A DNA stretch of 64,000 nt from Ralstonia pickettii DTP0602 (GTDB lineage: Bacteria > Pseudomonadota > Gammaproteobacteria > Burkholderiales > Burkholderiaceae), in NCBI GenBank assembly GCA_000471925.1, contig CP006667.1, forward strand, positions 1,798,001 through 1,862,000, read 5' to 3'. Below the pieces are notes generated by a model, which was not told where the DNA came from, made no database searches, and worked only from the letters and a program-made list of their open reading frames with translations. Positions 1 to 64,000 of this stretch are shown piece after piece. Every line of letters starts with the position of its first letter. Positions within the stretch are counted from its first letter, which is position 1. The position numbers and the translations under genes are program-made.

Positions 1-429
1 TCGGGTCCCGCGCTCGTTTCCGCATTGAACGAGGGAGTCAGTCTGGTCAAACCGAGCCTGGCCGAACTACGTGAGTTGACTGGCTTGCCATTGCACGGTG
101 AAGAAGAGTGGCGCAATGCCGCGTTGGAAGTTGTCCGAGACGGGCGCGCGCAGATGGTGGCACTTACGCTCGGCGAGCAGGGCGCATTGCTGGTGACCGC
201 GGATCAGACCTTTCGAGCGCCAGCCTTGCCTACGCCAGTGTCCAGTTCTATCGGGGCGGGCGACAGCTTCCTTGCTGCAATGGTCTGGGCGCTGAAGCGT
301 CACGCAAGCAAGAAGGAGGCATTCCACTATGGGCTGGCGGCCGCTTCTGCGACGTTGCTGAGTGCGGGAACAGGGCTTTGTCAGCGCGCAGACGTCGACC
401 GGAAGTACCGGGAAATCTCTGGGGGATGA
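1..429 (+). CDS. PfkB-family sugar kinase, C-terminal part (cut by window edge)
   Basis: The reading frame is open from the first base of the window, so the gene starts upstream and only about 142 C-terminal residues are present. The segment carries the PfkB signature GAGDSF, in which the Asp is the catalytic base and the Gly-rich turn forms the anion hole. It is preceded by the usual 'VTLGEQGALL'-type strand and followed by the helical C-terminus. The family phosphorylates sugars or sugar phosphates; 6-phosphofructokinase II or 1-phosphofructokinase are the likeliest roles because such genes sit beside USP clusters. The substrate cannot be read from this fragment. The stop codon is TGA at 427-429. 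Confidence 0.85.
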   Translation, partial: SGPALVSALNEGVSLVKPSLAELRELTGLPLHGEEEWRNAALEVVRDGRAQMVALTLGEQGALLVTADQTFRAPALPTPVSSSIGAGDSFLAAMVWALKRHASKKEAFHYGLAAASATLLSAGTGLCQRADVDRKYREISGG

Positions 430-990
430 AACCTGGGACAGGACAAGCGTTGGAGCATCGCAGCAAACGGTGATGCCTGCACCGCTCACTTCGCGCCCGT
501 CGCTTCAGAGACTGTTTCGCACGAATCAGTCTCGATCAGTTCGCCGCGAACGGCTACGTCCGCGGAGTTGCTGTCTGGCTACATGGCGCAGACCCGGGCT
601 CCCGCAGTTGCGGCTCGTGAACAGGAGTTCTTTTCGCTTTCCCGGCTCGACTCTCGGCCGCCTTGTCGAACGTGTGGTACGCGGAGACACTGTCGTCCAG
701 TTGCGCTGCCCGCGGCTTGCGGAGGGAGCATGGGAGGAACCCCATTCAGGGCAGATCGTGATCAACGCCGCGCGTCGGCAGCGGGGAGCGCGGATCCTTG
801 ATCCATGGCAAATAGCCTAGGTGGTTCGGGTCTTATATTGGATTTGCAGCAGGACGTAAAAGTCCCCAATGAGTTCGATGCCGGCGGGTACTGGGTGCAG
901 CTGGTTTCACATTTAAAACCGGAATTGCGACAGGGTGGTTTCTTCTCGCGAGATCCGATCGTCAAGTTATCTAATTGCTTGGGGGAAACT
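430..990. other. gap with no gene that can be supported
   Basis: About 560 bases lie between the kinase and the next credible start. Open frames cross it on both strands (for example 362-820 plus), but they change frame against each other, have no good ribosome site and show no family motif. An Arg-rich reading around 640-800 could be a decayed gene. I see no terminator or promoter I would defend. Confidence 0.4.
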
Positions 991-1224
991 ATGTCAATCC
1001 ATAATATTTGCGTCGCACCAGCTCATCTTGGTTGGACCATCCGTGCTGAAGATAACGCAGCTGTGGGCAAGTCCTTTGGCTCGCTTAATGAAGCCATAGA
1101 AGCAGCTACAGATATCGCAAAGCTAGAGAGGGCCGAACTCGTCGTCTATGGGCTTGACGGCAGGCTCCGGCTGCGACGTTCCTTCAGTGAACGAACGTCG
1201 GAAGCCACTTCGTTCTCGCGTTGA
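991..1224 (+). CDS. small DUF2188-like protein
   Basis: A 77-residue protein resembling DUF2188 proteins: a short 'GWTIRAEDNAAVGKSF' strand pair, then 'EAIEAATDIAKLE' helix, then 'AELVVYGLDGRLRLRRSF', which matches the family's closing pattern of a strand ending in a G-x-DG turn. The frame is open to 805, but ATG 991 is chosen because it has the purine-rich GGGGGAA just upstream and the DUF2188-like similarity begins here. The role of the family is unknown. It stands alone on the plus strand, followed by a gene-free stretch. Confidence 0.65.
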   Translation: MSIHNICVAPAHLGWTIRAEDNAAVGKSFGSLNEAIEAATDIAKLERAELVVYGLDGRLRLRRSFSERTSEATSFSR

Positions 1225-1892
1225 ACGGAGGAGAGTGTCGAGGTAGCCGTTGGAGCCGCACTTAGCGGGCATGTCTGCGCCAGGCCTTGCAGAGTTTGCC
1301 GCGAGGGACCGGTCAGACAGACTGACGCCGGGGCCATCAGGCTTGTCCGGCTCTGCGCAAATTCTTGCTAACGTGATCACAAAGCGAGGCGATGCAAACG
1401 TTCAAATATCGGCCGCCAATCGAGACGTTATCAAACGATTTTATTCAGCCCACACATGGAAGATGATCGCACGCGAACAACTTCGCTTCGTTCTACGGCA
1501 AGGCAAGGCTGCAATCTCTTTGGCTGCATTGCAGACTTTCGCTGCATTGGCGTCATTGACCGCTTCCGGCCCCTTATCTGACGATCGTTCGAATTGTTCG
1601 AATTGAGCCGACAGTCCGGATTGTCCAAAAAGACAGTCCCTCGCCCTGGGCTGCTTAGCGATGCACAAAGTACGTGACGGCAACCGCCGTGCTCGGCGTG
1701 GCCGTGCTTGCTAGGTGCGGTCGTCCTTTTGGGCGCCGATAGTCGTGTCGCCATCAGATCCACGGCTTCCCCGTCCAAGACGTGGTACGTTGTGCGAGAA
1801 GCATTGCCGATAATGCGCCAGGTTCCGAGCCGATGCCATAGCGCTGCTGCATTCGCCTTCGGCCCCGCGTTCGTGAGCGGATCCGCGGGGGC
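1225..1892. other. gap with no gene that can be supported
   Basis: About 670 bases separate the DUF2188-like gene from the end of the convergent alcohol dehydrogenase gene. An open frame at 1250-1606 (plus) ends in a helix-rich segment but has no recognisable motif or ribosome site. The opposing minus-strand frames look like shadows. No hairpin plus T-run terminator was seen. Confidence 0.4.
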
Positions 1893-2894
1893 TCAGGGAA
1901 GAATAGTCAGGACGGCGGCGCCAGCCAGTCGGCCCTCGCGCATGTCGGCCAGTGCAACATTGGCCTGTTCGAGCGGGTAGGCTGTGGTATGGATCTTCAG
2001 CGGCGTGCGGGCTGCGATCTCCATCAGCGCGTCGCCGTCGGCACGCGTCAGGTTGGCCACGGAGCACAGGCGCCGCTCTTCCCACAGAAGCGAATAGGGC
2101 ATGGCGGGGATGTCGCTCATATGGATACCGCCACAGACTACGATGCCCCCCTTTTCTACCGCGCGTAGCGCACGCGGCACCAGCTCCCCCAGCGGGGCGA
2201 AGATCAGCCCCGCATCCAGCGGCACCGGTGCGTCGAGATCGCTGGCACCGGCCCAGCATGCACCTGTGCGGCGAGCCAGCTGCTGTGCAGCGTTGTCTCC
2301 CGCGCGAGTGAAGGCATAGACCTCCCGGCCCTGCGACACGGCAATCTGCGTCACCAGGTGGGCCGCCGCGCCGAATCCGTAAATGCCGATGCGGCGCGCG
2401 TCGCCCGCCATATGTAGAGTGCGATAGCCGATCAGGCCGGCACAGAGCAGTGGTGCGGCGTGCTCGTTGTCATAGCTGGCGGGAATGCCGAAGCAGTAGC
2501 GGCTGTCGGCTACAACGTACTCCGCGTAGCCGCCGTCGCGCGTATAGCCGGTGAATTGCGGCGCGTCGCAGAGATTTTCACGCTGCCGATGGCAGAATCT
2601 GCACTGGCCGCAGGTATGGCCCAGCCACGGCACGCCGACACGGTCGCCTTGCCTGAGTGCGGTGACACCGCTTCCGCACGTTTCGACCGTACCGACGACT
2701 TCGTGCCCCGGAATGAGCGCAGGCTTGGGGTGGCGTAGGTCGCCGTCGACAATATGGAGGTCGGTGCGGCATACGCCACAAGCTGCAACCGCTATGCGTA
2801 CCTCACCCGGTCCCGGCTCGGGGACCGGCACACGCCCCAAGCGCAGGGGCAGCCCCGCACCTTCGAACTGCATCGCTCGCATGATCTCCTGCAT
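1893..2894 (-). CDS. zinc-dependent alcohol dehydrogenase
   Basis: A 333-residue medium-chain dehydrogenase that would oxidise an alcohol or reduce an aldehyde with NAD(P). Visible features are the catalytic zinc ligands in 'CGVCRTDLH' and 'GHEVVG' near residues 38-70, the structural zinc loop 'CGQCRFCHRQRENLC' near 95-109, and a coenzyme-binding segment 'IGIYGFGAAAH' near 165. Length is normal for the single-chain AdhA-like branch. It lies 31 bases after the USP gene in the same direction, so the pair is probably one transcript driven by the FNR-like site at 3465. A fermentative, NAD-regenerating job at low oxygen fits the setting but is inferred. A fossil of a second copy is at 42140-42285. 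Confidence 0.9.
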   Translation of the reverse strand: MQEIMRAMQFEGAGLPLRLGRVPVPEPGPGEVRIAVAACGVCRTDLHIVDGDLRHPKPALIPGHEVVGTVETCGSGVTALRQGDRVGVPWLGHTCGQCRFCHRQRENLCDAPQFTGYTRDGGYAEYVVADSRYCFGIPASYDNEHAAPLLCAGLIGYRTLHMAGDARRIGIYGFGAAAHLVTQIAVSQGREVYAFTRAGDNAAQQLARRTGACWAGASDLDAPVPLDAGLIFAPLGELVPRALRAVEKGGIVVCGGIHMSDIPAMPYSLLWEERRLCSVANLTRADGDALMEIAARTPLKIHTTAYPLEQANVALADMREGRLAGAAVLTILP

Positions 2895-2925
2895 GGCACG
2901 GTCCTTGTTGGTGCTCGGGTCGGGG

Positions 2926-3381
2926 TCAGCCTTCGATCTCGCTACGGACCAGCAGCACCGGCCTGATGGTCTGCGCGAGGACGCCTTCTGACACGCTGCC
3001 CATCAGCACGCGCCTGACGCCGCGCCGGCCATGGGTCCAGAAAGCGATCATGTCAGCATTCCGGGTGTTGGCTTCGTTGACGATGGTCGACGAGATCCGG
3101 CCTGGGGCCACCGGCTTCTCGTCCAACTGCGCATTGCACCGGATACCGGCTTCGCTAAGGTGGGCTGTGGTCGCATCCAATGCCTTGCGGCCATGAGAGA
3201 CCAGCTTGTTGACCAGTTCGTGCGGGTCGAAATAGCCGGCCTCGAAGTAGATGTCGCTGTCGTCCACCACGTACAGCACCTTGACTTCCGCGTTGGTGGC
3301 CCGGCCGATGGCGATGGCCTGGCTGAGCGCCAGGTCGGAGGACCGGCTGCCGTCCACGGCAAGCAGGATGCGCTTATACAT
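2926..3381 (-). CDS. universal stress protein, single domain
   Basis: A 151-residue UspA-fold protein starting MYKRILLAVDGS. The frame is open to 3411, but the ATG at 3381 is chosen because AGGAAG lies nine bases ahead and all USPs here begin at this point. The C-terminal nucleotide loop reads W-TH-G-RRGVRRVLM-GS, so it follows the usual G-x2-G-x9-G-S pattern except that the first Gly is Trp, which may alter ATP binding. USPs of this type are cytoplasmic stress and persistence proteins that bind ATP or act as adaptors. It is the first gene of a two-gene unit with the alcohol dehydrogenase. Confidence 0.92.
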   Translation of the reverse strand: MYKRILLAVDGSRSSDLALSQAIAIGRATNAEVKVLYVVDDSDIYFEAGYFDPHELVNKLVSHGRKALDATTAHLSEAGIRCNAQLDEKPVAPGRISSTIVNEANTRNADMIAFWTHGRRGVRRVLMGSVSEGVLAQTIRPVLLVRSEIEG

Positions 3382-3437
3382 GAGATGTCTTCCTGAGGGG
3401 GATTGACCCAAGTCCCTTATTAGGATTCTATGTAATC

Positions 3438-3478
3438 AGCGTAGATGGCGACGGTGGATTCGGGTTGACATGGCTCAA
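3438..3478 (-). promoter_or_regulatory. FNR-like class II promoter for usp/adh
   Basis: The palindrome TTGAC-ATGG-CTCAA at 3465-3478 is a near match to TTGAT-N4-ATCAA. On the minus strand it is followed, after 21 nt, by TACGCT at 3438-3443 as a -10 hexamer. This places the box near -41.5 of the USP gene at 3381. The same geometry recurs across the window. Confidence 0.65.
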
Positions 3479-3529
3479 CGCCGGCCGCGGGGCGATGGAA
3501 TCCTGAGTAGGCGAGCACCGGTCTCTGCG

Positions 3530-6244
3530 CTACACGTTGCACCGCCGGCTCCACCATTTGTCCAGCTCCACCGCAATCGTCAATGTCAGCGCGAGCGACA
3601 ACAGCCCGGCCCACGTCGTAGCCGACACAGGTGTGAGGCTAAGCGTGTCACTTAGCCCGGGTATGTACATGGCAGCGATATGGAATGACTGGGCGGCCAG
3701 TACGCTGGCCACCAGCATCGGATTGGCGAAGACCCCCTGTCGGAATACGGAGTGGCGCTCCGAACGGCTACTAAACGTCTGCAAGTTCTCAAACAGCACA
3801 AACAGCAGCAGCAATTGGTTGCGTGCCTCGTCTATGTGATAGCCGCGGTCGAGCAGCCAGTAGAAAGTTGCGAATCCCCCTACGCCCATGACAAGAGTCG
3901 AATAGCAGATGCGGCGGATCATTACGCGGTCAAAGATCGGTTCCCGGGGCTTGCGCGCCGGATACGACAGTTCATCGCCTTCCGCGTGCTCGGTAGCCAG
4001 AGCCACATCCTGGATGCCATTGGTCACGAGGTTGAGCCACAGCAGCTGCACCGGCAGCAATGGCATTGGCAGACCCAGGGGAATCGCCAGCAGAAACAGA
4101 ACCACTTCGGCCGCGCCGGTGGAAACCACCATGAAGATGACTTTGCGAATGTTCGCGTACGCCACCCTGCCTTCATGGATGCCGTTGACGATGGACGCAA
4201 AGTTGTCATCGGTGAGGACAATGTCTGCGCTTTCCTTCGCCACTTCAGTTCCCTTTCGGCCCATGGCCACACCGACGTGTGCGTGCTTGAGCGCAGGAGC
4301 GTCGTTGACGCCGTCGCCAGTGACTGCCACGAAATGGCCGGTTCTTGCCAGCGACAGGACAATGGACAGCTTTTGGTCCGGACTGACGCGGGCGTAGATG
4401 CGCGCACGGTGGGTCAGTTGGTCGAGTCCGTGCGGCCCCTCGCTCTCGGCCTGGCGCACCTGCTCGCCCGTCACGACCTGGTCCGCGGTAAAGCGTAGCC
4501 CCGCCTGCGCTCCAATTGCGCTGGCCGTCAACGGATCGTCGCCAGTCACCATCGCCACGTCGATGCCGGCGCTGTAGCAGCGTCGGATAGCCTCGGGGAC
4601 CTCTGGACGAACCGGATCCTTCATGCCTGCCATTCCCAGAAAGGTCAGGTTGACCAGGTGCCCGTGTCCGTAGGACCCGTCCGGCTCTGCATCAATCGTG
4701 CCTTCAGCGAACGCCAGCACGCGTAGTCCTTGGGCGGCCAGCGCTGCTTTTCCCCGAAGCAGTGCCTCGCGCCGGATCGGCACGGCATGGCCGCGAGCAG
4801 CCGCCTGGTCGCACATGGCGATCAGCGTCTCGGGCGCTCCCTTGACGAACACGCGGATCGTCTCTTCGTGCCGGTGGAACGAGGCCGCGTACCGCAGGTC
4901 TGGCTCATACGGGATACGGCCCACCAAGGGGTACCGCTGTCGGATCTCATTGGCTACGGTGCCTCCCTTGTGCGCTGCGGCCAGCAGCGCCACGTCCACG
5001 CTGTCCCCGGTGCCAGTCCAGCCGTCGCGCTCCCTGGATAGTTGGGCCTCGTTTGGCAGCGCCGCGGCCCTTAGCAGGGCCGCTACCCGCGTTCTCGCGT
5101 CCTGGTCGGTGGTGCCGGCCGCGTGGATCGTGCAGTTGTCCAGGTCGTGCCCGACGTCGCAGGAAAACGCCGTGCCGTCGGGAAGCCGGATATCGGTGAC
5201 GACAAGCTCGTTCATGGTCAGGGTGCCGGTCTTGTCGGTGGCGATCATGGTGCAGGAGCCAAGCGACTCCACGGCGGGCATTTTGCGCACGATCACGTGG
5301 GCCTTTGCCATCCGCCGCATGCTGATCGCCAGCGCCACCGAAATGGCGACGGGCAGTCCTTCGGGGATCGCGCTCACCGCCAGTCCGACCGACATCATGA
5401 ACAGTTCGCGCAATGCCATGCCGCGCAGCATACCCACCAACACTAGCAACGAGACAGCCACGCCTACCGCCACCGCGATCAGTCGGGAAAAACGCTGGAG
5501 CCTGAGAATCAAAGGTGGCTGCGAGATGGATTCGCGGCCCAGTTCCCGCGCAATCCGGCCAATTTGCGTGGCAGCGCCAGTTGCCACCACGATGCCGTGG
5601 CCCCTGCCGCGGAGCACCACCGTGCCGGCGAAGGTCAGGCACTGGCGGGCGCTCGCTGTGGCGTTGCTGGGATCACATGCGGAGAGCTTGCGCACCGGTA
5701 GCGATTCGCCGGTCAGCAGGGATTCATCGCACTGCAGGTCAATGGTGTAGGTCAGTTTCAGGTCGGCCGGCACTCGGCTGCCGGCTTCCAGCACCACCAG
5801 GTCACCCGGTACCAGGGTACTTGCGTCGATCTCCTGCTGCACGCCGTCCCGGATCACCGGGGCACGGGGCTGCTCCATCTTGCGCAGCGCCACGGTCGCC
5901 TTGTCCGCCGTATGCTCCTGTGCGGTGCCGATGACTCCGTTAAGCAGCAGTACTGCCCCAATGAACAGTGCGTCCTTCAGGTCACCCAATGCGAGCGACA
6001 CCGCTGCCGCGGCCAGGAGGATGTAAATAAGCGGACTGAGGAACTGGCGCAGAAACAGCGCGACAACCGACCTCGGGGCCGCCTGAGGCAGCACATTGCG
6101 GCCCACCTCGGCCAGCCGCGCACGAGCCTGCGCGGTGGTCAGGCCGGGTGGGACGTGCCCCGGATCTATGCCATCCCGAGTACCGTAATGTTCTTCGTCA
6201 GATCGGGGGCGATCCGTTTGCAACGCGCTGGAGCGATTTTGCAT
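3530..6244 (-). CDS. P-type cation ATPase, Ca-type (P2)
   Basis: A 904-residue inner-membrane cation pump. In order it shows an N-terminal cytoplasmic segment, paired membrane helices near 70-105, the actuator motif LTGES near 177-181, the P2-type 'PEGLP' in membrane helix 4 near 294-298, the phosphorylated Asp337 in DKTGTLT, the hinge 'TGDGVNDAP', and 'LLWLNLVTNGIQD' in helix 6, then four C-terminal helices. This is the SERCA/PMR1-like branch, which moves Ca2+, Na+ or Mn2+; the ion cannot be fixed from sequence. The frame runs up to 6334, but the ATG at 6244 gives a normal N-terminus. It is divergent from the metallo-hydrolase gene and shares its FNR-like site. Confidence 0.9.
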   Translation of the reverse strand: MQNRSSALQTDRPRSDEEHYGTRDGIDPGHVPPGLTTAQARARLAEVGRNVLPQAAPRSVVALFLRQFLSPLIYILLAAAAVSLALGDLKDALFIGAVLLLNGVIGTAQEHTADKATVALRKMEQPRAPVIRDGVQQEIDASTLVPGDLVVLEAGSRVPADLKLTYTIDLQCDESLLTGESLPVRKLSACDPSNATASARQCLTFAGTVVLRGRGHGIVVATGAATQIGRIARELGRESISQPPLILRLQRFSRLIAVAVGVAVSLLVLVGMLRGMALRELFMMSVGLAVSAIPEGLPVAISVALAISMRRMAKAHVIVRKMPAVESLGSCTMIATDKTGTLTMNELVVTDIRLPDGTAFSCDVGHDLDNCTIHAAGTTDQDARTRVAALLRAAALPNEAQLSRERDGWTGTGDSVDVALLAAAHKGGTVANEIRQRYPLVGRIPYEPDLRYAASFHRHEETIRVFVKGAPETLIAMCDQAAARGHAVPIRREALLRGKAALAAQGLRVLAFAEGTIDAEPDGSYGHGHLVNLTFLGMAGMKDPVRPEVPEAIRRCYSAGIDVAMVTGDDPLTASAIGAQAGLRFTADQVVTGEQVRQAESEGPHGLDQLTHRARIYARVSPDQKLSIVLSLARTGHFVAVTGDGVNDAPALKHAHVGVAMGRKGTEVAKESADIVLTDDNFASIVNGIHEGRVAYANIRKVIFMVVSTGAAEVVLFLLAIPLGLPMPLLPVQLLWLNLVTNGIQDVALATEHAEGDELSYPARKPREPIFDRVMIRRICYSTLVMGVGGFATFYWLLDRGYHIDEARNQLLLLFVLFENLQTFSSRSERHSVFRQGVFANPMLVASVLAAQSFHIAAMYIPGLSDTLSLTPVSATTWAGLLSLALTLTIAVELDKWWSRRCNV

Positions 6245-6340
6245 GAGGTTTCCCAAGGTATGCTCGGCGCGGGACCACGCGTGCGGACTTCTGTCGGCCC
6301 TGCGCGTACGACACGTGCGGCGAGGGCCGGACACTGTTCA

Positions 6341-6408
6341 AGCGTAGGTACTCGCGTGTCCGCATGATTGATCCGTATCAACCACCACTCGGTTCCCCCT
6401 CCTAGACT
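6341..6408. promoter_or_regulatory. bidirectional FNR-like promoter
   Basis: A perfect palindrome TTGAT-CCGT-ATCAA sits at 6368-6381. It has a -10-like hexamer exactly 21 nt away on both sides: TACGCT on the minus strand (6341-6346) toward the P-type ATPase, and TAGACT on the plus strand (6403-6408) toward the metallo-hydrolase at 6476. One regulator dimer could therefore drive both divergent genes. Confidence 0.78.
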
Positions 6409-6475
6409 GGCTGTATCGGCCAGCGGCACCCGTGGCGGGACCAACGGCTTCGCGCAAGCGTCAAAGGACACCAGC

Positions 6476-7834
6476 ATGCAACTGCAATTCCTCGGCGCGA
6501 CCGATACGGTCACCGGCTCCAAGTACCTGCTCGATACCGGTAGTCACCAGGTCATGGTCGACTGCGGCCTGTTCCAGGGATACAAGACCTTGCGACTTCG
6601 CAACTGGGACCCACTGCCGCTCGATCCGGCCAAGCTCGACGCCGTGGTGCTGACCCATGCCCACATCGACCACAGCGGGTATTTGCCCCTGCTGGTGCGG
6701 AACGGCTTCCGCGGCAGCGTGTACTGCACCATGGGCACCGCGCAGCTGTGCGGCATCCTATTGCCAGACAGCGCCCACCTGGCGGAAGAAGACGCCGCTT
6801 ACGCGAACCGCAAGGGTTTTTCGCGTCACCGGCCCGCATTGCCTCTTTACACTGCCGCCGACGCTGCACGAGCAATGCGGCGGCTCCAGCCGATGCAGTT
6901 CGGCAAGCGCTTCCAGGTAGTGCCCGGCGTAGAGGCGGAGTTTGCCCGGGCCGGACATATCATCGGGGCAGCTATCGTCACGTTGTTCGTCGACGGCAAG
7001 CGTATCGTCTTCTCAGGCGACCTCGGGCGGCAGCAAGACATTGTCATGCGCGCGCCGGAAATGGTGCGTCTGGCGGATTACCTGCTGGTGGAGTCCACCT
7101 ATGGCGACCGGCGGCATCCGGACGACGACCCGCTCGATGTGCTCGGCGAGATAGTCAGCCGGACAATTGGCCGCGGCGGCAGCTTGATCATCCCCGCTTT
7201 CGCGGTGGGGCGCACGCAGAGCCTGTTGTACTGCCTGCACCGCCTGCGCGAGCTCAAGCGAATCCCCGACGTGCCGGTGTACCTCAACAGCCCGATGGCC
7301 ATCGACGCGACCATGATTTTCTCGCTGCATCCGGAAGAGCTGCGCATCAGCCGCGAAGAGTGCGCCGCAGCCTGCAATCTCGCCACCCCGGTGCAGAGCA
7401 TGGAGCAGTCGATCTGGTTGAACCACGACCGAAGTCCCAAGATCATCCTGGCTGGCAGCGGCATGGCTACCGGTGGTCGTGTGGTCCACCATCTTGCCGC
7501 CTACGGTCCGAACCCTCGCAACACCATCCTGCTTTCCGGCTTCCAGGCGGCGGGTACGCGCGGCGCAGCGCTGGCCGCAGGCCGGCGCGACATCCGCGTC
7601 CATGGCAAGGACATCGCCGTGCATGCGTCGGTGGAGCAGGTGGAGAACCTGTCCGCACATGCCGATGCCGCGGAACTTATGACCTGGCTTGGCGGCTTTC
7701 ACCAGGCGCCGCGGCGTACGTTTGTTGTCCACGGCGAGCCACAGGCAAGCGACGCGCTGCGCCAGCTTATTGAGCGCGACCTGCGCTGGGCGGTCACCAT
7801 GCCGGAGTATCGGCGGTCCTACCCGCTCGATTGA
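6476..7834 (+). CDS. MBL-fold metallo-hydrolase with beta-CASP domain (RNA-processing type)
   Basis: A 452-residue enzyme of the CPSF/RNase J-like branch of metallo-beta-lactamases. The zinc-binding motif HAHIDHSG is near residue 60, further ligands follow in 'AGHIIGAA' and 'FSGDLGR', and the beta-CASP region carries 'GRTQSLL', 'LAGSGMATGGRV' and the closing 'HADAAEL' and 'VHGEP' motifs. The family hydrolyses phosphodiester bonds in RNA or nucleotides. The frame is open to 6368, but ATG 6476 is preferred because AAAGGA precedes it and family similarity begins directly. It is followed 61 bases later by a tandem USP gene, probably on the same transcript from the FNR-like promoter at 6341-6408. 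Confidence 0.9.
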   Translation: MQLQFLGATDTVTGSKYLLDTGSHQVMVDCGLFQGYKTLRLRNWDPLPLDPAKLDAVVLTHAHIDHSGYLPLLVRNGFRGSVYCTMGTAQLCGILLPDSAHLAEEDAAYANRKGFSRHRPALPLYTAADAARAMRRLQPMQFGKRFQVVPGVEAEFARAGHIIGAAIVTLFVDGKRIVFSGDLGRQQDIVMRAPEMVRLADYLLVESTYGDRRHPDDDPLDVLGEIVSRTIGRGGSLIIPAFAVGRTQSLLYCLHRLRELKRIPDVPVYLNSPMAIDATMIFSLHPEELRISREECAAACNLATPVQSMEQSIWLNHDRSPKIILAGSGMATGGRVVHHLAAYGPNPRNTILLSGFQAAGTRGAALAAGRRDIRVHGKDIAVHASVEQVENLSAHADAAELMTWLGGFHQAPRRTFVVHGEPQASDALRQLIERDLRWAVTMPEYRRSYPLD

Positions 7835-7895
7835 TCCAGCCCGGCGCCTGCCCTATGCATTTTTCGTCACGTCGGCCAAACCACGGAATCACGTC

Positions 7896-8738
7896 ATGGA
7901 CTTTAGAAGCATCCTCGTCGACCTCAGCGCAGATGCTGCCCGGTCGGCACGCATTGAAACAGCGGCACGGGCTGCCGCGAAATTTGGCGGCAGCGTGGTC
8001 GGACTGACTGCAACTGGAACAAACCTGGAGCCGTTTCGTGGGGCGGGCGAAGAAGCCGGGCAATACGCGGCGCTTGCCGCCAGCCAGCTGCACAAACTGG
8101 TTGCCGGTCACAAGGAAGCCCTCGACACGCTGACCGAGCAAGTTTCGCCGGACATTCCTACCCGGCATATCGTTATCGACGCCGAGTCCGGCTGGGCGCT
8201 TGCCGACGAGGGCCGTTTCGCCGATCTCATCCTTCCCGCACCGCCGTCGGCGGATGCCGATGTGCCGGCGCTGCTGGCCGGGGTTGCGGAGTATGCGATG
8301 CTCAATGCCGGCCGGCCCATCTTGCTGGTGCCGGGCGCGGCCGGCCCGCGATTTGGTGGCCATGTGGCCATCGCATGGAACGGCGGCCGAGAGGCCGCGC
8401 GGGCGGTAGCGGACGCATTGCCGTGGCTCGAGCATGCCAGTGCTGTTTCCGTCCTGGTGGTCAGCGCAGGCAAGTATGGTGCTGCCATTGAGAAAGAGGC
8501 CTACCGTGACAGCGGGAACCGGCTGACAGCGTGGCTGGCCAGCCATGACATCAATGCCAATCTCCTTGTCGGGGAGGGCGACCCCGACCACGTTCTGCTG
8601 CAACTTGCTTGCAAGGTACAGGCCGACCTGCTGGTCGCCGGCGGCTATGGCCGTTCCCGGCTGAAGGAGCTTGTGCTGGGTGGCACCACCCGCGCCCTGC
8701 TGCGCCAGTCATCTTTGCCAGTCTTCATGTCGCACTGA
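7896..8738 (+). CDS. universal stress protein, tandem domain
   Basis: A 280-residue protein with two UspA units. The N-terminal unit starts MDFRSILVDLS and has a degenerate nucleotide loop. The C-terminal unit keeps G-GY-G-RSRLKELVL-GG near residues 250-265 and ends in 'PVFMSH', like the other tandem USPs at 42313 and 46758. ATG 7896 is chosen over upstream in-frame codons that lie inside the previous gene. It is the second gene after the metallo-hydrolase and is followed by a strong hairpin at 8788-8820 that could end the transcript. Confidence 0.9.
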   Translation: MDFRSILVDLSADAARSARIETAARAAAKFGGSVVGLTATGTNLEPFRGAGEEAGQYAALAASQLHKLVAGHKEALDTLTEQVSPDIPTRHIVIDAESGWALADEGRFADLILPAPPSADADVPALLAGVAEYAMLNAGRPILLVPGAAGPRFGGHVAIAWNGGREAARAVADALPWLEHASAVSVLVVSAGKYGAAIEKEAYRDSGNRLTAWLASHDINANLLVGEGDPDHVLLQLACKVQADLLVAGGYGRSRLKELVLGGTTRALLRQSSLPVFMSH

Positions 8739-8787
8739 GGGGTGACCGCTGCCAGTGGGGCAGCGCACGGCCTGGCCGCAGGCGCTT

Positions 8788-8820
8788 CGTTCGGCCGGCA
8801 TATTGCGTGCCGGCCGAACG
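8788..8820 (+). terminator. strong hairpin, probable terminator
   Basis: A perfect 13-bp stem, CGTTCGGCCGGCA paired with TGCCGGCCGAACG, closes a 7-nt loop, 50 bases after the USP stop. The following bases (ttggttt) are T-rich but not a clean T-run, so Rho-independent action is likely, not certain. Confidence 0.65.
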
Positions 8821-9029
8821 TTGGTTTGCCGACATACCCGAGCCGTTTCCTGATCTAGTGTCTAACATGCGTGACTCAGCCGGTGTCGGCACACGGGTTG
8901 TGGCTCCGACGTTGCCTGCAACTGCGAGATTCCGGTTTTGAGCCGCATCGAGCACAACTCGCTTCTCGTGCAGTTGCCTTTCCGCGCACAAACTCTATAG
9001 TCCATTGGCAAGGTAACAGAGACGAGAGC

Positions 9030-10373
9030 ATGCCCCTGAAGGCGTCTTCACTTGATCCGCAGGCGAGCAGGCAAGCCAGTCCGTCTCCTGCATGGAGGCC
9101 TGCGGACATCGCCCTCGGACTGAGCGTCGTGCTGGCTTGCGTTGGGCTGGCGTACTTGTTGCAAGCTGCCGTGGAGCGCTACCGCGCTCTGGTGCTGGCG
9201 CCAATGGTGCCTGTCCTGGGCGCAGGCAGCGGTCTGCTGCTGGGGCTTTATCTGATCCGGATACGCAAGCTCAGGCAGACCACCGCAGACAACCTCCGGC
9301 GGGTGGCCGAAAGCGAGGCACGGCTGGCCGGCATTATCCGGTCCTCGATGGAGGCAATCATCACAGTGGACAGCGAACAGCGCGTCCTGTTGTTCAATCC
9401 CATGGCGGAGACGCTGTTCGGCTGGACGGCAGCTGACGCGATCGGGCGCAAACTCAGCAACTTCATCCCGCAGCGCTTCCGCGCTGTCCATGAAGAGCAC
9501 GTGCGCCGCTTTGGCGTTACCGGGGTATCGGAGCGCCAGATGGGCAGACAGCGCACGCTTCATGCGCTGCGCCGCGACGGCAGCGAGTTCCCGATTGAAG
9601 CGTCGATCTCGCAGACCTCGGACCGCGGCGGCAAGCTTTATACCGTGATGCTGCGCGATACCACCGAGCGGGTACGGGCGGAGGAGGCGCTACACCGCTC
9701 CCGCGAAGAGCTGGAACAGCTCTCCGATGGCATCCTCACCGCGCGGGAAGAGGAGAAACGCCGCATCGCCCGTGAACTGCACGATGACCTTGGTCAGCGC
9801 CTCAGTGCCCTGAAGATGGATCTCGCCATGCTGGAGGCCGACGTACTGGAAGGCCGGGATGCCGCCAGCCTGTCGGCGGAGATAGCAACCATGCATACCG
9901 TGATTGACGAGACGGTGGCGTCGGTCCGGCGCATTGCCACGGATCTGCGCCCGGCGCTGCTGGACGAATTGGGCATGGTGCCTGCAATCGAATGGCTGGC
10001 CAACGACTTCTCGACCCGATATGGGTTAGCCGTATCGGTGGTCGCCGCGGACGACGAGGTGCCGGAAAAGATCGCCGTCGCCGCATTCCGCATCGTTCAG
10101 GAGGCGCTAAGCAACGTGGTTCGGCACGCCAACGCCAGCAGGGCAACGGTTTCCATTGGCAGGGACGGGCCGAACCTGCGGCTCGAAATACATGACGACG
10201 GCTCTGGGTGGAAGGAGCGTCCAGCGGACAACGGTCAGCGCAAGTCGCTGGGGCTGCTGGGGATTCGCGAGCGCGCCCGGTTGCTGGGCGGCGACGTCCT
10301 TGTCCAGAGTTCGCCCGACGATGGCTTTCGCCTGGTCGTGCGAATTCCGCGGGAGCAGGGGGAACGGGCATGA
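9030..10373 (+). CDS. PAS sensor histidine kinase, NarX/DegS-like
   Basis: A 447-residue inner-membrane sensor kinase. Two hydrophobic segments (about 27-47 and 53-77) leave almost no periplasmic loop. A PAS domain spans about 97-212, followed by a coiled linker, then the HisKA_3 dimerisation helix 'RRIARELHDDLGQRLSALK' with phospho-acceptor His251, and a HATPase_c domain with 'EALSNVVRHANAS' and 'GLLGIRERARLLGG'. The frame is open to a GTG at 8871, but ATG 9030 gives the natural N-terminus. Its TGA overlaps the ATG of the response regulator (ATGA), so the two are translationally coupled. The signal is unknown; a PAS domain in a low-oxygen locus suggests redox or gas sensing, but no heme ligand can be assigned by eye. 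Confidence 0.92.
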   Translation: MPLKASSLDPQASRQASPSPAWRPADIALGLSVVLACVGLAYLLQAAVERYRALVLAPMVPVLGAGSGLLLGLYLIRIRKLRQTTADNLRRVAESEARLAGIIRSSMEAIITVDSEQRVLLFNPMAETLFGWTAADAIGRKLSNFIPQRFRAVHEEHVRRFGVTGVSERQMGRQRTLHALRRDGSEFPIEASISQTSDRGGKLYTVMLRDTTERVRAEEALHRSREELEQLSDGILTAREEEKRRIARELHDDLGQRLSALKMDLAMLEADVLEGRDAASLSAEIATMHTVIDETVASVRRIATDLRPALLDELGMVPAIEWLANDFSTRYGLAVSVVAADDEVPEKIAVAAFRIVQEALSNVVRHANASRATVSIGRDGPNLRLEIHDDGSGWKERPADNGQRKSLGLLGIRERARLLGGDVLVQSSPDDGFRLVVRIPREQGERA

Positions 10374-11017
10374 CAAGGGTGATGATTGCGGATGACCATA
10401 CTGTGGTACGGGATGGCCTGCGGCATATCCTGGAACGGGCCGGTGTGTTCGAGGTCGTCGGCGAGGCGGCCGATGGTACGCAAGTGCCCAGGATGGTACG
10501 GGAATGCAACCCGCAGGTGCTCTTGCTTGACCTTTCCATGCCTGGCAGGAGCGGGCTGGAATTGATCCGCTTGCTGCGCGGCGAGCACCCGGCCTTGCGT
10601 ATCCTGGTCCTGACCATGCATGCGGAGGAGCAATACATCGTCCGCGCGTTCCAGGCCGGCGCAGCAGGCTATCTGACCAAGGAAAGCGCGGCCACGGAAC
10701 TGGTGTCCGCCATCGGGCAGGTAGCCCGGGGCGGCACCTATGTGAGCCAGTCGATTGCCACAAAGCTGGCAAGCGGGCTGAAGGACCAGACCGACGACCT
10801 GCCGCACCTGAGGCTGTCGGACCGCGAGCTGGAAGTGTACCGGCGGCTAGTGCTCGGGGAGCCCATCACGGCGATCGCCACGGCACTGTGCGTCAGTGCC
10901 AAGACCGTGAGCACCTACAAGATGCGGCTGATGGAAAAAATGCAGATGCCCAATGAGGCCATGCTGTTGCGCTATGCCATGCGCAATCATCTGTTCGACG
11001 ACGACACTGACCTGTAA
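10370..11017 (+). CDS. LuxR/NarL-family response regulator
   Basis: A 215-residue response regulator and cognate partner of the upstream kinase. The receiver shows the acidic pair in 'IADDH' and phospho-acceptor Asp54 in 'LLLDLSMP', with the conserved Lys in 'YLTKES'. A LuxR-type helix-turn-helix near 148-205 reads 'LSDRELEVYRRL...ISAKTVSTYK'-like (here 'VSAKTVSTYKMRLMEK'). It starts at ATG 10370, overlapping the kinase stop by four bases. It presumably activates or represses genes of this stress region on phosphorylation; its binding site is not visible. Confidence 0.92.
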   Translation: MTRVMIADDHTVVRDGLRHILERAGVFEVVGEAADGTQVPRMVRECNPQVLLLDLSMPGRSGLELIRLLRGEHPALRILVLTMHAEEQYIVRAFQAGAAGYLTKESAATELVSAIGQVARGGTYVSQSIATKLASGLKDQTDDLPHLRLSDRELEVYRRLVLGEPITAIATALCVSAKTVSTYKMRLMEKMQMPNEAMLLRYAMRNHLFDDDTDL

Positions 11018-11053
11018 CGCCACATGGCCGCGCTGGCCTCCGCCGGCTTCATA

Positions 11054-11452
11054 CTATGGCCGCGAGGTCGCCGCCAGCCCGGCCATGACCAGGCGCAGTG
11101 CATCGAGTTCCAGCGTCTTGTCGAAGCAGTAGCTCCCGCCTGCCTTCAGGCAAGCGCGGCGCAGCGGCGGGCCGAGGTTATCGGCCAGCACGATCACGAT
11201 CGTATGCGGCAGCATCGACCTCAGTGTCCTGACCTCCTGGAGCGCATGAGCATAGCCGGTGCCCAGGCTGATCAGGACGACGTCCGGGCGATGACGCATC
11301 AGCCCGGCAATTTCCGTGGCAGCGCTGGCGCCCGAACCCGCGACACGGATGCCAGCCATTCGACCGAGCAAGCCGAGCTGCCTGGTTCGGATCGCATTGA
11401 CATGCTCGAGCAGGTACACGGTGAGGAGATTGGCTTGATTGCGGTCTGGCAT
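11054..11452 (-). CDS. receiver-like protein lacking the phospho-acceptor Asp
   Basis: A 132-residue protein with the alternating pattern of a response-regulator receiver and no output domain. 'HRPDVVLISLGTGY' aligns with the 'PDVVLLDLxMP' strand of true receivers, but the phosphorylated Asp is Ser. The conserved Lys region 'SYCFDKTLELDAL' is kept. ATG 11452 is chosen because upstream in-frame sequence is compositionally poor; no strong ribosome site is visible. It converges on the kinase-regulator pair, 36 bases from its end. It may be a decoy receiver or a phosphorylation-independent module; function is unknown. Confidence 0.65.
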   Translation of the reverse strand: MPDRNQANLLTVYLLEHVNAIRTRQLGLLGRMAGIRVAGSGASAATEIAGLMRHRPDVVLISLGTGYAHALQEVRTLRSMLPHTIVIVLADNLGPPLRRACLKAGGSYCFDKTLELDALRLVMAGLAATSRP

Positions 11453-11750
11453 GGCCAACAGTATCGCCCCCGCTCTAGCGGGCGGCAAATAAAGGACGGC
11501 TGAGAGTGGCGTCAGCGCGCCGGAAGGCGCTGTCAGTGATCTCTGACATGCACGTCCACGTCTTGTCGGCTTGGCCGCGCAGTACGTCAGCTCCGGCAAG
11601 CAAGCCAGCGGCGTGGCATCGGGTCGTCGGTGACGGATGTGGCCGTGCCTTGATGTAGCCCAAGATCGCGACCGCGTGCACACCTACTCTGGAGGGCATC
11701 ACCGGCGCAGCCGACGTTTATCGGCTACCGACTTGTCTCAGGAGATTCCC

Positions 11751-12287
11751 ATGCGCGCGATTGCGCTTACCGCCTGCCTGCTCTGCCTGGGCCTGTTCGT
11801 TGCCATCCCCGCGGGCGCTGCTTCGCCGGAGTCGTCCGCGGTTCCGGCGGCGCCGGCGGTTCAGTACATGAACGGCATCGACTACGTTTCCGGCGGGATC
11901 GGGGTGGAGCAGGTGGCGGTCATGCGCAGCATTGCCGGGCGCTTCAACGTCCATATGCACTTTGTGAACGAAGCCGACGGTAGCAGCTTGTCTGACGTCA
12001 CCGTGACACTGTTCGACGCTCGGCGCGAGATTGTGCTGCTGGTGCTGAGCGAAGGGCCGCTGCTGTACCTGCGGCTGCCGCCAGGCGACTATCGCGCGCT
12101 GGTCCGCTCCGCAGGCGCGATCGAATGCCGAACCGTGCGCGTGCGCCCGGATGGCACCGGACCGTCGCTTCTGCTGCGCCTTCCAGGGGATTCCCTCGTC
12201 GCGCCGGCGCGGACAGGGAACCCGCGCCAGGCGATGCGGCGCGCGCAGGGCGGTGGCACCGATGGCTGCTACCGCGGCGGGGCCTAA
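11751..12287 (+). CDS. exported 'YVSGG' family protein
   Basis: A 178-residue protein with a clear signal peptide (residues 1-23, ending AGA-A). After it comes 'YMNGIDYVSGGIG', then 'RFNVHMHFVNEADG', 'DVTVTLFDARRE' and 'GPLLYLRLPPGDYRALV'. The second half looks like a small carboxypeptidase-regulatory/prealbumin-like beta sandwich. The same order of motifs occurs in the proteins at 12582-13304 and 43863-44348, so this is a paralogous family in the window. AGGAG lies eight bases ahead of the ATG. No function is known to me; a periplasmic stress or surface role is a guess. Confidence 0.8.
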   Translation: MRAIALTACLLCLGLFVAIPAGAASPESSAVPAAPAVQYMNGIDYVSGGIGVEQVAVMRSIAGRFNVHMHFVNEADGSSLSDVTVTLFDARREIVLLVLSEGPLLYLRLPPGDYRALVRSAGAIECRTVRVRPDGTGPSLLLRLPGDSLVAPARTGNPRQAMRRAQGGGTDGCYRGGA

Positions 12288-12365
12288 GACATGGGCCTCG
12301 TGCGCGCGGCACCGTCGGGGAAACGCTGAGGCCGTTGCCGCCACCGGGATGAAGGGGAGCCTGCG

Positions 12366-12587
12366 ATGCCTTGGAGTGCTGACCGATATCCCGCTTCAAT
12401 GAAGCGGCTACCGCCGGCAATGCGCCTGAAGGCGATCGAAATTGCCAACGCCTTGCTCGCCAGCGGCCATGACGAAGACATGGCAATTTGCGTTGCCATT
12501 GCCTGCGCGCGGCGGTGGGCTCGCAGGCATCCGGATCAACTGGCGGGTACGCCGCCAACCGGCACCGACTGGGACCAATGGCTATGA
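12366..12587 (+). CDS. small 'MPW..YPASM' protein
   Basis: A 73-residue protein starting MPWSADRYPASMKRL and continuing with a helix 'RLKAIEIANALLASGHDED' and 'AIAC' region. This pattern is shared by many small conserved bacterial proteins whose function is unknown to me. The ribosome site AGGGGAG is well placed ahead of ATG 12366. It follows the YVSGG-family gene by 78 bases and probably shares its transcript. Its last six bases overlap the end of the convergent gene at 12582. Confidence 0.75.
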   Translation: MPWSADRYPASMKRLPPAMRLKAIEIANALLASGHDEDMAICVAIACARRWARRHPDQLAGTPPTGTDWDQWL

Positions 12588-13304
12588 TGCAGGCGTCCAG
12601 CGCATCGTGCTGGACACGCCGCCCTTGGCCGGCACCACCAGCGTCTGCTCGCGCTCCTTGCCATCCGCGCTGGCGACGACGCGATAGCGGCCTGGCGGCA
12701 GCTGGACGAACAGGAACGGACCATCGGACACGGCAGCGAAGCGCTGTTTGCCGCGGCTGTCATAGATATGCGTGTCGACACCAGCAAGGTATTGACCGCC
12801 GCTTCCGGTGAAAGTGAGCCGCAGGCTGTAGTCGCCGCTGGCCTTGCGCAGGTAAGCCGCCTCGTCCTGGCCGACGCCGCCGGTCAGGTAGCGAACGCCA
12901 TCGGCGTCCCTGGGCGCCGGCATGCCATCCGCCGCGGTTGCTCCCGCCGCGCGCGGACTGCAGTCCATGCCGTAGCGGCTGCCAAAGCGGTCGTTCATCC
13001 CCATACGCCGGTTGTCAGACCCGCCGTGGCGCAGCGTGACGCCGCGCTCGCTGGCGCGCGTCGCGATCAGGTCGTGAGTGCGCTGCATGATCGCCTGGCG
13101 CTCCTGCGCGGACGTGGCGCTGCGCAGTCTTGCGCAAATGTCGGCATGCTCCGCCTCGGTGAGCAGGTCTGCGCCGCGGACTGCCTCGCGGGGCCGCGGC
13201 GCGGCAGGCGACGGATCGGGCTGGGCCAGCGCCGGCGCGGTGCCGGCGCAGAGCAGGGCCGCCAGCAGCAGGGTCCGGCAGCCAAAGACACGTTGAAGGT
13301 TCAT
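12582..13304 (-). CDS. exported 'YVSGG' family protein, long form
   Basis: A 240-residue protein. The ATG at 13304 gives a good signal peptide (hydrophobic core around LLLAALLCAG, cleavage after ALA). An upstream TTG in frame is less likely. Residues ~45-115 form a helical segment, 'LLTEAEHADICARL...SAQERQAIMQRTHDLI', absent from the two shorter paralogues. The C-terminal part repeats the family motifs as 'GVRYLTGGVG', 'YSLRLTFTGSGG' and 'GPFLFVQLPPGRYRVVA'. The gene converges on the small MPW protein with a six-base overlap. The role is unknown; the helical insert resembles a small periplasmic helix bundle. Confidence 0.78.
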   Translation of the reverse strand: MNLQRVFGCRTLLLAALLCAGTAPALAQPDPSPAAPRPREAVRGADLLTEAEHADICARLRSATSAQERQAIMQRTHDLIATRASERGVTLRHGGSDNRRMGMNDRFGSRYGMDCSPRAAGATAADGMPAPRDADGVRYLTGGVGQDEAAYLRKASGDYSLRLTFTGSGGQYLAGVDTHIYDSRGKQRFAAVSDGPFLFVQLPPGRYRVVASADGKEREQTLVVPAKGGVSSTMRWTPAS

Positions 13305-13442
13305 GGTGGGACAGTTCCGCAACGGGTTTATGAATGCGAGCCAGCCTGCCGCCGTCTGCCCCAGGGGACGCTTGCAGGCAACGAGCAGCCTGCTCGCCTG
13401 CTACCAGCGTAGGCCGCCCGCCGCGCGCGCCAATTGCATGTC

Positions 13443-16145
13443 TCAACCCTGCGTGTGAACGCCGGCATTCTCCTCGTGCAGCGCAAGGTGCAGACTGACA
13501 TCGTCGGCGCCGGCCGCGATGCTCGTCCTGAAGCCGCAGGCGCGCGCCAGCGTCAGCATGGCCCGGTTGTGCTGCATGGTGCAGCCCACCAGCGCGCCGA
13601 TGCCCTTTACGCGCGCGTAGCGGATCATCTTCTCGAGCAGTAGCTTTCCCAGTCCTTGTCCCTTGCAGTCCGAGCGCACGGCGATGCCGAACTCCGCCTG
13701 GAGATTGTCCGGATCGGCAACCGCCCGGACCTCCCCCAGGATGGAAGTTTGGCCACACGCATCGGTAGTCGTCGCGATGAACGCCATCTCCCGCGCGTAG
13801 TCGATCTGCGTGAGTCTTGCCAGCTGGCTGTGTACCGGCTCTCGGAACGTGCAGAAGTAGCGTGCATGGATATCTTCCGGCGTCAGTTGGCGGAAGTAAG
13901 CCTGGTAGGCCGCTTCGTCGGCCGGGCGCACGGGCCGAAGCACGACGGTGCGGCCGTCCTGCTCGACGCATTCCTCCAGCGCCTCCGGATAGGGCTGGAT
14001 GGCCAGCCGCGGGCGCGTACCCGACGCCGGCACCTTGACGGCGATGCGGGCATCGAGCGCGATGACGCCTGCCGCGCTCGCCAGCAGGGGATTGATATCA
14101 AGTTCCGAGATCTCGGGAATATCGCAGACCAGGCGTGATACCTGTACCAGTACCTGGAGCAAGCCATCCCCGTCGACGCCCGAGTGTCCGTGCCAGCCTT
14201 CCAGCAGGCGCTCGATGCGGGTGCGCGACACCAAATCTTGCGCGAGCAGCGCGTCGAGCGGTGGCAGCGCAACCGCATGGTCGCCGATGCGTTCGGTGTT
14301 GACGCCGCCATGGCCGAACAACAAGACGGGGCCGAACACGGGATCGCTGGTGGCGCCGACGATCAGCTCGAAGCCATCGCCGTGCCGGACCATCGGCTGG
14401 ACGGTAAAGCCTTCCACCCGTGCTTCCGGGGCTTGCTGCCAGATCCGCTCGAGCATGGCGCTGCCGGCGCTGCGCACCGCAGCGGCGTCGGCGAGGTCCA
14501 GTGCAACGCCGCCCGCGGCAGACTTGTGCGTGATGTCCGGAGACAGGATCTTGAGCGCTACCGGATAGCCGATCCGTGTGGCCTGGTCGACGGCCTCATC
14601 GATGCTTGCCGCGGTCCGGGTTGCGACTACGGGGACGCCATAGGCGGCCAGCGCGGCCTTGGCCTCCGGCTCGGTCAGCAACTCCCTGCCGGCGCGCAGG
14701 GCATTGTCGATGATTGTGCGCACCTGGTCCTTGTCAGCCGGCGTGTACGTGCCGTCTGCGGGCGGCGTGCGCATCAGCAATTGCTGGTTCCTGTGGTATT
14801 CGCAGGCCTGCAGGAAGCCGCGCACCGCCCGCTCCGGGGTGTCGAAGGTCGGCACGCCGGCATGCTGGCACAAGCGGCGTGCCTGCTGCACGGCATCCGC
14901 CCCGAGCCATGCGGTCAGCAGCGGCTTGCCGCCCGACGGCGCGCTGACGATCGCGGCCGCGATCTCGGCGGCCGGCACGATGGCCGTGGGCGCATGGATC
15001 ATCAACACAGCGTCAACCTCGGGCGCCTCGCAGAGGAGGGCGTAGGCCTGCAGGTAGCGCTCGACGGGCGCGTCGCCGATGATGTCGACCGGATTCGCGC
15101 GCGGCCAGGTGGCGGGCAGCGCGGTGTCCAGCCTGGCCAGGGTCTGGTCTGACAGTCGGGCCAGGGTCCCGCCGGCATCCGCCAGCGCATCCGTCGCCAT
15201 CACGCCGGCGCCGCCGCCATTGGTCAGGATGGCGAGGCGCTCGCCACGCAGCCCGCGCATGCGGGCAAGCATCTCGACGGCGTCGAACAGGCCCTCGGTG
15301 CTGTCCACGCGCAGCATGCCGGCACGCCGGATGGCGGCGTCGTAGACGTCATCGGCACCGGCCATGGCGCCGGTATGGGACGCGGCGGCGCGTGCAGCCT
15401 GCGCCGAGCGCCCGCCCTTCACGATCAGCACCGGCTTATTGCGGGCGGCGGCGCGCGCCGCGGACATGAACTTGGCGCCGTGGCGGATCGCCTCCACGTA
15501 GAGCAGGATGGCATGCGTCTCGGCGTCGCCGGCAAGGTAGTCGAGCACGTCGGCGGCGTCCACATCGGCACTGTTTCCCAGCGAGATGAAATGGGAAAAC
15601 CCGATCTGCCGCGAGCGCGACCAATCCAGCACGGCGGTGGCCAGCGCGCCGGATTGCGTGGCGAATGCCAGCTTGCCTTGCCGGGCCGTGCCGGGTGCGA
15701 AGCTGGCATTGAGGCCGACCCCCGAAGCGATCAGCCCGACACAGTTCGGCCCGAGAATCCTGAGCAGATGGGGCCGCGCCGCGTCCAGCATGGCTTGCCG
15801 CAGGGCGCCTCCGGCGCTGTCCTCGGGACCCTCGAAGCCGGAGGTCAGCACGATGGCCGCGCGCGTGCCGGCGGCGCCAAGCTCGGCGATGAGCCCCGGG
15901 ACGGTGGGCGCGGGCGTGCACAGCACCGCGAGGTCCGGCGGTGCCGGCAACGCGCCGACGCGCGCGTAACAGGGTTGGCCCGCCAGCGTCGCATACTTCG
16001 GATTGACCAGGTACAGCTGGCCGGCAAAGGCGCCCGCGGACAGGTTCTCCAGCACGGTCGCACCTACGCTATGCGGCCGCAGCGTCGCGCCGATGAGCGA
16101 GACCGAGCGCGGACGGAACAGGGCATCGAGGTTACGAACAGTCAT
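13443..16145 (-). CDS. Pat/YfiQ-type protein lysine acetyltransferase (acyl-CoA synthetase-GNAT fusion)
   Basis: A 900-residue fusion. The first ~465 residues are an ADP-forming acyl-CoA synthetase alpha-like region with a CoA-binding Rossmann domain ('SLIGATLRPHSVG', 'ILGPNCVGL') and the 'SHTGAMAG' loop that holds the phospho-His in active synthetases. Next comes an ATP-grasp beta-like region ('GYPVALKILSPDITHKS', 'ELDINPLLA'). The last ~165 residues are a GNAT domain with the acetyl-CoA loop 'SDCKGQGLGKLLLEK'. Such Pat proteins acetylate the active-site Lys of AMP-forming acyl-CoA synthetases and switch them off. Three such ligases are encoded at 28-39 kb, which makes them plausible targets. 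It is the last gene of the hsp20-CBS-BON-BON run. Confidence 0.88.
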   Translation of the reverse strand: MTVRNLDALFRPRSVSLIGATLRPHSVGATVLENLSAGAFAGQLYLVNPKYATLAGQPCYARVGALPAPPDLAVLCTPAPTVPGLIAELGAAGTRAAIVLTSGFEGPEDSAGGALRQAMLDAARPHLLRILGPNCVGLIASGVGLNASFAPGTARQGKLAFATQSGALATAVLDWSRSRQIGFSHFISLGNSADVDAADVLDYLAGDAETHAILLYVEAIRHGAKFMSAARAAARNKPVLIVKGGRSAQAARAAASHTGAMAGADDVYDAAIRRAGMLRVDSTEGLFDAVEMLARMRGLRGERLAILTNGGGAGVMATDALADAGGTLARLSDQTLARLDTALPATWPRANPVDIIGDAPVERYLQAYALLCEAPEVDAVLMIHAPTAIVPAAEIAAAIVSAPSGGKPLLTAWLGADAVQQARRLCQHAGVPTFDTPERAVRGFLQACEYHRNQQLLMRTPPADGTYTPADKDQVRTIIDNALRAGRELLTEPEAKAALAAYGVPVVATRTAASIDEAVDQATRIGYPVALKILSPDITHKSAAGGVALDLADAAAVRSAGSAMLERIWQQAPEARVEGFTVQPMVRHGDGFELIVGATSDPVFGPVLLFGHGGVNTERIGDHAVALPPLDALLAQDLVSRTRIERLLEGWHGHSGVDGDGLLQVLVQVSRLVCDIPEISELDINPLLASAAGVIALDARIAVKVPASGTRPRLAIQPYPEALEECVEQDGRTVVLRPVRPADEAAYQAYFRQLTPEDIHARYFCTFREPVHSQLARLTQIDYAREMAFIATTTDACGQTSILGEVRAVADPDNLQAEFGIAVRSDCKGQGLGKLLLEKMIRYARVKGIGALVGCTMQHNRAMLTLARACGFRTSIAAGADDVSLHLALHEENAGVHTQG

Positions 16146-16201
16146 GGCTGGCTCTCATGGCAACCGCCGGCAGCCCCGGCGTCCTGGGCCCTGTCGGGAG
16201 G

Positions 16202-16855
16202 TCAGAGATTCACCTGGATGATGTTCGACACCTCGCTGACCCCCGGCGCCGCCCAGGCGGCTTCGAACGCGGCCTCGCGCTCGGCCCAGCTGCGCAGGCT
16301 TCCGCGCAGCGTCACCACGCCGTCCTTAACGTCGACGGTGACATGGGTCGCGTCGTCCGCCGCCTGGCGCTCGATGGCCCTGGCGATCCGCTCCTTCACG
16401 TCGTGGGCCGCGATCGCGGGCTGGACCACAATGGCGTTGGCTACGCTGACCACTCCGTAGAGGCCGGCCACCGCGCGCTCCGCGGCCAGGCGCTGGTAGT
16501 TCCAGTCGACCGTGCCGGTCAGCGTGACGCAGCCGTCCTCGACCATCACCTGGATGCGATCTGCGGGCAGCACCGAGGTCCACGCCAGGATGTTGCTCGC
16601 GGCGCGTGCGATGTCGGCGTCCGTGCGCTGCGCGTCATCGGGCAGGCGCACATCGATTTCGACGGCCAAGCCCTTCACGCCGGGCACGCGCCTGACGGCC
16701 TCTTCGGCGGCGTACTTGGTGGCATGGCTGGTGAGATGGCCGGTCAGCGTCACCACGCCGTCGTTGACCTGGACGCCGACCTCCGCGGCATCGACGGCCG
16801 GGTCCCAGGCCAGTTCCTCGACCACGTGCTGCTTGAGCTGGATATCGCCTTTCAT
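16202..16855 (-). CDS. triple BON-domain protein
   Basis: A 217-residue protein made of three BON units at about 5-72, 78-145 and 150-217, each with the 'V.DGVVTLTG' strand-turn. There is no signal peptide, so it is probably cytoplasmic, unlike OsmY. The start at 16855 has CAGGAGG upstream and matches the paralogue at 52821 (MKGD.QL.Q.V.E). BON domains are thought to bind phospholipid or peptidoglycan surfaces; these soluble triple forms occur in stress clusters with no proven role. It lies between another triple BON gene and the Pat gene in one direction. Confidence 0.88.
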   Translation of the reverse strand: MKGDIQLKQHVVEELAWDPAVDAAEVGVQVNDGVVTLTGHLTSHATKYAAEEAVRRVPGVKGLAVEIDVRLPDDAQRTDADIARAASNILAWTSVLPADRIQVMVEDGCVTLTGTVDWNYQRLAAERAVAGLYGVVSVANAIVVQPAIAAHDVKERIARAIERQAADDATHVTVDVKDGVVTLRGSLRSWAEREAAFEAAWAAPGVSEVSNIIQVNL

Positions 16856-16949
16856 GTCGGTTGCCTCCTGTTTGCCTTGCGCCCTCGGGCGCGATGGCGG
16901 CGCGTGCCGCCTGCTCCGTGCGTGCCGGCGCGGACACGCGGCATCGGCG

Positions 16950-17597
16950 TCACGGCCGCGTTTCCAGCTGATCGATGACCGCCGAGATGCCCGGCGCCGA
17001 CCATACGGCACCGATGGCCGCGCGGCGGTCGGCCAGGGAATCCACGTGGCCGCTCAGCGTGGCGGTGCCGTTCTCGACCTTGACGCTGATATGGTGGGCC
17101 TCGCGCACGGCATGGCGGCGCAGCGCCTCTTCGATGCGATTCTCCACATCGGGGGGCGCGGTCTTCTCATTCATCCGGATGTTGTTGACGACGCCGATCA
17201 CGCCACGTAACTGGCTGACCGTGCGTTCGGCCAGGTTCTTCTGGTAGCCCCATTCGACGTTGCCCGACAGCGTGACCCAGCCGCGCTCGACGCGAACCTT
17301 GATGACATCCGAGGGCACATGTACGTGCCATTGCAACGCCTCGCGAGCCGCCTCCGCAATGGCTTCGTCGAGGAAGGCGCCGGGCGGATGCACGTCGAGC
17401 TTGACGACGACCGCGCGTACGCCTGAGACGCGTTCCGTGGCGCGCTCGGCGGCGAGCTTCTCCGCATAGCTGGACAGGTGCCCGTTCAGCGTGACGATCC
17501 CCTCATGGACCTCGACGCCGATGGACGCCGCATCAATCGCCGGGTCCCAGTCGAGTTCCTCGGCGACGTCCTTCTGGATCTGATGATCTGATTTCAT
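16950..17597 (-). CDS. triple BON-domain protein
   Basis: A 215-residue protein with three BON units ('VHEGIVTLNGHL', 'VERGWVTLSGNV', 'VENGTATLSGHV') and no signal peptide. It is a more distant paralogue of the neighbouring BON protein at 16202 and of the one at 52821. It sits 68 bases after the CBS protein gene and 94 bases before the next BON gene, in the hsp20 run. Two adjacent copies suggest a local duplication. The function is unknown beyond the family's supposed membrane or envelope association. Confidence 0.88.
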   Translation of the reverse strand: MKSDHQIQKDVAEELDWDPAIDAASIGVEVHEGIVTLNGHLSSYAEKLAAERATERVSGVRAVVVKLDVHPPGAFLDEAIAEAAREALQWHVHVPSDVIKVRVERGWVTLSGNVEWGYQKNLAERTVSQLRGVIGVVNNIRMNEKTAPPDVENRIEEALRRHAVREAHHISVKVENGTATLSGHVDSLADRRAAIGAVWSAPGISAVIDQLETRP

Positions 17598-17665
17598 GCT
17601 TTACCTCTGTACGAGCCCGGCGCCGAAAAGGGCACCGGGTGCGGGGTCAAAAGACGCATTGGTGG

Positions 17666-18130
17666 TCAAGTGTGTAACCGGGTCGGCGCGCTGCCGGAAC
17701 GCTCTCGCTCATGCTCCTTGCGCACGAGCGAAAACAGCATGCCCCAGTCGGTTGCGAGGGCGGCGAACAGGTCATCGAGCGCAATCACCCCGATCACTGC
17801 CTCGCCATCCAGCACCGCCAGGCGCCTTACGCCGTGCGTCAGCATCAACTGCATTGCGTCGGCGACGACGGCATCCCGTTGGATCCCCACCAGAGCACGG
17901 GTCATCACCTCGACCACGTCGGTCTGGCATGGGTCGGCACCGGTGGCCGTCGCACCGATGACGATGTCCCGGTCCGTGACCATGCCGACTGCGCGCGTCC
18001 CGGCCGGTGAATTCTCTGTCACGATCAGCGCACCGACGTGGCGGTCCCGCATTTGTACGGCAGCTTCCTGCAGGGTGCAGGACAGCGGGACATGCACGGC
18101 TTTCGCTGAGCAGATATCCTGGACTAGCAT
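17666..18130 (-). CDS. CBS-domain pair protein
   Basis: A 154-residue stand-alone Bateman module. CBS1 spans about 5-65 ('VPLSCTLQEAAVQMRDRHVGALIV', 'GMVTDRDIV') and CBS2 about 72-130 ('AVVADAMQLMLTHGVRRLAVLD', 'GVIALDDLF'). Such pairs bind AMP, ATP, SAM or NAD and act as energy sensors. The C-terminal tail is basic and short. It starts 26 bases after the Hsp20 stop, so co-transcription with Hsp20 is likely. Partner unknown. Confidence 0.88.
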   Translation of the reverse strand: MLVQDICSAKAVHVPLSCTLQEAAVQMRDRHVGALIVTENSPAGTRAVGMVTDRDIVIGATATGADPCQTDVVEVMTRALVGIQRDAVVADAMQLMLTHGVRRLAVLDGEAVIGVIALDDLFAALATDWGMLFSLVRKEHERERSGSAPTRLHT

Positions 18131-18156
18131 CCCGGTCTCCTTTTCGGCGCACTCGC

Positions 18157-18579
18157 CTAACGTACGGTAATGCGTTGCTGGGTCGAGCTTTCCTTCTTGG
18201 GCAGCACCAGACGCAGCACGCCCTCCTGGAAGCTGGCATCGATCTTTTCCGTGTCGATGTTGCCGTCCAGCGTAAAGGCGCGCTGCATCGAGCCGCTGTA
18301 GCGCTCCTGGCGGATCACGCGGTCGCCTTCCTTCACCTCGGAAGCCTTCTCGAGCTTGGCGGAGATCATCACAGTCCCACGGTCTACGCTGACGTTGATG
18401 TCTTCCTTCTTCACGCCCGGCAGGTCGGCGGTAATGGTGAAGCTGCTGTCGGACTCGGCCACGTCGACCTTGAACGGCAGTTCGGTGTCAGGCGCAATCC
18501 GCCAGTTGCGCAGCATGCTCTGCAGCAGGTCGCCGAGCGGTTCGATTGAAAACGGGTCGTAACGCTTGATGTTGGTCAT
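18157..18579 (-). CDS. Hsp20 / small heat-shock protein
   Basis: A 140-residue alpha-crystallin family chaperone that holds unfolding proteins in the cytoplasm. The N-terminus MTNIKRYDPFSIEPLGDLL is typical of the class, the crystallin domain covers about 42-130 with 'DLPGVKKEDINVSVDRG' and 'GVLRLVLPKK', and the tail ends ITVR in place of the usual I-x-I. The ATG at 18579 follows AGGAG. It leads a minus-strand run (hsp20, CBS, BON, BON, Pat). An FNR-like palindrome lies about 80 bases upstream at 18653-18666. Confidence 0.92.
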   Translation of the reverse strand: MTNIKRYDPFSIEPLGDLLQSMLRNWRIAPDTELPFKVDVAESDSSFTITADLPGVKKEDINVSVDRGTVMISAKLEKASEVKEGDRVIRQERYSGSMQRAFTLDGNIDTEKIDASFQEGVLRLVLPKKESSTQQRITVR

Positions 18580-18652
18580 CTCGGTCTCCTGGGAGGGCGG
18601 CGCGCGGTGCGCACCGGATGCTCTTACTTTGGCAAGCCGGGCCAATTGCGGT

Positions 18653-18666
18653 TTGCTTTGCATCAA
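18653..18666 (-). promoter_or_regulatory. possible FNR-like site ahead of hsp20
   Basis: TTGCT-TTGC-ATCAA reads TTGAT-GCAA-AGCAA on the minus strand, like the sites ahead of groEL and ppsA. Unlike the others it has only a poor -10 match (CAAAGT) at the expected 21-nt distance, so it is less certain. Confidence 0.4.
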
Positions 18667-18941
18667 ACGGCCGCAGATTGTCCTCGGGTGTGTGCGCCAG
18701 ATACCGGTGTTGCGTCACATGCGCCTGCGCGGAAAGCCTGGGCGTACGGCATGACCGGTGTCAGGGAACCCTGACAAGCGACGCTGCATTCCTGACACGC
18801 AACTCAGCGCAGCCTTCTAGGCGTGGAACCCGTGCCGTCCAATACTTCAATCAAACATAGCGGCGTGCATGCAGATGCGGTCCGCCAGGCGATGTGCGAA
18901 CGCGGGTCGGAACCAGGAAGGCCGGCGGAACGGAGACAACC

Positions 18942-19736
18942 ATGTTTGACTTGCATACTGAGGTTGATGCTGTTTGTGACGCGACCGACATGTCCGGCGC
19001 GCTCGACAGGCGCGAGGATGGGATGCCTGCAGCGAAGGTGCCGGGCGATGGTCGGGCCAGATGCACGACCTGCATGATGCGGAATATCTGCATGGCCGCC
19101 GCCAGCCTGGAGGCCGGCGAAATGGCCCGCTTGGACTCCGTCGTGCAAGGCTGGCGTTCGGTCAAGCAGGGCGAACGGCTGTACCGCGCCGGCGATCCGT
19201 TCCGCAGCCTCTATGCGGTCCGCGTCGGCTCGTTCAAGACCGTGGTGGCGCCGGAGCGGGGCAAGGAGACCATCTCGGGCTTCTTTATGGCCGGGGACGC
19301 CATCGGCATGGAAGGCGTCTGCCAGGAAACCCATAACTGCGATGCGATTGCCCTGGAAGATAGCGTGGTCTGCGTGATCCCCTTCCACCTGCTCGAGGCG
19401 CTTTGCCGCGAGATCAAACCGCTGCAACGCCAGTTGCACAAGATGTTCAGTGCCGAGATCGTCAGGGAATCGCGCCAGATGATGCTGTTGGGCAATATGT
19501 CCGCCGAGCAGCGCGTGGCGGCATTCCTGTTGAACGTCTCGGCACGCTACCGCGAGCGGGGCTATTCGGCCACGTCCTTTGTGCTGCGCATGACGCGTGA
19601 GGACATCGGCAGCTTTCTCGGCGTGACCCTGGAAACCGTGAGCCGGATCTTGTCAAAGTTCCAGCAGGAAGGGCTGCTCACCGTGCAGGGCAAGACCATC
19701 GAGTTGCTCAACCTAGACGCCCTCGATGCTCGCTAG
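18942..19736 (+). CDS. FNR-type oxygen-sensing regulator (Crp/Fnr family)
   Basis: A 264-residue transcription factor. Cys41, Cys44 and Cys50 in '[10 protein letters not shown]', with Cys144 in 'SVVCVIPF', match the four ligands of the oxygen-labile [4Fe-4S] cluster of E. coli FNR. A cyclic-nucleotide-fold domain follows, then a winged helix whose recognition helix reads '[14 protein letters not shown]', with the E..SR residues that read TTGAT half-sites. ATG 18942 follows CGGAG; longer in-frame starts lack this. It should activate at TTGAT-N4-ATCAA sites, which recur through the window. Compared with FNR it has an extra N-terminal ~20 residues. The adjacent phosphorylase gene starts 26 bases later and may be co-transcribed. 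Confidence 0.93.
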
Positions 19737-19762
19737 CAGCGTCATACGCGGCAAGGCATGAC

Positions 19763-21325
19763 GTGAACGATCCCAGTTTTGATCCCGGAATTCCCTGCCG
19801 CCTCGGCGATGTCGTGGCCGCCGCCGCGTCCCGCGAAGTCGGGACGCTGGTGTTCCGGCCGCTCGAGATCGATACGTGGCAGGAGCATGTCATCTACATG
19901 CACCCGGATTGCCCCGTCTGCCGCGCCGAGGGCTTTTCTGCGCAGGCGCGCGTACGCGTGCAGATCGGCGACAGGTCATTGATCGCCACGCTGACGCTGC
20001 TGGGCGCGCCGCTGTTGAACATGGGCGAAGCGAGCCTGTCGGTGAGCGCGGCACGGACGCTTTCCGCACGCGCCGGCGATGTCGTGCATGTCACGCATGC
20101 GCCCGCGCTGGAGTCGGTGCGGGCACTGCGTGCCAAGATCTATGGCTGCCACCTGGACAGCGCCCAGCTGGACGGCATCATTGGCGACATCAGTGCAGGG
20201 CGGTACGCCGACGTGCATATTGCCGCATTCCTCACCGCCTGCGCGGACGGTCGCATGAACCTGCGCGAGACCGTCGACCTGACCCGGGCCATGGTCCGGT
20301 CCGGCCAGCGCCTGAGCTGGGACCGCGAGGTGGTTGCGGACAAGCATTGCGTCGGCGGGCTGCCGGGCAATCGCACCACACCGATCGTCGTGGCCATTGC
20401 GGCAGCGGCCGGGCTGCTGCTGCCCAAGACCTCGTCGCGCGCGATCACTTCGCCCGCCGGCACCGCCGATACGATGGAAGCCCTGACCCGCGTGACGCTG
20501 GATGCGACGGAACTGCGGCGCGTGGTGGAACAGGTCGGGGCGGCCCTGGTGTGGGGCGGGGCGCTGAGCCTGAGTCCCGCGGACGACATGCTGATCCGCG
20601 TGGAGCGCGCCCTGGATATCGACAGCGATGCGCAGCTGGTGGCCTCAATCCTGTCGAAGAAGATTGCCGCTGGCTCCACCCACGTGCTGATCGACGTGCC
20701 GGTGGGGCCGACGGCCAAGATCCGCGAAGACAGCGAGCTGGAGCGTCTGCATATCGCCATGACCAAAGTCGCGGACGCTTTCGGGTTGAAGATCCGGATT
20801 CTGCGCACCGACGGCTCGCAGCCAGTGGGCCGGGGCGTCGGGCCCGCGCTCGAGGCGATCGACGTGCTGGCGGTGCTGCAGTGCCAGCGGACGGCGCCCG
20901 CCGACCTGCGCGAACGCTCGCTGCTGCTGGCTGGCGAGTTGCTGGAGTTTTGCGGCGCGATGCCGGTCGGGCAGGGACGGCTGCAGGCTGGCAGTCTGCT
21001 CGACAGCGGTGCCGCCTGGACCCGTTTCCAGGCGATCTGTGAAGCGCAAGGGGGGCTGCGCACCCCGGGGCAGGCGGTGTTCCGGCGCGACGTGGTCGCA
21101 GCCCGCAGTGGCATCGTGGCGTCCGTCGACAACCGGCACGTCGCGCGCGCGGCGAAGCTGGCCGGGGCGCCGCGCCGGCAAGTGGCCGGGCTGGAACTGC
21201 ATGTCCGCACTGGCGACGAGGTCGTAGCCGGCGCGCCGCTCTGTACGTTGCATGCCCAGGCTTCCGGCGAACTGGAATATGCGTTCAGCTACGCGCTGGC
21301 GCATGAACTTTTCCGCATCGAATAG
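19763..21325 (+). CDS. thymidine/AMP phosphorylase family enzyme, archaeal type
   Basis: A 520-residue phosphorylase of the long 'putative thymidine phosphorylase' branch related to archaeal AMP phosphorylases. A ~85-residue N-terminal barrel-like extension precedes the family core '[15 protein letters not shown]' (about 194-208) and '[13 protein letters not shown]', with '[13 protein letters not shown]' further on. It cleaves a nucleoside or nucleotide with phosphate to give a base and ribose phosphate. GTG 19763 is the start, with AAGGCATGA ahead. It follows the FNR-type gene closely. With the PRPP synthetase, phosphoribosyltransferase and pncB nearby, a pentose-phosphate salvage role at low energy is plausible. 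Whether AMP or thymidine is the substrate cannot be told. Confidence 0.85.
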
Positions 21326-21360
21326 CCCGGTACCTCCGGCCCTCCCGCCCGCGGTCCGCC

Positions 21361-24023
21361 TCAGTCCACCGGGATCCACCTGGCCAGTAGTCGGCGCGTG
21401 GCAAATGCGGCGCCGGCATACCCAAGCAGGATGCTCCCGAGCAGCGGCAAGAAAGCGGTCGGCAGCGGCTGCACGCCCAGGGCCGCGGCCAGCGGCGAGT
21501 ACGGCAGCCAGGCGCCGACAAGGCAGAGCGCGATCGTGGTGGCCAGCAGGGCATGGCTGGGGCGGCTTTCGACTCGATGAACCAACCCGTCTGGAATAGC
21601 GCGGCCTGCGCGGGCGTATTGGCGCCAAGGACCCAGAACAGCGCGGCGAAGGTCAGGTAGTCGAAGATTGAGCTGATCGGACCCATGCAGAGGATGTACT
21701 CGCCGATCTTGCCGACTTCCCAGCGCCTGGGCTTGCCCAAGGACTCGTCGTCGACATTGTCGGTGGGTATCGCGGTCTGAGAGAAATCGTAGAGCAGGTT
21801 GTTGGTCAGGAGCTGGATCGGCGCCATCGGGAGGAATGGCAGCCAGGCGCTCGCTCCCAGCACGCTGAAGATAATGCCGAAGTTGGAGCTGACGCTCATG
21901 CGCAGGTACTTGAGCAGGTTGGCAAAGACCCGCCGGCCCTCCATCACGCCGTCGTGCAGGACCAGCAGGCTCTTTTCCAGCAGGATGACATCTGCCGTCT
22001 CCCGGGCAATGTCGGCGGCGCTGTCCACGGAAATGCCCACGTCGGCGGCCCGCAGCGCGGGCCCGTCGTTGATGCCATCGCCCAGCACGCCGACCACCCT
22101 GCCGTGCTCGCGCAGGGCGCGCACGATGGATGCCTTGTGCGCCGGCGTGAGCTTGGCAAAGAGCTGGTTGTGCAGCGCGGCCTCGGCGATGCCGTGCGCG
22201 TCGAGATTGTCCAGGTCGCTGCCGAGGACCGGGTGGCTGCGCGGGAGCCCGACCATCTGGCAGATCTTGCTCGCGATACGGGGACTGTCCCCGGTCAGGA
22301 TCTTGACCTCGATGCCGCTCGCGGCAAGCGCCGCCAGCGCCGCCGCGGCGCTCTCCTTGGGCGGATCGAGGAACGCAATGTAGCCGAGCAGGGTCAGCCC
22401 CTGCTCGTCGGCTAGGCAGTACGCGTGCGTGTCCGGTGCCGCCGGCAGTTCCCGGAATGCAATGGCGATGACGCGGAAGCCATCGTCGTTCAGACGCTCG
22501 CTGATCGCCATCAACGAGCGGTAGTGCGCGGCATCCAGCGGCACGCGCTCGCCGCCCAGCTCGGCTGCGGTGCAGACGGAGAACACTTCCTCGACCGCGC
22601 CCTTGCAAATCAACTGCCGGGCGCCAGGCGCCTGCACCACGACGGACATGCGGCGCCGGGTGAAGTCATAGGGAACCTCGTCGATCAGCCGGTAGGCCTG
22701 CTCAGTGCGCAGGCGCGCACCAAGATCCTCATGCTGGAGCACGGCCACGTCGAGCAGGTTATGCAGGCCCGACTGGAAATAGCTGTTGAGATAGGCAAAT
22801 TCCAGCACCCGCTCGCTGTCGTGTCCCGCCAGGTCGACATGATGCTTGAGGATGACGTGGTCCTGCGTCAGCGTGCCGGTCTTGTCCGAGCAGAGTGTGT
22901 CCATCGCGCCCAGGTTCTGGATCGCCGCCAGCCGCTTGATGATGACCTTGCGCCGCGACATCGCCAGCGCGCCCCTGGCTAGGTTGACGGTGACCAGCAT
23001 TGGCAGCATCTCCGGCGCGAGGCCTACGCCGACGGCCATCGCGAACAGCAGCGCACCGAACCAGTCACCCTTGGTCAGCCAGTTGATCAGGAACACCAAT
23101 GGTGCCATTACCGCGATGATCGCCAGCATCAGCCGGGCGATGCGGCTCAGCCCAACCTCGAAGTCGCTGGGCGGGCCGCGCACGGCGATTGACTCGGCAA
23201 TGTGGTCGAACACCGCGCGGTCGCCGGTCAGCACGACGACCGCCGTGGCTGTCCCGCTGAACACCGCCGTCCCCATCAGGGCGATGTTGCCGAGCTCGCC
23301 GGGCAGGGTCGCGCCCGCGCAGGATGCGGCGAATTTCTCCACGGGCATTGACTCGCCGGTCAAGGCCGCCTGGTTCACGAACAGGTCCTTCGAGGCCAGC
23401 AGTCGGACGTCGGCGGGCACCAGGTCTCCTGCCGCCAGGTGGATGATGTCGCCCGGAACGAGCTCGGAGATTGGGCGCTCCTGCGTGCTGGGCGCGCTGT
23501 CCTCGTCCGCCCGACGCCGCAGCGCAATGGTGGTGTGGACCATGGTGCGCAGCGCGGCCACCGCACGGTCGCTGCGCGTTTCCTGCCAGGTGGCCAGCGT
23601 GACGCTTAGGACGATCATCCCGCCGATCAAGGCGGCGGCACTGTAGTCGTGCACGAATACCGAGAGCGCGGACAGCACGATCAGCATTACGTTGACAGGG
23701 CCGCCAAGCCGTCGCGCCAGGCTGGCGAGCCGGTGGGGCCCCTGGCTGGCGGCGATGCGGTTGGGGCCGCAGGTGGCCAACCGGGCAGCAGCCTCGCGTT
23801 CGGTCAATCCGGCGTCGGTCGCGGCAAGCCTGTCCAGGATCTCGCCGGCTTCGTGCTCGGCCGCCCAGGATAGGGCCGGCGGCAGGGACGCGGCCTGTGG
23901 CGCGTGCGGATCGCCGTGCCGACCCGGTGTTGCCGCGGCTGGGCGGTTATGCGCTGGTGGTTCGTCGTCGTCCACGGGCAGGCGCGGCCCGGCGCCATCA
24001 TCCGCACCGGAGAGCGCTGCCAT
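21361..24023 (-). pseudogene. MgtA-type P-type ATPase, frameshifted by an internal deletion
   Basis: The first ~819 codons encode a P3B (Mg2+ importer-like) ATPase: actuator 'LTGESMPVEK', Asp380 in DKTGTLT, hinge 'GDGINDGPAL', and the MgtA hallmark 'NNLLYDFSQTAIPTDNVDDE'. At 21560-21585 the frame breaks after 'QTGWFIES'. The natural C-terminus ('HALLATTIALCLVGAWLPYSP' region to 'WIPVD') continues in another frame and stops at 21361. Compared with MgtA, about 20 residues including a membrane helix are missing at the break, so a short deletion, not a one-base error, is indicated. The untouched frame would run out of frame to 21285. The pump is probably inactive. It follows the USP gene by three bases. 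Confidence 0.82.
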
Positions 24024-24026
24024 GGC

Positions 24027-24482
24027 TTACGCGGCCTTAGACGCCCGCACCAGCAGCACCGGCACTTTCGATCTGCACACCACGCCCTCGGCCACGCTGC
24101 CCATCACCAGGCGCCGTACCCCGCGCCTGCCATGCGTGCCCACCACTACCAGGTCGGCGTGGGTGCGCTGAGCCGCGGCGTCGATGGCCATGGCGATGTC
24201 GCCGAGCGCAAGGATCTCGTCAACCAGTTGCGTGTGGCATACCACTTGGCCGGCATGGGTCCTGGCCTCGGCGTTGGCAAGCAGCTTGCGGCCGCCTTCC
24301 ACCAGGTCGGGGCGCAGGTCGGCAAGGTTGCCGTAGCCCATGTCGTACTTGAGATAGCTGTTGTCAACGACGTGGACGATCTCCAGGGTGGCCTCGCACA
24401 GCGAGGCGAGGCGGATGGCCTCGTCAAGTGCGCGATCGGCGCAGGCGCTGCCGTCGATGGTGACGAGGATGGTCTGATACAT
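24027..24482 (-). CDS. universal stress protein, single domain
   Basis: A 151-residue UspA protein starting MYQTILVTIDGS. The nucleotide loop G-TH-G-RRGVRRLVM-GS is complete, so ATP binding is expected. GGGAGG precedes the ATG. The gene ends three bases before the MgtA-type ATPase gene, so the two form an operon. An FNR-like site with the standard -10 spacing is at 24560-24600. Confidence 0.93.
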   Translation of the reverse strand: MYQTILVTIDGSACADRALDEAIRLASLCEATLEIVHVVDNSYLKYDMGYGNLADLRPDLVEGGRKLLANAEARTHAGQVVCHTQLVDEILALGDIAMAIDAAAQRTHADLVVVGTHGRRGVRRLVMGSVAEGVVCRSKVPVLLVRASKAA

Positions 24483-24559
24483 GGCATTGCCTCCCTGGCT
24501 GAGTGCCCGTAGACAGCGGTGAAGCGGCTCCCGGGTACGGGAGCGCAGACATTGCCTCC

Positions 24560-24600
24560 AGCTTAGGCGGGGGGAGGGTAGGCCGGTTGATGCAGGTCAG
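24560..24600 (-). promoter_or_regulatory. FNR-like promoter for usp/mgtA-like operon
   Basis: TTGAT-GCAG-GTCAG at 24587-24600 is a weak palindrome, but TAAGCT sits 21 nt away on the minus strand (24560-24565), the same geometry as elsewhere, about 110 bases ahead of the USP start. Confidence 0.5.
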
Positions 24601-24619
24601 GGCGAGGGCATTCGGCAGG

Positions 24620-24705
24620 CCACGGGGACTTAGGGCTTCGTTGACAGCCATCAACCCGCATGCCCTTGCGACCGCTACTTTGGAAATAACCCATCGCCGA
24701 AGCCG
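24620..24705 (+). repeat. promoter cassette, copy 1 (FNR-like site, orphaned)
   Basis: This ~85-bp stretch is nearly identical to 43254-43340. It contains TTGAC-AGCC-ATCAA at 24641-24654 and TACTTT at 24676-24681, 21 nt apart. In copy 2 a USP gene follows at once; here no USP follows, and the next certain gene starts at 24869. It may still drive that gene. Confidence 0.75.
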
Positions 24706-24730
24706 GGGTGGCTGGCGGGAGAGGCAAGAC

Positions 24731-24835
24731 ATGGGCCTGAAGCAGCCCTTGCTGTCATGGAATGAAGAAGATGCGGGGCATTTGTCCAAAAACGTGCTGG
24801 CTGAAGGTCCTCCCCGACCATGCCGGCCCCGTTAA
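24731..24835 (+). CDS. possible 34-residue ORF
   Basis: ATG 24731 follows GGGAGAGG by a normal distance and lies just downstream of the promoter cassette. The product begins MGLKQPLLSWNEED and has no family I recognise. It may be a small protein, a leader, or chance. Confidence 0.25.
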   Translation: MGLKQPLLSWNEEDAGHLSKNVLAEGPPRPCRPR

Positions 24836-24868
24836 TGTTGTTTGTACTGGCGTAACAGGTGAGCAAAT

Positions 24869-25321
24869 ATGGACGAAGAGATCAGACAGAAGATCCTGAC
24901 CTTGTTGAACCAACACAGGATCATGACGCTTGCCACCCTAAGGCCGGATGGCTGGCCTCAGGCTACCACTGTGGGCTATGTGAATGAGGGTCTCACGCTC
25001 TACTTCCTCTGTGGTCCGAGCAGCCAAAAGGCGGCGAATCTGGCATTGGACGACCGTGTCTCGCTGACAATCGATCACGATACGCCAGATCTCATGGCGA
25101 TTACCGGCCTGTCGATGGCGGCGCATGCGCAACTGGTGGTCGATGTGGCCGTAGCGGAGAGGATCCTGCGGATGTTCCCATTGAAGTATCCGGAGCAGGT
25201 TGCCTTGCCGGTGCCGATGCCGACCGTGGAGGACGTCCGAATATTCAGGGTAACCGCGATGGTCATTTCCGTGCTCGACTATTCCAAGGGCTTCGGACAT
25301 ACAGATCTTGTCACCTGCTGA
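24869..25321 (+). CDS. pyridoxamine-5'-phosphate oxidase family (FMN split-barrel) protein
   Basis: A 150-residue flavin-binding split-barrel protein. 'RIMTLATLRPDGWPQATTVGY' at the N-terminus and 'LTLYFLCGPSSQKAANLALDDRVSLTI' are the first strands and FMN-phosphate region of this superfamily. It lacks the C-terminal signature of PdxH, so it is a general FMN or heme-binding oxidoreductase-like protein and not a vitamin B6 enzyme. The promoter cassette at 24620-24705 lies upstream on the same strand. The exact substrate is unknown. Confidence 0.85.
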   Translation: MDEEIRQKILTLLNQHRIMTLATLRPDGWPQATTVGYVNEGLTLYFLCGPSSQKAANLALDDRVSLTIDHDTPDLMAITGLSMAAHAQLVVDVAVAERILRMFPLKYPEQVALPVPMPTVEDVRIFRVTAMVISVLDYSKGFGHTDLVTC

Positions 25322-25484
25322 CCCCTGGGTCTCCTGAGGGAAAGCGAGAGACCTATCGTCCTTGCAAACCAGGATGAGTGTGGAAGAACCAGTTCTGCGG
25401 CAGCGCCTGCTCCTCCGGAGCACCCTCAAATAGTCATGCTCATGCGGCTTCGCTCTGACGGCCGCGAAAGGACGGAGGTGTCCC

Positions 25485-25568
25485 GTGCGAAAGATATGGG
25501 CGGTGCTTGTTGTAATGCTCGCCATTAGTCGGTGCCGCTGCGGCCAGCGCCCCGGAGGTGCCAGTTGA
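25485..25568 (+). pseudogene. 27-residue stub resembling a LemA signal peptide
   Basis: GTG 25485 has a strong GGAGG site and encodes MRKIWAVLVVMLA, a hydrophobic segment, then a Cys-Gly pair and a stop after 27 residues. LemA genes usually stand directly ahead of TPM genes and begin with just such a lipoprotein signal ending in Cys-Gly. The stub's TGA overlaps the TTG start of the TPM gene (TTGA). It may be what is left after deletion of lemA, or a short translated leader. Confidence 0.45.
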
Positions 25569-26416
25569 ACCTGCTCTCGGCCGCGCGAGGCCTGCTTCTG
25601 GCGCTTACTGCCTTCGTGTCTATCGGAGCCATTGCTGAGGTTGCCGTTCCGTCATTGACGGCGCGAGTGACTGACCTGACCGGTACGCTCACGCGCGAAC
25701 AGCAGGCGTCCCTGGACCAGACGCTGCAAGCCTTCGAAGCCAGGAAAGGAACTCAGGTTGCAATTCTCATGGTTCCCACTACTCGACCGGAAACCATCGA
25801 ACAGTATTCGCTTCGCGTGGTCGAGCAATGGAAGCTGGGACGCAAGCGCGTCGATGACGGCGCGCTCCTCATCATCGCCAAGGATGACCGCGCCCTTCGC
25901 ATTGAGGTGGGCTACGGCCTCGAAGGCGTCCTGACTGACGCCGCGAGCAAGCGCATCATCAGTGAAGATATCGTGCCCCGATTCAAGCGGGGTGATTTTT
26001 ATGGCGGTGTGTCTGCGGGCGTCGACCGCATGCTTGGGGTCATCGAAGGGGAGCAGCTGCCACCGCCGAAGGAAACGGCAGGGGATAGGGGTGACCCCGT
26101 CCGGCAACTGATGCCAATCCTCCTTGTGCTCACTCTGGTCCTGGGTGGGTTACTGCGCTCCATGCTGGGGCGCTTCCCGGGTGCAGTCGCGACGGGTGGG
26201 GCCGTTGGTGTGGTCGCGTGGATGCTTTCTGGCGCTATCTTTGCCGGTATCTTTGCGGGGGCAATCGCGCTCTTGTTCACGCTGACGGGCGGCCCGCACA
26301 TGGGCTTGCTGGCTATTGGCGGCCGCTCGGGAAGATATGGCGGCCGCTCGGGCCCCGGGGGATTCGGCGGCGGTGGCGGCGGTTTTGGCGGTGGTGGTGC
26401 CTCCGGCAAGTGGTGA
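25565..26416 (+). CDS. TPM-domain membrane protein (YgcG-like)
   Basis: A 283-residue protein. The TTG at 25565 is preferred because GGAGG lies six bases ahead and it yields a signal peptide ending near 'AIAEVA'. The TPM domain spans about 30-165 ('VTDLTGTLTREQQASLDQTL', 'VGYGLEGVLTDA', 'RGDFYGGV'), followed by two or three membrane helices (~190-265) and a Gly-rich tail 'GGFGGGGGGFGGGG' ending SGKW. TPM proteins are envelope proteins thought to help repair or assemble membrane complexes, normally partnered with LemA. Here only a stub is found in LemA's place. Confidence 0.87.
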   Translation: MNLLSAARGLLLALTAFVSIGAIAEVAVPSLTARVTDLTGTLTREQQASLDQTLQAFEARKGTQVAILMVPTTRPETIEQYSLRVVEQWKLGRKRVDDGALLIIAKDDRALRIEVGYGLEGVLTDAASKRIISEDIVPRFKRGDFYGGVSAGVDRMLGVIEGEQLPPPKETAGDRGDPVRQLMPILLVLTLVLGGLLRSMLGRFPGAVATGGAVGVVAWMLSGAIFAGIFAGAIALLFTLTGGPHMGLLAIGGRSGRYGGRSGPGGFGGGGGGFGGGGASGKW

Positions 26417-26618
26417 TCGCAAACGTCAATCGTGTGACATCTGATGATGACTCAATTGGCAGGTCAGACGAGCCTTCGCGCAGGAACTTTGCGCGTAACG
26501 AGCAAGGGGGCCAGGGGTTCCATGCCGGACGTTGCGCTGAGACAAGGGCTGCGGCCAGACAGCAGCTAGCCTCTAGCTATGCGGCCGACAATTAGTCAGC
26601 CACCTTGAGGAGTCGAAC

Positions 26619-26933
26619 ATGGCGATATTTATCATGGAAACCCGTGTCTCCGTGGAATCCCTGCGGCAGCCGCGCTCCTTCGAAGCACTGGAACGCGGCG
26701 TTGCCGGCTATCTGGAGAAAGCCTGTCCGGACGTGAAATGGCTGGGCAGCTATGCAACCCTTGGGCCCTACGACTATCTCGATATCTTCGAGGCCAACGA
26801 CATCGAGACTGCCATGCAAGTGTCGGTCCTGGTGCGGGCATATGGTCACGGAGAGGCCTCGGTGCATCCGGCCGTGGACTGGGGACGATTCAAGCACCTG
26901 GTGCGGAATCTGCCGGAATTGCCACCCGTGTGA
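26619..26933 (+). CDS. GYD-domain protein
   Basis: A 104-residue small protein of the GYD family (alpha-beta, dimeric, ferredoxin-like). Its signature is 'YATLGPYDYLDIFEANDIETAMQVS' (residues about 45-69), matching the family's G-x-YD-x-V-x-I-x-E core. TTGAGGAG precedes the ATG. It ends eight bases before the alanine dehydrogenase start, so the two are co-translated from one transcript. No enzymatic function is established for the family. Confidence 0.85.
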   Translation: MAIFIMETRVSVESLRQPRSFEALERGVAGYLEKACPDVKWLGSYATLGPYDYLDIFEANDIETAMQVSVLVRAYGHGEASVHPAVDWGRFKHLVRNLPELPPV

Positions 26934-26941
26934 GCAAGGCC

Positions 26942-28057
26942 ATGTTGATCGGTGTGCCGAAAGAGATCAAGGACAACGAGTACCGGGTAGGCCTGACGCC
27001 TGCCTGCGTGCGCGAACTTATCAGCCGCGGTCACCAGGTCATGGTCCAGGCCGGGGCCGGGGCCGCGCTTGGCCTTTCCGACGCGCAATACGAAGCGGCT
27101 GGCGCGAAGCTGGCTGCCGATGCGAAGGCCGTGTACGACGGGGCCCAGATGATTGTCAAAGTCAAGGAGCCGCAACCACGCGAACTGGGGCTCCTCAAGC
27201 CTGGGCAGATCCTCTATGCATACCTGCATCTGGCCGCGGACCGTGAGCTGACTGCCGCGCTGCTGAAATCCGGCGCGGTCTGCATCGCTTATGAGACGGT
27301 TACGGGGCCTGACGGTGGTCTGCCGTTGCTGGCCCCCATGAGCGAGGTGGCCGGCCGCATGTCAGTCCAGGTGGCGGCAGCCTACCTCGAGAAGCCGCAT
27401 GGCGGCATGGGACTGCTGCTCGGCGGCGTCCCGGGCGTCGCGCCGGCACATATCGTGGTGATCGGTGCCGGCGTGGTGGGCGCCAATGCTGCCCAGATCG
27501 CGGTTGGCATGGGGGCGCGCGTGACGGTATTGGACAAGAATATCGATCGTCTGCGGCATCTCGGCTCTATGTACGGCAATCAGGTCGTGACGGTCTACTC
27601 CAGCGCTGACAGTATCGAGCGCGCGTTGCTCTCGGCCGATGCCGTCATCGGCGCGGTGCTGGTGCCGGGCGCCGAAGCGCCCAAGCTGGTCACGCGTGCG
27701 ATGCTCGCGCGCATGAAAGCCGGTTCGGTGCTGGTGGATGTGGCGATAGACCAGGGAGGCTGCGCCGAGACATCGCGTCCGACCAGCCATACGGATCCGA
27801 CCTATGTGGTGGACGGCGTGCTGCACTACTGCGTGACCAACATGCCGGCAGCCGTGGCCAGGACCTCCACCTTTGCCCTGAACAACGCCACGATCGGTTA
27901 TGCGATGGCTCTTGCCGACAAGGGATGGTCCCGCGCGCTCTCAGACGATCCCTGCCTGCGGGCCGGGCTGAATATCTGTCGCGGGAGTGTGACCTATCCG
28001 GCCGTCGCAAGCGCTCATGGCTACGCCCATGTACCCGCCGAGCAGGTGCTGGCCTGA
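26942..28057 (+). CDS. ald: alanine dehydrogenase
   Basis: A 371-residue NAD-dependent L-alanine dehydrogenase, which interconverts alanine with pyruvate and ammonia. The N-terminus MLIGVPKEIKDNEYRVGLTP is diagnostic. 'YLHLAADRELT' and the NAD-binding 'VVIGAGVVGANAAQIAVGMGA' with 'VLDKNIDRL' follow, then 'DVAIDQGGCAETSRPTSH' containing catalytic residues. ATG 26942 is used; upstream frame sequence belongs to the GYD gene. Reductive alanine formation from pyruvate can regenerate NAD+ when respiration stops, and ald is induced at low oxygen in mycobacteria, which fits this locus. Confidence 0.95.
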   Translation: MLIGVPKEIKDNEYRVGLTPACVRELISRGHQVMVQAGAGAALGLSDAQYEAAGAKLAADAKAVYDGAQMIVKVKEPQPRELGLLKPGQILYAYLHLAADRELTAALLKSGAVCIAYETVTGPDGGLPLLAPMSEVAGRMSVQVAAAYLEKPHGGMGLLLGGVPGVAPAHIVVIGAGVVGANAAQIAVGMGARVTVLDKNIDRLRHLGSMYGNQVVTVYSSADSIERALLSADAVIGAVLVPGAEAPKLVTRAMLARMKAGSVLVDVAIDQGGCAETSRPTSHTDPTYVVDGVLHYCVTNMPAAVARTSTFALNNATIGYAMALADKGWSRALSDDPCLRAGLNICRGSVTYPAVASAHGYAHVPAEQVLA

Positions 28058-28092
28058 ACGGGGCCGACAGTAGTATCCGACAGTACGGCCGA

Positions 28093-30927
28093 TCAATCTG
28101 CCGCGTCTGGCTCCTGTAGCCTCGTGCGGATCTCGTTGCGTGCCGCGTCGCGCAGTCGCAATAATGCTTGCCAGTCATCGCCTGATGCGAACACCGCTTC
28201 GCCGGCAACGAGTGCCAACGAAGCACGACTCGGCCACCAGCGCCCGTCCCGCAGCAATGAGCGGGTGCCGATCAGGGCGATGGGAATGACCGCCGCCCGC
28301 GCGCGGGCGGCGCACCGGAACGCGCCCAATCGAAATGGCATCAATCCGGGCTCTCGCCGGAAGGTGCCCTCGGGGAAGAAGACGAGGGATTCGCCCCGCA
28401 GGATTCGCTTCTCCAACGCACTCGTATCTTCGAGCCCACGCGCGGGGTCGAAGCGCTCAACGAAGGCGCAGCCAAGCCTGCCTAGCAGCATCGCCAGCGG
28501 CGGGCTCCGCAGCAGTTCCTGCTTCGCCACAAAGGTGAAGTGGGCAGGCAGCACCGCCGTGAGCAGAATCACATCGGTGTAGCTGGCGTGGTTGGCCACA
28601 ATGACCACCGGTGCCGACCGGCCGAGGTCGGGCAGGCCTTCGATCTTCGGAGACAGCCCAGTCAGCGCGAGGCCGAGCCGGGCGCTGGCCCGCGCGCTGC
28701 GCCGACGCAGCGGGCGCCCCGGCAAAAGCACCACCAGCAGACAGGCTGGCAAGGCAAACAGGACGCAAACCGTCCATACCCAGGCACCCCAGAGCCACGC
28801 TGAGGCCTGATGCAGGAAGCGCGCGAATTGGACGCTTGCGCCAGAGATGGCAATCCGTAGCAATTGACGCCAGGGCGCGCGCGGCGTGCCATGGATCTCG
28901 CCCCGTTCGTACAACTCCCGGCAGGCGGCGCGGCGCAGCTTGCCGCTGGACGTCTTGAGTACCGTGCGCGGCGGCGCCAGCACCACTTCGTCGACAGGCA
29001 TGCCCATCAGATCGACCGCCAGATGGCTGATCTCGGCGCGTATCCGGCTGCGCGCGTCATCGTCCTCTTCGCGCGTCTCGGCCAGAACGACCAGGCGCTC
29101 GGTACCGGAGCGCGCATCGGTGGCGGGGAACACCGCGACACCGCCTTTGCGCACGCCACCCACCCGGCTGATCGCCTCTTCGAGTTCCTGCGGAAACAAG
29201 TGCTGGCCAGCGCGAATGATGATGTCCTTGAGGCGCCCTGTCAGATAAAGCTCGCCGGCTGCGATATAGCCCATATCGCCGGTCTTCAGCCATAAGCCAT
29301 CGAACAGGCCCGCCGTGGCGTCGGGGTTGCGGAAGTAGCCCGTGGTCGCGGACGGGCCCCGGAACTGGACATGCCCCAGCGCGCGTTCGGGCAACTCGTG
29401 CCCGGCTGGATCGGCGATGCGGATCTGATGTCCCGGCAATGGCAGGCCGCTAGAGACCAGCCTGAGCGCCTTGCGCCCCGACCGGTCCGGCGCACGGGCG
29501 ATACCCTGGCGCGCGAGCGCATCCCGATCGATCTGGTCGACGCACGGCCCACGTCCTGCTGGCGGGAACGCGAGTCCGACCGAGCATTCGGCAAGGCCGT
29601 ATACAGGGGTCACGGCAGCGCGATCGAAGCCATACCTGGCAAAGCGTGCGGTAAAGCTGTCAATGGTTTCCGGGCTGACCGGCTCAGCACCGTTGTATGC
29701 CAGGCGCCACGAACTCAGGTCCAGGCCGGCAAGATCCTTTTCATCAATCTTGCTCGCGCAGAGCTCGTAGGCGAAGTTCGGCGCCGCGGACACCGTGCCG
29801 CGATGCTGGTGAATGGCCCACAGCCAAGAGGCAGGGCGCGTCAGGAAGTCAGTGGGCGACAGCAGCACCAGGCGGAATCCAACCTGCAGGCTCCCCATGC
29901 AGGCGCCGATCAGGCCCATGTCGTGGTACAGCGGCAGCCACGAAACAAAGACATCGGCCGCGGTAACATGCGCGGCACGCTCCATCGCCCGCAAGTTGGC
30001 GAGCAGATTGGCATGCGTCGGCACGACCCCTTTTGGGTTGCCCGTGCTGCCGGAGGTGTATTGCAGAAAGGCAATGTCATCCGGCCGCCCGCGCCCTGCG
30101 CCGGTCGGGGCATCACCAGCGGCGCTGAGATCGGCAGGCGCCAGGATCTGGCGCAGTGCCGCGCATTGCGCGCGAAGCAGGCGTAGCAGGGGCTTGGCCG
30201 GTGGCACAGTCACGAGGATGGCAGCCTCGGCATTGGCAAGGATTCCGGCGCTGCGCCGCATGTGATCCTCGATCTGGGAGAGGCGCGCGGGCGGATAAAG
30301 CGGGACAGGGATGCAACCCGCATAAAGCGCGCCGAAGAAGACATCGAAGAAGTCGCGTCCGGTCGGCAGCATCAGTGCCACCCGGTCACCTGCGGCCAGG
30401 CCCTGCCGCGCCAGGCCAGTGGCTACGGCAAGCGCGCCCGCCCGCATTGACCCGTAGCTGAGTTCGCCGCTCCCCTGGAGGGTGGCGTATAGCTCATCGC
30501 CATGGGACGCCGCATGCCAGTCAATCAGATCCATTAGCGTCGCGGCACTGTCTGGGGGCCGGTTGGCTGCTCCCGTCCTGGCCGCACCTTGCACGACGGG
30601 AACCGTGGGCATCGCAGCGGGGATGGCGGCGGCTGCGCCGTGCCCTGCCAGACTGAGCAGGTCACGAGGCGTCTCGGCGGCCATGATCGCTTCTTCATTG
30701 ACCCTGGCGCCATATTCGTGCTCGATGCGCGTCAGCAGCTCCGCGCGCGCCAGGCTGTCCAGGCCGAAATCGCGCTCGAGCGAATGATCGATCCCCAAAG
30801 TGCCGACTTCCTGCGCACTGGGCCGCAGCTCTGCCGCCAGCGCGCGTACGATGCCAAGCAGACGCTGCGCATCGGCAGGCCCGGGTTCGGGGCCATAAGG
30901 GGGAGTAGGATCGCGCCTGTCATTCAT
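28093..30927 (-). CDS. fusion of carrier domain, fatty acyl-AMP ligase and PlsC acyltransferase
   Basis: A 944-residue three-part protein. Residues ~20-95 form an acyl-carrier domain with Ser58 in 'GLDSLARAELL'. About 130-680 is an AMP-forming ligase of the FAAL type ('YTSGSTGNPKGVV', 'KTSSGKLRRAA'). About 700-944 has a membrane segment followed by a PlsC-type acyltransferase with 'NHASYTD' (H-x4-D) and 'FPEGTFRREPG'. It would activate a fatty acid, load it on its own carrier, and pass it to an acceptor such as a lysolipid. The ATG at 30927 is chosen over longer frames. It is the last gene of the long minus operon and begins 22 bases after the FadD-like gene. Confidence 0.85.
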   Translation of the reverse strand: MNDRRDPTPPYGPEPGPADAQRLLGIVRALAAELRPSAQEVGTLGIDHSLERDFGLDSLARAELLTRIEHEYGARVNEEAIMAAETPRDLLSLAGHGAAAAIPAAMPTVPVVQGAARTGAANRPPDSAATLMDLIDWHAASHGDELYATLQGSGELSYGSMRAGALAVATGLARQGLAAGDRVALMLPTGRDFFDVFFGALYAGCIPVPLYPPARLSQIEDHMRRSAGILANAEAAILVTVPPAKPLLRLLRAQCAALRQILAPADLSAAGDAPTGAGRGRPDDIAFLQYTSGSTGNPKGVVPTHANLLANLRAMERAAHVTAADVFVSWLPLYHDMGLIGACMGSLQVGFRLVLLSPTDFLTRPASWLWAIHQHRGTVSAAPNFAYELCASKIDEKDLAGLDLSSWRLAYNGAEPVSPETIDSFTARFARYGFDRAAVTPVYGLAECSVGLAFPPAGRGPCVDQIDRDALARQGIARAPDRSGRKALRLVSSGLPLPGHQIRIADPAGHELPERALGHVQFRGPSATTGYFRNPDATAGLFDGLWLKTGDMGYIAAGELYLTGRLKDIIIRAGQHLFPQELEEAISRVGGVRKGGVAVFPATDARSGTERLVVLAETREEDDDARSRIRAEISHLAVDLMGMPVDEVVLAPPRTVLKTSSGKLRRAACRELYERGEIHGTPRAPWRQLLRIAISGASVQFARFLHQASAWLWGAWVWTVCVLFALPACLLVVLLPGRPLRRRSARASARLGLALTGLSPKIEGLPDLGRSAPVVIVANHASYTDVILLTAVLPAHFTFVAKQELLRSPPLAMLLGRLGCAFVERFDPARGLEDTSALEKRILRGESLVFFPEGTFRREPGLMPFRLGAFRCAARARAAVIPIALIGTRSLLRDGRWWPSRASLALVAGEAVFASGDDWQALLRLRDAARNEIRTRLQEPDAAD

Positions 30928-30949
30928 TGCGTCTTCACCCGCTGCCAAC

Positions 30950-32677
30950 TCAGGGGCGCATTCCGACGGCAGTTGCCTGCCCTTCGGTTGGCGGCCTGAG
31001 CAAGACCTTGCCGAGGGCCGACCTGGCCAGCGATGGCCGGAACTCAACGTAGTGGGGAACCTTGTAACCGGTCAACTGCGCGCGGCAATGGGCCAGCACC
31101 GCCTCGGCGGAAAGCGCGGGATCGCGCCTGACCACGAGGAGCTTGACTGCCTCGCCGGAGCGTTCGTCCGCGACGCCGATGGCGCAGGCGTCCCGGATGC
31201 CGGGATGCTGCATGGCCACATCCTCGATTTCCTTGGGGTAGACCTTGAAGCCGGATACCACGATGACCTCCTTGCTGCGCGCGAGGAAGCGGATACTGCC
31301 TCGGGGGTCCATCACACCCATGTCGCCGGTGCGCATCCACCCGCCGACGCCGAGAACGCGTGCCGTTTCCTCCGGCATATTCCAGTAGCCCCGCATGACC
31401 TGCGGGCCCTGCACACAAATCTCGCCCGCCTGGCCCGGAGGGAGGTCGAGACCCGTCTCGTCCCGGATGGCTACCCGCGTGGAGGGCAGCGGCATGCCGA
31501 CAGCCCCGCTGAACGCCACGCCACCCACAGGATTGATACAGACAACCGGTGCGGCTTCGGTCAAGGCATACCCTTCGGTCAACGGGATTCCGGTTGCCTG
31601 TTGCCAGTGCAGCGCCACCTCGCGCTGCACAGCCATGCCGCCGGCAACCGCCACCTTGAGGCTGCCGGCGTTTGCCCGGCAGACCTCCGCAAAACCCGGT
31701 GCGTCGAGCAATAGCCTGAACAAGGTATTCACCCCGCTGATCGCGCTGAAGCGCGTGGTCCGCAGCGTACGCAGCAGAGTGCGGAGATCGCGCGGGTCGG
31801 TGATAAGCACGTTGTTGCCACCCCATCGCACGAACGTCAACAGGTTCGCCGTCAGTGCAAAGATGTGATGCAGTGGCAGCGGCGTTACCACGACTTCCTT
31901 GCCTGCCTCCAGGGTCGCGCCAAGCCAGGCGGAAATCTGCTCGACATTGGCCACCAGGTTGCCGTGCGAGAGGATTGCCCCCTTTGGTATCCCGGTCGTG
32001 CCGCCCGTGTATTGCAGCAGGGCAATATCCTCCGGCGTAAGCGGAGGTTCGTCTGGCGGCTGACGACGGCCACGTCGCAGCGCGGCATGGAAGCTGACCG
32101 AACCCGGCAGCCGCCACGGCGGCACGCGACGCTGGATCCACTTGACGAGAAGGTTGACCAGGCGTGCCCGCAACGGAGGGAGAAGATCGCCCACCTTCGT
32201 GGTCACGATGTGACGCACGGCAGTGAAGCCGAGAACCGCCTGCAAGGTGTGGGCAAAGTTCTCCAACACCACGATCGCGGTCGCGCCTGAATCTGCAAGC
32301 TGATGCCGCAACTCGGGCGCCGTGTAGAGGGGGGTGACGTTGACCACCACCATGCCGGCACGCAGGATCCCGAAGAGCACCACGGGGTACTGTAGCAGGT
32401 TTGGCAGCATGATCGCCACGCGATCACCCCGGCTTAGCCCCAGCCGCTGCAGATACGAGGCAAAGTCGCGCGTCAGGCAATCGAGTTCCGCGTACGTGAG
32501 GACAGCTTTCATGCTGGTGAAGGCCGCACGCGTGGCGTATCGCCGGCAACTGTGCGCGAGCATGTCGGCAAGCGAAGCAAAGCGATGGACGTCGACCTCC
32601 GCAGGCACGCCTGGGGGATAGTGTTCCACCCAGGTGGGTCTCGGTTCGGGAGACGGGGTTTTGACGTACTCTGGCAT
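30950..32677 (-). CDS. long-chain fatty acyl-CoA ligase, FadD-like
   Basis: A 575-residue AMP-forming ligase. Motifs are 'LLQYTGGTTGIPKGA' (P-loop), 'EGYALTEAAPVVCINP' and 'GWMRTGDMGVMD', closing with 'RSALGKVLLR', where the Lys is the adenylation and Pat-acetylation residue. It would convert a fatty acid, ATP and CoA to acyl-CoA. ATG 32677 with upstream GGGGGC is preferred; the frame stays open to 32845, past the ACP stop. It lies between a stand-alone ACP and the FAAL-PlsC fusion. Confidence 0.88.
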   Translation of the reverse strand: MPEYVKTPSPEPRPTWVEHYPPGVPAEVDVHRFASLADMLAHSCRRYATRAAFTSMKAVLTYAELDCLTRDFASYLQRLGLSRGDRVAIMLPNLLQYPVVLFGILRAGMVVVNVTPLYTAPELRHQLADSGATAIVVLENFAHTLQAVLGFTAVRHIVTTKVGDLLPPLRARLVNLLVKWIQRRVPPWRLPGSVSFHAALRRGRRQPPDEPPLTPEDIALLQYTGGTTGIPKGAILSHGNLVANVEQISAWLGATLEAGKEVVVTPLPLHHIFALTANLLTFVRWGGNNVLITDPRDLRTLLRTLRTTRFSAISGVNTLFRLLLDAPGFAEVCRANAGSLKVAVAGGMAVQREVALHWQQATGIPLTEGYALTEAAPVVCINPVGGVAFSGAVGMPLPSTRVAIRDETGLDLPPGQAGEICVQGPQVMRGYWNMPEETARVLGVGGWMRTGDMGVMDPRGSIRFLARSKEVIVVSGFKVYPKEIEDVAMQHPGIRDACAIGVADERSGEAVKLLVVRRDPALSAEAVLAHCRAQLTGYKVPHYVEFRPSLARSALGKVLLRPPTEGQATAVGMRP

Positions 32678-32807
32678 GTTGCCCCCAATGCTTTTGGCTT
32701 GCCCGCTGGCGACACGGAACACCACTGTTCCGCGAAGGGCTTCCATCCGGTGCCATGTGCCGGGCGTGCAGGACACGGCGTTCTCTCGCCTGCGGGCCGA
32801 AGCAGGC

Positions 32808-33056
32808 TCAACGTGTCGCTGCGGCTTCCAGGTAGGACACGACATCGTCTAGCGTGACGAGCCGGCCGTAGTCGGATTCAGGGATATCCACTTTCAATTT
32901 CTCGTGCAGGGCAAGGAGGAAGCGGAGCCAGTCCATGGAATCAAGGTCGACCTCCCTGCGCAGGGGACGATCCGGGCGCAGGGCCTGCGGCTCGATCTCA
33001 GGGGCGATCTCGCACAACGTGGACACGACGACGGCGCGGATACTGGCGTTGTTCAT
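32808..33056 (-). CDS. acyl carrier protein
   Basis: An 82-residue acidic carrier with phosphopantetheine Ser40 in 'EVDLDSMDWLRF' and the usual four-helix pattern. The DSM motif is slightly unusual against DSL, as in secondary carriers rather than the housekeeping AcpP. Its ATG overlaps the E2 stop (ATGA), so it was translationally coupled to E2 before the IS insertion. It probably serves the FadD-like and FAAL-PlsC enzymes downstream. Confidence 0.9.
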   Translation of the reverse strand: MNNASIRAVVVSTLCEIAPEIEPQALRPDRPLRREVDLDSMDWLRFLLALHEKLKVDIPESDYGRLVTLDDVVSYLEAAATR

Positions 33057-33513
33057 CGGTCAAGCTCCTCAGGCAGTTGCAGCAGTTCCCGTAGTTCGGT
33101 GAGAAAGAGCGCGCCGCGATGACCGTCGGAGACACGATGGTCGGCCGAGAGGCTGGCTGTCATGGCGGGCATCACTGCCACCGCACCGTTTTCCGCCCAT
33201 GGCTGCTCAATGATGCGACCGAAACCCACCAGCGCCACCTGGGGAGGGTAGATGACCCCGAACACCTGTTCCGCGCCCTGATCCCCGAGATTGGTAATGG
33301 TGACGGTAGGCTCGGACAACTCGGCACGCCTGAGGGAACCAGCGCGACAGCGTTTGACCAGGTCGGCCAGTTCCTGCATCAGTTGTGCAACTGGCTTGCT
33401 GTCGACATGCAGCAGCGCGGGCGCCACCAGGCCGCCCTGGCGGAGAGATATCGCGACCCCGACGTGCACGGCCGTTGCGGCGCTGAACGCACCGTTGTGG
33501 AAGAATCCATTTA
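33053..33513 (-). pseudogene. E2 acyltransferase gene, C-terminal part cut off by IS630
   Basis: The 3' piece of a 2-oxoacid dehydrogenase E2. It resumes at 'NGFFHNGAFSAATAVHVGVAI' directly after the IS end and carries the catalytic 'DHRVSDGHRGALFL'. Removing the IS and one TA copy restores a single frame ('RFPEL' joined to 'NGFF') of about 371 residues with the part at 34615-35271. Alone, this piece has no natural start. Its stop overlaps the ACP start. Confidence 0.88.
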
Positions 33514-34614
33514 CTGACCAGTCCCTAAATAAAGCGACAAAAGTTGAACGCAAGGGATCGACGGTAGTCTCATGAGGCATGAAACGAGATGGCCGCAAAC
33601 TGGATCGGGCGACGCAGGAGGAATTTCGGTTGCTGGCGTTGCGCCGAGTGAGGGAAGGCGAGAAGCCGTCGGAGGTGGTGAAGTCGCTGGGGATGAATCG
33701 CACCTCGATCTACCGGTGGATCAAAGCTGCCTGCGGACGCGGAAAGGGGGAACGCGCGCTGGCCGCGCGGCGGGCAACCGGCCGACCGGCCAAGCTCACA
33801 GCGCGCCAGCAAGCGCAGGTGTTGCGCTGGATCAACGGCAAGGATCCCAGGCAATACGGACTGGACTTCGGGCTGTGGACGCGACAAATCGTGGCCACCT
33901 TGATTGACCAGAAGTTTGGTGTGCGCATGGGGCTGACGGCGGTGGGGAGATTGCTGGCGCGTTTGGGCCTGACGCCGCAAAAGCCACTGCAGCGCGCCTA
34001 CCAGCGCGATCCTCAGGCGATCGAGCGCTGGCAGCGTGAGACCTATCCCGACATTGCGTCAACTGCCCGGCGCAGCGGGGCCGAAATCTACTTCTGGGAC
34101 GAATCCGGCTTCCGCGCTGACACGGTGCACGGCAAGACGTGGGCGCTCAAAGGGCAGAGCCCGGTGATCGAGCGGCCCGGCCAGCGCCAGTCAGTTTCGG
34201 CAGCTTCGGCGGTCAACGCCTTGGGCGGCTTCTGGTTCGCGACGTACAAGGGAGCGCTCACCGCGGAACTGTTCGTCGAATTGCTCAAGAAGATGATGAA
34301 GGGCCGGCGCAAGCCGGTGCATCTTGTCGTTGACGGCTTGCCGGCCCATAAGAAGGCAAGCGTGCGCGAATACGTCGAATCCACTGGCGGCAGATTGACG
34401 TTGCACTTCCTGCCAGGCTACGCGCCGGACCTCAATCCGGACGAGCTGGTGTGGAGTCACATCAAGCGCACCGGCGTGGCGCGCAACCCGCTGCGCGCAG
34501 GCGAGAAGTTGGAGATTCGCGTCGAGCAACAACTGCGCGGGCTGCAGAGAAAGCGGAGCCTGGTTCGATCATTCTTCGATGTCCCATCTGTCGCATATAT
34601 TTGGGACTGCTGAG
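33514..34614 (+). mobile_element. IS630-family insertion sequence
   Basis: A 1101-bp element bounded by a TA duplication (33512-33513 and 34615-34616). Its ends are imperfect inverted repeats of about 26 bp: CTGACCAGTCCC...GCGACA on the left and CTCAGCAGTCCC...GCGACA on the right in reverse complement, 19 of 26 matching. TA targeting and the encoded DDE transposase place it in the IS630 (Tc1/mariner-like) family. It lies inside the E2 gene, opposite to the operon's direction. Confidence 0.93.
33579..34613 (+). CDS. IS630-family transposase
   Basis: A 344-residue DDE transposase in one frame, so probably active. An N-terminal helix-turn-helix ('RVREGEKPSEVVKSLGMNRTSIYRWIKA') is followed by a winged segment. 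The catalytic triad is visible as Asp in 'YFWDESGF', Asp in 'HLVVDGLPAHK' and Glu in 'PGYAPDLNPDELVW'. The stop codon falls within the right inverted repeat. Confidence 0.95.
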   Translation: MKRDGRKLDRATQEEFRLLALRRVREGEKPSEVVKSLGMNRTSIYRWIKAACGRGKGERALAARRATGRPAKLTARQQAQVLRWINGKDPRQYGLDFGLWTRQIVATLIDQKFGVRMGLTAVGRLLARLGLTPQKPLQRAYQRDPQAIERWQRETYPDIASTARRSGAEIYFWDESGFRADTVHGKTWALKGQSPVIERPGQRQSVSAASAVNALGGFWFATYKGALTAELFVELLKKMMKGRRKPVHLVVDGLPAHKKASVREYVESTGGRLTLHFLPGYAPDLNPDELVWSHIKRTGVARNPLRAGEKLEIRVEQQLRGLQRKRSLVRSFFDVPSVAYIWDC

Positions 34615-35271
34615 TAACTCGGGGAAGCGCTTGAGAGCGACTGCGACGGCTTTGATCAGTAAGACCGCCGGGAGGACGCGCTCGGTCATGGATCGGCTGG
34701 CGTTTTCCCGGGCGAGCCAGGCGAGCGCAGTCCGCAACGGGATCGTCTCTGCGACGTAGTAATGAGGAATCTCGCGCTTGGCTCGCGCCATCGCCGCGCC
34801 AATGGTCTTGCGGATTTCGGCCGATCGGTCGCCTGGCGCGGCGGCGGGCTTGCGCGCCGCTTGCTCGACATCGGCCAGCGTTACCGCGCCACCCGGCCCG
34901 GTGCCGGTCATGGCTTCGACGTCGATCCCCTGTTCCCGAGCGAGCTTGCGCGCTGCCGGGGACACCATGCGTCGACCCCGAGTGCCGCTCGCCGGCTCTG
35001 GCCCAGGCGCGTGCCATATGGTGCCTGGTGTTTCGCCAGGTTCAAGGAAGGTCGCCATCAGCGTGCCGACGGGAATCTTGTCTCCCCGCGAAACCAGGAG
35101 TTCAGCGACGACACCGTCGTGCCACGTCTCCACCTCGATCGCAGCCTTGCTGGTGTCGACCACGGCGATGATCTGTCCCTTCTTCACGGTGTCGCCGGGC
35201 TTCACGGCCCATTCGAGCAGCGTACCCTCATCCATGTCTGCGCCCAGCGAGGGCAGGCGGAATTCGATCAC
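34615..35271 (-). pseudogene. E2 acyltransferase gene, N-terminal part cut off by IS630
   Basis: The 5' piece encodes a lipoyl domain (residues 1-78; lipoylated Lys in 'VDTSKAAIEV'), a peripheral-subunit-binding domain ('VSPAARKLAREQGIDVEAMTGTG') and the start of the catalytic domain up to 'ALKRFPEL'. It then runs into the IS and stops at 34462. Such an E2 would transfer acetyl or acyl groups to CoA in a pyruvate or acetoin dehydrogenase-like complex. The product here could be lipoylated but cannot catalyse transfer. The start at 35271 precedes a normal E2 N-terminus. Confidence 0.88.
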
Positions 35272-35332
35272 GTTGTCCTCGCCGGAACGATGCGCCGGTT
35301 GCGGGCACGGGAGGTGAGGGCTGCCGGCTTGC

Positions 35333-36307
35333 TCATGCGATCAGCTTGCTGGCCGCGGCTGCGATCTTGTCGGCCTGGGGCAGGGCGGCCTCTTCCATAT
35401 GCCTGGCATAGGGAATCGGTACCTCTTCAGAACAGACCCGGGCGACCGGTGCGTCGAGTTCATAGAAAACCTGCTCGACAATGCGGGCCATCACCTCCGC
35501 GGCGAGGCTGACGCTGCGCCAGCCCTCGTCGACGATCACCGCACGACGGCATTTCGCGACGGATGCCATGATGGTCGCATCGTCCAGCGGGCGCAGGACG
35601 CGCAAATCGACCACCTCGGCATCGATTCCCTGGGTCGAAAGCGAATCGGCGGCTTGCATCGCCTTGGGCAGGCCGCCACCATACGCGATCAGGGCCACGT
35701 CCTTGCCGGGCCGCCTGACCAGTGCCGAGTGGATATCCACGACGGACGCTTCCGGGATCTCGCTTTCCACGTTGTACAGGCCTGCATGCTCGAAGATCAG
35801 CACCGGGTCGGGATCGGCCAATGCCGGCGCCAGCATGCGGCGTGCATCCTCGACAGTGGCCGGCGCCAGGACCCTGAGGCCAGGTATGCTGGCATACCAG
35901 CCCTCGAAGCTGTGGGAATGCTGGGCCGCGACCTGGCGGCCCGCCCCGGTGGCCATCCGGATCACCAGCGGTACGGAGAACTGCCCACCAGACATATGGC
36001 GGTACAGGGCTGCGGTATTGACGATCTGGTCGAGTGCGAGCAGGCTGAAATTGACGGTCATCACTTCGACGATGGGGCGCATGCCGCCCAGGGCCGCGCC
36101 GATGCCAGCGCCGGTGAAGCCGAGTTCCGAAAGTGGGGTATCGCGGATGCGTTCCGGGCCGAACTCGGCCAGCAGTCCCTTGGAGACCGCATAACTGCCG
36201 CCGTAGCGGCCGACGTCCTCGCCCATCAGGAAGACGCGGGGGTCCTTGGCAAGCGCCTCGCGCAGGGCTTCGCGCACGGCCTCGCGGTAGCTGAGGCGCA
36301 CGCTCAT
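35333..36307 (-). CDS. 2-oxoacid dehydrogenase E1 beta subunit
   Basis: A 324-residue transketolase-like E1 beta, partner of the E1 alpha encoded upstream. '[17 protein letters not shown]', '[20 protein letters not shown]' and '[16 protein letters not shown]' are typical of pyruvate/acetoin dehydrogenase beta chains. The C-terminal domain has '[13 protein letters not shown]'. Its ATG overlaps the E1 alpha stop by four bases. Together they would decarboxylate pyruvate (or acetoin or a branched 2-oxoacid) and load the lipoyl group of E2. No E3 gene is near; the housekeeping lipoamide dehydrogenase would have to serve. Confidence 0.93.
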
Positions 36308-37322
36308 GGGGTGCCTCCCGCCGGTGAGCACACATCCTTCAGCAGATCCTCGACAGGCTCCAGGGTACCCGCCTCGGCAAAGGCCTCGGCCCTCGCAACC
36401 TCCGCACCAACGTCGGCGTCCAGCGAGAGAAATTCGTCTTCCGTCAGCTTGCCTTCCGCCTTCAGCCGCGCGGTGAACGTATGAATGGGACCGCGTGCCT
36501 TCCACGCCTCGACTTCGGCCGCCTGGCGGTACAGATCCGGGTCGTACATGGAGTGCGCGCGGAAGCGATAGGTGCGCAGTTCAAGGAACACCGGCCCCGT
36601 GCCACCCCTGACGCTGGCCACGGCATTCCGGGCAGCTTCGCAGACGGCGACCACGTCCATTCCGTCAGCCGCGAAAGCCGGCATCTTGTAGGACGCTGCC
36701 TTGGCGCAAAGGTCTGTCTGGGACTCATGGCGCTCCAGAGCCGTCCCCATCGCGTAGAGATTGTTTTCGCAGCAGAGCAGAAGCGGCAGCTTCCACAATG
36801 CGGCGAGGTTCATCGATTCATGGAACGCACCTTCGGCGACCGCCCCATCGCCAAAGAAGCAGGCGGTGACGCGCTGGCTGCCCTGCATTTGCTCGGCGAG
36901 CGCAAGGCCCACTGCCAGCGGCAAGCCTGCGCCCACGATGGCGTTGCCCCCGAAGAGCCGGGTGGCGCGGCTAAACAGGTGCATGGAGCCGCCGCGGCCT
37001 CGCGCACAGCCTTCTTGCTTGCCGTACATTTCGGCCATCAGCACGCCCATGTCCATGCCGCGAACCAGCGCATGCCCGTGTTCGCGATAGGTGGCGACCA
37101 CATTGTCGTCCGGTGCGAGTGCGTGGAGAACACCAACGCATACAGCTTCCTCACCGATGTACAGGTGCAGGAAGCCGCGTATCTTGCCTTCGCCGTAGCG
37201 CTGCGCGCATGTCTCCTCAAGGCGGCGAATACGCACCATGTCGCGCAGCAACGTAAGCGCGAACTCCTTGTCATAGGGCACCGGCCCGGCAGGTGGCGGG
37301 GGGGCGGGATGCTCGATCTCCA

Positions 37323-37326
<4 letters not shown>
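36304..37326 (-). CDS. 2-oxoacid dehydrogenase E1 alpha subunit
   Basis: A 340-residue thiamine-diphosphate-dependent E1 alpha. '[24 protein letters not shown]' and 'GGSMHLF' are substrate and cofactor contacts. The ThDP motif runs '[31 protein letters not shown]'-like (GDGA...N). '[15 protein letters not shown]' is the phosphorylation-loop region. The wording favours the acetoin/pyruvate dehydrogenase branch over BCKDH. Its ATG overlaps the stop of the acetyl-CoA synthetase-like gene by four bases, so the whole run is tightly coupled. Confidence 0.93.
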
Positions 37327-39092
<1,766 letters not shown>

Positions 39093-39118
39093 TCTGGCGC
39101 TTGGTCTCCTTGGGACCA

Positions 39119-39274
39119 CTATAGGAGCCGGGGCAGGCGACGAAAAGCGGGGCGGCCAGCGCTGCCCGGCCGTCCGTTACCGGTGCGGGCAAGGGCAAGC
39201 CCGGCCCGCTTTAGCGAAGAAATCGGGCTAATGGCCAGGCTGCTGTAGGGAACGTTTTTCGGTACTTCCGGCAT
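39119..39274 (-). CDS. possible 51-residue ORF between ppsA and the acs-like gene
   Basis: An ATG at 39274 follows GGAAGAG at good distance and begins [19 protein letters not shown]. The C-terminal half is Arg/Pro-rich and not convincing. I know no family for it. It fills the gap between two operon genes and may be only a leader or chance. Confidence 0.3.
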
Positions 39275-39303
39275 GTCTCTTCCATCCTTCACCTGTCTGA
39301 CGC

Positions 39304-41709
39304 TCATACAGACGAGATCCTTGTCCTCGCTTGCTCGGCAGCAGCAACATGACGCTTGACCGCGATAAAGCTATCGGGACTCACTGACATCGAATCGATG
39401 CCGCTTTCGACAAGGAACCCAGCGAACGCCGGGTGGTCGCTAGGCGCCTGGCCGCACAAGCCGACATCGGCCCCGGCCTTATGCGCCTCTGCGATGACGC
39501 TGCGGATCATCCATTTGACGGCGTCGTCCTGCTCGTCGAACAACTCTGCGAGTTCTGCCGAATCGCGGTCCACGCCGAGCGTGAGCTGAGTCAGGTCATT
39601 GCTGCCGATCGAAAAGCCATCGAAGCGCCTGGCGAACTCGCCCGCCAGGATCACGTTCGACGGGATCTCGCACATGACATATACGTTCAGGCCGGCTTCG
39701 CCGCGCACGAGGCCGTTCTCCGCCATGACCTTAAGTACGCGGTCCGCCTCTTTCGCCGAGCGGCAGAACGGAATCATGACGATCACATTGGTGAACCCCA
39801 TCTCCGTGCGCAGGCGGCAAATCGCCTGGCATTCCAGCGCGAAGCCTTCTTGATAGCGGGGAGAGTAGTATCGCGACGCACCACGGAATCCAAGCATCGG
39901 GTTCTCCTCCCGGGGCTCGAATTCCGCGCCGCCGATCAGATGCGCGTACTCGTTGGTCTTGAAGTCGCTCATGCGGACCACTACCGGATGTGGATACTGG
40001 AGAGCGGCAATCCGCCCCAGTCCGCGCGCGAGCCGGTCCACGAAGTACTCCGTCTTGCTTTCGTACCCAGCTGTCAAGCCGGCAATCGTCTGCTTCGCCT
40101 CATCGTCCTTTAGCGTGTCGTAGCGGACCAGCGCCATTGGATGGATCTTGATGTGGTTACTGATCACGAACTCCATCCGCGCCAGCCCGACGCCATCGGC
40201 CGGGATCCGCCACCAGCGAAAGGCTGCTGCGGGGTTGGCCAGGTTCAGCATGACCTTGGTATGGGTTGCCGGGATACTGCCAAAGTCGATTTCCTCGACT
40301 TCATAGTCGGCGGTGCCTTCGTAGACAAAGCCCTCGCGGCCTTCCGCGCAGGACACGGTGACCTCTTGCTCGTCGTGCAGCAGATGGGTGGCATTGCCCG
40401 TACCGACGATAGCCGGAAGCCCGAGTTCGCGGCTTACGATGGCTGCGTGCGAGGTCCGACCGCCGTGGTCGGTGACGATGGCAGCCGCACGCCGCATGAC
40501 GGGCACCCAGTCGGGGTCTGTGGATTGGGTCACGAGGATGGCGCCGTCGACGAAGCGCCCCATCTCCCGTGGGCTCTCGATCACGCAAACCACGCCCGCC
40601 GCGACGGCATCGCCAATGCTCACGCCCGATATCAACTTGCGGCCGGCCTTCTTGATGCGATAGGTCTTCACCGCGCTCGCCTCGCGTCTCGACTGGACGG
40701 TTTCCGGTCTAGCCTGGACGATGAACATTTCTCCGCTTTCGCCGTCCTTCGCCCATTCGATGTCCATAGGCTGGCCATAGTGGTCTTCGATCGTGCGGGC
40801 CCAGCGCGACAAGGTGAGAATCTCCTCGTCTCCCAACACGAAGGACGCACGTTCTGCCTTCGATGTCGGGACATACTTGGTCGGAACGCGGCTATCGCTC
40901 GTGTAGATCATCTTGCGGCTCTTGTCGCCGAGCTTCTTTCCGATGATCGGCGTGAGCGACGGGTTGGACAGAAGCGGCTTGAACACCTCGTACTCGTCCG
41001 GTTCGACGGTGCCCTGCACGACGCTCTCGCCCAGACCCCAGGCGGCGTTGATCAGGGCCACCTTGTCGAAGCCGGTTTCGGTGTCTATTGAGAACATCAC
41101 ACCGGCGCCGCTCAGGTCGGATCGCACCATGCGTTGGACGCCGACCGACAACGCAACCTTCAGATGGTCGAAGCCCTTCGCCTGCCTGTAGCTGATCGCG
41201 CGGTCGGTGAAGAGTGAGGCGTAGCAGCGCCGGCAAGCGTCAAGGAGCGCACGATCACCCCGGATATTGAGGAAGGTTTCCTGTTGTCCGGCGAAACTCG
41301 CATCCGGCAAATCCTCGGCGGTCGCGCTCGAGCGCACTGCCACGTCCGTATTGACCTGTCCGGTCCGGCGGTTCAGCTCTTCATAAGCCAGGCGGATCGC
41401 CTCAGCCGTCTCCCTGGGCCATTCGCCGCGGAGGATGAGCTGACGAATGGCGGCCCCGGCCTCGGAGAGGGTAACCTTGCCGTCAGCAAGTTCGCTGAGC
41501 ATCCTGGACACGGCTTCCTGTAGGCCATTCGCGTCGATGAAGTGCCAATACGCTTCCGCGGTAACTGCGAACCCCGGTGGAATCTTGATGCCTCCGGGCG
41601 CCAGGTTGGCCACCATCTCCCCCAGCGATGCGTTCTTGCCACCGACGCGAGGAACGTCGGCCCGCCTTAGTTCTTCGAACCAGACAACCTGCGCATGTTC
41701 GTTGGACAT
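39304..41709 (-). CDS. ppsA: phosphoenolpyruvate synthase
   Basis: An 801-residue PEP synthase (pyruvate, water dikinase), which makes PEP from pyruvate and ATP. The N-terminal ATP-grasp domain has 'VGGKNASLGEM' and 'VRSSATAEDLPDASFAGQQETFLN', the central swivelling domain carries the phospho-His in 'GGRTSHAAIVSRELGLPAIVG', and the C-terminal barrel ends with 'GFSIGSNDLTQLTLGVDRD' and catalytic Cys in 'VGLCGQAPSDHP'. AAGGAG precedes ATG 41709. It heads the long minus operon of carbon and acyl genes and has an FNR-like promoter at 41834-41874. Confidence 0.95.
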   Translation of the reverse strand: MSNEHAQVVWFEELRRADVPRVGGKNASLGEMVANLAPGGIKIPPGFAVTAEAYWHFIDANGLQEAVSRMLSELADGKVTLSEAGAAIRQLILRGEWPRETAEAIRLAYEELNRRTGQVNTDVAVRSSATAEDLPDASFAGQQETFLNIRGDRALLDACRRCYASLFTDRAISYRQAKGFDHLKVALSVGVQRMVRSDLSGAGVMFSIDTETGFDKVALINAAWGLGESVVQGTVEPDEYEVFKPLLSNPSLTPIIGKKLGDKSRKMIYTSDSRVPTKYVPTSKAERASFVLGDEEILTLSRWARTIEDHYGQPMDIEWAKDGESGEMFIVQARPETVQSRREASAVKTYRIKKAGRKLISGVSIGDAVAAGVVCVIESPREMGRFVDGAILVTQSTDPDWVPVMRRAAAIVTDHGGRTSHAAIVSRELGLPAIVGTGNATHLLHDEQEVTVSCAEGREGFVYEGTADYEVEEIDFGSIPATHTKVMLNLANPAAAFRWWRIPADGVGLARMEFVISNHIKIHPMALVRYDTLKDDEAKQTIAGLTAGYESKTEYFVDRLARGLGRIAALQYPHPVVVRMSDFKTNEYAHLIGGAEFEPREENPMLGFRGASRYYSPRYQEGFALECQAICRLRTEMGFTNVIVMIPFCRSAKEADRVLKVMAENGLVRGEAGLNVYVMCEIPSNVILAGEFARRFDGFSIGSNDLTQLTLGVDRDSAELAELFDEQDDAVKWMIRSVIAEAHKAGADVGLCGQAPSDHPAFAGFLVESGIDSMSVSPDSFIAVKRHVAAAEQARTRISSV

Positions 41710-41833
41710 ATGCTGCTCCTTCTTGGTGGACTTATGCCGACGCCTAAGCAAGGCCAAGGTTCCGCTTGGAAAGGGTAACGTCTGGGAAGCTGCCAAGGGT
41801 GCTGAACAGCGCTAGCGAGAGACTGACTGATTC

Positions 41834-41874
41834 AGACTAGTGGTGAAATGGCGCCGTGGCTTGATCCAACGCAA
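41834..41874 (-). promoter_or_regulatory. FNR-like class II promoter for the ppsA operon
   Basis: TTGAT-CCAA-CGCAA at 41861-41874 is followed 21 nt later on the minus strand by TAGTCT (41834-41839). The predicted start lies about 115 bases ahead of ppsA. The CGCAA half-site is shared with the phasin and groEL sites. Confidence 0.6.
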
Positions 41875-42006
41875 GCCCCCACAAGCCAAGCTTCACCGGC
41901 GGCAGTTCTGTGCACTGAAGGCGGCACTGGTGCGAAACACGGCGGGATGAGGCGCCGCAATGCGTTGCAGAGTACGCCGGATAGGCGCAGGGCGATTGTC
42001 TCGATG

Positions 42007-42047
42007 TTGACGTGCATCATGCTTGACCGCCAGGTGGCTCCAATAAT
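42007..42047 (+). promoter_or_regulatory. possible FNR-like promoter toward the tandem USP
   Basis: TTGAC-GTGC-ATCAT at 42007-42020, with AATAAT at 42042-42047, has the standard 21-nt gap. It lies about 270 bases ahead of the USP at 42313, across the fossil adh fragment, so it may once have driven the lost gene arrangement. Confidence 0.4.
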
Positions 42048-42139
42048 GAAAAATGGGGACCCCGGCGACAACATTCGCTTTGTTTCCCAACGGTTGCCGG
42101 TTTTGTCGCTAACGGAAGTCCACAGGGCTCGCTGATGTT

Positions 42140-42285
42140 CCAAGAGGCGAGTCGGCGTCGCCCCCGTCCCTTGTGTAGCCGTGAATTGCGGCGTGTCCCA
42201 AAGGTTCTGCCGCCCGGTCGCGCAGAAGGCGCAATGGCCACAGGTATGGCCGAGCCACGGCACGCCAACCCGGTCGCCGGGCGCT
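42140..42285 (-). pseudogene. fossil fragment of an alcohol dehydrogenase
   Basis: On the minus strand, 42177-42278 reads 'GDRVGVPWLGHTCGHCAFC' and 'TGRQNLWDTPQFT', matching the zinc loop of the intact enzyme at 1893-2894 ('GDRVGVPWLGHTCGQCRFC'). 'GYTRDGG' continues in a shifted frame just below. Both ends and the rest of the gene are gone. The fourth zinc Cys has become Trp. It shows that a second adh once stood here. Confidence 0.8.
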
Positions 42286-42312
42286 TTCGAAATCCCTGCA
42301 CAGGAGAGCATC

Positions 42313-43149
42313 ATGGCCTTCAAAACCGTATTGGTCGAACTCGGGCGCGACGTAGGCTGCGCCGCGCGTGTAGGAGTTGCAGCGGACCTCGCCAAACGCT
42401 CCGGCGGTCATGTGGTGGGATTAACCGCGACCGGCGTGCCGTTCGAGCGGATTCCGGACGCCAGCAGCGATGCGGAGCGCTACGTGGATGTGGCCAGGGT
42501 CGGCCTGGCGGCACAGGCGGAAGAGACGGGCGTCGCGTTCCGGCGCGTCATGGAGCAGGCAGCGCCGGGGGTGGCACACACCCACCGCGTGGTCGAGGAA
42601 GACCCGGGATGGGCGTTGGCGCAGGAAGGCCGCGTATCCGACATCGTCGTGCTGGCACCACCGCCCGACCCGTATTCGGTAGGCAGCCTGGCAGCCGAGA
42701 CCGCCGAATATGTACTGCTGAATGCCGGGAGGCCCGTGTTGCTGGTGCCGGATGCCTACCAGCAGGTGGAGATGGAACATATCGTGATCGCGTGGGATGG
42801 CTGGCGAGAGGCTGCTCGCGCGGTGGCGGACGCGATGCCGCTGTTGCTGTGCGCAGAGCGGGTCACTATCGTGGCGGTATGGAACCGGGACGGCCGGCCC
42901 ACTCCAAAGTCGGAGCCGGTCGCGGGCCTGCGGCAATACCTCGAGCGGCATGGCATCGCCGCGGGGGTGTACAACGAACCGACGAGCGAGGCGGTTGGTC
43001 GGGTACTGCTCGAGGCTACACGCAGCCTGAACGCGGACCTGCTCGTGGCCGGTGGCTACGGACATTCCCGCATGCGCGAGGTGATGCTGGGCGGCACCAC
43101 GCGGACCCTGATGCACCATGCCGGGATGCCGCTGCTGCTGTCGCATTGA
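42313..43149 (+). CDS. universal stress protein, tandem domain
   Basis: A 278-residue double UspA protein, paralogous to the one at 7896-8738 (shared starts 'VLVELGRDVG'/'ILVDLSADAA' and 'GGHVVGLTATG'). The C-terminal unit has the loop G-GY-G-HSRMREVML-GG and ends 'PLLLSH'. AGGAG precedes ATG 42313. It lies after a fossil adh fragment and before a single-domain USP. Confidence 0.92.
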   Translation: MAFKTVLVELGRDVGCAARVGVAADLAKRSGGHVVGLTATGVPFERIPDASSDAERYVDVARVGLAAQAEETGVAFRRVMEQAAPGVAHTHRVVEEDPGWALAQEGRVSDIVVLAPPPDPYSVGSLAAETAEYVLLNAGRPVLLVPDAYQQVEMEHIVIAWDGWREAARAVADAMPLLLCAERVTIVAVWNRDGRPTPKSEPVAGLRQYLERHGIAAGVYNEPTSEAVGRVLLEATRSLNADLLVAGGYGHSRMREVMLGGTTRTLMHHAGMPLLLSH

Positions 43150-43253
43150 ATAGCGGCGAAGCGCTGGGTACCACAAGCTCACCGCGATTGCGCGGCATGA
43201 AGACGGGTGGCCTGCGCATGTCGTTGACCGGTCCGAGTTCGCAACCCACCGGC

Positions 43254-43340
43254 CAGGGGGACTTAGGACTTCGTTGACTGGCATCAACCCGCATGTCCTT
43301 GCGACCGCTACTTTGGAAAGAACCATAGCCGAAGCCGAGG
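43254..43340 (+). repeat. promoter cassette, copy 2 (FNR-like site ahead of usp)
   Basis: Near-identical to 24620-24705. TTGAC-TGGC-ATCAA at 43274-43287 and TACTTT at 43309-43314 are 21 nt apart, and the USP start is at 43346. This copy still has its gene. Confidence 0.78.
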
Positions 43341-43345
43341 TCGCC

Positions 43346-43810
43346 ATGTACCGCCGCATTCTCCTAGCCATCGATGGCAGCCGCTCATCCTTAAATGCCC
43401 TGGAGCAGGCCGTGTCCATGGCGCTGGCCACCCACGCCGAGGTCAGCGCCATGTTCGTCGTCGACGACAGCGACCTGTTCTTCGAGATCAGGCCGGGTTA
43501 CCGGCCCTGGCTGATGGCCGACATCATTGCCTATGGCAAGCAAGTGCTGGCACGCGCCGGCGAGCGCCTGAGTGCCGCCGGCGTGCGCTGGAGCAGCAGG
43601 TTGGCCGAGACGCCTGGCACCCCTGCGAAGGTTGCCGAGGCGATCGTCGCGGAAGCGGACCACTGGAGCGCAGACCTGATCGTCATGGGCACACACGGCC
43701 ATCGCGGCGTGCGGCGCATGGTGCTGGGCTCGGTCTCGGAGCACGTCGTCAGCAAGACAGTTCGCCCCGTACTGCTCGTCCGGCAGCAGTCAGGCAGCGA
43801 AACTCCCTGA
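43346..43810 (+). CDS. universal stress protein, single domain
   Basis: A 154-residue UspA protein (MYRRILLAIDGS) with an intact nucleotide loop G-TH-G-HRGVRRMVL-GS. Its middle 'VVDDSDLFFEIRPGY' resembles the USP at 2926. The ATG at 43346 follows GAGG and lies directly behind promoter cassette copy 2. A lipoprotein gene follows 52 bases later. Confidence 0.93.
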   Translation: MYRRILLAIDGSRSSLNALEQAVSMALATHAEVSAMFVVDDSDLFFEIRPGYRPWLMADIIAYGKQVLARAGERLSAAGVRWSSRLAETPGTPAKVAEAIVAEADHWSADLIVMGTHGHRGVRRMVLGSVSEHVVSKTVRPVLLVRQQSGSETP

Positions 43811-43862
43811 CCGTTCGGTCCCAGTCCGCGGATACCCCAACAATCCTTTCGGAGCGACGCAA

Positions 43863-44348
43863 ATGCAGGTGTCAAGAAGCCTTGGCCTCGGGCTGTCGTC
43901 GCTGGCGATTGCCGTTGCGGCGGCTGGTTGCGCCACTCGCGCGACGCCCGCTGGCGCTGGCGTGCAGATCATGGAGCAGCACGGCGTCTCCTACGTATCG
44001 GGTGGAGACGATGAGGCGGGCATGCAAAGCATGCTGACCATCGCCGCGCGTTTCAACGTACGGCTGACGATGGTGGATGCCGGGCGCGGCAACCCGCTGG
44101 GCGGTGCCACGGTGGTCGTGGCCAGCCAGGAGGGCCGCCCCGTGCTGCACACTACCGCCAGCGGGCCGCTGTTCTACATGCGACTCAAGCCGGGTGCCTA
44201 TCGGCTCGCGGTGGGCTACCAGGGGCGGGACCAGATGCGTGACATCGTCGTCGCTGGCGAGCCGCTCGAGATGACGTTCCGGCTGCCGGTCAATACGCTT
44301 GAGGACGACTGGCTGCTCTGCGGCACGACACCCTGCCCGCGTCGCTGA
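43863..44348 (+). CDS. 'YVSGG' family lipoprotein
   Basis: A 161-residue lipoprotein with signal peptide and lipobox 'AAAGC' (Cys at residue 23). The mature part carries the same motifs as the proteins at 11751 and 12582: 'HGVSYVSGGDD', 'ARFNVRLTMVDAGRG', 'GPLFYMRLKPGAYRLAV'. It therefore probably shares their small beta-sandwich fold, here anchored to a membrane. The predicted site is the periplasmic face. It follows a USP gene on the same strand. Function unknown. Confidence 0.8.
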   Translation: MQVSRSLGLGLSSLAIAVAAAGCATRATPAGAGVQIMEQHGVSYVSGGDDEAGMQSMLTIAARFNVRLTMVDAGRGNPLGGATVVVASQEGRPVLHTTASGPLFYMRLKPGAYRLAVGYQGRDQMRDIVVAGEPLEMTFRLPVNTLEDDWLLCGTTPCPRR

Positions 44349-44457
44349 GCCCGCCGCCTGGACGTGTTGCCGCGGGCACGACGTCGCGCAGCAAGTTCGC
44401 GGGGGTTCAGGGACGACCGCGAAAGAGGAGGGGGAGCGACGGAGCCGGAAGAAGCGC

Positions 44458-45000
44458 TCACGTCTCGTTCGGGGACAACCAGGCGGGACGCTCGGCGTGG
44501 GCAGGCCTGGAATCCGCGAACCGCAACGCCTGCACGAAGTCATCGATCTCGGCGGCGGCATCGCCGCTCAGCACGTCACGTTCGAGCAGCACGAGCGCCG
44601 GCGCGGGTGTTTTGCCCGTGAGCCTGGCTATCTCCGCCTCTGCCTGGAAGCCCCCGCGCGCTGCCATGATACAGATTGCCGACACGCGCCCGGCCAGCGG
44701 CGGCGTGGCGACGCTGGCGGCGAGGAAGCTGCGCATCGGGGCCGCCAGCCTGCCCATCCATACCGGTGCCAGGACCACGACATGCTCGCAGCGATCAAGG
44801 GCCGGGCCGCCGTAGCGGTACTCGACCTGGCGGTGAAAGAGGTTATCGATAACGCACCGGAGGTCCCCAAGGATCCCGGCGCGGCTTTTCACGTCGGCGA
44901 CCTCGGCCAGTGGCCATCCCGACCGAGCGGCAACGGCCTCGGCGACCTGGCGTACGGTGCCGGTGCGGGAGTAAAAAACAATCGCGGCTTGGGTCATCAC
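44458..45000 (-). CDS. flavodoxin family protein
   Basis: A 180-residue FMN-binding flavodoxin-like protein. 'IVFYSRTGTVRQVAEAVA' (residues ~7-24) is the phosphate-binding loop and 'VVLAPVWMGRLAAPMRSFL' the second flavin contact. It is longer than electron-transfer flavodoxins and may be a quinone or azo reductase. Divergent from a USP gene, with its own FNR-like promoter at 45041-45081. Confidence 0.88.
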   Translation of the reverse strand: MMTQAAIVFYSRTGTVRQVAEAVAARSGWPLAEVADVKSRAGILGDLRCVIDNLFHRQVEYRYGGPALDRCEHVVVLAPVWMGRLAAPMRSFLAASVATPPLAGRVSAICIMAARGGFQAEAEIARLTGKTPAPALVLLERDVLSGDAAAEIDDFVQALRFADSRPAHAERPAWLSPNET

Positions 45001-45040
45001 TGGCTCCGGTCAGATTCGCAGCGGACGTCGCTGTGTCTGC

Positions 45041-45081
45041 AGCGTAGGCCTTGCGTGGCGGCCGCCATTGATGCGCATCAA
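45041..45081 (-). promoter_or_regulatory. FNR-like class II promoter for the flavodoxin gene
   Basis: Perfect palindrome TTGAT-GCGC-ATCAA at 45068-45081 with TACGCT 21 nt away on the minus strand (45041-45046). The gene starts 40 bases further on. Confidence 0.75.
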
Positions 45082-45132
45082 CTGGGACATACGCGCGCCC
45101 GCCGTAGCGATTGGGGGCATCGTGCAGCGGCT

Positions 45133-45173
45133 TTGACACGTATCAACAGCAGTTGCGCCGCCTGCCCTACGCT
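45133..45173 (+). promoter_or_regulatory. FNR-like class II promoter for usp
   Basis: TTGAC-ACGT-ATCAA at 45133-45146 and TACGCT at 45168-45173 (21-nt gap), 58 bases ahead of the USP at 45231. Separate from the divergent site at 45068, so each gene has its own box. Confidence 0.75.
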
Positions 45174-45230
45174 GGATTAAACCAGTCCAGACCCGAGCCA
45201 CCACAGGCTCCAACCGCCGGAGAAACCGCT

Positions 45231-45683
45231 ATGTACCAGCGCATCCTTGTCGCCATGGACGGCGGCGCCGCTTCGGAACTTGCCCTCGAACAGGCCATGA
45301 TCATCGCGCTCGCCGCCAACGCGGAAGTGGAGGTGGTCCATGTGGTCGATGACCGCAGCCCGTTCCTGGATATCAGAAATCTGGATCCGGTAAGGTTGAT
45401 AGAGGACCTCACGACGGCGGGCGAAAGCGTCCTCGCCGCCGCCGCCAGCAGGCTTGCCGCAGCGGGCATTCGCCACGTAACGCGGCTGCTGGGCAAGCCG
45501 ATGGTCGAGGGAGATGTTGCTACCACGATCGCGGCCGACGCCAATGGCTGGGGTGCCGATCTGGTTGTGTTGGGTACGCATGGTCGCCGGGGAGTGCGGC
45601 GACTCGTCATGGGCAGCGTCGCGCGGAGCGTGATCACCCTAGCCGTCGCGCCCGTCCTGCTTGTCCGCGCCGAGGAGGCGTAG
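45231..45683 (+). CDS. universal stress protein, single domain
   Basis: A 150-residue UspA protein (MYQRILVAMDGG) with intact G-TH-G-RRGVRRLVM-GS loop. It is close to the USP at 24027. It is followed 40 bases later by a DUF1488 gene, which probably shares its transcript from the FNR-like promoter at 45133-45173. Confidence 0.93.
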   Translation: MYQRILVAMDGGAASELALEQAMIIALAANAEVEVVHVVDDRSPFLDIRNLDPVRLIEDLTTAGESVLAAAASRLAAAGIRHVTRLLGKPMVEGDVATTIAADANGWGADLVVLGTHGRRGVRRLVMGSVARSVITLAVAPVLLVRAEEA

Positions 45684-45723
45684 GCAGGCGAACAGACTTT
45701 GGAGGGCGTTACGCCAGAGAGCT

Positions 45724-46002
45724 ATGCATACGATCGACTTTGCCGGCGAGACGCCGGATTATTGCCCGACCGGGCCAAGCCTGCAGTGTGCCGCGAAGGT
45801 GGACGGCTCGCCGGCAACCTATGAGATCACTGCCGAGGCGCTTGAGGATCATTTCGGCGCACGCTCGTATCGCAGTGAAGATTTGCTGCCGGCATTCATG
45901 AGCAACCGCCAGGACATTGAACGCGTCGCGGGAGCGCTGTTCGAGATGACAGGTGCGCGGCACATCGTGCTGCACAGCGGCCATTTTCGCTTCGCGGTGT
46001 GA
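45724..46002 (+). CDS. DUF1488-like protein
   Basis: A 92-residue protein. 'VDGSPATYEITAEALEDHFGA' and 'LPAFMSNRQDIERVAGALFE' match the DUF1488 pattern (strand, 'I-x-x-EALEDHFG', helix, closing strand). ATG 45724 has AGAGAG ahead; longer in-frame sequence overlaps the USP gene. The function of the family is unknown. Confidence 0.75.
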   Translation: MHTIDFAGETPDYCPTGPSLQCAAKVDGSPATYEITAEALEDHFGARSYRSEDLLPAFMSNRQDIERVAGALFEMTGARHIVLHSGHFRFAV

Positions 46003-46061
46003 GACGCACGTTGTGGCCGGCAGCAGCCACCCTGGGGCGGTGCGCCCCCAAGGAGCCACCC

Positions 46062-46289
46062 ATGAAGAATCGCTTGCAGTCATGCACGCCGGCAAGAGGG
46101 CCAGGATGGCGCAGGCTTGCCGCCTGCGCGTTGGTGCCGCTATGCGCAGCGTGTACCGCCGTTCCGGACCCGCTACGGCCGCCGAAGCCACGCACGGCCG
46201 CGCTGGCGTCAGGCGGCTTGGGGCAACCCGTACCTGGCGTGCCCGGCAATGGCTTCTCATGCTCGGATGGTCGCGCCGCTCAGTCGTAG
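46062..46289 (+). CDS. small putative lipoprotein
   Basis: A 75-residue protein with a basic start, hydrophobic segment and lipobox-like 'PLCAAC' near residue 30. The remainder is Pro/Gly-rich. AAGGAG stands ahead of ATG 46062. It ends seven bases before the end of the opposing small gene at 46296. No family recognised; could be an outer-membrane small lipoprotein. Confidence 0.5.
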   Translation: MKNRLQSCTPARGPGWRRLAACALVPLCAACTAVPDPLRPPKPRTAALASGGLGQPVPGVPGNGFSCSDGRAAQS

Positions 46290-46295
46290 CGCAGG

Positions 46296-46535
46296 TCAAT
46301 GCCGAAGCCCCCGGCCCAGTTCGCAGTCGACAACGCCCGCTGCATAGGCGAAGAGCCACTCTTCGGCCTGTTGCACGCTGCCCGGCACGGCGGGCCAGTC
46401 TGGCGTAAAGCGAACGCCGATGCCTCTGTCCGACGCTGTGAAAAGGACACCGCCGCTGGGCTTGCCCGGCGCGATGGCGTCGGGGACGAACAACACGACG
46501 TGGAACCCCTTGTACGACCGCTTTGTTTCATGCAT
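46296..46535 (-). CDS. small protein of unknown function
   Basis: A 79-residue protein starting MHETKRSYKGFHVVLFVPD, with 'VLFTASDRGIGVRFTPDW' and a helical end 'QQAEEWLFAYAAGVVDCEL'. AGGAG lies well placed ahead of ATG 46535, which supports this start over longer frames. It looks like a compact alpha-beta domain. I know no family for it. Confidence 0.65.
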   Translation of the reverse strand: MHETKRSYKGFHVVLFVPDAIAPGKPSGGVLFTASDRGIGVRFTPDWPAVPGSVQQAEEWLFAYAAGVVDCELGRGLRH

Positions 46536-46675
46536 GTGAGTCTCCTGCGAAGGTTGCCACCGGGGCGCATTCGGCAAGCGCACCGGCGCTCGCTCTATGG
46601 GAACCATAGTGGCGCGAACCAGAGCGGTAGTGGTGGTGCCAGCGGTACCGCCTGTGGCGCGGACAGGAAGGCGGC

Positions 46676-46716
46676 TTGATGCACGACAAATCCGGGACCG
46701 GGGGGCGATATAGATT
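46676..46716 (+). promoter_or_regulatory. FNR-like promoter for tandem USP
   Basis: TTGAT-GCAC-GACAA at 46676-46689 and TAGATT at 46711-46716 (21-nt gap), 42 bases ahead of the USP start at 46758. Confidence 0.6.
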
Positions 46717-46739
46717 TAAGAAAAGCCCCGTTCGGGGCT
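46716..46739 (-). terminator. hairpin with T-run on the minus strand
   Basis: AGCCCC-GAAC-GGGGCT followed by TTTTCTTAAA on the minus strand fits a Rho-independent terminator. On the plus strand the same hairpin lies in the USP leader, 18 bases before its ATG, without a T-run, so there it would be an RNA stem-loop close to the ribosome site. Confidence 0.5.
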
Positions 46740-46757
46740 GCATGATGGAGTCAATCC

Positions 46758-47597
46758 ATGGACTACGCAACGATCCTGGTTCATCTCGATGCCAGCCGCC
46801 GCGTGTACGACCGGCTGAACCTCGCCACCCAGCTGGCGCTGGAGTTCCAATCCACGCTGGTCGGCCTGCTTGCCGTCGGCAAGCCGGATCCCACCGCCGT
46901 ACGCTACCTGGTGGACGGTGACCGCTATCTCGCCTCCTACAACGAATGGCAGCATCAGGTCGGCGAGCGGGCCCGCCATGCCCTGATGGGCGCGACGGAC
47001 GAGGTAGCCGTCATTACGGAATGGCGGGCGCCGGACTGGGCCACGGCGGTGACGGTCCAGGCAGAGGCACATCGGGCGGATCTTGTCATCCTCGGACAGC
47101 ACGATCCCACTGATGATGCCGCCTACGCCGAGCCCGGCTTTGTTGAATCCATCGTGCTGCAATGCGGGCGGCCGGTGCTGGTGGTCCCGTATGCGGGCCG
47201 GTTCCCGAGTGTTGGCAAGAACATCATGGTGGCGTGGAATGGCAGCCGCGAGTCGGCGCGGGCCATCCGCGATGCGCTCCCACTTCTGCAGCGCGCAGGC
47301 ACCGTGGAAGTGGTTTCGTGGACACCATCTGGCGTTCTGAAGGGGCCATGGGTTTCGCCGCCTCAGTATGCCGTGGACTGGCTGGCTCGGCATGGCGTGG
47401 CAGTGCAGCTGTGCACTTTTGCGGCGGGAGACGGCGAGGACGTCGGCCAGCTGTTGCTCTCGCACGCCGCGGACCGAAATGCTGACCTGATCATCATGGG
47501 GGCCTACGGGCACAGCCGGGTGCACGAGCTGGTCCTTGGCGGTGTCACCCGAACGCTGCTCGAGTCGATGACAGTGCCGGTACTGATGTCGCACTGA
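46758..47597 (+). CDS. universal stress protein, tandem domain
   Basis: A 279-residue double UspA protein (MDYATILVHLDAS). The N-terminal unit lacks a clear nucleotide loop ('LGQHDPTDD'). The C-terminal unit has G-AY-G-HSRVHELVL-GG and ends 'PVLMSH'. It is a paralogue of the USPs at 7896 and 42313. It has its own FNR-like promoter, and its mRNA leader can form a GC-rich hairpin. Confidence 0.93.
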   Translation: MDYATILVHLDASRRVYDRLNLATQLALEFQSTLVGLLAVGKPDPTAVRYLVDGDRYLASYNEWQHQVGERARHALMGATDEVAVITEWRAPDWATAVTVQAEAHRADLVILGQHDPTDDAAYAEPGFVESIVLQCGRPVLVVPYAGRFPSVGKNIMVAWNGSRESARAIRDALPLLQRAGTVEVVSWTPSGVLKGPWVSPPQYAVDWLARHGVAVQLCTFAAGDGEDVGQLLLSHAADRNADLIIMGAYGHSRVHELVLGGVTRTLLESMTVPVLMSH

Positions 47598-47696
47598 TTG
47601 CCGCAGCGACTCGGCGATGCGATGAAGGACGGTACAGATGGGGCTATCTACGGAGCGGGATGCTGAGGCAAGTGCGAGAACGGCATCGGTGTAGCG

Positions 47697-48002
47697 ATGC
47701 AGGCCGATACCTGGCCTATCGCTATCAATGCTGATAGCGTGTCGCTTAAATGGGATGCGATGAACAATGACAACCGAACACTCCACCAGCTTGCGCAGGG
47801 TTTCTGGAATGAGTTCCTTAGGCGTCGACCGGCATTTCCCGTGTCCGACGGCATGTTTCCATTCGAGCCGGCTACCCGTGACCGGTACATCGAAGGCCAA
47901 GGTAGAACTTATGCTGTCTGGCGAGCTCGGGCGATAAAGGCCGGCTTTTCTACCGAGGATTTCTTCCGCGCGTGCATTCGCGTACGGGCGGCGATGTATT
48001 GA
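47697..48002 (+). CDS. hypothetical protein
   Basis: A 101-residue open frame; ATG 47760 is an alternative start giving 80 residues (MNNDNRTLHQLAQGFWNEFL). The sequence 'DGMFPFEPATRDRYIEGQGRTYAVWRARAIKAGF' has normal protein composition, with aromatic residues evenly spread. No family is recognised and no strong ribosome site is seen at either start. The flanks 47598-47696 and 48003-48169 hold nothing I can name. Confidence 0.45.
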   Translation: MQADTWPIAINADSVSLKWDAMNNDNRTLHQLAQGFWNEFLRRRPAFPVSDGMFPFEPATRDRYIEGQGRTYAVWRARAIKAGFSTEDFFRACIRVRAAMY

Positions 48003-48169
48003 TCGCTGCCCGCGATTGGTAGTGTGTGCCGTGCCGTGCCCCCAGGTTCTGTCTTCAGGACATACCCTTCGGCGCAATGGGCGGTGGTCGACCAGAAGCT
48101 GTTCGCCGCCACGTCTTTCACCGGCAGTCTGCCTTGTCGCAATGCAAGGCGCAGCGCTGTGAAGAGACC

Positions 48170-49945
48170 TTAGGGTTCTAGCACATAGGTACCGGGTGCG
48201 TCCGCGAGACCCGGGGCCGGCGCCTGTCGCGTGCAGCGCCCTGTCGAGTGGGCCACTAGCCAGTCATGCCACTCCGGCCACCAGGAACCCTCGCGGTACG
48301 CAGCTATGCTGAGGAATTGCTCCGGGCTCAGGTAGGGCGCGGCGGGCAATCGCGTATGCACATGGTAGCGCCGGCGCGGGTGGCCCGGTTCCGACACAAT
48401 GCCTGCGTTGTGGCCGCCCGAAGTCAGCAAGAAGGTCAGTTCGGCCTGGGTCAGCAAGTGCAGCTTGTACACGGAGCGCCAGGGAGAGACGTGGTCGTGT
48501 TCGGTGCCTACCACGAAGAGCGGGAGGTCGAGGTCCGACAGGGCGACAGGCTGTCCGCCGACGCACAGCTTGCCGGTGGCCAGCTCGTTGCCAAGGAACA
48601 GCTTGTGCAGGCATTCCGAATGCAGGCGGTAAGGCAGTCGCGTAGTGTCGCGGTTCCATGAGACCAGATCGTTGGCGCGCAAACGTTGGCCGAGCAGATA
48701 CTCGCTCATCACGCGCGACCAGATCAGGTCCTGGGCGTTGAGCATCTGAAAGGCAGCCTTCATCTGCGGCCCGTCCAGATATCCTTGGCTCCACATGAGG
48801 GAGTCCAGCGTTGCGAGCGAGCTCTTGTCGATGAACAGCCCCAGTTCGCCCGGATCATGGAAATCGGTTTCAGCCGCAAAGAGCGTCACGCTGGCCAATG
48901 ATCCGCCGGCGGCGTCGCGGGCCAGCATGGCAGCGCCCGTGGCAAGCAGGGTGCCGCCCAGGCAATACCCGGCGGCGTGGATGTGCGCGCCGTCGCAGCG
49001 GTCGTGCACGGTGTCGAGCGCAGCCAGAAGCCCGGCCTCCAGGTAGGTGTCAAGCCCGAACTCGCGGGCCGAGGCGTCCGGGTTCTTCCATGAGATCATG
49101 AACACGGTATGGCCGCTCTCGACCAGGTAGCGCACCAGTGAATCCTCGGGCTTCAGGTCGAGGATGTAATAGCGCATGATCCAGGACGGCACGATCAGCA
49201 CCGGCTCGCGCCAGGCCGTATCGGTGCCAGGGACGGGCGCATACTCGATCAGCTCGATCAGCGCGTTGCGGAACACCACCTTGCCGGGCGTCAGCGCCAC
49301 GTCGCGCCCGGGTAGAAATTCCAGCGCCGGGCGCCCAGCGGGCAGTCCGGGGACCTTTGACAGCAGCTCACTGGCGTCCTGCAGCCAGTGGCGGGCGCCT
49401 TGCAGGAAGTTGGTGCCGAAGGTGCTCGAGGTGGTCCTGGCAATAGTCGGACTCATCCACCAAACATTACCGGGCGCGAGGAGGTCAAGCCATTGCCGGG
49501 CGCAGAAGGCGACGATGTGCTGGTGATGGCGCGACAGGCCGTCGATATCCTGCGTCAGCGACTCCCAGAAGGCTTCGTTGCGCATGAACGCATCGCGCCA
49601 GCAACGATAAGGCCAGTCCTGCCAGCCGGCATCGGCAAAGCGCTGGTCGCTGACGTTTACGGACGGCGGCTCGGCCGCCGTCGGCAACAGCCGTGGCGAA
49701 TCCTCGATGCTGTGCTGCAGCCACGCCTGCCACGCCTGCACCACCTTTGCCGGGGAGATGCTGAGCTGCAGCGCCCAGTCGAGCCCGGCCAGGCTTGCCG
49801 AGATCACCGACAGGCCGCCGGTGGCGCGGGCCAGGCCGGCGCGGATCTGCTTGTCCAACCAGACTTGCGCCGGCATGGCGGGCTGCGGCGCGCATTCCGG
49901 CATGGCCGCCAGGCTGGGCGGCAACGCCCTGTCATCGATCCTCAT
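48170..49945 (-). CDS. phaC: class I poly(3-hydroxyalkanoate) synthase
   Basis: A 591-residue PHA synthase that polymerises 3-hydroxybutyryl-CoA on PHB granules. The lipase-like box 'AGYCLGGT' holds catalytic Cys328; Asp484 in 'GTEHDHVSP' and His512 in 'SGGHNAG' complete the triad. 'MSPTIARTTSSTFGTNFLQGARHWL' is the conserved N-terminal region of the family, somewhat diverged, so this is likely a second PHA synthase rather than the main one. Its ATG overlaps the phaB stop (ATGA). Order phasin-phaB-phaC gives a compact PHB unit that can sink reducing power. Confidence 0.93.
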   Translation of the reverse strand: MRIDDRALPPSLAAMPECAPQPAMPAQVWLDKQIRAGLARATGGLSVISASLAGLDWALQLSISPAKVVQAWQAWLQHSIEDSPRLLPTAAEPPSVNVSDQRFADAGWQDWPYRCWRDAFMRNEAFWESLTQDIDGLSRHHQHIVAFCARQWLDLLAPGNVWWMSPTIARTTSSTFGTNFLQGARHWLQDASELLSKVPGLPAGRPALEFLPGRDVALTPGKVVFRNALIELIEYAPVPGTDTAWREPVLIVPSWIMRYYILDLKPEDSLVRYLVESGHTVFMISWKNPDASAREFGLDTYLEAGLLAALDTVHDRCDGAHIHAAGYCLGGTLLATGAAMLARDAAGGSLASVTLFAAETDFHDPGELGLFIDKSSLATLDSLMWSQGYLDGPQMKAAFQMLNAQDLIWSRVMSEYLLGQRLRANDLVSWNRDTTRLPYRLHSECLHKLFLGNELATGKLCVGGQPVALSDLDLPLFVVGTEHDHVSPWRSVYKLHLLTQAELTFLLTSGGHNAGIVSEPGHPRRRYHVHTRLPAAPYLSPEQFLSIAAYREGSWWPEWHDWLVAHSTGRCTRQAPAPGLADAPGTYVLEP

Positions 49946-50688
49946 TGCAGGTGTTGCCCTCCGTTGATCGCAAAGTTGGCGCCAGTGACAAAGGCCCCGT
50001 CATCGCCGCACAGGTAAGAGATCATTGCCGCGACCTCGGCTGGCTTGCCGAGCCGGCCGACCGGGATGGTCGGCAACACGTCCCGCTCGAGGATCTCCGC
50101 GGGCATGTCCGTCACCATGTGTGTATCCAGGTAGCCCGGCGAAACCGTGTTGACGGTGATGCCTTTGCGCGCGAGTTCCAGCGCCAGCGCCTTGGTGAAG
50201 CCATGTACCCCCGCCTTGGCGGCGGCATAGTTGGTCTGGCCAAAAGCGCCTCGCGAGGCATTGACCGAAGAGATATTGACGATCCGGCCCCAAGCGCGCG
50301 CCATCATCGGCTCAACCAGCGGGCGCGTCATATGGAAGAGCGAGTCGAGGTCCGTGCGCAGCACGAAGTCCCAGTCAGCCTTGTCCATCTTGCGCAGGGT
50401 CCGGTCGCGCGTGACCCCGGCATTGTTGATCAGAATGTCGACGTCGCCGACCTCGCTGCGCACGTGCGACACGCAGCGCTGGCAGGACGCGAAGTCCGTC
50501 ACGTCGACCGGGAATGCCGCAAACTCGCGGCCGGCGTTGCGTTGCGCGCCGAGCCATTGGGCCACGTGGTCATTGTGTTCGGAGTGCGTCACCACGACGC
50601 GTACGCCGTCGGCCAGAAGCCGCACGGCAATGGCTTCGCCGAGGCCGCCCATGCCTCCCGTCACCAGGGCAATGCGTTGCCCGGCCAT
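49942..50688 (-). CDS. phaB: acetoacetyl-CoA reductase
   Basis: A 248-residue short-chain dehydrogenase that reduces acetoacetyl-CoA to 3-hydroxybutyryl-CoA with NADPH. 'VTGGMGGLGEAIAVRL' is the coenzyme loop, 'NISSVNASRGAFGQTNYAAAKAG' holds the Ser, Tyr and Lys of the active site, and 'TVSPGYLDTHMV' is typical of PhaB. It starts four bases after the phasin stop and overlaps phaC at its end. No phaA thiolase is in the window. Confidence 0.93.
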   Translation of the reverse strand: MAGQRIALVTGGMGGLGEAIAVRLLADGVRVVVTHSEHNDHVAQWLGAQRNAGREFAAFPVDVTDFASCQRCVSHVRSEVGDVDILINNAGVTRDRTLRKMDKADWDFVLRTDLDSLFHMTRPLVEPMMARAWGRIVNISSVNASRGAFGQTNYAAAKAGVHGFTKALALELARKGITVNTVSPGYLDTHMVTDMPAEILERDVLPTIPVGRLGKPAEVAAMISYLCGDDGAFVTGANFAINGGQHLQ

Positions 50689-50692
50689 CTCG

Positions 50693-51172
50693 TCAGCTCC
50701 GTGCCGCGCCGGCCGGGCGCGCCTGGGCCTTCGCGCCTGGGGTAGGGACGGCCATCAGGCGGCCGACGTTGTCGAACATCTCGCGCGCCGATTCCGCAAA
50801 GGGCGCGTAGCCGCCTCCCTCCACCATGACCTTGCGCTGGTAGTCCTGCCAGGCTTCAGTCGACTCGCGCAGGTGCTCCATGAAAGCCGAGGCCATTTCA
50901 ACGTAAAGGGTGCCAAAGTCTCGTGCATGCGCGGCGTTGCGCTCAACCTGCGCGGCCAGAATTTGAGCGGGCAGGCCATGGAAGGCGTTCCAGTCGGGTG
51001 CGTCGGTGACGCGCGCGAGCGCCTGCCGGGCGCCCTTGATGTCCTCGTCCAGGGCCGTGAGGCGGAGTCTGAGCAGCATCTGGCGCGATTCTTCCCAGCG
51101 CAGCCATATGCGCAGGGCGGACTGCTCGGCGCAGCGCGCGAGTTCGAAGGCGGGATCGGTCTGGTCTGGCAT
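50693..51172 (-). CDS. phasin family protein
   Basis: A 159-residue mostly helical protein fitting a phasin, which coats PHB granules. 'MASAFMEHLRESTEAWQDYQRKVM' and the amphipathic helices 'ESRQMLLRLRLTALDEDIKGARQAL' support it, as does position directly before phaB and phaC. AGGAG precedes the ATG at 51172. The Ala/Pro-rich tail 'GAKAQARPAGAA' is also phasin-like. An FNR-like promoter is at 51229-51270. Confidence 0.82.
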   Translation of the reverse strand: MPDQTDPAFELARCAEQSALRIWLRWEESRQMLLRLRLTALDEDIKGARQALARVTDAPDWNAFHGLPAQILAAQVERNAAHARDFGTLYVEMASAFMEHLRESTEAWQDYQRKVMVEGGGYAPFAESAREMFDNVGRLMAVPTPGAKAQARPAGAARS

Positions 51173-51228
51173 GGTGGGACTCCTATAGTCAAGCGGCTGG
51201 CCTGCCCCGGGGCGCGCAGGTCTGGATA

Positions 51229-51270
51229 AGTCTAGGAGGGCGACCCTGGCGGGAGATTGATGTATCGCAA
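51229..51270 (-). promoter_or_regulatory. FNR-like promoter for the phasin-phaBC operon
   Basis: TTGAT-GTAT-CGCAA at 51257-51270 with TAGACT on the minus strand at 51229-51234 (22-nt gap, one more than usual), 57 bases ahead of the phasin start. Confidence 0.55.
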
Positions 51271-51532
51271 GGAGTGCGCAATGCGTCGGGGGGCGCGGCA
51301 TCGCCAAGCCGCGCCTGCGTTGGTCAGAGCACAGGGGTCGCATGGCCGGCGGCCTGCGCATTGTGGCCGGACGCCCAGCGAGACAAGGCCGAGCAGGAGC
51401 CGAGACCGAGATGTCCTGTTACACGCCACGAGCAAACGGGCGTTCCTTTGATCCATCCCAAACTGCAGGGCCGGCTCACCGCCTACGGTAATCCCAAGGG
51501 GCCGGGCCGACCCCATCCATCTGGAGCACGAC

Positions 51533-52138
51533 GTGACACATCCCATCGTTTTATCCGAAGCCAGCGTGGAATACCTCAAGCTGCCGGCGCCGCAGACCGA
51601 AGGCGGAATGCCGCTGCTGACGGCTCTGCAGCAGCGCCGCTCGACCCGGCACTTTGCCCCGCGGAGCCTGGATGACGCGCTGCTGTCGTCCTTGCTGTGG
51701 GCCGCTTTCGGGGTCAATCGCCCGGGCACCGGCCTGCGCACCGCGCCCTCGACCCGCAACTGGCAGGAAATTGACTTGTACGTGGCGCTGCGCGACGGCC
51801 TGTATGTGCTCGAACCGGCGGACTGGCGCCTTCGGCTGATCATCGGCGAAGACCTGCGTGCGGCCACCGGCCTGCAGGAATATGTTGCCGAGGTGCCATT
51901 GAACCTCGTCTACGTCAGCCGGCTCTCCAGGCTCGACGAGACCGACAAGCCGCTGCGCCAGTTCTATACCGCGCTGGACACGGGGTATATCAGCCAGAAT
52001 GTCTACCTCTTCTGCGCTGCGTCCGGCCTGGCCACGGTGGCGCGCGGCCTGCTGGACCGCCGCGCACTGGCCACCGCCATGCGGCTGGAGCCCGACCAGC
52101 GCGTGATCCTGGCCCAGAGCGTGGGCTACCCGGCGTAA
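51533..52138 (+). CDS. nitroreductase family protein (SagB/ThcOx-like)
   Basis: A 201-residue FMN-dependent nitroreductase-fold protein. 'LQQRRSTRHFAPRSLDDALLSSLLWAAFGVNRPGTGLRTAPSTRNWQEI' carries the R-x-S-x-R FMN-phosphate contact and the typical 'WAA.G.NR....RTAPSA' run. The closing part is 'DTGYISQNVYLFCAASGLATV'. GTG 51533 has GGAG upstream. A paralogue is broken at 63266-63933. It is followed by a phosphoribosyltransferase. It may reduce quinones, nitro compounds or tetrapyrrole-like substrates; unknown. Confidence 0.85.
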   Translation: MTHPIVLSEASVEYLKLPAPQTEGGMPLLTALQQRRSTRHFAPRSLDDALLSSLLWAAFGVNRPGTGLRTAPSTRNWQEIDLYVALRDGLYVLEPADWRLRLIIGEDLRAATGLQEYVAEVPLNLVYVSRLSRLDETDKPLRQFYTALDTGYISQNVYLFCAASGLATVARGLLDRRALATAMRLEPDQRVILAQSVGYPA

Positions 52139-52168
52139 GTCGACACGCGCTACCACAGGAGGGCAACC

Positions 52169-52795
52169 ATGCCATTCATGGACAGGGCCGATGCCGCCGC
52201 ACAACTGGCGCGTGCGCTCGCCGGCCACGCAGGAAAGCGGCCGCTGGTGCTGGCCGTGCCCCGCGGCGCAGTGCCGATGGGTGCCATCATTGCCGACGCG
52301 CTCGGCGCCGACCTTGACGTCGTGCTCGTGCGCAAGCTCGGCGCGCCGGGCAACTCGGAGTTCGCCATCGGCGCCGTGGACGAGAGCGGCTGGACCTATC
52401 TCACGCCCTATGCTGCGGCGGCAGGCGCCGACAGCGAATACGTCGACCGCGAGCGCGCGGCCCAGCTTGGAGTGCTGCGGCGGCGCCGCGCCGACTACAC
52501 ACCGGGCCGGGAGCCGGTCCGCGCCACCGGTCGCGTGGTCATCGTCGTGGACGACGGCCTGGCGACCGGGGCCTCGATGATCGCCGCGCTGCACGCCATC
52601 CGCGAGCAGAAGCCCGCGCGGCTGATCTGCGCGGTGCCGGTGGCGCCGCCGCGGACGCTGGAGCTGTTGCAGCCCTATGCCGACGAGGTGGTGTGCCTGG
52701 AGACGCCGGCCGGCTTCCGGGCAGTCGGGCAGTTCTACCGCGACTTTTCGCAGGTCGAGGATGCGGAGGTAGTGGCATGCCTGAAAGGGCGGTAA
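52169..52795 (+). CDS. phosphoribosyltransferase family protein
   Basis: A 208-residue PRTase with the PRPP loop 'VVIVVDDGLATGASM' (residues ~115-129) and the N-terminal 'VLAVPRGAVPMGAIIADALGADLDVVLVRKLGAPGNSEFAIGAV' typical of the stand-alone PRTases of stress clusters. AGGAGGG precedes the ATG. It is not clearly a purine or pyrimidine enzyme. It stands between a nitroreductase and a BON gene, and with PRPP synthetase and pncB in the window. Confidence 0.9.
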   Translation: MPFMDRADAAAQLARALAGHAGKRPLVLAVPRGAVPMGAIIADALGADLDVVLVRKLGAPGNSEFAIGAVDESGWTYLTPYAAAAGADSEYVDRERAAQLGVLRRRRADYTPGREPVRATGRVVIVVDDGLATGASMIAALHAIREQKPARLICAVPVAPPRTLELLQPYADEVVCLETPAGFRAVGQFYRDFSQVEDAEVVACLKGR

Positions 52796-52820
52796 AACGC
52801 GCGCACGCGAGGAGGCATCC

Positions 52821-53477
52821 ATGAAGGGCGACAGGCAGCTGCAGCAAGACGTGACCGAGGCGCTGATCTGGGATCCGGCGGTCCATGGCAACGAAATCGG
52901 GGTCCAGGTCCAGGACGGCGTCGTCACGCTGACCGGGCACCTTGGCACCTTTGCCGAGAAGTACTCGGCGGAAGCGGCCGTCAGGCGCATCCCCGGCGTG
53001 CGGGCGCTGGCCGTGGAACTGGACGTTCACCTGCCCGACGATGCGCGCCGCACCGATGCGGACATTGCCCGGGCCGCGGCCAACGTGCTGTCCTGGGATG
53101 CGATGGTGCCGGCCGACCGTATCCGGATCCTGGTCGAACACGGCGTGGTGACCCTGAGCGGCGATGTCGACTGGTACTACCAGCGCACCGCCGCCGAGCA
53201 CGCCGTGGCCGGACTGTTCGGCGTGGTCGGGGTCACCAATGCGCTCGCCATCCGGCCTCGTGCCGACAAGCAGGACGTGGCGGCACGGATCCAGGCGGCC
53301 ATCGCACGCCAGGCCGCCAGCGACGCCGACCAGGTGACCGTGACGGTGAGGGATGGCGCTGTGACGCTGACCGGCACTCTGCCCACGCTGGCGGAGCGCG
53401 AGGCGGCATTCGAAGCGGCCTGGTCTGCGCCGGGCGTCAGCGCGGTCGTCAACCAGATCGAAGTCAGGCCCGGCTAG
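52821..53477 (+). CDS. triple BON-domain protein
   Basis: A 218-residue three-BON protein closely paralogous to that at 16202-16855 (both begin MKGD.QL.Q.V.E and share 'LPDDA.RTDADIARAA.N'). No signal peptide. AGGAGG precedes the ATG. It ends the plus-strand group nitroreductase-PRTase-BON and converges on pncB 24 bases away. Confidence 0.88.
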   Translation: MKGDRQLQQDVTEALIWDPAVHGNEIGVQVQDGVVTLTGHLGTFAEKYSAEAAVRRIPGVRALAVELDVHLPDDARRTDADIARAAANVLSWDAMVPADRIRILVEHGVVTLSGDVDWYYQRTAAEHAVAGLFGVVGVTNALAIRPRADKQDVAARIQAAIARQAASDADQVTVTVRDGAVTLTGTLPTLAEREAAFEAAWSAPGVSAVVNQIEVRPG

Positions 53478-53501
53478 CTCAGGCATGGCGCCCTTGCCGC
53501 A

Positions 53502-54872
53502 CTACTGGGGCGTCGCTGCCGGGCTGGCCTGCGCGGTCAGCGCATCGGCAGCGCGCGCCAGGTCCTGCAGGGCAGTGCTGACGGTGACCGGATAGGGTGC
53601 CGACGGCTCCAGCGCGCGCAGGGCAGCGGGCAGCGCGGCCAGTTGCCTTGCGGCATAGGCCCGGCTGGTGAGCAGCGACACCTCTGGCGCCACACGCCGG
53701 CCACGCGCCATGCAAGGCTGCATCAGCGGCAGCCCGTCACAGGCATCCCCCTCGATCGTCAGCGTATCGCCGAGCATGGTGCCGTCGGCGCCATAGCGGC
53801 GGTAGGACTGCTTGCGGCCAGGCCAGGTGGCCTTGCCTTCCGAGCGCTTGCGCCGCGGCAGGCCCGCGTACTCGGTCAGCTTGTATGCACAATCGAGATA
53901 CGGGGCGTCGGCCGAGGTGTTCATGCACGTGCCGACCCCGAAACCGTCAATGGGCGCGCCCGCTGCGACCAGGTCGCGGACGCGATACTCGTCCAGGTTG
54001 CCGCTGGCAAAGATGCCGATCGACTGCAGGCCGGCGCCGTCGAGGATGGCGCGCACCCGGCGCGCATGCGCGCCGAGGTCGCCGCTGTCGATGCGCACCG
54101 CCTTGACGGCGATCCCGCTGGCGCGCAGCGTCGCGGCCAGTGCCGTCACCTTGTGCGCAGCGGCCTCGGTATCGTAAGTGTCGATCAGCAGCGTGGCGTT
54201 GTCCGGCTGCGAGCGCGCGAACGACGCGAAGGCCTCGGCCTCGTCCAAGTGCGCCTGCACATAGGAATGCGCCATGGTGCCGTACGACGGGATGGCGAAG
54301 CGCACACCGGCCAGCAGCGTCGCGGTGCCGGTGAACCCCGCCAGATAGCTGGCCCGGGCCGACAGCAGGCCGGCTTCGGCGCCGTGCGCGCGGCGCAGTC
54401 CGAAATCGACCAGCATGCGCCCCGACCCCGCCAGCACCACGCGCGCCGCCTTGCTGGCCACGATGGTCTCGTAGTGCAGCAGGTTCATGACCCGGCTTTC
54501 GACCAGCTGGGCCTGCTGGATCGGCGCGGTAATGCGCAGGATGGGCTCGTCCGGGAAGAACACCGTGCCCTCCGGCATGGCCTGGACATCCCCGCTGAAG
54601 CGGAAGTGCGTAAGCGATTGCAGGAACGCCGGGCTGAAATGCCCGGTCGACGCCAGTTGGTCGAGGTCGTCCACGCTGAAGCGCAGCCGTTCCAGGTAGG
54701 CGAGCACCTGTTCCAGTCCCGCGGCCAGCAGGAAGTTCCTGCCCGGCGGCAGCTTGCGGACGAAGAACTCGAAGCTGGCGATATCGTGCATGCCGCTGTC
54801 GAAGTACGCCTGCATCATGGTGAACTCGTACAGGTCGGTCAGCAGCGGGCTTTCGCTATCGATGGTAGTCAT
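53502..54872 (-). CDS. pncB: nicotinate phosphoribosyltransferase
   Basis: A 456-residue NAPRTase, which makes nicotinate mononucleotide from nicotinate and PRPP in NAD salvage. 'LLTDLYEFTMMQAYFDSG' at the N-terminus, 'FFVRKLPPGRNFLLAAGLEQ', 'DFGLRRAHGAEAG', 'GTMAHSYVQAHLDEAEAF' and 'IRIDSGDLGAHARRVR' are signature segments. It starts 24 bases after the GroEL paralogue's stop and is the last gene of the ftsH-groEL run. Its presence ties the locus to NAD supply during stress. Confidence 0.94.
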   Translation of the reverse strand: MTTIDSESPLLTDLYEFTMMQAYFDSGMHDIASFEFFVRKLPPGRNFLLAAGLEQVLAYLERLRFSVDDLDQLASTGHFSPAFLQSLTHFRFSGDVQAMPEGTVFFPDEPILRITAPIQQAQLVESRVMNLLHYETIVASKAARVVLAGSGRMLVDFGLRRAHGAEAGLLSARASYLAGFTGTATLLAGVRFAIPSYGTMAHSYVQAHLDEAEAFASFARSQPDNATLLIDTYDTEAAAHKVTALAATLRASGIAVKAVRIDSGDLGAHARRVRAILDGAGLQSIGIFASGNLDEYRVRDLVAAGAPIDGFGVGTCMNTSADAPYLDCAYKLTEYAGLPRRKRSEGKATWPGRKQSYRRYGADGTMLGDTLTIEGDACDGLPLMQPCMARGRRVAPEVSLLTSRAYAARQLAALPAALRALEPSAPYPVTVSTALQDLARAADALTAQASPAATPQ

Positions 54873-54896
54873 GGCGGCTCACGCAGGCAGCGTTGC

Positions 54897-56534
54897 TCAG
54901 TAATCTTCGCCGAACATCGACAACCCCGGGCGCGTGCCGGCATCGCCATGGCCGGCAGGGCTGCGCTGGATCGCGATCATGCAGTCCGTCGTCAGCAGCA
55001 GGGAGGCGATCGAGACGGCATTCTGCAGGGCCGTGCGCACCACCTTGACGGGGTCGATCACGCCCAGTTCGATCATGTCGCCATAGCGCTCGGTGCCGGC
55101 GTCGTAGCCGAGCGTGCCCGAGCCGGCGCACACCTGGTGCACCACTGCGTCGGCATCCGCGCCAGCGTTGGCGGCGATCTGCCGCATCGGCGCGGCCAGT
55201 GCCGCGTGGACGATGTGGCCGCCGGCGGCCTGCTCGGCATTCGGCGCCTGCCAGGCTTCGAGGGCGGCGCGGGCGCGCAGCAGTGCCACGCCGCCGCCGG
55301 CGACGATGCCCTCGTCCACCGCGGCGCGGGTGGCGTGCAACGCATCCTGGAAGCGGTTCTTGCGCTCGTGCAGCGCGCTCTCCGTTGCCGCACCCACCTT
55401 GATCACGGCCACGCCGCCGGCCAGCCGGGCCAGGCGCCGCTGCAGGGCCTCGCGCTCATAGTCCGAGCGCACCTCGTCCAGGCGCAGGCGCAGGGCGGCA
55501 ATGCGCTCGGCCACGCGCGGCCGTTCGTCACCGGAGGCGATCAGGGTGGTGGTGTCCTTGTTGACCTCCACGCGGCGGGCTTCGCCAAGCTGTTCCAGGG
55601 TGACGTGCTCGAGCGAGATGCCGGCCTGTGGCGAGACCACGGTGGCGCCGGTCAGCGCGGCGAGGTCGCCCAGCTGCTCGGTACGCGAGTCGCCGAAACC
55701 CGGCGACTTGACCGCGCAGCTCTTCAGCGCGCCGCGCAGGTTGTTGACCACGAGCGTGGCCAGGGCCTCGCCCTCCACGTCGTTGGCGATGACCAGCAAG
55801 GGCCGGCCGGCGCGGCTCACGGCTTCCAGGACCGGAAGCAGTTGCGCGATCGCGGAAATGTTCGCGTCGCACAGCAGCACCAATGGTGACTCCAGCACGA
55901 CGGCACGGCTCTCGTTGGTCGCGAACAAGGGCGAGAGGTAGCCACGATCGATCAGCGCGCCGTCGGCGATGTCGAGTGCGTCGTCCAGCTTGGAGCCATC
56001 CTCCACGCTGATCGCACCATCCTTGCCGACCCGCTCGACAGCCTGCGCCACCAGCGTGCCGACGGTCTGGTCGCCGCTGGCCGAGATCGTGGCGATCTGG
56101 CGCATCTCGTCGGTACTGCCGCAGGGCCGGGCACTCTCCAGCAAGGCGCTGGCGATCAGCTTGCCGGCGGCCTCGATGCCGCGCTTGAGTTGCATGGGGT
56201 CGTGGCCGGCTTCGACGTATTTCACGCCTTCAGCCACGATCGCGTGGGCCAGCGTGGTCGCGGTCGTGGTGCCGTCGCCGGCGATCTCGCTGGTGCGCAC
56301 CGCGGCCTCGCAAAGCAGGCGGGCGCCCATGTCGGCGAACGGGTTGGCCAGCGTCACCGACTTCGCCACGACCACGCCGGAATTGGCGACCAGCGGCACC
56401 ATGTCGGGCCGCTCCACGATCACGTTGCGGCCGCCCGGACCCAGCGTCACCTTGACCGCGTGGGCCAGTTGTTGCACGCCGCTCAGCATCATGCGGCGCG
56501 CGCCCTGGTGGAAGATAAGTGTTCTTGCAGGCAT
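54897..56534 (-). CDS. GroEL-like chaperonin paralogue
   Basis: A 545-residue chaperonin subunit. 'VKVTLGPGGRNVIVERP', 'AGDGTTTATTLAHAIV' (ATP site) and 'AAVDEGIVAGGGVALLRA' are GroEL signatures. It lacks the Gly-Met repeat tail, ending 'GLSMFGEDY', and no groES is next to it. It is therefore a specialised or stress-induced paralogue, probably cytoplasmic. ATG 56534 follows CGGAG. It has its own FNR-like promoter at 56576-56616, in addition to possible read-through from the ftsH-like gene. Confidence 0.92.
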   Translation of the reverse strand: MPARTLIFHQGARRMMLSGVQQLAHAVKVTLGPGGRNVIVERPDMVPLVANSGVVVAKSVTLANPFADMGARLLCEAAVRTSEIAGDGTTTATTLAHAIVAEGVKYVEAGHDPMQLKRGIEAAGKLIASALLESARPCGSTDEMRQIATISASGDQTVGTLVAQAVERVGKDGAISVEDGSKLDDALDIADGALIDRGYLSPLFATNESRAVVLESPLVLLCDANISAIAQLLPVLEAVSRAGRPLLVIANDVEGEALATLVVNNLRGALKSCAVKSPGFGDSRTEQLGDLAALTGATVVSPQAGISLEHVTLEQLGEARRVEVNKDTTTLIASGDERPRVAERIAALRLRLDEVRSDYEREALQRRLARLAGGVAVIKVGAATESALHERKNRFQDALHATRAAVDEGIVAGGGVALLRARAALEAWQAPNAEQAAGGHIVHAALAAPMRQIAANAGADADAVVHQVCAGSGTLGYDAGTERYGDMIELGVIDPVKVVRTALQNAVSIASLLLTTDCMIAIQRSPAGHGDAGTRPGLSMFGEDY

Positions 56535-56575
56535 TACGATCTCCGCATTGGCAATGAGTGGGTCTGGCACGCTTT

Positions 56576-56616
56576 ACGGTAGTGGCCATCCCGGCCTGCA
56601 CGTTGATGCAACGCAA
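56576..56616 (-). promoter_or_regulatory. FNR-like promoter for the groEL paralogue
   Basis: TTGAT-GCAA-CGCAA at 56603-56616 with TACCGT 21 nt away on the minus strand (56576-56581), about 42 bases ahead of the start codon. Confidence 0.55.
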
Positions 56617-56656
56617 GCGCCAGGGTCGCGGCCGCTGACTGTAATGGGCGTGCGCT

Positions 56657-57969
56657 TCAGTCCGGCCGGTCGCTGTCCAGCGCGGGTACGGGATGCCCTG
56701 ACTGCAGCGGTTCCAGCGCGGTGGTCTCGTCCAGATGGAAGAGGGCGTCGAACTGGCCGGCGATCGAGGCATCGAAGTAGTGGCTGGCGCGCTCCGTGCG
56801 CGGCAGGTAGAGCACGCCGATGGCCCGTTCCAGCATGACCTCGAAGAGCGGGTGGCTGGCCTGCGGCCCAAGCGGCAGGAAGAAGCGGTCAAGCCCGGTG
56901 CTGTGGAACAGTGCCTCCCAGCTGTCGTGCAACGCCGGCACCACGGCTTTGTGTTCAGGGTCGCCGTCCCATTCGGAGGCGGCACAGACATGGCCGGTGT
57001 AGGTGTAAAGCCGACCAGCAGCGCCTGCGCGCCGGCCTGCTGGCGCACCAGCTGCCCGAGGTTCCACTCGCCGCGCACCTGCGATTCCGTGGCGCGCGCA
57101 TCGCCGAGGTGTGAGTTGTGGGCCCAGACCACGATGCGCCCGCTGCCGCCGCGGCGCAGCCGGTAGGCGGCCAGCGAAGACAGCGTCTGCGCCATGTGCG
57201 CGTCGCGCAGGTTCCAGGTGCTGACACGGCGGCCGAACATCTCGCGATAGTAGGCTTCCGCATTGACGACCACCGTCGCGTTGCGCTCGGCAAAGTAGTG
57301 CGAATCCATGGCCGCCAGGCCGTTGCGGGAGATATAGGCGGCCTCGTCGGTGCGCAGCTGCAGCAGCTGGCGGATGGCGCCGTCGCGCGCTGGCGCACGC
57401 AGTCCGGTCGCAGCCTGGTAGCCGTAGGCAGCCGGGTCACGCACATGGTCGAGCGCGCCATAGTGCTGCCGGGCAGCCTCGGCCTGCAGCGGGTCGGCGC
57501 GCTCCAGATAGCGGAGCACGGCCTCGGCGGAGCGATACAGGCTGTAGAGGTCGAGCCCGTAGACACCGACCCGCCGTTCCGGCGGCAGGCCGGCATTGTG
57601 GCCGCGCAGCCATTCGATGAACGCCAGGAACTCCCGGTTGCGCCACATCCAGGACGGGAAGCGCTCGAAATCGCTTAGGGCCTCCTCGGCGCTGTCATCG
57701 CCCTCGCCCTGCGCGTAGCGGTTGACACGCCAGGCGTCGGGCCAGTCGCCTTCGATGGCGACGGCATCGAAGGCCTGGCCACGGACCAGCGCCTGCGTGA
57801 TCTGCGCCCTCATCCGGTAGAACTCGGCCGTGCCGTGCGTGGCTTCGCCAAGCAGGACAAAGTCTTTGCCGCGGGCCATGTCGAGCAGCGGCTCGTAGTC
57901 GGAGGCATTGCCCTGCAGGCGCTGTCCGGCCTCTCGGACTGCAAGGAAGGGAGTAAGCGGGGATGCCAT
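56657..57969 (-). pseudogene. erythromycin esterase family protein, frameshifted
   Basis: Translation from 57969 gives an erythromycin esterase-like protein ('FVLLGEATHGTAEFYRMR', 'AIEGDWPDAWRVNRYA', 'VVWAHNSHLGDARATE') to 'QALLVGFT'. There the expected continuation 'YTGHVCAASEWDGD' is found in another frame, running to 56657 and ending 'VPALDSDRPD'. One base is missing around 57003-57010. Joined, the protein is about 437 residues, the usual length. Without correction the frame runs as nonsense into the groEL gene. This is either a real mutation or a sequence error. The gene lies 18 bases after the ftsH-like gene. Confidence 0.85.
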
Positions 57970-57987
57970 GGGGTACTCCTGGGGCGG

Positions 57988-59841
57988 CTACTGCATAGCG
58001 GGTTCGTCGTGCGGCGCCGCTGCGCCATCCGCCTGCATCAGGGCGTCGAGCGCGGCCCGGTCGACCACCTCTTTCTCAAGCAGCAGCTGCGCCAGCCGGT
58101 CGAGGCGCGCGCGCTGCCCGAGCAAGGTCTGGCGGGCCCGCTCGGCGGACTGGTTCAGCGTGAGCCGGATCTCTTCGTCGATCGCCTGCGCGGTGCGCTC
58201 GCTGTACTCGCGTTCCGGCCGCGACAGGGCGGCCGCGGAGGGCAGCAGGGTGCCGCGTGCGTGCTCGTAGCACGGCAGGCCGAGCGATTCGCTCATGCCG
58301 AACTGGGTGATCATCTGCCGCGCCATGTCGGTGGCGCGTTCCAGGTCGTTCTGCGCGCCGGTGGAGACGTCGCCAAAGACGATCTGTTCAGCCGCGCGCC
58401 CGCCCAGCAGCACATCCAGCCGGTCCAGCAACTCGCTCCGGCGTAGCAGGTAGCGGTCTTCGGTCGGGGTCTGCTGCGTATAGCCGAGCGCCGCAACGCC
58501 GCGCGGAATGATGGAGATGCGCGAGACCCGGTCCGCGTGCCGGCGGCATTCGGCCACCAGCGCATGCCCGGCCTCGTGGTAGGCAATGGTCTGCTTTTCC
58601 AGCGGGATCATGATCCGGTTGCGTTTTTCCAGCCCGCCAACGATGCGGTCGAGGGCCAGGTTGAAGTCTGCGTTGTCGACCGCCGGCTTGTTGTTGCGAG
58701 CGGCCAGCAGTGCGGCCTCGTTGACCAGGTTGGCGAGGTCGGCGCCGGCAAAGCCCGGCGTGCGCGCGGCCAGTTCTCGGAGATTGACTTCCGGGGCCAG
58801 TTTGACATTACGCACGTGCACACCAAGGATCTGCTCGCGCCCTTTGAGGTCGGGGCGGTCCAGCACGATATGGCGATCAAAGCGCCCGGGCCGCAGCAGC
58901 GCGGCGTCGAGGATTTCCGGCCGGTTTGTGGCGGCCATGATGATCACGCCCTTGTTGGTGTCGAAGCCGTCCATCTGCACCAGCAGCTGGTTGAGCGTCT
59001 GCTCACGTTCGTCCTGGCCGCCGGCCACGTTTAGTGTGCGTGTCTTGCCCAGCGCGTCGAGTTCGTCGATGAAGATAATGCACGGCGCCTTCTGCTCGGC
59101 CTGAGCGAACAGGTCGCGCACGCGCGCCGCCCCCACGCCGACGAACATCTCCACGAACTCGGCACCGCTCATGCTGAAGAACGGCACCCCGGCCTCGCCG
59201 GCGACCGCCCGCGCCAGCAGGGTCTTGCCGGTGCCCGGGGCGCCCAGCAGCAGCACCCCCTTGGGGATCTTGCCGCCCAGGCGCCGGTACCGCTCGGGGT
59301 TCTTGAGGAAGTCCACCACCTCCATCAACTCGACCTTGGCCTCGTCGATGCCGGCCACGTCGGCGAAAGTGACACCGGTCTCCTGCTGCAGGTAAACCTT
59401 GGCCTTGCTCTTGCCGATTTCCATCAGCCCGTTGGCGGCGGTGCCGATGCGACGGAACAGCAGGCTCCAGATGGCCAGGAAGGCGGCCGCCGGCACGATC
59501 CAGGATAGCAGCGTGCCCAGCCACCTGGCATCGGCCTGCCCGGCATAGCGCACATGGGCCGCGTCCAGGTCGGCCAGCAGGCCGGGATCGCTGACCCGGG
59601 CCGTGGTGAAGGCGCGCTCGGGGCGGCCCCCGCGCTGCAGCACGGCCGCCTGGTCGGCCGGCAGGATGGTCTCGACCCCCGCTGTCGCCAGCATGCCGCT
59701 GATCGCCGTCTCGCCGACGGTGGCGCTGCGCACCTTGCCGGCCTTGAGCAAGGCCTTGAAGTCGCTGTAGGCCAGGGTGCTGACGGTTTCCGTGGCGACG
59801 TAGAATTGGAGCGCCAGCGTCGTCAGGGTCGCCGCGAGCAT
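57988..59841 (-). CDS. FtsH-like ATP-dependent zinc metalloprotease (possibly 5'-frameshifted)
   Basis: A 617-residue membrane AAA+ protease. A first membrane segment (~1-17), a small periplasmic part and a second helix (~110-128) precede the AAA domain with Walker A '[16 protein letters not shown]', Walker B '[11 protein letters not shown]', '[20 protein letters not shown]' and the zinc site 'HEAGHALV' near residue 405. It degrades damaged membrane and cytosolic proteins. Directly upstream, in another frame, ATG 59874 encodes '[12 protein letters not shown]', a classic FtsH N-terminus. A two-base loss near 59843 seems to have broken it, leaving ATG 59841 without a ribosome site. Confidence 0.87.
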
Positions 59842-60103
59842 ACCAGAGCGAGAAATTCCGTTTGCGGAGTTCCATGGTCGTAGTCAGAGGGCGGCCGGCA
59901 GCCACCTGGGCGCGCGCTCCGCCCAGGCGGCACCGGTGACGGATGGCCTGGCCCGCCGGCGACAGCGGCTTGCGATGGTGGGGAAGCGCCGCGGGTGGAA
60001 CAGAGAGACGGCCGACTTGCGCAAGAAATGCTTCACTTCAGCTTCGTGGACACCGGTGTCCCATGCCATCGTTTGGATCCTTGCGCAGGTTGCGCTTCAT
60101 TCC

Positions 60104-60144
60104 ACGATAGCGGCGGGTCGGGGCTGGCCTTTGATCGGTATCAA
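60104..60144 (-). promoter_or_regulatory. FNR-like class II promoter for the ftsH-like operon
   Basis: Perfect palindrome TTGAT-CGGT-ATCAA at 60131-60144 with TATCGT 21 nt away on the minus strand (60104-60109). The gene begins about 230 bases later, so the mRNA has a long leader. Confidence 0.72.
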
Positions 60145-60237
60145 CGGCCACCGTCACAGCCCGCCCGTCGCCGGCATTGCGCGGCCTGCTACGGCGGATC
60201 ATGTAGGCGGCGTCGCCTGCAGGTGTCTGGCCATTGT

Positions 60238-60278
60238 TTGATCCAGCCCAAGTCGATAGCCGCGCAGGCGCATAGCTT
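60238..60278 (+). promoter_or_regulatory. possible FNR-like promoter for the hydrolase operon
   Basis: TTGAT-CCAG-CCCAA at 60238-60251 with TAGCTT at 60273-60278 (21-nt gap). The palindrome is weaker. The hydrolase gene starts at 60483. Confidence 0.45.
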
Positions 60279-60482
60279 TAACAGTGTGAACGCGCCCCGT
60301 CGAACCACGACCGCGGAATGCACCTGGCGCAGGACATCGGCAACCCCATCCAACATTCCTGCCGGGGAACGCTGACGATCGACTTCGGCATCGCCGAGAC
60401 CGAACTGAACGTGCACTGGCACAGGACGTGACGGTGGCGAGGCCGTTGGCAAGGACAGGAAGAGGGGGAAAGGGAAGATCTC

Positions 60483-61151
60483 ATGGAGCACATCACCATC
60501 GAACAGGTGCGGATCCATATCGGCGACATCGCGCTGCCAGGCGACCTTACCCTGCCGGAAGCGGCATCCGGCCTGGTCCTGTTCGCACATGGCAGCGGCA
60601 GTTCGCGCCACAGCGTGCGCAACCGCGGGGTCGCATCGACGCTGAATCGGGTGGGCCTGGGCACGCTGCTGTTTGACCTGCTGGCGCCGGACGAGGACGT
60701 CGGGATGTCGAAGCGATTCGACATCGCCATGCTCGGGGAGCGCCTCAAGGCTGCCACGGTCTCGGTCGCGCACCTGACGCGCGAGCGCCACCTGCGGCTC
60801 GGCTACTTCGCCGCCAGTATGGGGGCTGCCGCGGCCATCCGTGCCGCCGCTGAGCCGCCGCCGCGCATGCGGATCGACGCGGTGGTGTCGCGCGGCGGCC
60901 GCGTCGACCTGGCAGGCCACGAGGCGCTGCGCCAACTGCAGGCCCCGACGTTGATGATCGTGGGCGAAGCGGATCCGGTGGTGCTGAAGCTCAACGCGCG
61001 CGCCACCGCATGGATGCAATGCGAGAAGCGGCTGGAGGTGATTCCCGGCGCCACTCACCTGTTCGAGCAGCCAGGCGCGCTGGAACAGGTCGGCGAGCTC
61101 GCCGGCAAATGGTTCTGCCAGCATTTTGCAGCGGCTGGCGGGAACTTGTAG
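60483..61151 (+). CDS. dienelactone hydrolase-like alpha/beta hydrolase
   Basis: A 222-residue alpha/beta hydrolase. 'GLVLFAHGSGSSRHSVRNR' forms the oxyanion region, 'LGYFAASMGAAAAI' holds the nucleophile Ser (family form G-x-F-G-A-S-x-G), 'IVGEADPVVLKLN' the Asp, and 'GATHLFEQPGALEQV' the His. This small branch often accompanies PRTases in stress clusters. AAGAGGGGGAAAGGG precedes the ATG region. Substrate unknown. It heads hydrolase-DUF883-PRPP synthetase-DksA on the plus strand. Confidence 0.88.
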   Translation: MEHITIEQVRIHIGDIALPGDLTLPEAASGLVLFAHGSGSSRHSVRNRGVASTLNRVGLGTLLFDLLAPDEDVGMSKRFDIAMLGERLKAATVSVAHLTRERHLRLGYFAASMGAAAAIRAAAEPPPRMRIDAVVSRGGRVDLAGHEALRQLQAPTLMIVGEADPVVLKLNARATAWMQCEKRLEVIPGATHLFEQPGALEQVGELAGKWFCQHFAAAGGNL

Positions 61152-61214
61152 TTCGACTGGATTTCCATGGTGCCGTGTGATGCACGGCGATGACTCAGTG
61201 AAAAGGAGAATGAC

Positions 61215-61547
61215 ATGAACGATATTCGCGCCGAGCTCTTGCTGCACAAGGATGCACTAGCCCGTGATGCCAACACGCTGCTGGCGGATGTACAGGCGTT
61301 GTTGCGGGATGTCGCCGACGAAGCCGGCCTGGAGACCACCCAGGCACGCGCGCAGCTGGGCGCACGCCTGCACGCGCTCCAGGAGCGCCTGGCCGAGCAA
61401 CGCCAGGCGGCGCAGATGCGTGTCTCGCAATGGGTCGACACCACGGATCGTTACGTCCACGCACATCCCTGGGAGAGCATCGGCTCCGTCGCCGCGGTCG
61501 CGGCCGTGGCCGGCGCCCTGGTCGCACTGGCCGTCACCCGCCGCTAG
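61215..61547 (+). CDS. DUF883 family (ElaB/YqjD-like) membrane-anchored protein
   Basis: A 110-residue protein with a long amphipathic helix (residues ~5-80) rich in Ala, Glu and Gln, followed by 'HPWESIGSVAAVAAVAGALVALAVTRR', a C-terminal membrane anchor with the family's 'HPW..IG.AA..G' start. ElaB/YqjD proteins sit in the inner membrane and can bind ribosomes in stationary phase. AAAAGGAG precedes the ATG. It stands between a hydrolase and the PRPP synthetase gene. Confidence 0.88.
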   Translation: MNDIRAELLLHKDALARDANTLLADVQALLRDVADEAGLETTQARAQLGARLHALQERLAEQRQAAQMRVSQWVDTTDRYVHAHPWESIGSVAAVAAVAGALVALAVTRR

Positions 61548-61591
61548 CGCGGGCACGGCATGCTTGGATGCGAGCATGCAAGGACGCCTTC

Positions 61592-62502
61592 ATGAACCCG
61601 ATTGTATTCGCCATGCCCGGCAATGAATGGCAGGCCGCGGCCATCGCAGCCTGCCTGCCCGGCCGGCCGGGCGAGGCCGAGGTCCGGGGCTTTCCCGACG
61701 GCGAGTCCTACGTCAGGCTGCTGCAGCCTGTGGCCGGTTGCGAAGCCATGGTGGTGTGCACGCTGGACCGTCCGGATGCCAAGCTGGTGCCGCTGCTGTG
61801 GCTCGCCGCCGCTGCCAGGGAAGGCGGCGCCGTGCGGGTTGGACTGGTGGCGCCATACCTGGCGTACATGCGCCAGGACAAGGTCTTCCGGACAGGGGAG
61901 ATCGTGTCGGCACGCCATTTTGCGGCGCTGCTGGGGGCCAGCTTCGACTGGCTGGTCACGGTGGACCCGCACCTTCACCGGATCGGCAGTCTGAGCGAGA
62001 TCTTCACCAGGCCGGCGATTGCCGTGCATGCCGCCCCGGCGATTGCGTCATGGATCGGCCAGGCGGTGCGCGCGCCGTTGCTCGTCGGCCCCGACGAGGA
62101 GAGCCAGCAATGGGTCGATGACATCGCTAGCCGCTGTGGCGCGGACAGCATTGTCTTGGCCAAGCAGCGCTTCGGCGACCACGAGGTCAGCATCGACGCG
62201 AGCGGCCTGCCCAGCCCGCTGGCCATACGCCGGTACTGGTCGACGACATGGTCTCCACCGCGCGCACCATGCTGGCGTCGGCGCGCCTGCTGCTTGAACA
62301 CGGCTACCCGGCGCCGGTCTGTGTCGGCGTCCACGCGCTGTTCGCAGAGGCAGCCTACGCCGACCTGCAAGCGGTCGCGGCCGACATTGTCACGTGCGAC
62401 ACCGTTGCGCACCCATCTAACCGCATTCCCGTGGCAGAGCGCCTGGCAGTCGGCATCCGGCAGGCGCTGCAGGCGCCACCGGGTCCAGGAGATCCATCAT
62501 GA
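61592..62502 (+). pseudogene. ribose-phosphate pyrophosphokinase family gene, frameshifted
   Basis: The first ~205 codons encode a PRPP synthetase homologue ('RGFPDGESYVRL', 'LVAPYLAYMRQDKVFRTGE', 'VDPHLHRIGSL', 'LVGPDEES'). The PRPP loop 'TPVLVDDMVSTARTML' and the C-terminus lie in another frame ending at 62502, so one base is missing between about 62195 and 62222. Joined, the protein has about 303 residues, the family length. The loop differs from the canonical DDMIDTGGT, as in non-housekeeping homologues. AAGGA precedes ATG 61592. The repaired stop overlaps the DksA-like ATG (ATGA). Confidence 0.85.
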
Positions 62503-62861
62503 GCAAGCTCACAGCGCAGGAAACCATCTCGCTGGCAGAGCAGCTTGACGCGGACGAAGCGCGCATCCATGCCGCCGTTGGTTCCGCCGACACGCCGATG
62601 ACACCGTTGGCGCAGCGTGAGGCGCGGGACGAGGGCGACCTTGCCGACGAAGAAATCACGCAGCGGCAGGACGACGCGATGCTGGACCATTACCGCATGC
62701 AACTGGCCGACATCGCCGCCGCGCGGGCGCGGATGCAGCACGGCCAGTATGGCACCTGTATCGATTGCCAGCAGCCGATCCCGTTCTCGCGTCTGCAGGC
62801 ATACCCGACCGCGAAGCGCTGTACCGCATGCCAGCGCCGGCACGAGCAACTTTATGCGTGA
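62499..62861 (+). CDS. DksA/TraR family zinc-finger protein
   Basis: A 120-residue protein with a coiled-coil N-terminal part and a C4 zinc finger, 'CIDCQQPIPFSRLQAYPTAKRCTACQ' (Cys near 84, 87, 105 and 108). DksA-type proteins bind the RNA polymerase secondary channel and act with ppGpp. This short form lacks the full DksA N-terminus. It is coupled by ATGA overlap to the PRPP synthetase frame. A regulator of RNA polymerase fits a growth-arrest locus. Confidence 0.9.
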   Translation: MSKLTAQETISLAEQLDADEARIHAAVGSADTPMTPLAQREARDEGDLADEEITQRQDDAMLDHYRMQLADIAAARARMQHGQYGTCIDCQQPIPFSRLQAYPTAKRCTACQRRHEQLYA

Positions 62862-62977
62862 CAGTTGGAGGATACCGGGCAGCAGGCCGCCCCGAGGGCA
62901 ATTGAGCGCCTGGCGGGCTGCCGCCGTGGAAACGACGGTCGGCCCCCGGCAGCGGCCGGGAGGCTGGCGCTGCCCGG

Positions 62978-63220
62978 CTAGCACAGGTCGTACTCGCGCA
63001 TCATCTCGGTGGTGACTGCCTTGACCGTGGCCAGGCATGCCGGCGGGACTGCGGGGAAGGCTTCGATGGCCCAGTTGCAGCCGCCGTTGGCAGCTGCGTC
63101 GACACGCTGCGGCAACGGGATGTCGCAGTCGCGGCAGGCGTCGCCGAGGTCGGCGTTTTCCTGCAGGCGCCGCAGAATTTCATTGCGGATCTGTTCCGCA
63201 CTGCCGAGGTTCTTGATCAT
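62978..63220 (-). CDS. small conserved-looking protein of unknown function
   Basis: An 80-residue protein starting MIKNLGSAEQIRNEILRRLQEN, with 'CRDCDIPLPQRVDAAANGGCNWAIEAF' and a C-terminal Cys. Several Cys might bind metal. AGGAG stands ahead of ATG 63220. It follows the broken nitroreductase gene by 45 bases on the same strand. I do not recognise the family. Confidence 0.7.
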   Translation of the reverse strand: MIKNLGSAEQIRNEILRRLQENADLGDACRDCDIPLPQRVDAAANGGCNWAIEAFPAVPPACLATVKAVTTEMMREYDLC

Positions 63221-63265
63221 GTCGGTGTCTCCTGTTGTCTGGTGGTGGCGATCCGGCCCGGATGT

Positions 63266-63933
63266 CTAGACCGGCGCGCTGTCGTGCGGGGCCGGGCGCC
63301 CGATGGTCTGGGACAGGATCGGTTCCTCGTCCTCGTTCAGCGACATATGCTCGGCCAGTTGGCGCCGATTGAGCCAGCCGCGCACCACCGCGCCTAGCCC
63401 GGCCGAGGCGCAGTAAAGATAGGCGTTCTGGACCATGGCGCCGGCCGCAGCGGCAGCGAAGGTCTCGCGCAGCTTGGGCGGGACGTCCTGCATCCGGCCA
63501 TGGTTGGCGACGTAGACCAGGTCCAGCGGCGCCATGCCGACGAAGTCCTGGTAACCGGTCAGGCTGCGCACGTCTGCCGCGCGCTTCAGCACCAGGCAAT
63601 GGTGGATCGGGTCGTAGCGGTAGAGGCCGGCGGGCAGCGCCGCGTAGACGTCAATCACCGCCTCGCCGTGCGGCGAAGGGGCTGTGCGGCCGCCGCCCTG
63701 GGAGCGGTTGACGCCCGCCGCTGCCGCTGCAGCAGCTCGCTCAGCTGCTGCAGCGGCAGCGGCTGCTCGTCGAACTCACGGGTGCTCATGCGCTGCCACA
63801 GCGCCCCCATCAGCGGCAGGCCATTGGTGCGGTCCGGCTGTGGCAGGGCGATGACCCGCTCGCTCGTGCCGGAGGCGGGGCGTGGCAGCAGGTCCTTGAT
63901 GGGCTGGTAGGGGATGCGCTTCAGTTCGTCCAT
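63266..63933 (-). pseudogene. nitroreductase family protein, frameshifted
   Basis: From ATG 63933 the frame encodes the nitroreductase start ('PLMGALWQRMSTREFDEQPLPLQQLSELL') and then loses sense. The expected 'AAGVNRSQGGGRTAPSPHGEAVIDVYAALPAGLYRYD' run is found in another frame and continues to 63266. The break is at about 63735-63745, within a GC-rich CAGCGG repeat. Joined, it is about 222 residues and a paralogue of the intact gene at 51533. It may be a real mutation or a repeat-driven sequence error. Confidence 0.85.
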
Positions 63934-64000
63934 GGGATGCTCGCATTTGTTGCAAAGAGTGGCGCCAGCCCTCTGCGCATGGCACCGGTATGGACGAATG
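63934..64000. other. upstream region of the nitroreductase gene, cut by window end
   Basis: Only 67 bases remain before the window ends. I see no FNR-like palindrome or clear promoter in them. Confidence 0.4.

Follow-up and report, generated by a model that had tools for sequence, protein, structure and literature searches.

The 64-kb window analysed here (the whole stretch of DNA studied, from the genome of a soil bacterium) very probably represents most of an island of about 95 kb carrying stress, storage and energy genes, with operons starting at FNR class II promoters and the FNR-type protein encoded at 18942-19736 as their likeliest activator. As oxygen falls, an FNR-type dimer with an oxygen-labile [4Fe-4S] cluster would form. 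The dimer would bind TTGAT-N4-ATCAA centred near -41.5 and touch RNA polymerase positioned on a -10 hexamer (TAnnnT) 21-22 nt downstream.

A palindrome at a fixed distance from a promoter hexamer

We defined a site as a TTGAT-N4-ATCAA palindrome with at most two mismatches, followed by TAnnnT, and counted both orientations. The window contains 32 such palindromes; 100 shuffles gave 8.35 on average and never more than 17. Downstream of the 64 oriented palindromes, TAnnnT is found 14 times at a gap of 21 nt and 3 times at 22 nt. Every other gap between 0 and 59 nt has at most one TAnnnT, and gaps of 7-20 and 23-30 nt have none. In 60 dinucleotide shuffles, the compound site (gap 21 or 22) appears on average 0.12 times, with a maximum of 2.

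The first-pass annotation of this DNA had assumed a chance rate of about 1 in 64 for TAnnnT, which is wrong for DNA as G+C-rich as this: the measured rate in the window is 1 in 428 positions, so that the annotation understated its own case. Given this rate, finding 14 of 64 at gap 21 has a binomial P of 6e-24. Palindrome density alone is rejected as a cause, as 400 kb sampled from the genome hold 111 palindromes but 2 compound sites.

The annotation had also listed 14 palindromes (15 orientations) with a 21-nt gap, once 22 nt. TAnnnT does stand at exactly 21 nt in 13 of these orientations (3465-, 6368+, 6368-, 24587-, 24641+, 41861-, 43274+, 45068-, 45133+, 46676+, 56603-, 60131- and 60238+) and at 22 nt in 51257-, while 42007+ has only AATAAT at 21 nt. 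Sites at 11650+ (gap 21), 798+ and 51448+ (gap 22) had been overlooked, together with a conserved variant on the minus strand at 18626-18666 (gap 21, hexamer CAAAGT). With the FNR palindrome at a fixed distance from the -10 (gap 21, n = 14; gap 22, n = 3), the palindrome centre would lie at about -41.5 from the predicted starts. This agrees with the proposed geometry of FNR activation from that position, and the order of palindrome, 21-22 nt and -10 hexamer points to a class II layout.

Placement of the sites in the window and the genome

The class II-type sites, and one weak candidate, are listed below with their strand, the gap in nt, the genes downstream of each and the number of orthologs in which it is kept.

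798..839 (+): gap 22; DUF2188 reading frame
3438..3478 (-): gap 21; USP 2926-3381; kept in 2/2
6341..6381 (-): gap 21; P-type ATPase; kept in 1/2
6368..6408 (+): gap 21; metallo-beta-lactamase/beta-CASP, USP, kinase and regulator genes; kept in 4/11
11650..11690 (+): gap 21; 11751-12287; kept in 3/3
18626..18666 (-): gap 21, TGC-CAAAGT; Hsp20-CBS-BON-BON-ADP-forming acyl-CoA ligase run; kept in 6/6
24560..24600 (-): gap 21; USP and P-type ATPase; kept in 4/4
24641..24681 (+): gap 21; PNPOx-type gene, TPM and alanine dehydrogenase; kept in 2/2
41834..41874 (-): gap 21; PEP synthase, AMP-ligases and pyruvate dehydrogenase-like genes to 28093; kept in 2/2
42007..42047 (+): weak candidate, palindrome TTGACGTGCATCAT, no TAnnnT at 21/22
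43274..43314 (+): gap 21; USP 43346-43810; kept in 7/8
45041..45081 (-): gap 21; 44458-44997 (weak flavodoxin-like match that falls below the cut-off); kept in 5/5
45133..45173 (+): gap 21; USP and DUF1488 gene; kept in 8/8
46676..46716 (+): gap 21; USP 46758-47597; kept in 4/7
51229..51270 (-): gap 22; 50693-51172 (without a Pfam match), PhaB-type reductase and PhaC; kept in 3/3
51448..51489 (+): gap 22; nitroreductase, phosphoribosyltransferase and BON; kept in 2/2
56576..56616 (-): gap 21; Cpn60-like chaperonin and NAPRTase; kept in 2/2
60104..60144 (-): gap 21; FtsH and erythromycin-esterase-like gene; kept in 3/4
60238..60278 (+): gap 21; alpha/beta hydrolase and DUF883 genes; kept in 1/5

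All 17 window sites fall outside the genes called by our home-made codon-model caller, which takes 79% of the window as coding. The one less certain placement is that of 798+: its sequence runs over the beginning of an open frame (805-1224) that was left uncalled and has a DUF2188 domain further on; no ortholog of this frame was found in stretches of 11 genus genomes. The 400-kb sample has 2 sites, 1 of them inside a gene. The annotation's own refuting condition, a pattern equally frequent within genes, was not borne out by the window and this sample. Across the 8.13-Mb genome we found 10 exact compounds, 7 of them within the 64 kb of the window, compared to 0 for a reversed control. The matrix scan that had been proposed, here with a matrix trained on 93 sites of relatives, likewise gives scores of at least 18 at 17 window positions and at none in the sample.

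By hand count, with two doubtful short genes dropped, 14 of 15 same-strand gene runs start with or contain a site. No site was found upstream of the gene run of the FNR-type regulator itself. We also saw no sign of tRNA-linked integration: neither the window nor 59 kb of its flanks contains a tRNA.

The sites 6341..6381 and 6368..6408 use one common palindrome, and a single dimer bound at 6341-6408 might choose between two divergent operons. A literature search of titles and abstract starts found no report of one FNR site serving divergent class II promoters.

Conservation of the sites and the candidate activators

Two regulatory loci stand out in the window.

18942..19736 (+): FNR-type regulator of the island, PF13545/PF00027, ATG at 18942
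8871..11017 (+): PAS histidine kinase (HisKA_3) and NarL/LuxR-type response regulator (10382-11017)

The regulator (P0001) had been translated from 18894; its start ATG is at 18942. As the first-pass annotation proposed, it is an FNR-type protein. It has the FNR cysteines and recognition residues: a cysteine cluster is present together with a VVC that aligns with MVC of the solved FNR structure 5e44, and its LETVSR fits the ExxSR recognition helix (VETISR in 5e44). We take the four cysteines to be the residues for the FNR cluster. Its score against NCBIfam NF008365 (Fnr), 222.1 bits, is below the curated cut-off of 228, and we accordingly name it FNR-type. Relatives of the histidine kinase/response regulator pair are found near FNR in many family loci.

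In 12 genus sources, a site at 21/22 nt is kept in 59 of 76 ortholog upstream regions versus 2 of 78 control regions. Poorly kept sites are 6341- (1/2), 6368+ (4/11), 46676+ (4/7) and 60238+ (1/5); the last is also present in loci L058 and L068, there more than 600 nt from the hydrolase gene. For the weak candidate at 42007, no palindrome was found within 600 nt upstream of a 90%-identical gene in genome G026. The annotation had described the window as a single low-oxygen regulon. Shared cis-control is well supported, with a layout that relatives conserve and that is rare in the genome sample; the low-oxygen signal is one that we infer.

Site number also follows the island FNR. Among 40 genus genomes, the median is 8 sites with this FNR and 1 without (P = 5e-6), and across the family 74 genomes with a size of 4.8 Mb or more show the same association (P = 3e-6); as the genomes are related, both P values overstate independence. 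Exceptions exist in both directions: for example, G099 and G029 (the latter within the genus) have 5 and 6 exact sites without a close FNR relative, and G051, G058, G073 and G081 have a close relative and 0 exact sites. A similar cluster is found in another genus of the family (G049:C3).

The island FNR is probably the activator rather than another FNR-type protein of the genome. It could also be that the FNR-type class II promoters are real and mainly activated by a second, housekeeping-like FNR (C1:2884555-2885370) or another paralogue, with the island FNR minor or redundant, which we consider rather unlikely. This second FNR has the cysteine motif CSTCAMGQLC and a LETVSR helix identical to that of the island FNR, and in Herbaspirillum seropedicae Fnr1 and Fnr3 are described as co-activating usp genes (PMC5934665). 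Nonetheless, 38 of the 40 genus genomes contain it irrespective of how many sites they have, whereas the sites track the island FNR and cluster around its gene, with 69 of 117 sites in 14 genomes falling within 80 kb of it.

The palindrome would also suit DNR/NnrR/FixK-type proteins. Two more genome proteins have the LETVSR helix without CxxCx5C, and two relaxed compound sites lie within 4 kb of one of them, C1:1331690. It is nevertheless improbable that the sites are targets of a nitric-oxide sensor, or another sensor of this recognition class, instead of an oxygen-sensing FNR, given that the conserved regulator inside the cluster has the cysteines and that the genes present are those of a low-oxygen locus. 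Finally, TTGA looks like a -35 box, but we reject plain sigma-70 promoters with a chance palindrome because gaps 7-20 are empty, the -10 is too distant from the first half site for a 17-nt spacer and both half sites are strongly kept in relatives' sites (collected with a limit of two mismatches).

Comparison with known low-oxygen loci

The lxa locus of Burkholderia cenocepacia J2315 (BCAM0275-BCAM0323) is described as an island of about 50 genes with six USPs, a USP adjoining DUF1488, an alpha-crystallin heat shock protein, a BON protein, the FNR BCAM0287 and motifs resembling FNR boxes at many genes induced by low oxygen (PMC6127331, PMC9733578, PMC4505428). The same set of USPs, USP-DUF1488, Hsp20/alpha-crystallin, BON and FNR is found together in our island, here in a probable Cupriavidus; our literature search, by terms and by the titles listed, found no lxa-type locus in Cupriavidus. 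The uniform 21/22-nt gap is measured in the island here. The island also has PhaC, PEP synthase, pyruvate dehydrogenase-like, FtsH and Cpn60 genes, set beside lxa by published descriptions only. Based on its sequence, it is best read as lxa-type and built of FNR class II promoters, with putative low-oxygen activation and start sites.

The FNR-dependent promoters FF-41.5 and H. seropedicae fnr1 (-42) are described as class II (PMC4505428, PMC5934665). Palindrome and promoter distance are alike in the island, where the starts are predicted and about 18 such promoters are packed in 60 kb. The lxa locus has also been compared with the DosR regulon of Mycobacterium tuberculosis (PMC6127331). DosR and the island, the latter judged by gene content, are both hypoxia-type sets with USPs and alpha-crystallin, whereas activator and box differ. 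CBS, nitroreductase, P-type ATPase and NAPRTase genes are further DosR parallels.

Tentatively, and with somewhat less than even confidence, we suggest a self-contained regulon inherited as a unit, in which one FNR-type activator is combined with about 20 class II promoters of one design, including a palindrome serving two divergent promoters (6341-6408). It is found on a chromosome-sized contig here and on megaplasmids in relatives. The analysis shows one promoter design running through an entire survival island of PHA, energy and stress genes, in a genus with uses in bioplastics and metal work. The combination of palindrome, 21-22 nt and TAnnnT provides a countable signature for finding lxa-type islands in other genomes, and the island makes possible a direct test of dedicated versus housekeeping FNR control.

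Promoter layout in the window

The window spans C1:1798001-1862000 (64 kb, 65.7% G+C). We found 32 palindromes in it that match TTGATN4ATCAA with up to two mismatches, whereas 100 shuffles average 8.35. Read in both orientations, 14 of the 64 oriented palindromes are followed after exactly 21 nt by a TAnnnT hexamer and 3 after 22 nt, whereas every other gap from 0 to 59 nt yields a count of only 0 or 1. TAnnnT has a background rate of 1 in 428 in the window, hence the probability of 14 out of 64 at 21 nt is 6e-24. The first-pass annotation had listed 15 such orientations: 13 are exact at 21 nt and one at 22 nt, while the palindrome at 42007 has no TAnnnT at either distance. It overlooked three TAnnnT sites (798, 11650 and 51448) and one site with CAAAGT (18626-18666). 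The repeated class II-type layout itself is confirmed.

A 14-bp palindrome followed by 21-22 nt and a -10 hexamer gives the same distance as in FNR class II promoters. The activator at such promoters overlaps the -35 region: the H. seropedicae fnr1 promoter carries its site at -42 (PMC5934665), and another class II example is the FNR-dependent reporter FF-41.5 (PMC4505428). This match supports an FNR-type dimer as the activator, which would act from the palindrome overlapping the -35 region.

The palindrome at 6368-6381 is flanked on either side by a TAnnnT 21 nt away (6341-6408). This two-sided design recurs in relatives: of 182 palindromes in the stretches examined that have such a -10 on one side or both, 9 are two-sided, some being orthologs of each other. 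As two polymerases could hardly use one together, two-sided palindromes may act as switches.

Rarity in the genome and conservation of the sites

On the sequence sampled, the pattern is not equally frequent inside genes: all 17 TAnnnT sites of the window are outside called genes. Genes were called with a purpose-built codon-model caller that marks 79% of the window as coding and chooses starts by score, so that start positions are rough; it left uncalled a DUF2188 frame (805-1224) whose start is overlapped by site 798 (+). Five further sites are in the 40-kb right flank, and the 19-kb left flank has none; a rest-of-genome sample of 20 stretches of 20 kb (400 kb) holds 2, one within a gene.

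A matrix trained on 93 sites from relatives, leaving out the window's own genome and the closely related G025, gives 17 matches in the window versus 0 in the 400-kb sample at a score of at least 18, and 23 (0 coding) versus 11 (4 coding) at a loose threshold of 10. Across the whole genome (8.13 Mb in 3 contigs), the exact compound TTGAYN4RTCAA-21 nt-TAnnnT occurs 10 times, compared to 0 for the reversed-pattern control; of the 10, 7 are in the window and another lies about 12 kb outside it. With up to one mismatch there are 28 versus 4. The palindrome TTGAYN4RTCAA alone is found in 27 places, 6 of them in the window (reversed control, 9). One further compound site (L051:12061-12101; TTGATCCCAATCAA, TACCTT) is present in relatives too and has no called gene within 1.5 kb downstream, which suggests either a gene overlooked by the caller or a small RNA.

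For conservation, we followed 17 promoters, including 18626 but not 798 or 42007, through 12 sources: plasmid p1 of C. necator C39 and 11 genus genomes. Orthologs had to share at least 70% identity over half the length, and the 350 nt upstream of each were used. Of these upstream regions, 59 of 76 contain a site with a 21/22 nt gap and up to three mismatches, compared to 2 of 78 for 19 control genes located inside runs or without a window site (Fisher P = 3e-24). Retention is uneven: 1/2 for 6341 (-), 4/11 for 6368 (+), 4/7 for 46676 (+) and 1/5 for 60238 (+). Ahead of the 90%-identical gene in G026, the 42007 palindrome has no counterpart.

The gap is 22 nt for site 51448 in G026, G033 and C39 as in the window; for site 51229, it is 21 nt in G026 and G033 and 22 nt in G002. 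The 18626-18666 variant, ahead of the Hsp20 run, combines CAnnnT with a preceding TGC, i.e. an extended -10, and this form is kept in 8 of the 8 genus genomes where the site was found. Outside the genus, 19 stretches (18 from family genomes and one of B. cenocepacia) show a gap of 21 nt 43 times and of 22 nt 7 times; no other gap from 5 to 44 occurs more than 5 times.

The FNR-type regulator and its co-occurrence with the sites

In an alignment with 5e44, an FNR whose structure has been solved, the FNR-type regulator encoded in the window (from 18942; hereafter island FNR) shows CxxCx5C, a further Cys shared with 5e44, and LETVSR in place of VETISR. It scores 222.1 with the NCBIfam Fnr model, just below the cut-off of 228. 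Its closest named relatives are Cupriavidus, and the host is therefore very probably Cupriavidus. Among the genome's Crp-type matches (16 of 27 examined), CxxCx5C occurs in two more FNR-type proteins, and another two show the helix but lack the cysteine motif. Two relaxed compound sites lie within 4 kb of an FNR-like gene lacking CxxCx5C (C1:1331690, in L053, G000:C1:1326001-1340000), which may point to a small sister regulon.

The island FNR is matched (E up to 1e-60) in 23 of 40 genus genomes, including G027, which has no site and where the match is truly the housekeeping-like FNR, at the same place as in the search with that protein. This second FNR (C1:2884555-2885370) is present in 38 of the 40. 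Exact compounds have a median of 8 in the 23 genomes and 1 in the 17 others (P = 5e-6), and among the 74 family genomes with 4.8 Mb or more the median is 4.5 sites in 54 with FNR versus 0 in 20 without (P = 3e-6); both P values are guides only since genomes are not independent. A stricter list of 21 island-FNR genomes gives genus medians of 9 versus 1. Across 14 genomes, 69 of 117 sites are within 80 kb of the FNR gene; none is near it in G031. Exceptions run both ways: G029 and G099 have sites and no close relative of the island FNR, and G051, G058, G073 and G081 have such a relative and no sites.

In the window's genome the island FNR is on the 4.5-Mb contig, whereas C. necator C39, Cupriavidus sp. 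P-10 and C. oxalaticus (L129, L070-L074, L058-L061) carry it on megaplasmids. A search of the window plus 59 kb of flanking sequence found no tRNA.

Gene content and the probable lxa-type island

Counted by hand, the region from 0.8 to 62.5 kb holds 15 runs of same-strand genes as candidate transcription units (including the DUF2188 frame; omitting the transposase, the run at the window end and two doubtful short calls, 11054-11452 and 46296-46535). Fourteen have a site at their start or within them, one being the 18626 variant; the only run without a site contains the FNR and a thymidine-phosphorylase-like gene (18942-21325).

Features of the window
2926, 7995, 24027, 42412, 43346, 45231, 46758: seven USP genes
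8871-11017: PAS/HisKA_3 kinase and LuxR-type regulator pair
18942-19736 (+): island FNR
33053-33703 (-) and 34462-35271 (-): 2-oxoacid dehydrogenase E2 gene, in two parts (33053-35271)
33648-34613 (+): DDE_3-type transposase gene, between the E2 parts

Also encoded are Hsp20, three BON proteins, CBS, a Cpn60-like chaperonin, FtsH, an erythromycin-esterase-like protein, PHA synthase and reductase, PEP synthase, pyruvate-dehydrogenase-like subunits, two P-type ATPases, a nitroreductase and NAPRTase. With the transposase gene separating its two parts, the E2 gene looks broken by an insertion element. Relatives of the kinase/regulator pair lie near FNR in many family loci, and the pair is a possible second sensor of the island.

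The cysteines of the regulator and the gene set point to oxygen control of the sites. The first-pass reading of the window as a single low-oxygen regulon is supported; the island FNR as the activator and oxygen as the signal are inferred. The lxa locus of B. cenocepacia is an island of 50 genes induced when oxygen is low, among them six USPs, a DUF1488 gene, BON, an alpha-crystallin heat shock protein and the FNR BCAM0287, and FNR-box-like motifs have been reported for many low-oxygen-induced genes (PMC6127331, PMC9733578, PMC4505428). In a like cluster from another genus of the family (G049:C3), 11 sites with a gap of 21 or 22 nt stand among genes related to those for FNR, the kinase, the regulator, USPs, Hsp20, BON, PhaB/PhaC, NAPRTase, FtsH, Cpn60 and E1. 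On the basis of these gene sets, the FNR boxes and the like cluster, we file the window as an apparent lxa-type island, a kind already known. What is new and measurable in the window is the uniform promoter geometry.
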